Positions 1 through 35,963 of a stretch of 35,963 nucleotides of DNA are shown here, one piece after another (positions within the stretch are counted from its first letter, which is position 1; the number at the start of each line of letters is the position of its first letter). The notes beneath the pieces are model-generated. The model had not been told where the DNA came from, did no database searches, and saw only the letters and a list, made by a program, of their open reading frames with translations. The stretch is taken from positions 1-35,963 of the forward strand of contig NZ_LFME01000042.1 of assembly GCF_001043115.1 (NCBI RefSeq), given 5' to 3'. Made by a program: the position numbers and the translations under genes. Origin of the DNA: Xanthomonas sp. NCPPB 1128. GTDB taxonomy: Bacteria > Pseudomonadota > Gammaproteobacteria > Xanthomonadales > Xanthomonadaceae.

Positions 1-16
1 CCCCAATCCCGGCTCC
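1..16. repeat. End of a GATTGGGGATT-type intergenic repeat
   Basis: The first 16 bases (CCCCAATCCCGGCTCC) are identical to 17994-18009, the end of the inverted repeat between the adaptor and ATPase genes, and resemble 35095-35113. It is the edge of a copy of the dispersed repeat lying just past the stop codon of the histidine kinase gene. The rest of this copy lies outside the window. Confidence 0.6.
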
Positions 17-24
17 AAAAAGAA

Positions 25-1380
25 TCAGCCCCGCTCCCCCTGCGGCAACTGCACCGTCACGCACAGCCCGCCTTCGTCGCGGTTGTGCAGCGACAGGCGG
101 CCGCCGTGGGCCTCGACGATCTCGCGGGTCAGGGCAAGGCCCAGGCCGGTGCCGTTGCGCTTGGTCGAATAGAACGGCATCAGCGCGTTGTGCAGCACCG
201 CCTCGTTCATGCCGCTGCCGCGGTCCAGCACTTCCAGGCGCAGCCAGTCCGGGCGGGTGGACACGCGCACGCGTACGCCGTCGGCCGGCGTCTGGCCCTC
301 GGGCAGGGATTCGTGTGCGTTCTTGACCAGGTTGAGCAGGGCCTGCTGCAGTTGCGCCGGATCGACCCGGCTGTGCAGGTCCGGCGACTCCAGTTCGAGT
401 GCGAAGGGAATGTGCTGCTGCAGCCCGGCCAGGAACTGCGCCCAGTGCACCGTCTGCAACTGCGGCTGCGGCAGCTTGGCGAAGCGCGCGTAGCCGCGAA
501 TGAAGCCTTCCAGGTGCCGTGCGCGCTCCTCGATGGTGCCGAACACCTCCTCCAGCCGCTCCACCTTCTGCCGCCGCACCAGCTCGGCGCCGGAGTGCGC
601 CAGCGAGGCGATCGGTGCCAGCGAGTTGTTGAGTTCGTGGCTGATGACCCGGATCACCTTCTTCCAGGTGTGCACTTCCTGGCGGCGCAGTTCGGCGGTG
701 AGCAGGCGGATCAGCAGCAGTTCGTGCGGGCGGCCGTTGAGATGGAAGCGACGCTGCGACAGGTGGTAGATCTGCTCCTCGTCCGGATCCTCGTCGCCGC
801 CCTCGATGGCGAACAGGCTGTCGCCGCCGCGCGAGATCGCCTCGCGCAGCGGCGCCGGCACGCCCAGCAGCAGGTCGTCCAGGCGCTGCCCTTCCAGTTT
901 CCAGCCGCTGTGCAGCAGCTTGCGCGCGGCCAGGTTGGAGAACACCACGCGGCGCAGGCCATCGCCGCCCTTGGAGACGAGCAGCATCGCCACCGGGGTG
1001 TTCTGCACCATGGTGTCGAGCATCAGTTCGCGTTGCGCCAGGCCCTGGCGCTGCTCGCGCAGGATCTCGCCCAGGTGCGCGTGCGCGGCGACCATCTCGC
1101 CCAGTTCGTCGTCGCCGCGCCAGTGCACGCCGAAGTTGTATTCGCCATCGCGGTAGCTGCTGACGGTGCCGGCCAGGGCGCGGAACAGCGAACGCATCGG
1201 CGCGGTGGCGCGACGCAGGGTCCACCACATCAGCAGCAGCAGGGCCAGCGCCGAGGCCGTCACCACTTCCCAGCCGCGGTCCATCCAGTAGGCCAGCAGC
1301 CACGGCAAGGCCGCGGCCAGCGCCAGCACCGGCAGCAGGCGCAGGAACAGCATGACGGTGAAGGAGCGGCGCAGTTTCAT
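25..1380 (-). CDS. Sensor histidine kinase with a very short extracytoplasmic loop
   Basis: This is a 451-aa membrane histidine kinase, the expected partner of the response regulator encoded just upstream. Two membrane segments lie at about residues 8-32 and 38-55. They are separated by only a few residues (around MDRGWE), so there is no periplasmic sensor domain. A HAMP-like linker follows (56-115), then a PAS-like region (about 116-225). The HisKA box IRVISHELNN carries the phospho-accepting His248. The HATPase domain shows the N box (Asn354 in LVKNAHESL), G1 (DRGSGM, 386-391) and G2 (GTGLGLAL, 410-417). The start ATG overlaps the regulator's TGA by four bases (ATGA, 1377-1380), so translation is probably coupled. 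It is the last gene of the transporter locus. Its signal is unknown; the lack of a sensor domain suggests sensing within the membrane or through the neighbouring transporter, which is inference. Confidence 0.93.
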   Translation of the reverse strand: MKLRRSFTVMLFLRLLPVLALAAALPWLLAYWMDRGWEVVTASALALLLLMWWTLRRATAPMRSLFRALAGTVSSYRDGEYNFGVHWRGDDELGEMVAAHAHLGEILREQRQGLAQRELMLDTMVQNTPVAMLLVSKGGDGLRRVVFSNLAARKLLHSGWKLEGQRLDDLLLGVPAPLREAISRGGDSLFAIEGGDEDPDEEQIYHLSQRRFHLNGRPHELLLIRLLTAELRRQEVHTWKKVIRVISHELNNSLAPIASLAHSGAELVRRQKVERLEEVFGTIEERARHLEGFIRGYARFAKLPQPQLQTVHWAQFLAGLQQHIPFALELESPDLHSRVDPAQLQQALLNLVKNAHESLPEGQTPADGVRVRVSTRPDWLRLEVLDRGSGMNEAVLHNALMPFYSTKRNGTGLGLALTREIVEAHGGRLSLHNRDEGGLCVTVQLPQGERG

Positions 1381-2714
1381 TCGCGTGGGATGCCGTAGCG
1401 GTCCATGCGCCGGTACAGCGCCTGCCGGCTCATGCCCAGTTCGGCGGCGGCCTGGGCGATGACGCCGTGGGCGCGTCCGAGTTCGGCCACGATGCGCTCG
1501 CGGTCGGGTTCGGCGGCGGCCGCCATGCGCGGCGCTGCCGGCTTCGGCAGGTTGAGGTCGGCCGCCTCGATCTGCGCGCCGCTGGCCAGCAGTTCGGCGC
1601 GCTGCACCACGTTGCGCAGTTCGCGCACGTTGCCGGGCCAGGCGTGGCGCTGCAGCGCCTGGCAGGCGCCGGCCGACAGCGGCTTGTCGCCGGACAGGAA
1701 GTGCTCGGCCAGCGGCACGATGTCGCCGGGGCGCTCGGCCAGCGCCGGCAGCGACAGTTCCACCGCGTTGAGCCGGTAGTAAAGATCCTCGCGGAAGCTG
1801 CCGTCGCGGATCATCGCGGTCAGGTCGGCGTTGGTGGCGCTGATCACGCGGACCTTGACCTGGCGCTCGCGGTTGGAACCCAGGCGCTCGAAACGGCCGG
1901 TCTCCAGCACCCGCAGCAGCTTCATCTGCCCGGCCAGCGACAGGTTGCCGATCTCGTCCAGGAACAGGGTGCCGCCGTCGGCGGCCTCGAACTTGCCCTC
2001 GCGCACCTTGTTGGCGCCGGTGTAGGCGCCGGCCTCGGCACCGAACAGCTCGGCCTCGATCAGTTCGGCCGGGATCGCGCCGCAGTTCAGCGCCACGAAC
2101 GGGCCGCGCCGCACCGAGGAGTTGGCCTGGATGATCTGCGCGATCTTCTCCTTGCCGCTGCCGTTGGGGCCGGTGATCAGCACCGGCAGCTCCGAACGTG
2201 CGACCTGGCAAGCCAGGGCGATGGCGCGCTCGCTGGCGGGGTCGGCGAACACCGCGCCGCACAGGTCGTAGCGCTGCGCCAGTTGCTGGCGGTGGCGGCG
2301 CTCGCCGTCGCGGCGGCGCTCCAGTTCGCGGCGCGTCTCGGACAGTTCCAGCAGGTTGTTGACCGTGGTCAGCAGCTTGCGGTCGTCCCAGGGCTTGGCC
2401 AGGTAGTCGGCGGCGCCGGCCTTGACCAGTTCCACCGCGCTGCTGAGCTGGGTCCAGGCGGTCAGCAGGATCACCGGCAGGTCCGGATGGCGCGTGCGGA
2501 TCGCCTCGAACAGGGCCACGCCTTCCTCGCCGGAGGTGGTGTCGGCGGTGAAGTTCATGTCCTGCAGGACCAGGTCGATATCGCCCTCGCCCAGGCGCTG
2601 CAGGCCGGCCTGCGGGCTGTCGGCGTAGACGGTGTCGATGTCGTGCAGGGAGAACAGCACTTCCAGGGCGGTGGCGACTGCGGGGTTGTCGTCGATGATC
2701 AGCAGGCAGGGCAT
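1377..2714 (-). CDS. Sigma-54-dependent response regulator (NtrC/Fis family)
   Basis: This 445-aa enhancer-binding protein has all three expected domains. The receiver domain (1-120) has the acidic pair Asp8/Asp9, the phospho-acceptor Asp52, Thr85 and Lys107. The AAA+ domain (about 152-375) has Walker A GPNGSGKE (182-189), the sigma-54 contact loop GAYTGA (229-234; the family usually has GAFTGA) and Walker B GGTLFLDEIG (247-256). A Fis-type helix-turn-helix sits at the C-terminus (about 405-442). It should be phosphorylated by the adjacent kinase and activate RNA polymerase-sigma54. The best candidate target in the window is the sigma-54 promoter at 19313-19328 in front of the adaptor gene, which would make the locus self-regulated. 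A 102-bp gap separates it from the last permease gene; no clear promoter was seen there. Confidence 0.95.
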   Translation of the reverse strand: MPCLLIIDDNPAVATALEVLFSLHDIDTVYADSPQAGLQRLGEGDIDLVLQDMNFTADTTSGEEGVALFEAIRTRHPDLPVILLTAWTQLSSAVELVKAGAADYLAKPWDDRKLLTTVNNLLELSETRRELERRRDGERRHRQQLAQRYDLCGAVFADPASERAIALACQVARSELPVLITGPNGSGKEKIAQIIQANSSVRRGPFVALNCGAIPAELIEAELFGAEAGAYTGANKVREGKFEAADGGTLFLDEIGNLSLAGQMKLLRVLETGRFERLGSNRERQVKVRVISATNADLTAMIRDGSFREDLYYRLNAVELSLPALAERPGDIVPLAEHFLSGDKPLSAGACQALQRHAWPGNVRELRNVVQRAELLASGAQIEAADLNLPKPAAPRMAAAAEPDRERIVAELGRAHGVIAQAAAELGMSRQALYRRMDRYGIPRE

Positions 2715-2816
2715 CGTGCACCTTGGGCGCGGCGGGGCGCGCCGGCGAAGAAAAATGGGACAGGTGGCATCATCGCAGCCCGCGCGCGGCTTGTCGTGCC
2801 TGCGCGCATCGGCGCC

Positions 2817-4052
2817 TCAGACACTGCGCGTGGCCACCGCCGGCGGCACCGCGGCCGCGCGGCGCGCGGGCGCCAGGATCGCGAGCTGGCCGAGCAGCAA
2901 GAGCGCCGCGGCGACGGTCGGCAGGTAGCCCAGCGGCAGACGTGGCAGATCGTAGCGCTGCAACAGCGCTTGATTGAGCAGCAATGCCAGCACCATGCCC
3001 GCGGCGCTGCCGGCGCTTACGATCAGCAGGTTTTCGGTCTGGAAATGGCGCAGGACGTCGCGACGGGTCGCGCCGATGGCGCGGCGGATGCCGATCTGGC
3101 GCGTGCGTTGCTGCACCCAGAAACTGGCCAGCCCGCCGATGCCCAGGGCGGTCACGAACAACAGTGCCGTGGTCGCCGCGAGCAACAGCCCGACCATGGT
3201 GGCATCGCGCTGGAAGTAGCGCTGCCGGACCTGGGAAAAGCTGCGGCGCCCTTCGGCTGGAATCAGCCGCGGCGGACCCGCCTTCGCCAACGCGCGCGCC
3301 GCGGCGTCCAGGATCCGTTCGCGGTCCTGCGGAGCGCTGCGCAACAGGTACTGCGCCTGGTTACTCGCGGGAAGCCGCGGAGAGAGCGCGACGAAGCGAT
3401 CGACCGCTGCGCTGCGCAGCGTCGTGCGCAGCAGATCGTCGACGACGCCGACGACGATGCTGCCCTGGCCCTCGCCATACAGCGTTTTGCCGACCGCAGG
3501 TTGACCTGGCCATAGCTGCCGCGCCAGCGTGCGGGTGACGATCACGGCGCTTGGCGTGGCGGTGGAATATTCGTCGGCACGGAAGTCGCGGCCGGCGATC
3601 AACTGCGCGCCTATGGCCTGCACGAAACCTTGCGAGCCGGAGTAATACGTGGCCTGGATGCACCCTGTATTGTCCATCGAATGCTGCGCCATCGCGCGGT
3701 CCAGCGTCTGCCGGTCGGGGCAGCCGCCATAGTCGTTGGCGCCGCCGGACAGCGGCATGCTCAAGCCGATCGCGGCCGCCGCCGTGACGCCGGAGATGCC
3801 GCGCAACGCCAGCAGGTCGGATTGTTGCTGGGCCAGCGCATTGCTGTCGCTCTGGACGCCGCGGACCGAGATCAGCGAGAGTTCTTCCTCGGGCAGGCCG
3901 CTGGAGACCCGCAAACGTTCGATGCGCCCGCCGATCAGGAACACGGCGTTGGCGACGAAGGCGCAGGTCAGCGCGACCTGCAGCGCCAGCAGCGCGGCCG
4001 TGAGGCGGTGATGCTGCAGGCTGGAGAGGATGGGGCGGATCGGCAGATTCAT
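2817..4052 (-). CDS. FtsX/MacB-type ABC permease, class B (P11)
   Basis: This is a 411-aa inner-membrane permease without an ATPase domain. It has the MacB/FtsX layout: one N-terminal membrane helix (about 17-40), a large periplasmic MacB_PCD-like domain (about 45-285), then three membrane helices. The cytoplasmic coupling motif QIGIRRAIGATRRDVL lies between the second and third helices. It ends PPAVATRSV, the class B signature, and begins with the class B motif PIRPILSSL. The start ATG at 4052 overlaps the stop of P10 by four bases (ATGA), which supports this start over longer in-frame options and suggests that P10 and P11 are made as a pair. The periplasmic domain contains two cysteines (GGCPD and NTGCIQ) that most class B paralogues lack. 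The substrate cannot be read from the sequence. Confidence 0.9.
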   Translation of the reverse strand: MNLPIRPILSSLQHHRLTAALLALQVALTCAFVANAVFLIGGRIERLRVSSGLPEEELSLISVRGVQSDSNALAQQQSDLLALRGISGVTAAAAIGLSMPLSGGANDYGGCPDRQTLDRAMAQHSMDNTGCIQATYYSGSQGFVQAIGAQLIAGRDFRADEYSTATPSAVIVTRTLARQLWPGQPAVGKTLYGEGQGSIVVGVVDDLLRTTLRSAAVDRFVALSPRLPASNQAQYLLRSAPQDRERILDAAARALAKAGPPRLIPAEGRRSFSQVRQRYFQRDATMVGLLLAATTALLFVTALGIGGLASFWVQQRTRQIGIRRAIGATRRDVLRHFQTENLLIVSAGSAAGMVLALLLNQALLQRYDLPRLPLGYLPTVAAALLLLGQLAILAPARRAAAVPPAVATRSV

Positions 4053-5380
4053 GTCAGATCCTTGATCTGCAGGGCGGGGTCGATCCGGCTGGCCCGCCAG
4101 GCCGGGAGCAGGCCCGCCAGGAGCGCGGCGATCACCGCCAGCACTACGGTGGCAAGCAGCATCTGCAGGTCCATCCGCGCCAGCCTGGCGTAGTCGTCCG
4201 GGCGCTGGCGCACGCTCCACAGACCCAGCTCGGCGATCGCGACGCCCACGACACCACCGAGCAGCCCGATCAGCGCGGCTTCGCTACCGAACTGCAGAAA
4301 CACGTGGCCGCGACGGGCACCGAGCGCGCGCCGTACGCCGATCTCGCTGCCGCGACGCAGGAATTTCGCCAACAACAAGGCGATGACATTGACCAGGCAG
4401 ATCCACAGGAAGCCCAGTGCCAGCAGCGTCTGCAGGCGCACGTCGTCGGGCACCATCCGCAGGTGGCGCAGCCAGTCCATCAACGCATACAGCCGCGCAC
4501 GCTCCGGCGGGCGCTGGAAGCGTCCGCTGGCGTGCTGTGTCGCGGCATAGTCGTAGAGCAGGCGCTGGTAGTCGGCGACCTGCTGCGGCGTGTCCAAGCG
4601 CACCCAGAACTGCAGCCAACTGGTCGAAGGATCCTTGAAGCGCGCCGCGTCGTCGCCGTTGAAGCTGTTCCAGCTACTGATGTTGCTGTTGACGTCCAGT
4701 GCCAGTTCCATCGCGGTCGACAGCGGCAGGAAGAAGTCGTCCTGCTGGCCGAAGCCGCCCTTGCTGCCCGGATCGGCATAGAACAGCGGTTGCGGATTCC
4801 ATTGGCCGGTCACGCCGATCACCTCGAAGCCGATGCGCTTTTCCCCGAGCGCCACCCGCTGGCCGACCGGATCGCGCCCACCGAACAGCGTGTCGGCCAG
4901 GGTGCGGCTCAGCACGATGACGCGGGCATGGTTCTGGTCGTCAGCTGCGCTCCAGCCGCGTCCGCGCTGCAACGGGATGCCGAACAGGGTAAAGAACCCG
5001 GCGCTGGCGTAGCGGCCGCTCAGGTCGAGTGGCGCCTGGGACCCGCGTGGTGGCCACAGCAACGCTTGTCCGCCGGCCATCGCCGCCTGCGGCGTGGTGG
5101 GGGCGGCCCGCAGCAGCGCCATGGCGTCGGGCCAAGTGAGGTTGTCCGCCGGATCGCCCCACTCCTGGTTTTCTGGGTAGCTGGCCGGCAACGGGTCCAG
5201 ATGCGGGGTGTAGAGCACACCGCTCTTGCCCGGCAGCGGATCGCGCGACATCACATGCAGCACCGTCAGCATGGTCATGCTCGCGCCGATGCCCAGGCCG
5301 ATCGCCAGCACCATCAGCGCGGTGGCGATCGGCGTGCGCCGCAGACTGCGCCAGGCCAGCGGCAGATAATAGTTCAGCAT
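4049..5380 (-). CDS. FtsX/MacB-type ABC permease, class A (P10)
   Basis: This 443-aa permease belongs to class A (N-terminus MLNYYLPLAWRSLRR; C-terminus ALQIKDLT). It has one N-terminal membrane helix (about 20-42), a long periplasmic domain (about 45-315) and three C-terminal helices, with the coupling motif SEIGVRRALGARR after the second. It probably dimerises with P11, whose start codon overlaps its stop, and relies on the single ATPase encoded at 17146-17862. It is the only class A member lacking the periplasmic cysteine pair: the aligned stretch reads SSWNSFNGDD...PSTSWLQFW. It is the longest and one of the more divergent class A copies. Confidence 0.9.
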   Translation of the reverse strand: MLNYYLPLAWRSLRRTPIATALMVLAIGLGIGASMTMLTVLHVMSRDPLPGKSGVLYTPHLDPLPASYPENQEWGDPADNLTWPDAMALLRAAPTTPQAAMAGGQALLWPPRGSQAPLDLSGRYASAGFFTLFGIPLQRGRGWSAADDQNHARVIVLSRTLADTLFGGRDPVGQRVALGEKRIGFEVIGVTGQWNPQPLFYADPGSKGGFGQQDDFFLPLSTAMELALDVNSNISSWNSFNGDDAARFKDPSTSWLQFWVRLDTPQQVADYQRLLYDYAATQHASGRFQRPPERARLYALMDWLRHLRMVPDDVRLQTLLALGFLWICLVNVIALLLAKFLRRGSEIGVRRALGARRGHVFLQFGSEAALIGLLGGVVGVAIAELGLWSVRQRPDDYARLARMDLQMLLATVVLAVIAALLAGLLPAWRASRIDPALQIKDLT

Positions 5381-5416
5381 CCTGCATCTCCCCGCGTGAG
5401 TGGTGGCCGCATCAGG

Positions 5417-6637
5417 TCAGACACTGCGCGTGGCCACCGCCGGCGGCACTGCGGCGGCGCGACGCGCGGGCGGCAGCACCGCGAGCTGGCCGAGCAGCCA
5501 CAGCACCACCGCGCCGACCGGCAGGTACCACAGCGGCAGCCGCGGCAGCTCGTAGGCGCTCATCAGGTACAGGTTGGCAGCGTAGGCCAGCAGCATGCCG
5601 AGCACGATGCCGGTGCTGGCCAGCAGGAAGTTCTCCAGCTGGAAATGCCGCAGGATCTGCGTGCAGGTGGCGCCGAGCGCGCGGCGGATGCCGATCTGCT
5701 TGGTGCGTTGCTGCACCCAGAAACTGGTCAGGCCGACGATGCCCAGGGCGGTGACCAGCAGCAGCGCCACGCTCACGCCGACCAGCAGCCAGGCCATCGC
5801 CTGGTCGTCGCGGTAATAGGCCGCGCGCGCCTGCTGCAAGGTCTTGGCGCCGTTCACCATGCGCCGCGGACCGTGTTGCGACAGCGTCGCCTTGGCTTGC
5901 CGCAATACCGCCTCGCGTTGCGCCGGGTCGCTTACGCGCAGCAGGTAGGTGCCGTGATCGTAGGGAACGTTCACCGGGAACAGCATCGTGTCTTCGTAGT
6001 GGCCGGTGCTCCCGCCTTCGCGGGGTTGCACCAGGCGCTGCACCACGCCGACGATGCGGTGTTCGCCATAGACGTAGATGGTGCGGCCCACCGCGTTCTG
6101 GCCGGGGAACAGGCGTTGCGCCAGCGACTGGCTGACGATGACCGAGGGCGGGATGCGCTTGGTGACCGGATCGCGCAACTGCGCGTAGTCGATGAACTCG
6201 TCGTCCGCGAAGCGGCGCCCCGCGACCAGGTGCAACCCCAGGGTGTCGAGCAGCCGTGCGTCGCCGAAGTACTGCACGGCATGCAGGGTGCTGCGTTCCT
6301 GGTCCGGGCTGAGCGACACGCCGCTGTAGCCGAGCGAATCGCCGAACAGCGCCTGGTTGATGATGCTGGCGTCGCGCACACCGGGGATGCGTCGCAGTGC
6401 GTCCAGGTCGGCGCGGGTCTGCGCGGCGCCGTTACCGTCGCTGACCACACTGCGGCTGCGCAGTTGTACCAGTTCCTGCTCGGCGACGCCGCTGGGCCGG
6501 TGCATGCGCTCGAGCCGCTGATCGATCAGGAACAGCGCGTTGCAGACCACGGCGCAACTGAAGGCGATCTCCAGCACGATCAGGCCGGCGGCGACGCGGT
6601 GCTTGCGCAGACTGGAGAGAATGGGATGGAGGGACAC
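5417..6637 (-). CDS. FtsX/MacB-type ABC permease, class B (P9)
   Basis: This class B permease has N-terminal sequence SLHPILSSLRKHR, coupling motif QIGIRRALGATCTQIL and C-terminus PPAVATRSV. The chosen start is GTG at 6637, giving 406 aa, the length of its paralogues. It is preceded by AGGAACTTCCGCC, the same leader found in front of the ATPase ATG at 17862. An in-frame ATG at 6679 would add 14 residues (MTRRARPFPPGTSA) and overlap the P8 stop by four bases, as in the P10/P11 and P3/P4 pairs, but it has no Shine-Dalgarno sequence. Either start may be used. Topology is one N-terminal helix, a periplasmic domain and three C-terminal helices. It likely pairs with P8. Confidence 0.88.
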   Translation of the reverse strand: MSLHPILSSLRKHRVAAGLIVLEIAFSCAVVCNALFLIDQRLERMHRPSGVAEQELVQLRSRSVVSDGNGAAQTRADLDALRRIPGVRDASIINQALFGDSLGYSGVSLSPDQERSTLHAVQYFGDARLLDTLGLHLVAGRRFADDEFIDYAQLRDPVTKRIPPSVIVSQSLAQRLFPGQNAVGRTIYVYGEHRIVGVVQRLVQPREGGSTGHYEDTMLFPVNVPYDHGTYLLRVSDPAQREAVLRQAKATLSQHGPRRMVNGAKTLQQARAAYYRDDQAMAWLLVGVSVALLLVTALGIVGLTSFWVQQRTKQIGIRRALGATCTQILRHFQLENFLLASTGIVLGMLLAYAANLYLMSAYELPRLPLWYLPVGAVVLWLLGQLAVLPPARRAAAVPPAVATRSV

Positions 6638-6675
6638 GGCGGAAGTTCCTGGCGGAAAGGGGCGCGCGCGGCGCG

Positions 6676-7977
6676 TCATTGCGACTTGAGTTGCAGGGCG
6701 GTGGGCACGCGCATCGCCTGCCAGGCCGGCAGCAGGCCGGCGAGCAGCGCACTGCCCAGACTCAGCGCCAGCGCGAGCAGCAGCATGCGGCCATCCAGGT
6801 GCGCCAGCGCGGCGTAGGTGGACGGCTGCTGCCGCACCAGCCAGGTGCCGATCCACGCCAGCAGCAGGCCGCCGCTGCCACCGACCACGCCGATCGCCAC
6901 CACTTCGACCAGGTGTTGGGCGAAGATCGACCGGCGCGAGGCGCCCAGTGCGCGGCGCACGCCGATCTCGCCGCTGTGGCGCAGGAACTTGGCCAGCATC
7001 AGCCCGGCGGTGTTGAGCAGGCAGATGCCCAGGAACGCCAGCGCCAGCCACACCTGCAGGCGCACGTCGGAGGGGACAGCATGGTTGCGGTCCAGCCAGG
7101 TCATCACATCGCTGAGGCGGATGTCCGGCGGATGGCTGAAGCGGCCGGCGTCGCGCTGCTGCTGCGCATAGGCCTGCAGCGCGTCCAGGTAGGCGGCGCG
7201 CTTGCCGGGGCTTCCCAGCTCCACCCAGTACTGGATCCAGGCACAGGACGCGCTCTCGCTGGTCTTGTCGCCACCGCTGTCGCCCCAGCAGGACATCGAG
7301 CCGCTGACGTCCAGGCCCAGGTCGCGTGCGGTGGAGAACGGCACGAACACGTCCTCGCTGTCGCCGTACTCGTTGTTGGTCAGGTCGTAGAAGCGCGGGT
7401 TCATGTCCCAGACGTCGATCACCCCGACCACGCGCAGGACTGCATCGCCGAGTTGGAGTTGGCGGCCGACACTGTCCACGTCGCCGAACAACTGGGTATT
7501 GAGCCGCCGCGAAATCACCGCGACACGCGCGCGCCGCGCATCGTCGTCCGCGGTCCAGGCGTGGCCATAGCGCATCGGCACTGCGAACATCGGGAAGAAG
7601 TCGGCGCTGGTGTAGCGCGCTTCGGCGCCGAACGGCGTCAGTTGCGGCTGCGCCGGCACCACCGTCACGCCGCCGGCCGACATCATCGCCTGGCGGTCGC
7701 CGCGCCTGTCGCGCAGCAGCGTCTCGGCATCGCGGCGGGTCAGTTGCTGCGGGTCGGTATCGTTCGGATCGTAGCGATCGTCAGGCTGGACGTTGAGCTC
7801 CACGTTGAACAGCTGCGCGCTCTTGCCGGGAATCGGATCGGCCGCCAGCACATGGAACACGGTCAGCGTGGTCATCGACGCACCGATACCGACGGCGATC
7901 GCCAGCACCATCAGGGCCGTGAGCAACCGATTGCGGCGGAAGCTGTGCAGCGCCAGTTTGCAGTAGTAGCCGAACAT
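6676..7977 (-). CDS. FtsX/MacB-type ABC permease, class A (P8)
   Basis: This is a 433-aa class A permease (N-terminus MFGYYCKLALHSFRRN, C-terminus TALQLKSQ). It has one N-terminal helix, a periplasmic domain of about 270 residues and three C-terminal helices, with GEIGVRRALGASRRSIF as the coupling segment. The periplasmic domain carries the class A cysteine pair (SMSCWGDSGG and SASCAWIQYW), probably a disulfide. It lies 44 bp after the P7 stop and directly before P9, its likely partner. It is closest to P5 at its start and in the cysteine-pair region, which suggests the P5-P6 and P8-P9 cassettes share a recent ancestor. Confidence 0.9.
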   Translation of the reverse strand: MFGYYCKLALHSFRRNRLLTALMVLAIAVGIGASMTTLTVFHVLAADPIPGKSAQLFNVELNVQPDDRYDPNDTDPQQLTRRDAETLLRDRRGDRQAMMSAGGVTVVPAQPQLTPFGAEARYTSADFFPMFAVPMRYGHAWTADDDARRARVAVISRRLNTQLFGDVDSVGRQLQLGDAVLRVVGVIDVWDMNPRFYDLTNNEYGDSEDVFVPFSTARDLGLDVSGSMSCWGDSGGDKTSESASCAWIQYWVELGSPGKRAAYLDALQAYAQQQRDAGRFSHPPDIRLSDVMTWLDRNHAVPSDVRLQVWLALAFLGICLLNTAGLMLAKFLRHSGEIGVRRALGASRRSIFAQHLVEVVAIGVVGGSGGLLLAWIGTWLVRQQPSTYAALAHLDGRMLLLALALSLGSALLAGLLPAWQAMRVPTALQLKSQ

Positions 7978-8021
7978 CGTGGGTCCTGGACGGGGCGGTG
8001 GCGGGCGAGGGAAGGAGGGGG

Positions 8022-9251
8022 TCAGAGACTGCGGGTGGCCACGGCCGGCGGCACCGCTGCGGCGCGCCGCGCCGGCGCGAGCACCGCGCACTGGCCGAGC
8101 AGCCACAGCGTCGCCGCGCCGATCGGCAGGTAGGACAGCGGCAGCCGCGGCAATTCGTAGCGGCCCATCAGCCACTGGTTGATCGCGTACGCCAGCAGCA
8201 TGCCCAGCGCGATGCCGGCGCTGGTCAGCAGGAAATTCTCGGCCTGGAAGTAGCGCAGGATCTGCCTGCGCGTGGCGCCGAGCGCGCGGCGGATGCCGAT
8301 CTGCCGGGTGCGCTGCTGGACCCAGAAACTGGCCAGGCCGACGATGCCCAGCGCGGTGACCACCAGCAACGCCACGCACACCGCGCCGAGCAACCACACC
8401 ATGGTGCGGTCGCCCTGGAAGTAGGTGTCGCGGATCTCGCTGTAGGTCTGCTGCTCGAGCACCAGGCGGCTGCTGTCGACCTTCATCAAGGCCGCCGTCG
8501 CCGCGTTCAGCACTTCCTGGCGCCGCGCCGGATCGGTGACCCGCAGCACATACATCCCGTCGGTATAGGGCATGCGCAGCGGAATCAGCAGTGCGTAGGG
8601 CGCCTGCGCCGGGCCGACCACGTCCGGGTTGGGACGGGCCAGGGCGTCGACGATGCCGACCACCTGCGCCGGCACGGTGCCGCGGTAGACGGTCCTGCCC
8701 AGCGCGTTCTGTCCGGGGAACATCGTCTCCGCCGCCGCCCGGTTGAGGATGACCGCGCCGCCGGCGTTGCGCAGACGCGCGTCGTTGCGCAGGGTGTCCA
8801 GGTCCAGGTACTCGTCGGCGTGGAAATCGCGCCCGGCGACCAGGCGCAGGCCCAGGGTGCGCAGCGTGGCGTCCTCGGCCTTGTACTGCGCGGCATTGAG
8901 CGTGGGCCATTCCTGGTCCGGGGTCAGATTCAGGCCGACGTTCCAGGCCGCGTCGCCGAACGGGATCTGGTTGATGACGGTGGCGCTGCGCACGCCGGGC
9001 AGCGCGCGCAGCGCGGACAGGTCTTCGCGGGTGCGTGCCGCCGCGTCGACCTGCCGGCCGATGCCGCCGAGGGCGATCGTCACCAGTTCCGCCTCGGCGA
9101 CGCCGCTGGCGCTGCGCAGGGCCGCGATGCGGTTGCCGATCAGGAACAGCGCGTTGCACACGATCGCGCAGGCCAGGGCGATCTCCAGCACGATCAGCGT
9201 CGCCGCGGTGCGGTGCCGGGACAGCGTCGAGAGCATCGGGCCAAGTGCCAT
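8022..9251 (-). CDS. FtsX/MacB-type ABC permease, class B, unpaired duplicate (P7)
   Basis: This is a 409-aa class B permease (MALGPMLSTLSRHR...; coupling motif QIGIRRALGATRRQIL; C-terminus PPAVATRSL). It directly follows P6, another class B gene, so it breaks the A-B alternation and has no class A gene directly upstream of its own. It looks like a tandem duplicate of P6. The C-terminal membrane part and the stretch just before it are almost identical (8457-8549 matches 9856-9948 base for base), while the first two thirds of the periplasmic domain differ. The start ATG at 9251 gives the family N-terminus; the longer reading frame to 9332 has no family support. A terminator hairpin (9386-9409) lies upstream, so its expression may differ from that of P6. 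Confidence 0.9.
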   Translation of the reverse strand: MALGPMLSTLSRHRTAATLIVLEIALACAIVCNALFLIGNRIAALRSASGVAEAELVTIALGGIGRQVDAAARTREDLSALRALPGVRSATVINQIPFGDAAWNVGLNLTPDQEWPTLNAAQYKAEDATLRTLGLRLVAGRDFHADEYLDLDTLRNDARLRNAGGAVILNRAAAETMFPGQNALGRTVYRGTVPAQVVGIVDALARPNPDVVGPAQAPYALLIPLRMPYTDGMYVLRVTDPARRQEVLNAATAALMKVDSSRLVLEQQTYSEIRDTYFQGDRTMVWLLGAVCVALLVVTALGIVGLASFWVQQRTRQIGIRRALGATRRQILRYFQAENFLLTSAGIALGMLLAYAINQWLMGRYELPRLPLSYLPIGAATLWLLGQCAVLAPARRAAAVPPAVATRSL

Positions 9252-9385
9252 GGCGACGTCGCTCAGGCGCCGCGCCGTGCTGGCGCCGCCTGGCCGGCCG
9301 GGCGCGGCCGCGCCTGCGCATGTGCGTGGCACTGGAGACCGGACGGCGGCAGAGAGTTGTGGTCGCTGGGCATGGCACGCTCGAT
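9252..9385. other. Spacer between the duplicated class B permeases
   Basis: Apart from the terminator at its right end, this is the longest gene-free stretch between permease genes. No sigma-54 consensus and no convincing -35/-10 pair could be found on the minus strand. It may hold an undetected promoter for P7 and the genes after it, or P7 may depend on read-through. Confidence 0.4.
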
Positions 9386-9409
9386 AAAAAAGGCCGGTCG
9401 GAGCCGGCC
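9386..9409 (-). terminator. Rho-independent terminator inside the permease array
   Basis: On the minus strand the sequence is GGCCGG, loop CTCCGA, CCGGCC, then six Ts. This perfect six-pair GC stem with a U-tract begins 11 bases after the P6 stop codon. It should stop or reduce transcription coming from the adaptor side before P7, P8-P11 and the two-component genes. Partial read-through would produce a graded operon. Confidence 0.8.
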
Positions 9410-9420
9410 AAGGGGATGGG

Positions 9421-10647
9421 TCAGGTGCTGCGGGTGGCGACGGCCGGCGGCACGTCGGCGGCGCGCCGCGCCGGCGCGAACACCGCCAACTGGCCGAGCA
9501 GCCACAGCGCCACCGCGCCGATCGGCAGGTAGGACAGCGGCAGTCGCGGCAACTCGTACTTGCCCATCAGCCATTGGTTGATGGCGTAGGCCAGCAGCAT
9601 GCCGAGCACGATGCCGGTGCTGGCCAGCAGGAAGTTCTCGGTCTGGAAGTAGCGCAGGATCTGCCCGCGGGTGGCGCCGAGCGCGCGGCGGATGCCGATC
9701 TGCTTGGTGCGCTGCTGGACCCAGAAGCTGGCCAGGCCGACGATGCCCAGCGCGGTGACCACCAGCAACGCCACGCACACCGCGCCGAGCAGCCACACCA
9801 TCGCGCGGTCGCCCTGGAAGTAGGCGTCGCGGATCTCGCTGTAGGTCTGCTGCTTGAGCACCAGGCGGCTGCTGTCGACCTTCATCAAGGCCGCCGTCGC
9901 CGCGTTCAGCACTTCCTGGCGCCGCGCCGGATCGGTGACCCGCAGCACGTACAGCCCGTCGGGGTACGTCAGGCGCAGCGGCAGCAGCATCGCGTACTCG
10001 ATCTCGGCCAGGCCGCTGGCGGCGGTCGGGCGCGCCAGGGTCTCGACGATGCCGACCACGCGGGCTGCCACCGGCCCGGTGTACACGGTCTTGCCCAGCG
10101 CGTTCTGCCCCGGGAACATCTTTTCCGCGGTGGCCCGGTTGAGGATGATGGCGGTGCCCTTTTCCTTGATGCTGCGGTCCGTCTGTGCCGCATCCATGTC
10201 CATGTACTCGTCGGGCGCGAAATCGCGTCCGGCCACCAACTGCAGGCCCAGGGTCTTCAGCGTGCCCTCTTCGGCCATGTACTGCGCCGCGTTGAGGGTG
10301 GGCCGCTCCTGGTCCGGGGTCAGCGACAGGCTGGTGTTCCAGGAGTAGTGCACGAACGGCACCTGGTTGAGCAGCGTGGCGCTGCGCACGCCGGGCAGCG
10401 CACGCAACGCGGCCAGGTCCTCGCGGGTGCGCGCGGCGGCGTTGACCTGCTGGCCGATGCCGCCCAGCGAGATCGTCACCAGTTCCGACTCGGCGATGCC
10501 GCTGGGCCGGTGCAGGGTCTCGATGCGGTTGCCGATCAGGAACAGCGCGTTGCAGACGATCGCGCAGGCCAGGGCGATCTCCAGCACGATCAGCGCGGCG
10601 GCGGTCTTGTGCCGGCGCAGGGTGGACAGGATGGGGCGGATATCCAT
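9421..10647 (-). CDS. FtsX/MacB-type ABC permease, class B (P6)
   Basis: This is a 408-aa class B permease (MDIRPILSTLRRHK...; coupling motif QIGIRRALGATRGQIL; C-terminus PPAVATRST). It has one N-terminal helix (about 17-38), a periplasmic domain to about residue 285 and three C-terminal helices. It lies 46 bp after P5, its probable class A partner, and is followed by a terminator hairpin. It is a near-duplicate of P7: both share YVLRVTDPARRQEVLN and the following residues, but their periplasmic domains differ strongly at about 45-215 (for example VPFVHYSWNTSLSL here against IPFGDAAWNVGLNL). Confidence 0.91.
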   Translation of the reverse strand: MDIRPILSTLRRHKTAAALIVLEIALACAIVCNALFLIGNRIETLHRPSGIAESELVTISLGGIGQQVNAAARTREDLAALRALPGVRSATLLNQVPFVHYSWNTSLSLTPDQERPTLNAAQYMAEEGTLKTLGLQLVAGRDFAPDEYMDMDAAQTDRSIKEKGTAIILNRATAEKMFPGQNALGKTVYTGPVAARVVGIVETLARPTAASGLAEIEYAMLLPLRLTYPDGLYVLRVTDPARRQEVLNAATAALMKVDSSRLVLKQQTYSEIRDAYFQGDRAMVWLLGAVCVALLVVTALGIVGLASFWVQQRTKQIGIRRALGATRGQILRYFQTENFLLASTGIVLGMLLAYAINQWLMGKYELPRLPLSYLPIGAVALWLLGQLAVFAPARRAADVPPAVATRST

Positions 10648-10693
10648 GGCGATGACCTTGTGAGAATGCGTGGAAGGCGCAGGGCGCGCAGGA

Positions 10694-11989
10694 TCAGGAC
10701 TTGAGCTGCAGGGCGGGCGCCACCTGGATGGCGCGCCACGACGGCAACAGGCCGGCGAGCAGGCTGGCCCCCACCGCCATGGCGAAGGTCAGCGCCAGCA
10801 TGCTCGGGTCCAGGTGCGCCAGCTTGGCGTAGCTGGCCGGCTGCTGGCGGACCGCCCACAGGCCGAGCGTGGCCAAGCCGAGGCCGGCCACGCCGCCGGC
10901 CAGGCCGATGGCGCCGGCTTCCACCAGGCATTGCGCGAAGATCGCGCCGCGCGAGGCGCCCAGTGCGCGGCGCACGCCGATCTCGCCGCTGCGGCGCAGG
11001 AACTTGGCCAGCAGCAGGCCGACGGTGTTGAGCAGGCACACCAGCAGGAAGCCCATCGCCAGCCACAGCTGCAGGCGCACGTCGCCGGGCACCACCTCGT
11101 TGTGGTCCAGCCACTGCATGACGTTGCGCAGGCGCACGTTGTTGGGGCGCTGGAAGCGGCCGGCGGCGCGTTGCTGGGAGGAATAGTTCTCCAGATAGGC
11201 CTTGTAGTCGGCGGCCTGCGCCGGGCTCTCCAGTTCCACCCAGTACTGCACCCAGGTGCAGGGCGCGTTGAGTGCGGTCTGGTCGCCGTTGCTGTCGCCG
11301 AAGCAGTTCATGCTGCCGTTGCGGTCCATCTTCAGGTCCATCGCCACCGAGAACGGCAGATAGGCCTGTTCGTCCGAGCCGTAGGTGTTGGTGACGTCGT
11401 AGAAGCGCGGCTTGACCTCCCAGGTGTCGAGCACGCCGACGATGCGGAAGGTGTTCTGGTCCATGCGCAGTTCGCGGCCGACGCTGTCGGCGCCATCGAA
11501 CAGTTTCTCGTTGAGCTTCCTGCTGATGACGACCACGCGGTCGTGGCGCTCGTCTTCGGTGCCGGTCCAGCCGTGGCCGTACAGGAACGGCGTGTCGAAC
11601 ATCGGGAAGAAGTCCGCCGAGGTGAAGCGCACTTCCGACTTGAACGGTTTCAATCCGCTCTTGGTCGGTTCGATCGCGACGCTGCCGCCGGTCATCAGCG
11701 CCTGGTGCTTGGCGCGCTTCTCGCGCAGCAGGGTCTCGGCATCGAAGCGGGTGTTCTGCGAATCCGGTTCCTCGCCCGGCTGGTAGCCGGACTTGGGCTG
11801 CGCATCCACCTGCACGTAGAACAGGCGGTCGCTCTTCTGCGGAATGGGGTCGCCGGAGAGCACGTAGAACACGGTCAGCGTGGTCATGCTGGCACCGATC
11901 CCCAAGGCGATGGCCAGCACCATCAGCGCGGTGAGGACGGTGTTGCGGCGGAAGCTGCGCAAGGCGAGGCGGACGTAGTAACCGAACAT
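10694..11989 (-). CDS. FtsX/MacB-type ABC permease, class A (P5)
   Basis: This is a 431-aa class A permease (MFGYYVRLALRSFRRN...; coupling motif GEIGVRRALGASRGAIF; C-terminus APALQLKS). The N-terminal helix is at about 20-42, followed by the periplasmic domain (45-305) and three C-terminal helices. The class A cysteine pair is Cys229 (SMNCFGD) and Cys244 (APCTWVQYW). It starts 14 bp after the P4 stop and precedes P6, its likely partner. It is shorter than P1, P3 and P10 because of a more compact periplasmic domain. Confidence 0.91.
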   Translation of the reverse strand: MFGYYVRLALRSFRRNTVLTALMVLAIALGIGASMTTLTVFYVLSGDPIPQKSDRLFYVQVDAQPKSGYQPGEEPDSQNTRFDAETLLREKRAKHQALMTGGSVAIEPTKSGLKPFKSEVRFTSADFFPMFDTPFLYGHGWTGTEDERHDRVVVISRKLNEKLFDGADSVGRELRMDQNTFRIVGVLDTWEVKPRFYDVTNTYGSDEQAYLPFSVAMDLKMDRNGSMNCFGDSNGDQTALNAPCTWVQYWVELESPAQAADYKAYLENYSSQQRAAGRFQRPNNVRLRNVMQWLDHNEVVPGDVRLQLWLAMGFLLVCLLNTVGLLLAKFLRRSGEIGVRRALGASRGAIFAQCLVEAGAIGLAGGVAGLGLATLGLWAVRQQPASYAKLAHLDPSMLALTFAMAVGASLLAGLLPSWRAIQVAPALQLKS

Positions 11990-12003
11990 GGGAGCTCCGT
12001 GGA

Positions 12004-13245
12004 TCAGGCGCTGCGGGTGGCAGTGGCAGGGGGGACGGCGGCGGCGCGCAGGGCCGGGCCGAGCACGGCGAACTGGCCGAGCAGCCACACCGCGACGATG
12101 CCGGTCAGGACGGTGGGCGAGGACAGGCGCTCCAGTTCGAAACGCTGCATCAGCCACTGGTTCATGACGTAGGCGAGCACCGCGCCGAGCAGCGCGCCGG
12201 CGCCGACGATGAGCAGATTCTCGGCCTGGAAGTAGCGCAGGATGTCGCCGCGGGTGGCGCCGAGCGCGCGGCGGATGCCGATCTGCCGGGTGCGCTGCTG
12301 CACCCAGAAGCTGGCCAGCCCGCCGATGCCCAGCGCGGTCACGGTGAGCAGGATCAGGATGATCGCCAGCAGCATCCGCGCCACCGCGCTGTCGCTCTTG
12401 AAGTAATCGCTCCGCAGTTCCTGCATGGTGGCCACGCGCTGCTGCACGTAGGTCGGGTTGGCGCGCTGCATCGCCGCGGCCGCGCGCGGCAGCGCCTGCG
12501 CCAGTTGCCCCGGCTTGCTGCGGATCACGTAACCGCCGCCCCAGCCTTCGCTGCCGATGCGGATCTCGGCCAGCAGGGCATCGGCATCGTCGTCGTGACC
12601 GGTGATCTCGCCGCGTACCGGCGCCATCACCCCGACAATGTCCAGGCGCACCGGCTGGTTGAAAGTGCTGGTGTAGAGCGTGCGCCCCAGCGGCGAAGCG
12701 CCGGGAAACAGTTTGGCGGCCAGCGAGGGCGTGATCAGCGCCGGCAGGCGCCGCTCGATCTCCGGGGGCGCACCGAACAGGTCCGAGGCACCGGTCAGCT
12801 CCGCGTCGCGCAGGTCGCGGCCGGCGACGATGCGGATGCCCAAGGTGCGGTTCAGGCCCTGGCTGCCGAGGAACAGGCGGGCACGGGCAACCGGTTGCGT
12901 GGCCTGCGGCTGCAGGAACAGTTGCGCCTGCGTCGGGCCCCACAGCGGCGGCGTGCCGAAGGCCGCCGCTTCCACGCCGGGCACCGCCTGCAGGATGTCC
13001 AGGCTGTGGCCGACGCTGCTGACACTGCCTGGTTCGCCGATCACGCTGATGCTCTGGATCAGGCCGATGTCCTGTTCCATCACCCCGGTCGGGGTCTGCA
13101 CGCGCTGGTAGGTGCGGGCGATGATGAACACCAGGTTGCACAGCACCGCCAGGGTCAGGGCGATCTGCAGCGCCATCAGCACCACCGCGGCGCGATGGCT
13201 GCCCAGCGCGGACAGGATGGGGCGCACGGGAGGCAGCGCGGTCAT
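12004..13245 (-). CDS. FtsX/MacB-type ABC permease, class B (P4)
   Basis: This 413-aa class B permease is the most divergent of its class. It starts MTALPPVRPILSALGSHR and ends VPPATATRSA; its first helix (ALTLAVLCNLVFIIART) lacks the usual FLIGNR end. The periplasmic domain has no cysteines. The coupling segment QIGIRRALGATRGDIL and the three C-terminal helices are well conserved. The start ATG overlaps the P3 stop (ATGA, 13242-13245), so P3 and P4 are probably translated together. The upstream extension of this reading frame to 13863 is antisense-like arginine-rich sequence and is not part of the gene. Confidence 0.9.
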   Translation of the reverse strand: MTALPPVRPILSALGSHRAAVVLMALQIALTLAVLCNLVFIIARTYQRVQTPTGVMEQDIGLIQSISVIGEPGSVSSVGHSLDILQAVPGVEAAAFGTPPLWGPTQAQLFLQPQATQPVARARLFLGSQGLNRTLGIRIVAGRDLRDAELTGASDLFGAPPEIERRLPALITPSLAAKLFPGASPLGRTLYTSTFNQPVRLDIVGVMAPVRGEITGHDDDADALLAEIRIGSEGWGGGYVIRSKPGQLAQALPRAAAAMQRANPTYVQQRVATMQELRSDYFKSDSAVARMLLAIILILLTVTALGIGGLASFWVQQRTRQIGIRRALGATRGDILRYFQAENLLIVGAGALLGAVLAYVMNQWLMQRFELERLSSPTVLTGIVAVWLLGQFAVLGPALRAAAVPPATATRSA

Positions 13246-14552
13246 AGCGATTTCACCTGCAGGGCGGGGGCGATGCGCGAGGCGCGCCAGGCCGGCCACA
13301 GGCCGGCGGCCAGTGCCGAGAGCGTGGCCACGGCCAGGGCGATGCCCAGGATCGCGGGATCGGCATGCGCCTGTTGCGCGTAGGCCACCGGTTGCTGGCG
13401 CACCAGCCACAGGCCGATCCAGGTCAGCGGGATGCCGAGCAGGCCGCCCAGGCAGCCGATCAGCGCCGATTCGGCCAGGCATTGCGCGAACACCGCGCGG
13501 CGGCTGGCACCAAGCGCGCGGCGCACGCCGATCTCGCCGGCCTTGCGCATGAACTTGGCGACCAGCAGACCGACCGCATTGAGCAGGCACACCAGCAGCA
13601 CGCCGAAGGCGATCCAGGTCTGCATGCGCACCGTGGCCGGCACCACCCGCTTGTAGTCCAGCCAGTCGACCAGGCTGCGCAGGCGAGTGTTGGGGGCGCG
13701 TTCGAAGCGGCCGAGCTGGCGCTGCTGCGCGCTGTAGGCGTCCAGCGCCGCGCGGTAACGACGCACCTGTTCCGGCGTGTCCAGCCGCACCCAGTACTGC
13801 ACCCAGGTGCATTGCGCGGCCTTGGGGTCGTGCAGGCCGGCTTCGCCATCCTTGCCCCAGCACTGCATCGGCCCGTAGCCGTAGTCCTGCGGCAGGTCCA
13901 GCCAGGTCTCGAACGGGATGTACAACGCTTCCGGCGGCGTGTACGCGCCGGAGTTGAGATCGTAGAAGCGCGGCTGCGCATCCCAGGCGTCGATCACCCC
14001 GATCACGCGGAACGGGCGGGTGGCGATGGTCAGGGTCTTGCCGACGCTGTCCGCGCCGCCGAACAGCGCGTCGTTGAGTTGGCGGCTCAGCACCACCACC
14101 GGCGCGCGCTGGCTGTCGTCGCGCTGGCTCCAGCCGCTGCCGTAGAGGAAGCGCATGCCGAACATGCCGAACAGGTCGGCGGTGGCGGCGCGGGTGGTGA
14201 GCATGCGCAGGGGGCTGTTGGGCACGGTCTGGCGCACCGGCAACCAGTTCGCGCTGGTCATGGTCTGCGCTGGCGCCGCCTTTGCCCGATACAGCGCGGT
14301 CGCGTCCTGCCAGGTCAGCTCGTCCGGCGGCTCGGCGTCGGCGCTGGGCAGGTTGCGCGGACGCGGATCCAGCTGCGGATGGAACAGCGTGGCGCTATGT
14401 CCGGGCAGCGGATCGCCGGACAGCGTGTGCAGCACCGTCAACATGGTCATCGACGCGCCGATGCCCAGCGCCACGGCCAGCACCATCAGCGCGGTGAGGA
14501 TGCGGTTGCGGCCGAAGCTGCGCAGCGCCAGGCGGAAGTAGTAAGCGAACAT
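13242..14552 (-). CDS. FtsX/MacB-type ABC permease, class A (P3)
   Basis: This is a 436-aa class A permease (MFAYYFRLALRSFGRN...; coupling motif GEIGVRRALGASRRAVF; C-terminus APALQVKSL). It has one N-terminal helix, a periplasmic domain carrying the cysteine pair (PMQCWGKDG and AAQCTWVQYW) and three C-terminal helices. It starts 12 bp after P2 and overlaps P4 by four bases, the tightest type of spacing in the array, so a P3-P4 heterodimer served by the shared ATPase is likely. Confidence 0.91.
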   Translation of the reverse strand: MFAYYFRLALRSFGRNRILTALMVLAVALGIGASMTMLTVLHTLSGDPLPGHSATLFHPQLDPRPRNLPSADAEPPDELTWQDATALYRAKAAPAQTMTSANWLPVRQTVPNSPLRMLTTRAATADLFGMFGMRFLYGSGWSQRDDSQRAPVVVLSRQLNDALFGGADSVGKTLTIATRPFRVIGVIDAWDAQPRFYDLNSGAYTPPEALYIPFETWLDLPQDYGYGPMQCWGKDGEAGLHDPKAAQCTWVQYWVRLDTPEQVRRYRAALDAYSAQQRQLGRFERAPNTRLRSLVDWLDYKRVVPATVRMQTWIAFGVLLVCLLNAVGLLVAKFMRKAGEIGVRRALGASRRAVFAQCLAESALIGCLGGLLGIPLTWIGLWLVRQQPVAYAQQAHADPAILGIALAVATLSALAAGLWPAWRASRIAPALQVKSL

Positions 14553-14564
14553 GCGGGTTCCGGG

Positions 14565-15779
14565 TCAGGCGCTGCGGGTGGCGATGGCGGGAGCGACGGC
14601 GGCGGCGCGCAGGGCCGGACCGAGCACGGCGAGCTGGCCCAGCGCGCACAGCAGCAGCGCGCCGACCGGCAGGTAGCTGGCCGGCAGCCGTTCCAGTTCG
14701 AACACCTGCATCAGCAGCACGTTGCCGCCGTAGGCCAGCAACATGCCCAGCGCCACGCCGGCGCCGACCAGCAGCAGGTTCTCGGTCTGGAAATAACGCA
14801 GGATGTCGCGGCGGGTGGCGCCGAGCGCGCGGCGGATGCCGATCTGCTTGGTGCGCTGCTGTACCCAGAAACTTGCCAGGCCGACGATGCCCAGCGCGGT
14901 CACCAGCAGCATCGCGACGATGATCGCGACCAGCAGCCCGGTCATCGCGCGGTCGCTCTGGAAATACGTCTGGCGCAGTTCGTCCAGGGGCTTGCTGTTG
15001 GCGTTGTCCAGCACCGCCTCGGGCACCGCCCGTGCCACCGCGGCGCGCGCCTGCGCCAACACCCGCGGCAGGTCGCGCGGATCGGCGCGCAGCACATAGG
15101 TGCCGGACTGCGCAGCCTCGCGTACCGGAATCACCACCGACCAGTCGCTGCCGATCGTGCCGTCCTCGCTGCGGCCAGGATCGGGGCGCGCCAGGTGCTC
15201 CAGCGTGCCGATCACGCGGAAGTGACCGCCGGACCAGAATTCCTTGCCCAGCGGATCCTGGCCCGGCCACAGGTGCGCGGCCAGTGCCCGCGTGATCCAC
15301 ACGCCTGCCGCGGTCGGGATGCCGTTGTCCAGCGGCTGGTAGTCCGCGTCGCCGAACGTGCGGCCGCTGTCCGGTTTCAGCGCCAGTGCCGCGACCGCGC
15401 CCGGGCTGACCATGTAGAAGTGCGGTACGCCGCCGACCTGGGTGCAGTCCTGGTCCAGGCACAGCCCGTTGTTGAACACCGGCGGCGCGAACGGAACGGT
15501 GTTGATGGCGCCGGCCGCACGCACGCCGGGCGTGCGGCGCACCGCATCCAGCGCGCGGGCGTTGACGTCGGTTGCATTGCAGCCATCGCAGCCGGACAGC
15601 GACACCAGCCCCAGCGCGGCCTCGTCGATGCCGCTGCGCAGGTGCACCAGTTCCAGGCGGTTGCCGATCAGGAAGAAGGCGTTGCACAGCACCGCGCAGG
15701 CCAGCGCCACTTCCAGCGTGATCAGCGCGGCGGCAATGCGATGGCGCGACAGCGCGCTCAGGATGGGAGTGATCTGCAT
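14565..15779 (-). CDS. FtsX/MacB-type ABC permease, class B, cysteine-rich (P2)
   Basis: This is a 404-aa class B permease (MQITPILSALSRHR...; coupling motif QIGIRRALGATRRDIL; C-terminus VAPAIATRSA). Besides the usual topology, its periplasmic domain has four cysteines: a CxxC at 64-67 (SGCDGCNATD) and Cys107/Cys112 (GLCLDQDC). None of the other class B proteins has this set. They could form disulfides or bind a metal; nothing in the sequence decides. It follows P1 by 15 bp and is the likely partner of P1. Confidence 0.9.
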   Translation of the reverse strand: MQITPILSALSRHRIAAALITLEVALACAVLCNAFFLIGNRLELVHLRSGIDEAALGLVSLSGCDGCNATDVNARALDAVRRTPGVRAAGAINTVPFAPPVFNNGLCLDQDCTQVGGVPHFYMVSPGAVAALALKPDSGRTFGDADYQPLDNGIPTAAGVWITRALAAHLWPGQDPLGKEFWSGGHFRVIGTLEHLARPDPGRSEDGTIGSDWSVVIPVREAAQSGTYVLRADPRDLPRVLAQARAAVARAVPEAVLDNANSKPLDELRQTYFQSDRAMTGLLVAIIVAMLLVTALGIVGLASFWVQQRTKQIGIRRALGATRRDILRYFQTENLLLVGAGVALGMLLAYGGNVLLMQVFELERLPASYLPVGALLLCALGQLAVLGPALRAAAVAPAIATRSA

Positions 15780-15794
15780 CGTCGCGTGCCCCGG

Positions 15795-17117
15795 TTACAG
15801 ACTCTTGAGTTGCATGGCCGGCGCGATACCGCTGGCGCGCAGGGCGGGGAACAGGCCGGCAGCGAGGCTGCAGGCGATCGCCAGGGCGAAGGTGCCGGCG
15901 AACGTCGTCGGATCCAGATGCGCCAGGTCGGCGTAGGCGGTGGGCTGCTGGCGCACGCTCCACAACCCCAGCAGGGTCAGCAGCCAGCCGCCGGCGCCGC
16001 CGATCAGGCCGATCACGCCAGCCTCGGTCAGGCACTGCGCGAAGATCGCGCGGCGCGAGGCGCCGAGCGCGCGGCGCACGCCGATCTCGCCGCCGCGGCG
16101 CAGGAACTTGGCCAGCAGCAGGCCGATGCTGTTGAACAGGCACAGGCCCAGGAACGCCAGCGCCAGCCAGCTCTGCAGGCGCACGTCGCCCGGTACCACG
16201 CGGTTGTGGTCCAGCCATTGCGGCAACGACAGCAGGCGCGCGGTGTCGGCGCGGCCGATGCGCCCGGCGGCGTGCTGCTGCGCGGCGTAGTCGGCGAGCA
16301 GCCGGCGGTAGTCGGCGACCTTCGTCGGCGTGTCCAGCTGCACCCACAACTGCAGCCACACGCACGGGGCGCTGCGCAGGTCCAGGTTGGCCTCGGGCTT
16401 GCTGAAGCAGGTCCACGGCTGGATATGGCCGTCGTTGACCTCCAGGCTGCTGGACAGCGGCATGAACACGTCCTGCGGCCGTCCATAGAAACTGGCGGTA
16501 TCGCCATGGGCGAAGCTGCCGCCGGCCAGTGTGTAGAACAGCGGCGACGGCCGCCACGGCGCCAGCACGCCGACGATGCGTACCGCGGTGCCGCGCACCA
16601 GCAGGCTGCGGCCGACGCTGTTGCGGCCGCCGAACAGCTTGGCGTTGAGATCGGCCGAGATCACCGCCACCCGTGCCCGGTCCTGGTCGTCGCGCGCGCG
16701 CCAGCCGCTGCCGTAGGCGAACGGCACCTGGAACATCGGGAAGAAGTCGGCCTGGGTCATCAGCAACTGGGTCATGAAGGGCGGGGTGGCGCTGTCCGCC
16801 GCATGCACCTTGATTTCGCTCTCGGCGACCATGGCCTGGCGATCGGCGCGCCCGCTCTTCCACAGGTCCATGGCCGAGGGGTAGTCGAGCTTGTCGTACG
16901 GCTTCTGGTTGGCGCCGTTGCTGGGGCGCGGATCGAGCTGCGCGAAGAAGATCTGCTGGCTGCGTCCGGGCAAGGGATCGCCGGACAGCAGCCGCATCAC
17001 CGTCAGCGTGGTCATCGCCGCGCCGATGCCCACGGCGATGGACAGCACCATCAGCGCGGTGAGCACCGGGCTGCGGCGCAGGCTGCGCCACGCTTGCTGG
17101 AAGTAGTAGCCGAGCAT
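15795..17117 (-). CDS. FtsX/MacB-type ABC permease, class A (P1)
   Basis: This is a 440-aa class A permease and the first permease of the array. Its N-terminus is MLGYYFQQAWRSLRRS, the coupling segment GEIGVRRALGASRRAIF and the C-terminus APAMQLKSL. The N-terminal helix is at about 20-42, the periplasmic domain at about 45-310, and three helices follow. The class A cysteine pair is Cys237 (PWTCFSK) and Cys252 (APCVWLQLW). A GGAG ribosome-binding site lies just upstream of the ATG. It starts 28 bp after the ATPase stop, placing ATPase, P1 and P2 together as the basic transporter. Confidence 0.92.
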   Translation of the reverse strand: MLGYYFQQAWRSLRRSPVLTALMVLSIAVGIGAAMTTLTVMRLLSGDPLPGRSQQIFFAQLDPRPSNGANQKPYDKLDYPSAMDLWKSGRADRQAMVAESEIKVHAADSATPPFMTQLLMTQADFFPMFQVPFAYGSGWRARDDQDRARVAVISADLNAKLFGGRNSVGRSLLVRGTAVRIVGVLAPWRPSPLFYTLAGGSFAHGDTASFYGRPQDVFMPLSSSLEVNDGHIQPWTCFSKPEANLDLRSAPCVWLQLWVQLDTPTKVADYRRLLADYAAQQHAAGRIGRADTARLLSLPQWLDHNRVVPGDVRLQSWLALAFLGLCLFNSIGLLLAKFLRRGGEIGVRRALGASRRAIFAQCLTEAGVIGLIGGAGGWLLTLLGLWSVRQQPTAYADLAHLDPTTFAGTFALAIACSLAAGLFPALRASGIAPAMQLKSL

Positions 17118-17145
17118 GTCGGTCTCCGCGCCGTCGCCGTTCGGG

Positions 17146-17862
17146 TCAGCGCGCCGCTGCGGCGTCGTTGCCGCCGTGCCCCAGCACCGGTTCGCGCTGC
17201 AGGTCGGTGGCCTGGCCGTCGACGATGTGCACGTTGCGCTGCGCGCGCGCGGCCAGTTCCGGGTCGTGGGTGACCATGACGATGGTCGAGCCCTGCGCGT
17301 TGATCTCCTCCAGCAGTTCCATTACCCCGCGCGCCATCTGCGAGTCGAGGTTGCCGGTCGGTTCGTCGGCCAGCAGCAGGCGCGGGCTGCCGGCCAGGGC
17401 GCGGGCGATCGCCGCACGCTGCTGCTGGCCGCCGGAGAGTTCGGACGGATAGTGCTTCATGCGCGAACCCAGCCCGACCCGGCTCAGCGCCTCTTCGATG
17501 CGCTGCTTGCGCTCGGCAGCGCCCATGCCGCGGTAGCGCAGCGGCACGTCGACATTGTCGAACAGGTTGAGATCGGGGATCAGGTTGAAGCCCTGGAAGA
17601 TGAAGCCGATCTTCTGGTTGCGCATGCGCGAGCGCGCATCGTCGTTGAGGTTGCTGACGTCCTGGCCATCGAGCAGGTACTGGCCGCTGGTGAAGGTCTC
17701 CAGCAAGCCGGCGATGTTGAGGAAGGTGGTCTTGCCCGAGCCCGACGGCCCGGTGACGGCGACGAACTCGCCCTCGCGGACATGCAGGTCCAGCGAGCGC
17801 AACGCATGCGTTTCGACCTGTTCGGTGCGGAAGACCTTGGAGACGGAGCGCATTTCGAGCAT
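17146..17862 (-). CDS. ABC transporter ATPase, MacB/LolD type
   Basis: This is a 238-aa stand-alone nucleotide-binding subunit and the only ATPase for the eleven permeases in this locus. The motifs are complete: Walker A GPSGSGKTT (38-46), Q-loop Gln90, signature LSGGQQQR (142-149), Walker B LLLADEP with catalytic Glu167, D-loop NLD and switch His199. The sequence type is that of MacB, LolD and YknY, which power mechanotransmitting (type VII) exporters rather than classic channel transporters. The start at ATG 17862 gives MLEMRSVSKVF and is preceded by AGGAACTTCCGCC; the reading frame continues upstream through repeat DNA to 18000, which is not coding. Whether it serves all permeases is inference from being the only one present. 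Confidence 0.95.
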   Translation of the reverse strand: MLEMRSVSKVFRTEQVETHALRSLDLHVREGEFVAVTGPSGSGKTTFLNIAGLLETFTSGQYLLDGQDVSNLNDDARSRMRNQKIGFIFQGFNLIPDLNLFDNVDVPLRYRGMGAAERKQRIEEALSRVGLGSRMKHYPSELSGGQQQRAAIARALAGSPRLLLADEPTGNLDSQMARGVMELLEEINAQGSTIVMVTHDPELAARAQRNVHIVDGQATDLQREPVLGHGGNDAAAAR

Positions 17863-17891
17863 GGCGGAAGTTCCTATGGTTGTGGAGCGGA

Positions 17892-18002
17892 GATTGGGGA
17901 TTCGTGATTGGGGATTGGTGGGGCGCGACGCGTCTGGATCAGGGGCAAGGACAGGAGAGCAGCATGGGGCTTCAACGAATCCCCAATCCCGAATCCCCAA
18001 TC
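17892..18002. repeat. Inverted repeat of GATTGGGGATTCG units between adaptor and ATPase genes
   Basis: The left arm 17892-17917 and right arm 17977-18002 are inverted copies (24 of 26 positions pair) around a 59-base loop. Each arm is two tandem units of the GATTGGGGATTCG type. The transcript between the adaptor stop (18010) and the ATPase start (17862) would form a long hairpin here. The same units recur at 1-16, 34861-34887 and 35044-35113. Confidence 0.8.
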
Positions 18003-18009
18003 CCGGCTC

Positions 18010-19278
18010 CTAATGCACCGTCACCTGCGGCGCGTCGCCGAACAGGTCGCTGCCGGAGACCACGACCCGGTCGCCCGGCTGCAGGCCCGAGCGCACTTCG
18101 ACCTCGCCCAGGCTGGTGACGCCCAGTTCGACCGGGCGGCGCACCGCCGAGTCGCCGTCCATGACGTAGGCGTAGCGGCCGCCGGACTGTTCGACGAACG
18201 GACCGCGCTCGAGCTTGAGCACGTTCTTGCGGGTATCCAGCAGCACCCGCGCGCTCATGCGCTGGCTCTGGCGCAGGCCCGGCGGCTGCTTGTCGGTGAA
18301 ACGGATGCGTGCGTTGACCTCGCCGTTGACCACTTCCGGCGACACCGCCGAGATCGCCCCGGCGAACGGTTCGCCGGCACCACTGGTCAACTGCGCCGGC
18401 ATGCCGATCGCCAGGTCGCGGGCGAAGCTTTCCGGCACCTTGATCTCCAGTTCGAACTTGGACAGGTCGACCACGCTCAGCACCGGCGCGTTGGCGGCGA
18501 CGTTGGTGTGCTGCGAGACCTGCACCTGGCCGACCTGGCCGTCGAACGGCGAACGCAGGGTCAGCAGGTCGACCTGGCGCTGCACCTCGGCTACCACCGC
18601 GCGCTGGCGCTCGGCGAGCAGGCGCTTGTTGCGCGCGTCCAGCGACGCGCCCTGCGCCTGCAGGCCCGAATCCTTCTGCGCGTGGCTCATCGCGATGTCG
18701 GCCTTCTTCAGCGTGTCCTGGGCCTTGGCCAGTTCCACCTGCGGCACCGCACCGCCCTCGAAGCCGCGCTGGTAGCGCTCCAGGTCGCGGCTGGCGGCCT
18801 GCCGCTCGATCTGCGCCTGGTCGACCAGCTTGCTGGCGTTGGCGCGGGCCAGAGTCGCGTCCAGGTCGGCACGGCCGGCCTCGGCTTCCAGGCCGGCCAG
18901 GGTGGCCTCTTCCTGGGCCAGCTTGCTGCGCAGTTCGGGGCTGTCGATCTCGGCCAGTTCCTGGCCCTGCTTGACCACGTCGCCGGCGACCACCTTCAGG
19001 GTCACGGTACCGCCGGAGATGGCGTACAGGGTGGGGCTGTTGGCGGCGATCAGGCGGCCGTCGGCGGAGATGTCGCGGACCAGGTCGCCGCGGGTCACCG
19101 TGGCGATGCGCACGCGCTGCGCGTCGAAGGAACGGCTGCCGGCGATCCAGCCGCGTGCGGCGAAGGCGATGCCCAGCAGCACCAGCGTGGCAATCAGCCC
19201 GGGCCACAGCCAGCGGCGCCAGGCCCGGGAGCGGGGGCGGGCGAGAACCTGGTCCTGGGCGGAGGTGTCACGGATCAT
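18010..19278 (-). CDS. Periplasmic adaptor (membrane fusion) protein, MacA/HlyD type
   Basis: This 422-aa adaptor should link the inner-membrane permeases to an outer-membrane channel. It has a cytoplasmic N-terminus, one membrane anchor (about 24-44, LWPGLIATLVLLGIAFA), a lipoyl/barrel-sandwich half (about 70-110, with GDVVKQGQELAEID), a long alpha-helical hairpin (about 110-215), the second lipoyl half (SPFDGQVGQVQV), and beta-barrel and membrane-proximal domains to the end (QPGDRVVVSGSDLF). No outer-membrane TolC-type gene is in the window, so that partner must be encoded elsewhere. It is the first gene of the locus, 35 bp from the sigma-54 promoter. The name macA fits the architecture but the substrate is unknown, so no symbol is given. 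Confidence 0.93.
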   Translation of the reverse strand: MIRDTSAQDQVLARPRSRAWRRWLWPGLIATLVLLGIAFAARGWIAGSRSFDAQRVRIATVTRGDLVRDISADGRLIAANSPTLYAISGGTVTLKVVAGDVVKQGQELAEIDSPELRSKLAQEEATLAGLEAEAGRADLDATLARANASKLVDQAQIERQAASRDLERYQRGFEGGAVPQVELAKAQDTLKKADIAMSHAQKDSGLQAQGASLDARNKRLLAERQRAVVAEVQRQVDLLTLRSPFDGQVGQVQVSQHTNVAANAPVLSVVDLSKFELEIKVPESFARDLAIGMPAQLTSGAGEPFAGAISAVSPEVVNGEVNARIRFTDKQPPGLRQSQRMSARVLLDTRKNVLKLERGPFVEQSGGRYAYVMDGDSAVRRPVELGVTSLGEVEVRSGLQPGDRVVVSGSDLFGDAPQVTVH

Positions 19279-19312
19279 CGGACGGTCGCAGCGGTGAGGA
19301 TGGGGACTTCAC

Positions 19313-19328
19313 AGCACGATGCGTGCCA
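19313..19328 (-). promoter_or_regulatory. Sigma-54 promoter of the transporter locus
   Basis: Read on the minus strand the site is TGGCACG-CATC-GTGCT. The -24 element is perfect (TGGCACG) and the -12 element matches TGC, with GG and GC exactly ten bases apart as sigma-54 requires. It lies 35 bp upstream of the adaptor ATG, so transcription should start near 19300. Confidence 0.85.
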
Positions 19329-19364
19329 ACTGCAAACCATTGAATTGCATGGGTATGCGCGACG

Positions 19365-19405
19365 CGGACAGGTGTCCGAGTGTCCGCGGACACGTTCGCG
19401 GACAC
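19365..19405. promoter_or_regulatory. Clustered TGTCCG/CGGACA inverted repeats, probable enhancer site
   Basis: Five copies of the half-site TGTCCG or CGGACA occur in 41 bases. CGGACAGGTGTCCG (19365-19378) and GTGTCCGCGGACAC (19380-19393) are palindromes, and GTGTCCGCG (19380-19388) pairs with CGCGGACAC (19397-19405). They lie roughly 60-105 bases upstream of the predicted transcription start, the usual place for binding sites of NtrC-type activators. The most likely binder is the response regulator encoded at 1377-2714. Confidence 0.75.
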
Positions 19406-19408
19406 TAG

Positions 19409-19671
19409 GGCGTGTCACCCATTCCCGAGCATGCCGCGCCGCGATTGCGCGTGCCTGTGGCAAGGAAGAGCGAGGAAGTGGACGTCCGTCCACGCCCGAG
19501 CGATGACGCGGCCATGGGCGCGCGCAATCACGGCCCTTCGGGTTGGGCCTGGCAGGCGCGCGGCCGGCGCCGCGCGGCTTGACCTGACGGCCAGTCAGGC
19601 GCGGCGCCACGCAACGCCGGCCGCGCGCCTGCCAGGCCCAACGCGGCATACTCGGGAATGGGTGACACGCT
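19409..19671. mobile_element. MITE-like element of nested inverted repeats
   Basis: The terminal repeats GGCGTGTCACCCATTCCCGA (from 19409) and its inverted copy (ending 19671) match at 28 of 30 positions. CTAG flanks both ends (19405-19408, 19672-19675), as a possible 4-bp target duplication. Inside, 19542-19569 and 19615-19642 are a perfect 28-bp inverted pair. Within that, 19566-19575 pairs with 19599-19608, and CCTGAC/GTCAGG (19583-19588/19594-19599) forms the tip. No transposase is encoded, so this would be a non-autonomous element. The alternative is a structured intergenic repeat with a non-transposon origin. Confidence 0.6.
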
Positions 19672-19716
19672 CTAGGTCCTAGTGTGGTCAGCGGCGAGAC
19701 ATTCAGCGGACTTGGC

Positions 19717-19722
19717 TAGAAT
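19717..19722 (+). promoter_or_regulatory. Possible -10 box for glmS
   Basis: TAGAAT lies 28 bases upstream of the glmS ATG. No good -35 element is visible at the expected distance, so this is a weak call. Confidence 0.3.
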
Positions 19723-19750
19723 GGCGGACTTTTCGGCGAAGGGCGTGGCT

Positions 19751-21583
<1,833 letters not shown>

Positions 21584-21694
21584 GCGGGTCCAGGCGCGTT
21601 CGGTGCGCCAGCGATGGCGGTCGCCGGCGTCGCGATGCCGGTGTCGTGCGCAGCGACGTTCCGCGGGCACGCCACTGGCGAGGGGCGCTGACAG

Positions 21695-22825
21695 CTAGGC
21701 GCCGATGCCGTTGAAGAACTCGACCAGGCTCTGCGGCGCGGCGGCGTCGAAGAACAGGGCGAGGTTGCGCTGCGACTCGCGCGCGAATGGCGCGCTGCGG
21801 GCGAACAGTTGGGTTTCGTACGTGGCCAGCGCGGTCTCGATCGCGCCGGGATGCGCGGCGATGGCCTTGCCCAGTTCGGCACCATCGTAGAGCGCGAGGT
21901 TGGCGCCTTCGCCGGCGAACGGCGACATCAGGTGCGCCGCGTCGCCGAGCAGGGTCACGCCGGGGACGCGTTCCCAGCGGTGTTCGACCGGCAAGGCATG
22001 GATCGGGCGCAGCACCGGCGGCGTGTCGCTGGCGGTGATCAACGCCGTCAGCGCCGGCACCCAACCGGCGAACTCCGCGGCGATGCGCGCCATCGCGCTG
22101 GCCGGCACGGCGACATCGATGCCGTCGAACCACGCCTGCGGCCTGACCAGCGACACATAGGCATGCAGCGTGCCGTCGGCATAGCGGTGCGCGAACAGGC
22201 CCTTGCCCGGTGCGACGGCCATCAGCGTCCCGTGGCCGACCAGTTGCGCGCTGGCCGGGTGTCGGATGTCGGCATCGAACAGGCGCGTTTCGATGAAGGT
22301 GGTGCCGCTGTAGGCGGGCACCGCAGCGGACAGCAAGGGCCGTACCTTCGACCAGGCGCCGTCCGCGCCCACCAGCAGGTCGGTGGTGACCGTGGTGCCG
22401 TCGCCGAAGCGCAGCAGATGCCGCCCATCGGCGAGCGGCGATACGCCGGCGAGCTTGCAGCCCCAGCGCACCGCGCCCGCAGGCAGTGCGTCGAGTAGCA
22501 GTTGGCGCAACTGCCCGCGATCCACCTCCGGCCGGTTGCCGGTGCCGAGGTCCGGCCGCTCGATCAGGAGGGTGCCATCGCGGTCGACGACCCGCTTCGC
22601 ATCCGCGCCGGGCAGCACCAACGCGCGGAACTGCGGGTAGAGCCCGGCGTCCCTGAGCGCCAGTTGGCCGTTGTAGTCGTGGATGTCGAGCAGCCCGCCC
22701 TGCGGACGCGCATCGGCCGATGCCTCGGCTTCGTAGAGGGTTGCGGCGATGCCGTGGAGGTGCAGCACGCGGGCGAGGGCCAGTCCGCCGAGTCCGGCAC
22801 CGATGATGGCGATGGGAGTGTGCAT
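21695..22825 (-). CDS. FAD-dependent monooxygenase (TetX/PHBH-like)
   Basis: This is a 376-aa flavoprotein of the aromatic hydroxylase/TetX family. The N-terminal Rossmann motif is IIGAGLGGLALARVL (Gly9, Gly11, Gly14). LLVGADGAWSKVR is the middle DG motif, and GDAAHLMSPFAGEGAN (from residue 294) is the second FAD-binding motif. These enzymes hydroxylate small aromatic or tetracycline-like compounds using NAD(P)H and oxygen; the substrate here is not evident. The ATG at 22825 has GAGG four bases upstream. It is transcribed divergently from a TetR-type gene, with two operators in its promoter, so it is probably induced by its own substrate. Confidence 0.92.
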   Translation of the reverse strand: MHTPIAIIGAGLGGLALARVLHLHGIAATLYEAEASADARPQGGLLDIHDYNGQLALRDAGLYPQFRALVLPGADAKRVVDRDGTLLIERPDLGTGNRPEVDRGQLRQLLLDALPAGAVRWGCKLAGVSPLADGRHLLRFGDGTTVTTDLLVGADGAWSKVRPLLSAAVPAYSGTTFIETRLFDADIRHPASAQLVGHGTLMAVAPGKGLFAHRYADGTLHAYVSLVRPQAWFDGIDVAVPASAMARIAAEFAGWVPALTALITASDTPPVLRPIHALPVEHRWERVPGVTLLGDAAHLMSPFAGEGANLALYDGAELGKAIAAHPGAIETALATYETQLFARSAPFARESQRNLALFFDAAAPQSLVEFFNGIGA

Positions 22826-22868
22826 GGTGCCTCGATGACGTGGGCAGCGAACCTGCTGCACTGGGCCG

Positions 22869-22905
22869 ATGGAATGTCGTTCCATCATCTTGGAATGACG
22901 TTCCA
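22869..22905. promoter_or_regulatory. Two palindromic TetR operators
   Basis: ATGGAATGTCGTTCCAT (22869-22885) and TGGAATGACGTTCCA (22891-22905) are near-perfect palindromes of the same sequence. Their centres are 21 bp (two helical turns) apart, in the gap between the divergent monooxygenase and TetR genes. This is the expected layout for cooperative binding of two repressor dimers. Confidence 0.8.
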
Positions 22906-22915
22906 TTGGTGTCAA
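22887..22915 (-). promoter_or_regulatory. Sigma-70-type promoter of the monooxygenase gene
   Basis: On the minus strand TTGACA (22915-22910) is followed after 17 bases by CAAGAT (22892-22887). One operator fills the spacer and the other covers the region just after the -10 box, so bound repressor would block RNA polymerase. Confidence 0.55.
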
Positions 22916-22923
22916 GATCGGCC

Positions 22924-23640
22924 ATGGCCAAACAACGCAACAGCCCACAACGCCGTGACGCCGCGCTATCGCGCGAGCAGATCGTGGACGCGGCGATCGT
23001 CCTGCTCGATCGCGACGGCGAAGCCGGCCTGACCTTCCGTGCCTTGTCCGAACGGCTCGCCACCGGGCCTGGCGCCCTGTATGGGCACATCGCCGACAAG
23101 CGCGATCTGCTGACGGCTGCCTGCGATGCCGTCATCGCGCGCAGCCTGCCGGCGCCAATGGCGGACGCCACGCCGCAGGCCGCGATCCGCACGCTGGCCC
23201 TGGCCATGTTCGATGCGATCGATGCGCATCCCTGGATCGGGTCGGCGCTGTGGCAGGCACCGGGACAGTTGCCGATCGTGCGCATCATCGAAGGCCTGGG
23301 CCAGCCGTTGCGTGCACTCGGTGTGGCCGACACGGCACAGTGGGCGGCGGTGTCCGCCCTGCTCAACTACATGCTTGGCGTGAGCGGGCAGAACGCGGCC
23401 AATACGCAGTTGGCGCTCACCCAAGGCCTCGTCCGCGACGAGACCCTGGCCGCAATGGCGAGCACGTGGTCGCGGCTCGACCCGGTCGCGTATCCCTTCG
23501 TATGCAGTATGGCCGGCGCACTGCGGACGCACGACGACCGCATGGACTTCATCGCCGGGATCGACCTGATCCTGGCCGGCATCGTGGCGCAGGACGACGC
23601 GCAGGTGGCCGGCGGGGTGCGGAGGCGCCGCCACTCCTGA
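22924..23640 (+). CDS. TetR-family transcriptional repressor
   Basis: This is a 238-aa regulator. The N-terminal helix-turn-helix (about residues 17-62) reads REQIVDAAIVLLDRDG...LTFRALSERLATGPGALYGHI, the TetR pattern. The rest is a larger helical ligand domain like the TetR/AcrR C-terminal group. The start ATG at 22924 (MAKQRNSPQRRD) is preferred because longer in-frame starts would run through the operators. It most likely represses the divergent monooxygenase gene and itself. The ligand is unknown. Confidence 0.92.
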   Translation: MAKQRNSPQRRDAALSREQIVDAAIVLLDRDGEAGLTFRALSERLATGPGALYGHIADKRDLLTAACDAVIARSLPAPMADATPQAAIRTLALAMFDAIDAHPWIGSALWQAPGQLPIVRIIEGLGQPLRALGVADTAQWAAVSALLNYMLGVSGQNAANTQLALTQGLVRDETLAAMASTWSRLDPVAYPFVCSMAGALRTHDDRMDFIAGIDLILAGIVAQDDAQVAGGVRRRRHS

Positions 23641-24001
23641 GTGATCCTGCGCCGGATGCAGTTGCGCGCGTTGCGGCTGTGCGGATTGCACCTGCGTCCT
23701 GTCGTTGTGCCGTCGGCGCGGTCGAGCCGCTGTATGCAGCGCGGCCGCCCCAGCGTTCTGCGCGGCCCGGGATGCGCCAGGCGACGGCATCGACATTGCC
23801 GGCATCGGTCGACAGCGTGCGCCATCGTCAAGGCAGGCGGAGGCGCATCGCGCTCCACAGGATCCTGGCACGACGCGTCAACATCGCATGGCGATGCCAG
23901 CACAAACCGCGAACGCTGGCACTTGCGTGCGGACATTGCCAGCAGTGTGGCCTGGAATATGCATTGATACAGGCGAGGGTTCCCACCACGCAGGAGGACG
24001 C
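23641..24001 (+). other. Intergenic stretch without a recognisable gene
   Basis: These 361 bases lie between the TetR gene and the next small gene. Open frames exist (for example 23641-23967) but start on weak codons, have no ribosome-binding site and read as arginine/cysteine-rich translation typical of noncoding GC-rich DNA. Nothing else is seen except the AGGAGG ribosome-binding site for the next gene at 23990-23997. Confidence 0.5.
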
Positions 24002-24475
24002 ATGTACGAGTCTTTCAGACAGGGGGCGCCGGCCGAGCTGTGGCAGGCGTTGGTGCACGAGGCCGGGCAGCGCCTGGGTCGGCCGCTGGACGAATCGCGC
24101 GAGCACTATCTGGTGTTCGTGCTGCTGCGCTACCAGCGCGATGCGCAGTTGCTGGCGCACATCCAGGCATTGGCCTGGCTGCATGCGCAGGAGCAGGTCG
24201 GGCGCGCCCGCGCCGATGCCTTGCGCGAGGTCGGCGATGGTTGTCTGCTGATCGCCGGGCTGTTTCCCGGCGTGGCGGCGCGGCGCCGGGTCAGCGTGGA
24301 CTATTTCATCGATCTCGGTCGCGGCGCCTATGCCGAAGTCGCCGAGACACGCGCCAGCGATGCCAGCCTGTTCGCGCAACTCGCACACAGCTATCGAGAG
24401 TTGGTGCGTACGCTGGGTGCGCTGCGCCCGCCACGCCACGAGATGGAGGCCCTGCAGGCGGCGCTGCACGCGTGA
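24002..24475 (+). CDS. Hypothetical protein, 157 aa
   Basis: The product is not recognised. The gene is credible because it has a strong AGGAGG ribosome-binding site five bases before the ATG and an ordinary soluble protein composition. The sequence is mostly helical (MYESFRQGAPAELW..., HYLVFVLLRYQRD, FFLAQ-like C-terminal helix LFAQLAHSYREL), with no signal peptide and no membrane segment. It contains the phrase GDGCLLIAGLFPGVAARRR in the middle, which could mark a domain core. It stands alone, followed by a palindromic repeat. No function is proposed. Confidence 0.8.
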   Translation: MYESFRQGAPAELWQALVHEAGQRLGRPLDESREHYLVFVLLRYQRDAQLLAHIQALAWLHAQEQVGRARADALREVGDGCLLIAGLFPGVAARRRVSVDYFIDLGRGAYAEVAETRASDASLFAQLAHSYRELVRTLGALRPPRHEMEALQAALHA

Positions 24476-24528
24476 GGGCTGGCGAGGCGCGTCGTATGTC
24501 CTTTCGTCGCAGCCCGGTGCCGCGTTTC

Positions 24529-24594
24529 GTAGGAGCGGCTTTAGCCGCGACGGGCATTACCGGTAACGTCCGTCGCGGCTGAGGCCGCTCCTAC
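24529..24594. repeat. REP-like palindrome, imperfect copy
   Basis: This 66-bp palindrome begins GTAGGAGCGGCTTTAGCCG and ends with its inverse; four of the 33 base pairs are mismatched or wobble. It is a diverged copy of the perfect palindrome at 34928-34993. It lies just past the hypothetical gene and may act as a terminator for it. Confidence 0.85.
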
Positions 24595-24745
24595 AAATGA
24601 CCGTCTCCGCTCGCGGGGCATGCAGGTGGCTGGATGCACACGCCTGGCACATCGCGAATGCCGGTTCAGCGGCAGCGCCGTGTGCTGCTACGGCGGCGCG
24701 GACGCCGCGCCGCCGTCTGCCATGTTCCGTGCCGCGCGCCGCGGC

Positions 24746-25960
24746 TCAGAACCAGAACCGCAGGCCGGCGACCCAGCGCGTTTCACGCGCTGCCTCGCCA
24801 ACCGTGCGACGTTGGTCGGCGGTATCGCCGAAGCTGCGGGCATGGTCCACACCCACGTAAGGCGCGAACCGACGCGTGACCTCGTAGCGCAGGCGCAACC
24901 CGCCCTCCACGCTGGTCAGGCCGCTGCCGGTGCGATGCGCCGGATCGTCGCGCGCGGCCAGTTCCGCCTCAAGCCGTGGCTGCAGGATCAGGCGATTGGT
25001 CAGCAGCACGTCGTACTCGCCTTCCAGGTGCAGGCTGGCATGGCCGCCTTCGCCGACGTAGAGCATGGCCGAGACCTCGAACTTGTACGGCGCCATGCCC
25101 TGCACGCCGAACGCCGCCGAGGTCCGCGCGCTGCCCGGCGCGAACGTTTGCCTGGCGCCGATCAGCACGTCCCACCACGGCGAGATCGCGCGGCCATAGG
25201 CCAGTTCCAGCGAGGATGCCGTGGTGCGGCCGCCCTCGCGTTCGCCATCGCTGCGCAGCCATAGCCGGTCGATGTCGCCGCCGTACCAGCCGCGCGCTTC
25301 CCAGGCCTGGCCGCTGCCGTGGGCGTTGTCCCAGCCCTCCAGGCGGTCGACCAGCAGATAGCCGGTGTGCGCCGCGCCGTGCGCCATGCCGTGGTCGCGC
25401 AGCACCGGGAATGCGGCCGCGCGATCGGCCGCGGTGATCGGTGGGATCGGCTCGCGTGGCAGCGGCGTGTCGGTGTTCGCGGGGCACTGGCATGCGGTCG
25501 CGGTCGATGTCGGCGCCGAGGGCATCGCATGGTCCATGCCCTCGTGATCCATGCCGTCGTGTGGGTGATGCGCGTGTTCGCTGTGATCGGCCTGCGATGT
25601 CGGCGCGGCGGCATGGTCCATCGTCGCGTGATCCATGGGCTCGTGCGGCATGGCGTCGGCGTGCTCTGCCATGGTCTGCGCGGCAGGCGCGCCTTGCGTG
25701 GCCGGCGCGTGCGCGGCATGCCCCATCGCAGCGTGGTCCATGGCGCCGTGCAACGCCGTGTCGGGATGCGCCGCCATCGCCGCCGCGCCTGCCGTGGGCA
25801 TGGCGGCAGCGGACGCCGGGCAGGCGCAGCGTGCGGCAGTTGCATCGGCGCCGGGGTCGGCATCATGGACAGGCTGCGCCTGCGCGGCGGCATGCGCCAA
25901 CAGCAGCGCCAGGCCGGTGGCGTGGGCGAGTGGAGCGAGGCGGGAGTGGCGCATGCTCAT
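24746..25960 (-). CDS. copB: Copper resistance protein B, outer membrane
   Basis: This is a 404-aa outer-membrane copper-resistance protein. The signal peptide spans about 1-27 (LALLLAHAAAQA). A histidine/methionine-rich segment follows (about 45-165) with many MDHA, MDHE and HAHHPHD motifs that should bind copper. The C-terminal CopB domain (about 180-404) begins near DHGMAHGAAHTGYLL, has alternating beta-strand sequence and ends in phenylalanine (LRFWF), as beta-barrel proteins do. The start ATG overlaps the copA stop (ATGA, 25957-25960), and the shorter start at 25954 is also possible. With CopA it sequesters or oxidises copper in the periplasm. Confidence 0.93.
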   Translation of the reverse strand: MSMRHSRLAPLAHATGLALLLAHAAAQAQPVHDADPGADATAARCACPASAAAMPTAGAAAMAAHPDTALHGAMDHAAMGHAAHAPATQGAPAAQTMAEHADAMPHEPMDHATMDHAAAPTSQADHSEHAHHPHDGMDHEGMDHAMPSAPTSTATACQCPANTDTPLPREPIPPITAADRAAAFPVLRDHGMAHGAAHTGYLLVDRLEGWDNAHGSGQAWEARGWYGGDIDRLWLRSDGEREGGRTTASSLELAYGRAISPWWDVLIGARQTFAPGSARTSAAFGVQGMAPYKFEVSAMLYVGEGGHASLHLEGEYDVLLTNRLILQPRLEAELAARDDPAHRTGSGLTSVEGGLRLRYEVTRRFAPYVGVDHARSFGDTADQRRTVGEAARETRWVAGLRFWF

Positions 25961-27774
25961 GCGTCCACCCGCACTTCGCGCATCATGCCGCCGTCCATGT
26001 GGTAGAGCAGGTGGCAGTGGTAGGCCCAGCGGCCCAGCGCGTCGGCGCGCACGCGATAGCTGCGGCGCGTGCCCGGCGGCATGTCCACGGTGTGCTTGCG
26101 CACCTGGAAGCGGCCGGCGGCGTCCTCCACGTCGCTCCACATGCCGTGCAGGTGGATCGGGTGCTGCATCATCGTGTCGTTGACCAGCACGATGCGCAGG
26201 CGCTCGCCATAGTTGAGCCGCAGCGGCTCGGCGCTGGCGAAGGGAACGCCGTCGAAGGACCAGGCGAACTTCTCCATGTTGCCGGTCAGGTGCAACTGGA
26301 TCTCGCGTCCCGGCTCGCGCCCGTCCGGGTCCTCGAACAGGCTGTGCAGGTCGGCGTAGGCCAGCACGCGGCGGCCGTTGTCGCGCAGGCCGATGCCCGG
26401 GTCGTCCAGCCGCGGCGCGGTGGCGGAGGACTGCATGTCCACCAGCGGATTGCCGCGTTCGCTGCGCGGATGCACGGGTGCGGCGGCAGCGCCTGCAGCC
26501 GCGTGCGCGGCGTGCTCCATGCCCGGCATGCCGGCCATGTGCATGCTCGCCCCGCAGCCGCCCTCCATGCCGTGCATGGCCGTGCCCGCGCCGTGCTCCA
26601 TGCCGGCGTGTCCGGCCATCGCGTGGCCCATGTCCTGCATGCGCAGCAGCGGGCGCGGATCGTTGGCCGGCACCGGCGCCTGCAGGCCCTCGCGCACGGC
26701 CAGGGTGCCGCGTGCGTGGCCGGTGCGGCCCATGTCCTGGGCGAACACCGTGTAGGCGTCCTGGCCGCTGGGTTCGACCAGCACATCAAAGGTTTCGGCC
26801 GCGGCGATGCGGAACTCGTCCACGCTCACCGGATGCACGTACTGGCCGTCGGCGGCGACCACGGTCATCTTCAGCCCGGGGATGCGCACGTCGAAGTAGC
26901 TCATGCTGGAGGCGTTGATGAAGCGCAGCAGCACCTTCTCGCCGGGGCGGAACAGCCCGGTCCAGTTGCCGGCCGGGGTCACGCCGTTGAGCAGGTAGGT
27001 GTAGGTGTTGCCGTTGACGTCGGACAGGTCGCTCGGCGTCATGCGCATGCGCCCCCACATGCCGCGGTCGGCGAGGGTGGCGCGCAGCCCGTCCTGCCGC
27101 GCGTCGCGCAGGAAATCGCCGACGGTGCGCTGGTACAGGTTGTCGTAGGACGGCATCTGCTTCAGCCGCCGGAACAGCGCGGTAGGATCCAGGTCGGTCC
27201 AGTCCGACAGCAGCAGCACGTGCTCGCGATCGTAGCGGTACGGCGGCGGCTCGCGCGGGTCGATCACGATGGCGCCGTACAGCCCGGCCTGCTCCTGGTG
27301 CAGCGAGTGGCTGTGGTACCAGTAGGTGCCGGACTGGCGCAGGGCGAAGCGGTACTGGTAGGTCTCACCGGGATAGATGCCGTCGAAGCTCATGCCCGGC
27401 ACGCCATCCATGTTCGCCGGCAGCAGCAGGCCGTGCCAGTGCACCGAGGTCTGGGTGTGGCCGGGCAAGCGGTTGGCCACGCGGATGGTCACGGTGTCGC
27501 CTTCGCGCCAGCGCAGGAGCGGTGCCGGCACGCTGCCGTTGACGGCGATGGCGGGGCGTTCGCGCCCGGTGAAGTTGACCCGGGTGCTGCCGATGCTCAG
27601 GTCCAGGTCGGTGCCGTGCAGTACGTAGGGCGCGGCGCCGTTGCGCGCCAGCGCGCTGGCCTGGGCGTGGCGCAGCGGCAGCCCGGTGAGGCCGGCGGCG
27701 GCGCCCAGCGCCAGCCCGGTGACGAAGCGGCGCCGCGACGGCAGCGTCGGCAGGCCGGAAGAAGATGGGTTCAT
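25957..27774 (-). CDS. copA: Multicopper oxidase CopA, Tat-exported
   Basis: This is a 605-aa periplasmic multicopper oxidase of the PcoA/CopA family. A twin-arginine signal (SRRRFVTGLALG) starts at about residue 13. The copper sites are complete: HWHGLLLPANMDG, YWYHSHSLHQEQAGLYG, HPIHLHGMWSD and RWAYHCHLLYHMDGGMM. A methionine/histidine-rich stretch (about 375-420, MQDMGHAMAGHAGMEHG and following) probably binds Cu(I). The start at 27774 (MNPSSSGLPTLPS) sets the Tat motif at the usual distance. It lies between copL and copB in the standard Xanthomonas order. Confidence 0.96.
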   Translation of the reverse strand: MNPSSSGLPTLPSRRRFVTGLALGAAAGLTGLPLRHAQASALARNGAAPYVLHGTDLDLSIGSTRVNFTGRERPAIAVNGSVPAPLLRWREGDTVTIRVANRLPGHTQTSVHWHGLLLPANMDGVPGMSFDGIYPGETYQYRFALRQSGTYWYHSHSLHQEQAGLYGAIVIDPREPPPYRYDREHVLLLSDWTDLDPTALFRRLKQMPSYDNLYQRTVGDFLRDARQDGLRATLADRGMWGRMRMTPSDLSDVNGNTYTYLLNGVTPAGNWTGLFRPGEKVLLRFINASSMSYFDVRIPGLKMTVVAADGQYVHPVSVDEFRIAAAETFDVLVEPSGQDAYTVFAQDMGRTGHARGTLAVREGLQAPVPANDPRPLLRMQDMGHAMAGHAGMEHGAGTAMHGMEGGCGASMHMAGMPGMEHAAHAAAGAAAAPVHPRSERGNPLVDMQSSATAPRLDDPGIGLRDNGRRVLAYADLHSLFEDPDGREPGREIQLHLTGNMEKFAWSFDGVPFASAEPLRLNYGERLRIVLVNDTMMQHPIHLHGMWSDVEDAAGRFQVRKHTVDMPPGTRRSYRVRADALGRWAYHCHLLYHMDGGMMREVRVDA

Positions 27775-27867
27775 GTGCGATGTCCGTAAGCGGAAGCGAT
27801 GTGCCGCGCAGCGCCGACGGGGCACTGCAGGCGTAGACGCGGCAGCGCCTGTGCGCCGCCGCCAGGA

Positions 27868-27886
27868 GGCCGCCCAAGGGGCGGCC
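27868..27886. promoter_or_regulatory. GC hairpin between copL and copA
   Basis: GGCCGCCC and GGGCGGCC form a perfect eight-pair stem with a 3-base loop, nine bases past the copL stop codon. There is no T-run, so it is not a classic terminator. It may protect mRNA or attenuate transcription from copL into copA. Confidence 0.5.
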
Positions 27887-27894
27887 GCGTGCGC

Positions 27895-28302
27895 TCAGAC
27901 GCTGGGAGGACGTTCCAGCCGCGGCAGACCGGGCGCACCGTGCGCGGCCTGGGGATCGGCGGAGATCAAGGTGCGGGGCAGGCGCGGCAATGCCATGGGC
28001 ATTGCCAGCAGCGCCGGCAGCGGTTGCGCATGCGGGCATTGGCAGCCGGCCATGCCGCCGCAGCCACCGTGCTTGCCGGCATGGTCGTGGCAGTGCCCGT
28101 CGTGATCCGCGGGAGGCGGTGGCGGCGCGTCGTGGCAGGGCATCGCCGCATGCGCCGGCACCGCGCTGGCGACCGTGGCAGCCGTGTCGTGCGTCGCGGT
28201 ACCGTGCGCCGCCATGCCCGGCATCGCCATGGCGGCCGCGGTGCCGTTGAGCAGCAGGCTCAGGCACAGCAGCAAGCGCAGCAGGGCGGAAAGGGTTGGC
28301 AC
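27895..28302 (-). CDS. copL: CopL-family metal-binding regulatory protein
   Basis: This 135-aa protein is encoded directly upstream of copA. In Xanthomonas, CopL is required for copper-induced expression of copAB. The signal peptide is about 1-24 (LSALLRLLLCLSLLLNG). The mature part is rich in His, Met and Cys (MPGMAAHGTATHD, CHDAPPPP, HDGHCHDHAGKHGGCGG), which should bind copper. The start chosen is GTG 28302 (VPTLSALLRLL), which puts the signal peptide at the N-terminus. Longer in-frame ATGs (28425 or further) would read through the divergent promoter region. No good ribosome-binding site is visible, so the start is less certain than the gene. Confidence 0.85.
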   Translation of the reverse strand: MPTLSALLRLLLCLSLLLNGTAAAMAMPGMAAHGTATHDTAATVASAVPAHAAMPCHDAPPPPPADHDGHCHDHAGKHGGCGGMAGCQCPHAQPLPALLAMPMALPRLPRTLISADPQAAHGAPGLPRLERPPSV

Positions 28303-28336
28303 GGACAGGCGGCAGCGTGGCGGCGGGGAGCAACAG

Positions 28337-28364
28337 AGGATACCGAAGCCGGCGTGGGCGGCAA
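28337..28364 (-). promoter_or_regulatory. Possible promoter of copL-copA-copB
   Basis: On the minus strand TTGCCG (28364-28359), a 16-base spacer and TATCCT (28342-28337) form a moderate sigma-70-type promoter about 35 bases before the copL start. Confidence 0.45.
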
Positions 28365-28385
28365 GCGACCGCCGCGTGGCAAGGC

Positions 28386-28417
28386 TTGACTCTGGACCCG
28401 ACTCCAGGGAGTAGGGT
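28386..28417 (+). promoter_or_regulatory. MerR-type promoter/operator of the copper-efflux operon
   Basis: TTGACT (28386-28391) and TAGGGT (28412-28417) are separated by an over-long 20-base spacer. The spacer holds the dyad CTCTGGA...TCCAGGGAG, the hallmark of promoters twisted open by MerR-family activators. The dyad resembles the E. coli ZntR site. The -10 box ends six bases before the ATG at 28424. Confidence 0.8.
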
Positions 28418-28423
28418 GTGCGC

Positions 28424-28864
28424 ATGCGATCCGCCCCCGCCCCCGCCCGCTTCACCATCGGCGCGCTCGCCCGCCAGGCCGACGTCGCCATCGATACCGT
28501 GCGCTACTACGAACGCCAGGGCCTGCTGCCGCCCGCCCCGCGCCGCGCCTCCGGCTACCGCGAGTACGACGCCGCGGCAGTGCAGCGGGTGCGCTTCATC
28601 CGCCGCGCCAAGGAGCTGGGCTTCTCGCTGGAGGAGATCGGCGAGCTGCTGGCGCTGCAGGACGATCGCGTGCACGGCGTGGAGGGCATCAAGCAGCGCG
28701 CCAGCGCGCGCCTGCAGGCGCTGGACCGGCGCATCGCCGAGCTGACCGAGATGCGCAACGCCCTGGCGGCGCTGGTCGAGGACTGCCCCGGCCGCGGTGC
28801 GCCGGACGCCTGCCCGATCCTGGGCGACATCCGCGGCGATGCCGCCGGCGAGCCGACGCGATGA
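28424..28864 (+). CDS. MerR/CueR-type metal-responsive regulator
   Basis: This is a 146-aa metal sensor. The N-terminal winged helix reads FTIGALARQADVAIDTVRYYERQGLLPP; a long dimerisation helix (about 80-118) follows. The C-terminal metal loop is CPGRGAPDACPI, with eight residues between the cysteines; CueR has seven. There is no cysteine at the position of ZntR Cys79 (the local sequence is HGVEGIKQR), which favours a monovalent ion such as Cu(I). Its stop overlaps the P-type ATPase start (ATGA, 28861-28864). It probably activates its own operon through the promoter just before it. A GTG at 28418 is an alternative start. Confidence 0.92.
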   Translation: MRSAPAPARFTIGALARQADVAIDTVRYYERQGLLPPAPRRASGYREYDAAAVQRVRFIRRAKELGFSLEEIGELLALQDDRVHGVEGIKQRASARLQALDRRIAELTEMRNALAALVEDCPGRGAPDACPILGDIRGDAAGEPTR

Positions 28865-31299
28865 GCACGGACCGCGCCACCGCCTCGTTGACCCTGCCGG
28901 TGCAGGGCATGACCTGCGCCGCCTGCGCGGCCGGCGTGGAGAAGGCGTTGCAGCGCCTGCCCGGTGTGGTGGCGCAAGCCAGCTATGCCGGCGCGCGCGT
29001 GCAGGTCGATTACGACCCGCAGCAGGTGGACCTGCCGACGCTGCTGCAGCGCATCCAGCAGGCCGGCTACAGCGTGCCCACCCAGGCGGTGACCCTGGAG
29101 CTCAGTGGCCTGCACTGCGCGTCCTGCGTGGCGTCGATCGATGCGGTGCTGGCGAAGACCCCGGGCGTGCTCGCCGGCCACGCCAACCTGGCCTCGGCCA
29201 AGGCGCGGGTGGAGATCGTGCCCGGCGCGGTCGCACCGGCGGAGCTGATCGCGCGGATCGCCCGTGCCGGGTTCGGCGCACGCGTCGCGCAGGCCATGGA
29301 CCACGAGCAACTGGCCGAGCGCGAGCGGACCGAGCGTCGCGCCTGGCGGCGCGAGCTGGGTCTGTTCGCCGCGGCGGTGCTGCTGACCCTGCCATTCTGG
29401 GGGCAGATGCTTGGCATGCTGGATGGCGATGCCCTGCGCGGCGCGCATGCCGAGCCGCTGCCGCGCTGGTTGCAGCTGTTGCTGGCGACGCCGGTGCAGT
29501 GCTGGATCGGCGCGCGCTTCTACCGCGCCGGCTACCGCGCGTTGCGCAACGGCAGCGCCAACATGGACGTGCTGGTGGCGCTGGGCACCGGCATGGCCTA
29601 TCTGTACAGCGCCGTGGTCACCGTGGCCGGCCTGCATGATCAGCACGTGTACTTCGAGGCCAGCACCAGCGTCATCACCCTGGTGCTGCTCGGGCGCCTG
29701 CTCGAGGCCCGCGCCAAGCGCCGCACCACCGCGTCGGTGCGCGCGCTGCTCGATCTGGCGCCGACCACCGCGCGGGTCGAGCGCGACGGCGTCATCGTGG
29801 AAGTGGATGCAGCGGACCTGGCGGTCGGCGACGTGTTCGTGGTCGCCGCCGGCGAGCGCGTGCCGGTGGACGGCGAGGTGCTCGACGGCCACTCCAGCGT
29901 GGACGAGGCGATGCTCTCCGGCGAGGCGCTGCCGGTGGCCAAGGCGCCGGGCAGTCGCCTGCATGCGGCCACGGTCAACCAGCTCGGCCTGCTGCGCGCG
30001 CGCGCCACCGGTGTCGGCGCGGACACGTTGCTGGCGCAGATCGTACGCATGGTCGACGCCGCGCAAGGCTCGCGCGCGCCGATCCAGCGCCTGGTCGACC
30101 GCATCGCCGCGGTGTTCGTGCCGGCGGTGCTGGCCACCGCCGCGATCACCCTGGGCGCGACCTGGGCGCTGGGCGGCAATTTTGCAGACGCCCTGGTGCA
30201 CGCGGTGGCGGTGTTGGTGATCGCCTGCCCGTGCGCGCTGGGCCTGGCCACGCCGACCGCGATCATGGTCGGCACCGGCGTCGGCGCCCGCGTCGGCATC
30301 CTGATCCGCGACGCCGAGGTGCTGGAACGCGCCCGCGCGCTGACCGCGCTGGTGGTCGACAAGACCGGCACCCTGACCCTGGGCCAGCCGCAGGTGACCG
30401 CGGTGCTGGTCGCCGACGAGGCCGAGGCCGCGCCGCTGCTGCGCCTGACCGCGGCGCTGGAGACCGGTTCGGCGCATCCGCTGGCGCGCGCCATCGTGCA
30501 GCGCGCCGCCGACCTGGGCGTACGCACGGCCGCGCCGGCGCCGCTGGCCGAGGCGGTGCAGACGTTGCCGGGGCAGGGCGTGCGCGGCCGCGTGGATGGG
30601 CGCGAGGTCGCGCTGGGCGCGCTGGTATGGCTCGACGGTCTGGCCGCCGCGCCGGTCGACCCGACGCTGCGCCGCCAGGCCGAGGCGGCGCAGGCGCAGG
30701 GCCAGAGCGTGGTCGGGGTGGCGGTAGACGGCGCCGTGACCGGCTACATCGCCATCGCCGATCCGCTGCGCGAAGACGCCGCCGAGGCGGTGGCCCTGCT
30801 GCAGGCGCGCGGCATCGCGGTGACCATGCTCAGCGGCGACAACCGCCACGCGGCGCAAGCGGTGGCCGCGCGGCTCGGCATCGCGCAGGTGCAGGCCGAG
30901 GTGCTGCCGCAGGACAAGGCCGAGCACGTGCGCCGGCTGCAGGCCGTGCCGGGCGCACACGTGGGCATGGTCGGCGACGGCATCAACGACGCCCCGGCGC
31001 TGGCCGCGGCCGACGTCAGTTTCGCCATCGGCAGCGGCTCGGACATTGCCATCGAGGCGGCGGACGTGGTGCTGATGCACGGCGACCTGGCCGGCGTCGC
31101 TGCTGCCATCGACCTGTCCGCGGCGACGGTGCGCAAGATCCGCCAGAACCTGTTCTTCGCCTTCGTCTTCAACGGCCTGGGTATCCCGCTGGCCGCGTTC
31201 GGCCTGCTCAACCCGGTGATCGCCGGCGCGGCGATGGCGCTGAGTTCGGTCTCGGTGCTGGGCAACGCGCTGCTGCTGAATCGCTGGCGGGCGCAGTGA
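28861..31299 (+). CDS. Copper-exporting P1B-type ATPase
   Basis: This 812-aa ATPase pumps Cu(I) from the cytoplasm. Two N-terminal HMA domains carry CAAC (Cys19/Cys22) and CASC (Cys86/Cys89). The membrane copper site is CPC (Cys456-Pro-Cys458). The catalytic parts are TGE-equivalent SGEALPV (363-369 region), phospho-acceptor Asp500 in DKTGT, SAHP (537-540) and GDGIND (705-710). The CPC motif and paired HMA domains identify the copper/silver subgroup. In E. coli this enzyme is called CopA, a name used here for the multicopper oxidase, so no symbol is given. It lies between its regulator and a CopZ-like chaperone gene. Confidence 0.97.
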   Translation: MSTDRATASLTLPVQGMTCAACAAGVEKALQRLPGVVAQASYAGARVQVDYDPQQVDLPTLLQRIQQAGYSVPTQAVTLELSGLHCASCVASIDAVLAKTPGVLAGHANLASAKARVEIVPGAVAPAELIARIARAGFGARVAQAMDHEQLAERERTERRAWRRELGLFAAAVLLTLPFWGQMLGMLDGDALRGAHAEPLPRWLQLLLATPVQCWIGARFYRAGYRALRNGSANMDVLVALGTGMAYLYSAVVTVAGLHDQHVYFEASTSVITLVLLGRLLEARAKRRTTASVRALLDLAPTTARVERDGVIVEVDAADLAVGDVFVVAAGERVPVDGEVLDGHSSVDEAMLSGEALPVAKAPGSRLHAATVNQLGLLRARATGVGADTLLAQIVRMVDAAQGSRAPIQRLVDRIAAVFVPAVLATAAITLGATWALGGNFADALVHAVAVLVIACPCALGLATPTAIMVGTGVGARVGILIRDAEVLERARALTALVVDKTGTLTLGQPQVTAVLVADEAEAAPLLRLTAALETGSAHPLARAIVQRAADLGVRTAAPAPLAEAVQTLPGQGVRGRVDGREVALGALVWLDGLAAAPVDPTLRRQAEAAQAQGQSVVGVAVDGAVTGYIAIADPLREDAAEAVALLQARGIAVTMLSGDNRHAAQAVAARLGIAQVQAEVLPQDKAEHVRRLQAVPGAHVGMVGDGINDAPALAAADVSFAIGSGSDIAIEAADVVLMHGDLAGVAAAIDLSAATVRKIRQNLFFAFVFNGLGIPLAAFGLLNPVIAGAAMALSSVSVLGNALLLNRWRAQ

Positions 31300-31333
31300 G
31301 CGCGGGTCCGATTTCTTCACTTTGGAGCCTGAC

Positions 31334-31546
31334 ATGCAACATCTCGATTTCCTCGTCCACGGCATGACCTGCGGCGGCTGCAGCGCGCGGCTGCAGCGGG
31401 TGCTGGACGCCTGCCCGGGCGTGACCGCGAGCACGGTGGTGCTGGAAGACGGGCGCGTGGGCATCGACTACGACCCCGCGCGCATCGACGCGGCCGCCCT
31501 GGAGCAGGCGATCGCCGACGCCGGCTTCAGCGTGGCCGCCGGCTGA
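31334..31546 (+). CDS. CopZ-like copper chaperone (HMA domain)
   Basis: This is a 70-aa single HMA-domain protein: HGMTCGGCSARLQRVLD gives the MTCxxC copper site (Cys18 and Cys21 region), followed by the babbab fold sequence to FSVAAG. The start at ATG 31334 has GGAG six bases upstream; a TTG at 31322 would add four residues. It follows the P-type ATPase by 34 bp and should deliver Cu(I) to it. It is the last gene of the plus-strand copper unit. Confidence 0.93.
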   Translation: MQHLDFLVHGMTCGGCSARLQRVLDACPGVTASTVVLEDGRVGIDYDPARIDAAALEQAIADAGFSVAAG

Positions 31547-31666
31547 GCGCCGCCCCGGCGCCGCGTCTTCCCGGGTGAACGCCGGCGTGGCGGCCGCCGC
31601 CGTGCATGGCCCGGGCGCGTGGCCGGGCGTGTATCGTGGGCGCGGTTTCTCCGCTCTCGCACCGCC

Positions 31667-32770
31667 ATGACCCATCGCGCTTGGGTGGCCGCCGCCATCC
31701 AGAAGATCGAAGCCGACTTCAACCGCTCGGCCGACACCCACCTGATCCCGCTGGACCTGCCCGGTTTTCCCGGCATCGACCTGTATTTCAAGGACGAGTC
31801 CAGCCACCCCACCGGCAGCCTCAAGCATCGCCTGGCGCGCTCGCTGTTCCTGTACGCGCTGGCCAACGGCTGGCTGCGCGAGGGGCGGCCGGTGATCGAG
31901 GCCTCCAGCGGCTCCACCGCGGTCTCCGAGGCGTATTTCGCGCGCCTGCTGGGGCTGCCGTTCATCGCGGTGATGCCGGCGACGACTTCGCCGGAGAAGA
32001 TCGCCGCGATCGAGTTCCAGGGCGGGCGCTGCCACCTGGTCGGGCGCGCCTGCGACCTGCACGCCGATTCGGTGCAGTTGGCGCGCGAGACCGGTGGCCA
32101 CTTCATGGACCAGTTCCTCTACGCCGAACGCGCCACCGACTGGCGCGCCAACAACAACATCGCCGAATCGATCTTCCGGCAGATGCAGGAGGAGCCGCAT
32201 CCGATCCCGGCCTGGATCGTGTGCAGCCCCGGCACCGGCGGCACCGCCGCCACGCTCGGGCGCTACGTGCGCTACCGGCGCCATCCCACCCGTATCCTGT
32301 GCGCGGATCCGGAGGTGTCGCTGTTCTTCGACGGCTACCGCGAGGCACTGGCCGGGCGCGACTACGCCGGCCTGGAAAGCACCGGCGGCTCGCGCATCGA
32401 AGGCATCGGCCGGCCGCGGGTGGAGCCGAGCTTCATCCCCAGCTGCGTGGATGCGATGGTCAAGGTGCCCGACGCGCTGAGCCTGGCGGCGATGCGTTAC
32501 GTCAGCGCGCGCCTGGGCCGGCGCGTGGGCGGCTCCACCGGCACCAACTTCGTCGGCGTGCTGCAGGCGGCCACGCGCATGCGCGAGCAGGGCCGCAGCG
32601 GTGCCATCGTCACCATCCTGTGCGACAGCGGCGAGCGCTACGTGCACAGCTACTACCGGCCGCAGTGGTACGCCGAGCACGGCATCGACGTGGAGCAGGC
32701 CGATGCGCAACTGGCCGCGGCGGTGGCCGGTGCCGGGTTGCCGCCGCTGCCTTGTGCCGCGCTGGACTGA
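31667..32770 (+). CDS. PLP-dependent cysteine synthase-family enzyme (Cds1-like)
   Basis: This is a 367-aa fold-type II PLP enzyme. The Schiff-base lysine is Lys53 in TGSLKHRLA; the substrate loop is [10 protein letters not shown] and the phosphate-binding glycine loop is [22 protein letters not shown] and [12 protein letters not shown] lie near the end. The longer sequence and these motifs are like the group that includes the L-cysteine desulfhydrase Cds1, which releases H2S, rather than CysK/CysM O-acetylserine sulfhydrylases. That reading is from memory of the family. The ATG 31667 start gives [15 protein letters not shown]. It stands 120 bp after the copper chaperone gene and may be a separate unit. 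Confidence 0.88.
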
Positions 32771-32831
32771 CCGCCATCTCACTGCCATGGCCGGCGCCGC
32801 CAGCCTTCCTTCCGTGACCGAGACTTCCGCG

Positions 32832-34856
32832 ATGACCAACCCCCTGCTCGATTTTTCCGGCCTGCCGCGCTTCGATGCGATCCAGCCCGAGCACATCGGC
32901 CCGGCGATCGACACGCTGCTGGCGCAGGCCGAGGCCGCCGTGGCCGCCGCCGAGACCGTGGCGCCGGTGCGCTGGGACAGTTTCGTAGCGCCGCTGGACG
33001 ATGCCACCGAGCGGCTGTGGCGCGCCTGGGGCCAGGTGAGCCACCTGCAGGCGGTGGTCAACACGCCGGCGCTGCGCGAGGCCTACAACACCAACCTGCC
33101 CAAGGTGACGCGCTTCTCCAGCGCGCTGGGGCAGAACCTGGCGCTGTTCGCGCAGTACCGCACGCTGGCGCACTCGCCGGAGGCGGCCACGCTCGGCCCG
33201 GCGCAGCGCAAGGTGCTGGACAACGCGTTGCGCGATTTCCGCCTGGGCGGCGCCGAACTGGGCGAAGCCGACAAACAGCGCTTCGCCGCGATCCAGGAGG
33301 AACTGTCGGCGCTGTCGGCCAAGTTCTCGCAGAACGTGCTCGACGCCACCGATGCGTGGTCGCTGCTGATCGACGACCCGGCGCGGCTGGCCGGCCTGCC
33401 CGAGGACAGCATCGCCGCCGCGCGTGCGGTGGCCGAACGCGATGGCCAGGCGGGCTGGAAGCTGACCCTGCAGATGCCGTGCTACCTGCCGGTGCAGATG
33501 TACGCCGAGGACCGCGCGCTGCGCGAGACGCTGTACCGCGCCAACGCGATCCGCGCCTCGGAGTTCGGCGATGCGGCGCTGGACAACAGCGCCGCGATCG
33601 GTCGCATCCTCGCCTTGCGTGGAGAACTGGCCGCCTTGCTCGGCTTCGCCAGCTACGCCGAGTATTCGCTGGCGACGAAGATGGCGCAGGATCCCGCGCA
33701 GGTGCTCGACTTCCTGCACGATCTGGCCGCCCGCGCCAAGCCCTACGCGCAGCGCGACCGCGCCGAACTGGAAGCCTATGCCCGCGAACACCTGGGTCTG
33801 GACACGCTGGAGGCGTGGGACCTGCTCTATGCCAGCGAGCAGCTCAAGCAGGCGCGCTACAGCTTCTCGGAGCAGGACGTAAAGCGCTACTTCACCGAGC
33901 CGAAGGTGCTGGACGGCCTGTTCGGCTTGATCCACGACCTGTATGGCTTGCGCGTGGAGGCCGACAGCGCGCCGGTGTGGCATCCGGACGTGCGCTTCTT
34001 CCGCCTCAGCGACGCACAGGGGCGCCTGGTCGGGCAGTTCTACCTGGACCTGTACGCACGCGAAGGCAAGCGCGGCGGCGCCTGGATGGACGATTGCCGC
34101 AATCGCCGCGAGCGCGCCGACGGCGTGCAGACCCCACTTGTTTACCTGGTGTGCAACTTCGGCCGCGGCAGCGACGGCAAGCCGGCCACCTTCACCCACA
34201 ACGAGGTCACCACCCTGTTCCACGAGATGGGCCACGGCCTGCACCAGTTGCTGACCCAGGTCGGCGAACTGGGCGTGGCCGGCATCAATGGGGTGGAATG
34301 GGACGCGGTGGAGCTGCCCAGCCAGTTCATGGAGAACTTCTGCTGGGAGTGGCCGCGGCTGCAGGCGATGACTGCGCACGTGGACAGCGGCGAACCGTTG
34401 CCGCGCGCGCTGTTCGACAAGATGCTGGCGGCGAAGAACTACCAGAGCGGCATGTTCACCGTGCGCCAGCTCGAGTTCGCGCTGTTCGACATGCAACTGC
34501 ACCATCGCTTCGATGCGCAGGCCGACAGCGTGCTGCAGTTGCTCGAACGCGTGCGCGATGAAGTCGCGGTGAACCGGCCGCCGGCCTGGAATCGCTTCCC
34601 GCACCAGTTCAGCCACATCTTCGCTGGCGGCTATGCGGCCGGCTACTACAGCTACAAATGGGCCGAGGTGCTCAGCGCCGACGCCTATGCGGCGTTCGAG
34701 GAAGCGCCCGACCAGCTGCCCGCCACCGGTGCGCGCTTCCTGCGCGAGATCCTGTCGCGGGGCGGCAGCCGCCCGGCGCTGGAGAACTTCACCGCCTTCC
34801 GCGGTCGCGCGCCGGAGCTGGAGGCGTTGCTGCGGCACAGCGGCATGGCGGGGTAG
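32832..34856 (+). CDS. prlC: Oligopeptidase A (M3 family metallopeptidase)
   Basis: This is a 674-aa cytoplasmic zinc peptidase of the M3A family (OpdA/PrlC), which degrades short peptides, including cleaved signal peptides. The zinc site is HEMGH (464-468) with the downstream glutamate in ELPSQFMENFCWE. The C-terminal region FSHIFAGGYAAGYYSYKWAE closes the substrate channel, as in family members. The length fits (E. coli OpdA is about 680 aa). The ATG at 32832 gives MTNPLLDFSGLPRF; an upstream in-frame ATG at 32787 would add 15 residues. It follows the cysteine synthase-family gene by 61 bp on the same strand. Confidence 0.96.
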   Translation: MTNPLLDFSGLPRFDAIQPEHIGPAIDTLLAQAEAAVAAAETVAPVRWDSFVAPLDDATERLWRAWGQVSHLQAVVNTPALREAYNTNLPKVTRFSSALGQNLALFAQYRTLAHSPEAATLGPAQRKVLDNALRDFRLGGAELGEADKQRFAAIQEELSALSAKFSQNVLDATDAWSLLIDDPARLAGLPEDSIAAARAVAERDGQAGWKLTLQMPCYLPVQMYAEDRALRETLYRANAIRASEFGDAALDNSAAIGRILALRGELAALLGFASYAEYSLATKMAQDPAQVLDFLHDLAARAKPYAQRDRAELEAYAREHLGLDTLEAWDLLYASEQLKQARYSFSEQDVKRYFTEPKVLDGLFGLIHDLYGLRVEADSAPVWHPDVRFFRLSDAQGRLVGQFYLDLYAREGKRGGAWMDDCRNRRERADGVQTPLVYLVCNFGRGSDGKPATFTHNEVTTLFHEMGHGLHQLLTQVGELGVAGINGVEWDAVELPSQFMENFCWEWPRLQAMTAHVDSGEPLPRALFDKMLAAKNYQSGMFTVRQLEFALFDMQLHHRFDAQADSVLQLLERVRDEVAVNRPPAWNRFPHQFSHIFAGGYAAGYYSYKWAEVLSADAYAAFEEAPDQLPATGARFLREILSRGGSRPALENFTAFRGRAPELEALLRHSGMAG

Positions 34857-34860
34857 GCGG

Positions 34861-35113
34861 GGAGCCGGGATTCGTGATTCGTGATTTTTCGCGAGTGCAG
34901 GGCATTTCCAGCGCTTCTGGCGTTGTTGTAGGAGCGGCTTCAGCCGCGACGGGCGTTACCGGTAACGCCCGTCGCGGCTGAAGCCGCTCCTACAGAAAAT
35001 CGCCTGCCAACGATTTGGCTCCGCACAGCACGCCGCCGCCCGCAATCTCCAATCACCAATCCCGGCTTTCAACAGCCGCAGGCTGGTCATCCCCAATCCC
35101 CAATCCCGGCCCC
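34861..35113. repeat. Composite intergenic repeat region
   Basis: GGAGCCGGGATTCGTGATTC (from 34861) and the inverted AATCTCCAATCACCAATCCC (from 35044), with a further unit TCCCCAATCCCCAATCCCGG from 35090, flank the 66-bp palindrome. They are the same GATTGGGGATTCG-type units seen at 17892-18002. Apart from these and the ribosome-binding site at 35190-35196, the gap 34857-35201 shows nothing else. Confidence 0.7.
34928..34993. repeat. Perfect 66-bp REP-like palindrome
   Basis: From GTAGGAGCGGCTTCAGCCGC at the left end to its exact inverse at the right end, all 33 base pairs match, with GTTACCGGTAAC at the centre. A diverged copy is at 24529-24594. Confidence 0.92.
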
Positions 35114-35201
35114 TCTGTGCTAGAACAAAGCACAGCGGCAGGCGATCTTCGCTGCCGCGATCGCGGCACAGGACACTGCCGCACTGCACAAGGAGGACCG
35201 C

Positions 35202-35963
35202 ATGAAGCGAGCACAGTGGTGGACGCCGTTGCTGTTGAGCATGGCCGCGCCTGCGCTGGCGCAGGACGGCAGCGGCACGGTCCGCATTGGCGCCAGCCTG
35301 CGCGCTGGCCCGGCGCTGGAGTATCCGCGTGTGGCGACCACAGTGAGCCATGACACGCTGCGGGTGCATGGCTGCACCCAGGATTGGGCCTGGTGCGATG
35401 TCAGTTGGAGCGGCAAACGCGGCTGGCTGCCGGGTGGGGCGATCGACTTCGGCACGCAAGGCGAGGGCGTCGCGCCCGCCGTGCCGACCGTCGGCTTTGC
35501 GCTGGACCGCTACTGGGACACGCACTATCGCGGCCAGCCGTGGGCGCGCGAACGCGCGCGTTACCGCCCGCTGGAAAGCGCGTCGACCGCGGCCGGCCCA
35601 GCGCAGATCCCGGCGCCGCTGCAGCGTCAGCTGGCGCCGCAATGGCGGGCGCCGCCACCGCCTCCTGCGTCCGCGTCCGAGGCGGTGAGCGCCTCGCCGC
35701 AATGGACGCCGCCTGGCGAGCGGATGCATCAGATCCCGCCGCCGGACGCGCTCAACCCCCGCTACAACAAGGAACTGGCGAAGGAGTTGCAACGCCAGGA
35801 CGACGACCGCCGCCAGCGCGAAGCGATGGGACTGACGCCCGTGCCGCCGCCTGCGTCCGCGCCGTCGGCATCGCCGTCGTGGCCGCCCACGCCGGCGACG
35901 ATCCAATGGGTCGAGCAGCATCCGCCGAAGCCGAGTTCGCCGCCACCTCCACCGCCTCCACCT
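35202..35963 (+). CDS. Secreted SH3-domain, proline-rich protein (3' end outside window)
   Basis: This open frame begins at ATG 35202, five bases after a perfect AAGGAGG, and stays open to the window edge (254 codons visible). A signal peptide (MKRAQWWTPLLLSMAAPALA) is predicted to be cleaved after residue 20. A bacterial SH3-like domain follows (about 25-82), with VRIGASLRAGPALEYP, two cysteines (VHGCTQDWAWCDVSW) and SGKRGWLPGGAID. The rest is low-complexity, rich in Pro, Ala and Ser with charged stretches (KELAKELQRQDDDRRQRE), ending in a proline run at the edge. SH3b domains usually bind cell-wall peptides; the role here is unknown. Antisense frames over this region are shadows. Confidence 0.85.
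   Translation, partial: MKRAQWWTPLLLSMAAPALAQDGSGTVRIGASLRAGPALEYPRVATTVSHDTLRVHGCTQDWAWCDVSWSGKRGWLPGGAIDFGTQGEGVAPAVPTVGFALDRYWDTHYRGQPWARERARYRPLESASTAAGPAQIPAPLQRQLAPQWRAPPPPPASASEAVSASPQWTPPGERMHQIPPPDALNPRYNKELAKELQRQDDDRRQREAMGLTPVPPPASAPSASPSWPPTPATIQWVEQHPPKPSSPPPPPPPP

Follow-up and report, generated by a model that had tools for sequence, protein, structure and literature searches.

The window, by which we mean the whole 35,963-nucleotide stretch of Xanthomonas DNA analysed here, holds an operon on the minus strand with one HlyD/MacA-type adaptor, one ATPase and 11 FtsX/MacB permeases of two classes in the order AB AB AB B AB AB. The original prediction had given this inventory and this order, and both were confirmed by the gene positions and the PF02687 matches (11 in the window, every one of them on the minus strand and scoring above the curated threshold). 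The sole adaptor (positions 18010..19278, 422 aa; HlyD_3) scored 142.7 bits against the MacA/RND-type model TIGR01730 (RND_mfp; cut-off, 94.9), and the sole ATPase (17146..17862, 238 aa from the chosen ATG; ABC_tran) is of the MacB/LolD type. The permeases follow as A1 (15795..17117) and B1 (14565..15779) of cassette 1, A2 (13242..14552) and B2 (12004..13227, GTG start) of cassette 2, A3 (10694..11989) and B3 (9421..10647) of cassette 3, B4 (8022..9251), which is an extra B without its own A, A4 (6676..7977) and B5 (5417..6637, GTG start) of cassette 4, and A5 (4049..5380) and B6 (2817..4052) of cassette 5. A1 and B1 exceeded the gathering scores for both PF12704 (MacB_PCD) and PF02687 (FtsX), which makes them MacB-like permeases in the wide sense. 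Intergenic gaps between permeases measured 12 to 46 nt, apart from a 4-nt overlap of the A5 and B6 genes and a gap of 169 nt between B3 and B4. Six relatives carried 5 or 6 cassettes on a single contig at the same locus, and the array is thus not an assembly artefact.

After the permeases come a sigma-54 (NtrC-type) response regulator (1377..2714, 445 aa; Pfam Response_reg, Sigma54_activat and HTH_8) and a sensor histidine kinase (28..1380, 451 aa; PF02518 HATPase_c, E value = 2.7e-22), whose first codon overlaps the regulator's stop codon and which ends the operon. At the other end, a sigma-54 promoter-like site (GG-N10-GC) lies at 19313..19328 on the minus strand and agrees at 11 of 12 scored positions; sites scoring at least 10 preceded 90 of 92 operons, and a sigma-54-like site was present at only 3 of 317 internal starts. 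Five TGTCCG/CGGACA half sites at 19365..19404 are likely the binding site of the response regulator, and the TGTCCG-CGGACA arrangement was present in 62 of the 92 operons. The regulator, the kinase and the promoter-like site are additions to the original prediction.

Next, we looked into how the two permease classes relate to each other and to known families. Protein identity was 45 to 60% within class A, 40 to 78% within class B and 17 to 23% between the classes, and in the permease tree A and B formed two clean clades with matching branching order, as had been expected. The terminal motifs by which the classes had been told apart hold as a consensus, although not letter for letter (A5 ends in ALQIKDLT, and B2 has PATATRS). 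Class A matched the N-terminal half and class B the C-terminal half of the 803-position ADOP model (TIGR03434), in the same order. In the window this was true of 11/11 permeases, with all five A proteins at model positions 5 to 401 (A1 to A5 at 6-400, 5-399, 5-400, 6-401 and 7-400) and all six B proteins at 410 to 802 (B1, B2, B3, B5 and B6 at 411-801, 412-802, 411-802, 410-801 and 410-801). Among the relatives scanned, 56/56 A and 59/59 B proteins matched TIGR03434, with match positions given for the first A and the first B member. Each window permease scored 147 to 191 bits as a single chain, against a cut-off of 622.3, and the A1-B1 stretch read across the stop codon reached 333.5 bits.

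The same genome encodes a fused ADOP in a parallel operon (653.5 bits against the curated cut-off of 622.3), with an adaptor and an ATPase on one side and a sigma-54 regulator on the other. To our knowledge, ADOP was named for the absence of a neighbouring ATPase; an ATPase match lay near all four fused ADOP examined, and in the window the ATPase is directly upstream of the permeases. ADOP typically occur in large paralogous sets. The two halves are fused in ADOP, whereas in the window they are separate genes within an operon that also supplies the ATPase, adaptor and sigma-54 two-component system. Among the papers found, the full ADOP phrase appeared in one, a Dyadobacter species description (PMC11573002). 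The original prediction had compared the system with MacB-like exporters; on these matches it is closer to a split ADOP than to MacB.

We then compared the operon with characterized exporters. It resembles MacAB-TolC in its MacB-type periplasmic and FtsX domains, MacA-like adaptor, related ATPase and fold, the AlphaFold-type models of A and B (AlphaFold2 mean pLDDT of 89.8 for A3 and 93.5 for B3) matching MacB, LolE and 5xu1. It differs in that the ATPase is a separate protein, the permeases are two different chains and window-type systems have up to thirteen permeases per operon (locus L011); against the MacB model NF007826, the ATPase was unfused and the permeases, where listed, scored 31 to 55 bits (cut-off, 966). 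As in LolCDE, there are two different permeases and a separate ATPase, but LolCDE has a single permease pair rather than an array and, as far as we know, no adaptor. Among the permeases scanned against the lolCE equivalog, B1, A3 and B4 scored 18.5 to 19.5 bits (cut-off, 362). The darobactin exporter DarBCD shares a double permease and an adaptor, and DarD is closest to the window ATPase as its top NCBIfam match (260.4 bits; cut-off, 375). DarB, however, is one chain (a 777-position model), and the DarC and DarB scores were 53.1 bits (cut-off, 450) and 17.4 bits (B1; cut-off, 700). We know of no DarBCD-type array.

Copy number was surveyed across relatives, as the original prediction had proposed. 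In 96 distinct loci, window included, we found a common plan of adaptor, ATPase, n A-B cassettes and regulator, with n ranging from 1 to at least 6; L019 to L098 were the 80 top-ranked of 226 A3 matches, so that the set is biased to A3-like cassettes, and the identical loci L019, L022 and L023 were removed before trees and counts. Regardless of cassette number, 92/96 loci had one adaptor and 91/96 one full-length ATPase (ATPase, adaptor and regulator profiles were each built from the single window protein), and in relatives the response regulator closed the gene row behind the permeases. Counting permeases that spanned at least 75% of their own profile, the distinct loci held 211 A-B cassettes, no lone A and 20 extra B genes. 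The extra B genes come after a complete cassette, and 16 of them, all found in Xanthomonas and Pseudoxanthomonas, grouped in one clade, suggesting that an extra B without its own A is an old, kept state; before one of the 20 (L097_B1), there is a partial A match at the locus edge. The largest operon, L011, was the only one among the loci compared with a close orthologue of B4. Environmental relatives of the genus Luteimonas (for example L061 and L065) have arrays as well. Three distant Pseudoalteromonas records at 39 to 40% identity were all that we found for spread by plasmids, an idea that we rejected.

We also evaluated whether A and B had been inherited together. The A and B trees mirrored each other (r = 0.909; mean = 0.106 and maximum = 0.286 over 500 partner shuffles, with pairs that are not independent since the sequences are related), and the nearest neighbors of A and B agreed in 155/156 cassettes. 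On these trees, each A has been passed on together with its own B; genetic linkage alone can produce this pattern, with or without contact between A and B. One could suppose instead that any A can combine with any B, whatever their cassettes, for as many as 30 heterodimers per motor, with the lone B adding partners. The transmembrane parts are similar across cassettes and the extra B is an old state, both of which agree with such mixing, but the A-B alternation, the matched trees and the existence of fused ADOP point to fixed pairing as the prevailing arrangement, and we consider free mixing unlikely. The exchangeable heterodimers of the original prediction are thus disfavored as a general rule, although exchange is possible for the lone B.

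The cassettes are also old. In 153/156 cases, no cassette of the same operon was as close to an array cassette as one from another genus (genus labels were taken from record titles, with X. massiliensis, X. chitinilytica and each unplaced metagenome-assembled genome treated as its own genus); for the window A1-B1, the closest other-genus relative was X. massiliensis. These results indicate that the duplications are old, and they refine the repeated cassette duplication of the original prediction, in that a recent tandem origin is unsupported for these 153. The best candidate for a young duplicate in the window is B4 (78% identity to B3), but its tree distance to B3 of several species is roughly equal (0.38 to 0.42), so that it may not be very recent either. 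In the 169-nt gap between B3 and B4, a search for a remnant of a lost A gave only short, weak matches, none convincing (best E value = 0.002, to B proteins).

Selection was assessed in seven chosen close loci, dropping pairs beyond a tree distance of 0.3. The median omega was 0.03 to 0.28 across all eleven genes, indicating purifying selection. As had been noted, the transmembrane and coupling segments are conserved while the periplasmic domains are the most divergent parts (56 to 71% versus 38 to 52% identity in A; 55 to 88% versus 24 to 71% in B); the conserved coupling segments read E-IGVRRALGA in A and QIGIRRALGAT in B. At matched transmembrane identity below about 75%, periplasmic parts were less alike in paralogues than in orthologues, although the sequences compared are related and the pairs not independent; for A at 65 to 70% transmembrane identity, periplasmic identity was 42% in paralogues and 57% in orthologues. 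The excess was gone above 80% transmembrane identity, where there were only 2 to 4 paralogue pairs.

This divergence bears on the proposal that all cassettes do the same job on the same cargo, with copies kept for amount or by drift. That a single promoter seems to drive all genes speaks for such redundancy, as does the number of class A matches per genome, most commonly one (88/119 family genomes, with none in 12/119; counted from the 6 and 14 best-scored candidates and including matches outside the main operon). Dosage would, however, favor near-identical copies, which only B3 and B4 approach, and it does not sit well with slots that are old and distinct, with purifying selection on each copy or with periplasmic divergence beyond the orthologue level at matched transmembrane identity below about 75%. 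We regard it as improbable as the full account, although part of the permease multiplicity could reflect dosage.

Cassettes also occur outside the main operon. Ten A-B pairs at second loci were found in the genus sample, of which six had no related ATPase adjacent, one had an ATPase missing residues 51 to 172 while the adjoining A and B had an omega of 0.04 to 0.05, one had a partial ATPase-like stretch and two had an intact ATPase. A sigma-54-like score of at least 10 was found at 1/10 of their A starts (background, 62/2,000), and the enhancer arrangement of the main operon was absent from all ten, so that these pairs seem not to be coregulated with the motor, and the idea that they belong to the same sigma-54 system was unsupported. 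In the window's own genome, all ten other FtsX matches lay in stretches with an ATPase match; the ATPases near other FtsX genes sit with their own permeases, in line with the original prediction, which would have been refuted by dedicated ATPase genes for the array permeases elsewhere. The genome has further ATPase matches outside FtsX loci (the best at C47:8167, 43% identity and 150 bits), which could act as helpers. That cassette pairs are gained, lost and kept without a motor of their own points to many alternative heads on one engine.

Taken together, we think it probable that the one ATPase and adaptor are shared by A:B heterodimers, which likely differ in cargo, in a modular exporter belonging to the MacB/LolCDE (type VII) ABC superfamily. 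One permease heterodimer, equivalent to a split ADOP, would come from each A-B cassette, and the heterodimers of all cassettes would compete for the same adaptor and the same small ATPase, of which each complex would have two copies. A single motor would thereby drive several alternative heads. The mechanism would be mechanotransmission, as in MacB: when ATP is bound and released, the paired stalks and periplasmic domains would move between closed and open states, and cargo from the periplasm or outer leaflet would be pushed into the adaptor and on into an outer membrane duct that is encoded elsewhere. Which cargo a head takes would probably depend on its divergent periplasmic domains, and the sigma-54 two-component system would turn on all of these genes through one promoter. 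The kinase and regulator at the operon end could also mean that the pairs do signalling or mechanical work of the FtsEX or BceAB type, sensing different periplasmic ligands and acting on the sigma-54 kinase; FtsX proteins are able to pass on force without moving a substrate (PMC11627006). The adaptor in 92/96 loci, its RND_mfp type score in the window and the MacB-like periplasmic domains, which fit a tripartite exporter, make this quite improbable.

The genomic pattern fits a class of shared-motor transporters. Group II ECF and Mce systems are importers with unrelated permeases. In both, a single energizing module works with several alternative membrane partners (PMC7755397 for ECF and PMC9947336 for MceG-dependent Mce importers), whereas the window system belongs to an exporter superfamily and has its heads arrayed in one operon. 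A literature search with partial coverage found neither a description of a shared motor for MacB/FtsX-type exporters nor a paper on the present operon (the ADOP term picks up words such as "adopt" too). We therefore propose, tentatively and at slightly less than even chances, a Gram-negative family of shared-motor exporters in which A-B plug-in heads, each having a cargo of its own, are acquired, lost and scattered in the form of two-gene cassettes, with one ATPase and adaptor driving them all. On the export side, this family would parallel the group II ECF importers, the sigma-54 operon being its hub and the ATPase-less chromosomal cassettes its satellites. If so, one ATPase would be a single control point over many efflux routes, and the "orphan" permeases of ADOP would gain a likely mode of energizing. 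Moreover, the natural series of one to at least six cassettes in Xanthomonas and relatives would make the periplasmic differences that set cargo testable.

In this genome of 4.95 Mb, a single adaptor gene (18010 to 19278) and a single ATPase gene (17146 to 17862) are followed on the minus strand by eleven FtsX-type permease genes arranged head to tail (2817 to 17117), and then, on the same strand, by genes for a sigma-54 response regulator (1377 to 2714) and a histidine kinase (28 to 1380). Adjacent permease genes are 12 to 46 nt apart, except for A5 and B6, which overlap by 4 nt, and B3 and B4, which are separated by 169 nt. We found a sigma-54-like site (19313 to 19328) and five TGTCCG/CGGACA half sites (19365 to 19404) 5' of the adaptor. 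Among the readable operons, a sigma-54-like site preceded the adaptor in 90 of 92, and the TGTCCG-CGGACA arrangement was present in 62 of 92. The same scan for sigma-54-like sites, in stretches of 270 and 150 bases, detected them at 3/317 array-internal starts, against a background of 62/2,000 random 400-base stretches. The simplest reading is that the whole set would be under one promoter.

The end of a MITE-like element (19405 to 19675) directly adjoins the TGTCCG boxes. Its terminal inverted repeats measure 34 nt (94%), and further repeats are nested inside them. The genome holds nine copies, this one included, that are 80% or more identical across 255 bases or more, along with partial or weaker ones; portions of the element occur in related loci (L005/L019, L006, and L009), with a 68% match in another (L038). 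The FAD monooxygenase encoded at 21695 to 22948 has Tet(X) as its top NCBIfam match (155 bits versus a cut-off of 750) and is probably an ordinary monooxygenase.

Next, we looked into the relationships among the permeases. Identities within the window were 45 to 60% for A-A pairs, 40 to 78% for B-B pairs, and 17 to 23% for A-B pairs. We placed 442 permeases (211 A and 231 B) from 96 distinct loci in one tree, where a single long branch separated A from B (length, 3.16; support, 0.95), so that the two classes of the original prediction stood as separate clades with no mixing. The class A periplasmic domain carries a near-invariant cysteine pair (residues 229 and 244 of A3, encoded at 10694 to 11989), which perhaps forms a disulfide; in the alignment of window permeases, it is absent from A5.

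We scanned with profiles 18 loci from the genus and 80 named loci, the best 80 of 226 matches to A3, from Xanthomonas, Stenotrophomonas, Pseudoxanthomonas, Luteimonas, Lysobacter, Thermomonas, Vulcaniibacterium, Dyella, Frateuria, Rhodanobacter, and MAGs without a genus name. Among these best 80, the closest match to A3 was from Xanthomonas sp. F10 (97%). Counting the window, the 96 distinct loci held one adaptor in 92 cases and none in 4; one full-length ATPase in 91, none in 4, and two in 1; and a full-length regulator in 89. Several of the twelve exceptional loci start or stop within the operon (e.g., L011, L040, L081, L096, and L097), two have split genes (L044 and L064), and one has a second ATPase match (L042). 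In L064 (Xanthomonas phaseoli ATCC 49119), the ATPase, A, and regulator genes are each fragmented, through either decay or sequencing errors.

The 96 loci contained 211 A-B cassettes, 20 extra B genes, and no lone A. The architecture was AB in 47 loci and ABB in 7, the remaining 42 being (AB)2 to (AB)6 and versions with an extra B; the largest complete array was ABABABABBABAB (L011). Sixteen of the 20 extra B permeases, which have no A of their own, formed one clade (L014_B3, L016_B3, L035_B2, and 13 more), always last before the regulator and hosted by Xanthomonas and Pseudoxanthomonas. Window B4 lies outside this clade in the 442-permease tree; it is a B3-like duplicate, closely matched by an orthologue in L011 only. 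In Stenotrophomonas maltophilia EA1 (L078), an additional A-B pair lies 5' of the adaptor of a normal operon; this pair is the closest relative of an ATPase-less pair in another genome (L109).

The copy number survey of the Xanthomonadaceae proposed with the original prediction showed that the number varies. Class A matches, including those outside the main operon, occurred in 19/20 genomes of the genus sample (1 to 6 apiece) and in 107/119 of the family sample (one in 88 and two to six in 19). A class-wide sample gave matches at an E value of ≤1e-60 in 7/274 genomes; the four positives beyond the family had one class A each, in the order adaptor-ATPase-A-B, with the regulator adjoining in two. 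Per-genome counts rest on the best-scored candidates (14 for the family and 6 for the class-wide sample). The single cassette is the commonest state and probably the ancestral one, and large arrays would be derived.

To compare the A and B trees, we used 156 cassettes from 41 operons with several cassettes. The expected match in branching was borne out: distances correlated between the trees (r = 0.909), whereas 500 within-operon partner shuffles gave a mean r of 0.106 (standard deviation, 0.046; maximum, 0.286) and a one-step rotation gave 0.139. The nearest neighbor agreed in 155/156 cassettes. This correlation shows that inheritance proceeds cassette by cassette. It does not show A-B contact, because linkage by itself yields paired inheritance. 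Furthermore, for 153/156 cassettes, one from a different genus was closer than every other cassette in the same operon (the nearest to window A2-B2, for example, was cassette 4 from a Pseudoxanthomonas). Either the duplications are old or cassettes have moved between genera.

Median dN/dS values against orthologues from seven close loci (one comparison only for B4) were 0.03 to 0.19 for the transmembrane (TM) parts and 0.12 to 0.28 for the periplasmic parts across all eleven window permeases. At matched TM identity, periplasmic parts were less similar in paralogues than in orthologues. At 65 to 70% TM identity, periplasmic identity was 42% (30 paralogue pairs) versus 57% (31 orthologue pairs) in class A and 30% (56 pairs) versus 41% (6 pairs) in class B. 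This gap fell to 3 to 4 points at 75 to 80% and was inconsistent above 80% (2 to 4 paralogue pairs per bin). The extra divergence of paralogues fits different cargo or periplasmic partners.

If the motor is shared, permease pairs are predicted to survive loss of their own ATPase. We read all ten second-locus class A matches in the genus sample; B adjoins each, and the nine genomes concerned all hold the main operon too. Two pairs (L106 and L107) have an ATPase 77 to 78% identical to that of the window. In their orthologue L108 (6915 to 9981), the ATPase is reduced to residues 1 to 50 directly abutting 173 to 224 and thus lacks the Q-loop, signature, and Walker B stretch, by our own assignment of these positions; its A and B frames are open (dN/dS, 0.04 to 0.05). 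One pair (L110) has a partial ATPase-like stretch (26 to 33% identity), and six (L109 and L111 to L115) have no related ATPase adjoining, L109 having a 30 to 32% match about 4 kb off; dN/dS was 0.11 to 0.15 for A and B of L113/L115. The main operon's promoter signals were not found at the ten pairs, which counts against the shared-motor reading of them.

In the window's genome, each of ten further FtsX matches had an ATPase match in the same fetched stretch. There were 30 ATPase matches genome-wide (E value, ≤1e-15), some outside FtsX loci (best, C47:8167; 43%), and one of these may act as helper. The closest to the window ATPase (54%) belongs to another operon, which is divergent and has the order adaptor-ATPase-fused ADOP-sigma-54 regulator (L099, 768 to 6811 of C8:121000-130000). 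The ADOP family name contains "orphan," whereas this proteobacterial ADOP has its own ATPase.

According to PMC5985334, MacB-type permeases operate by mechanotransmission, and their superfamily includes homodimers, heterodimers, and fused dimers. Motors are shared in importers, as described for group II ECF modules (PMC7755397) and MceG (PMC9947336). The window operon has one ATPase, one adaptor, and many conserved pairs, and we propose that A:B heterodimers would alternate on the common ATPase and adaptor. Envelope-active peptides or lipids are candidate cargo, by fit with relatives. The arrangement is real, well conserved, and made from known parts; its multi-head form is unusual, and the shared motor is the interesting, testable claim.
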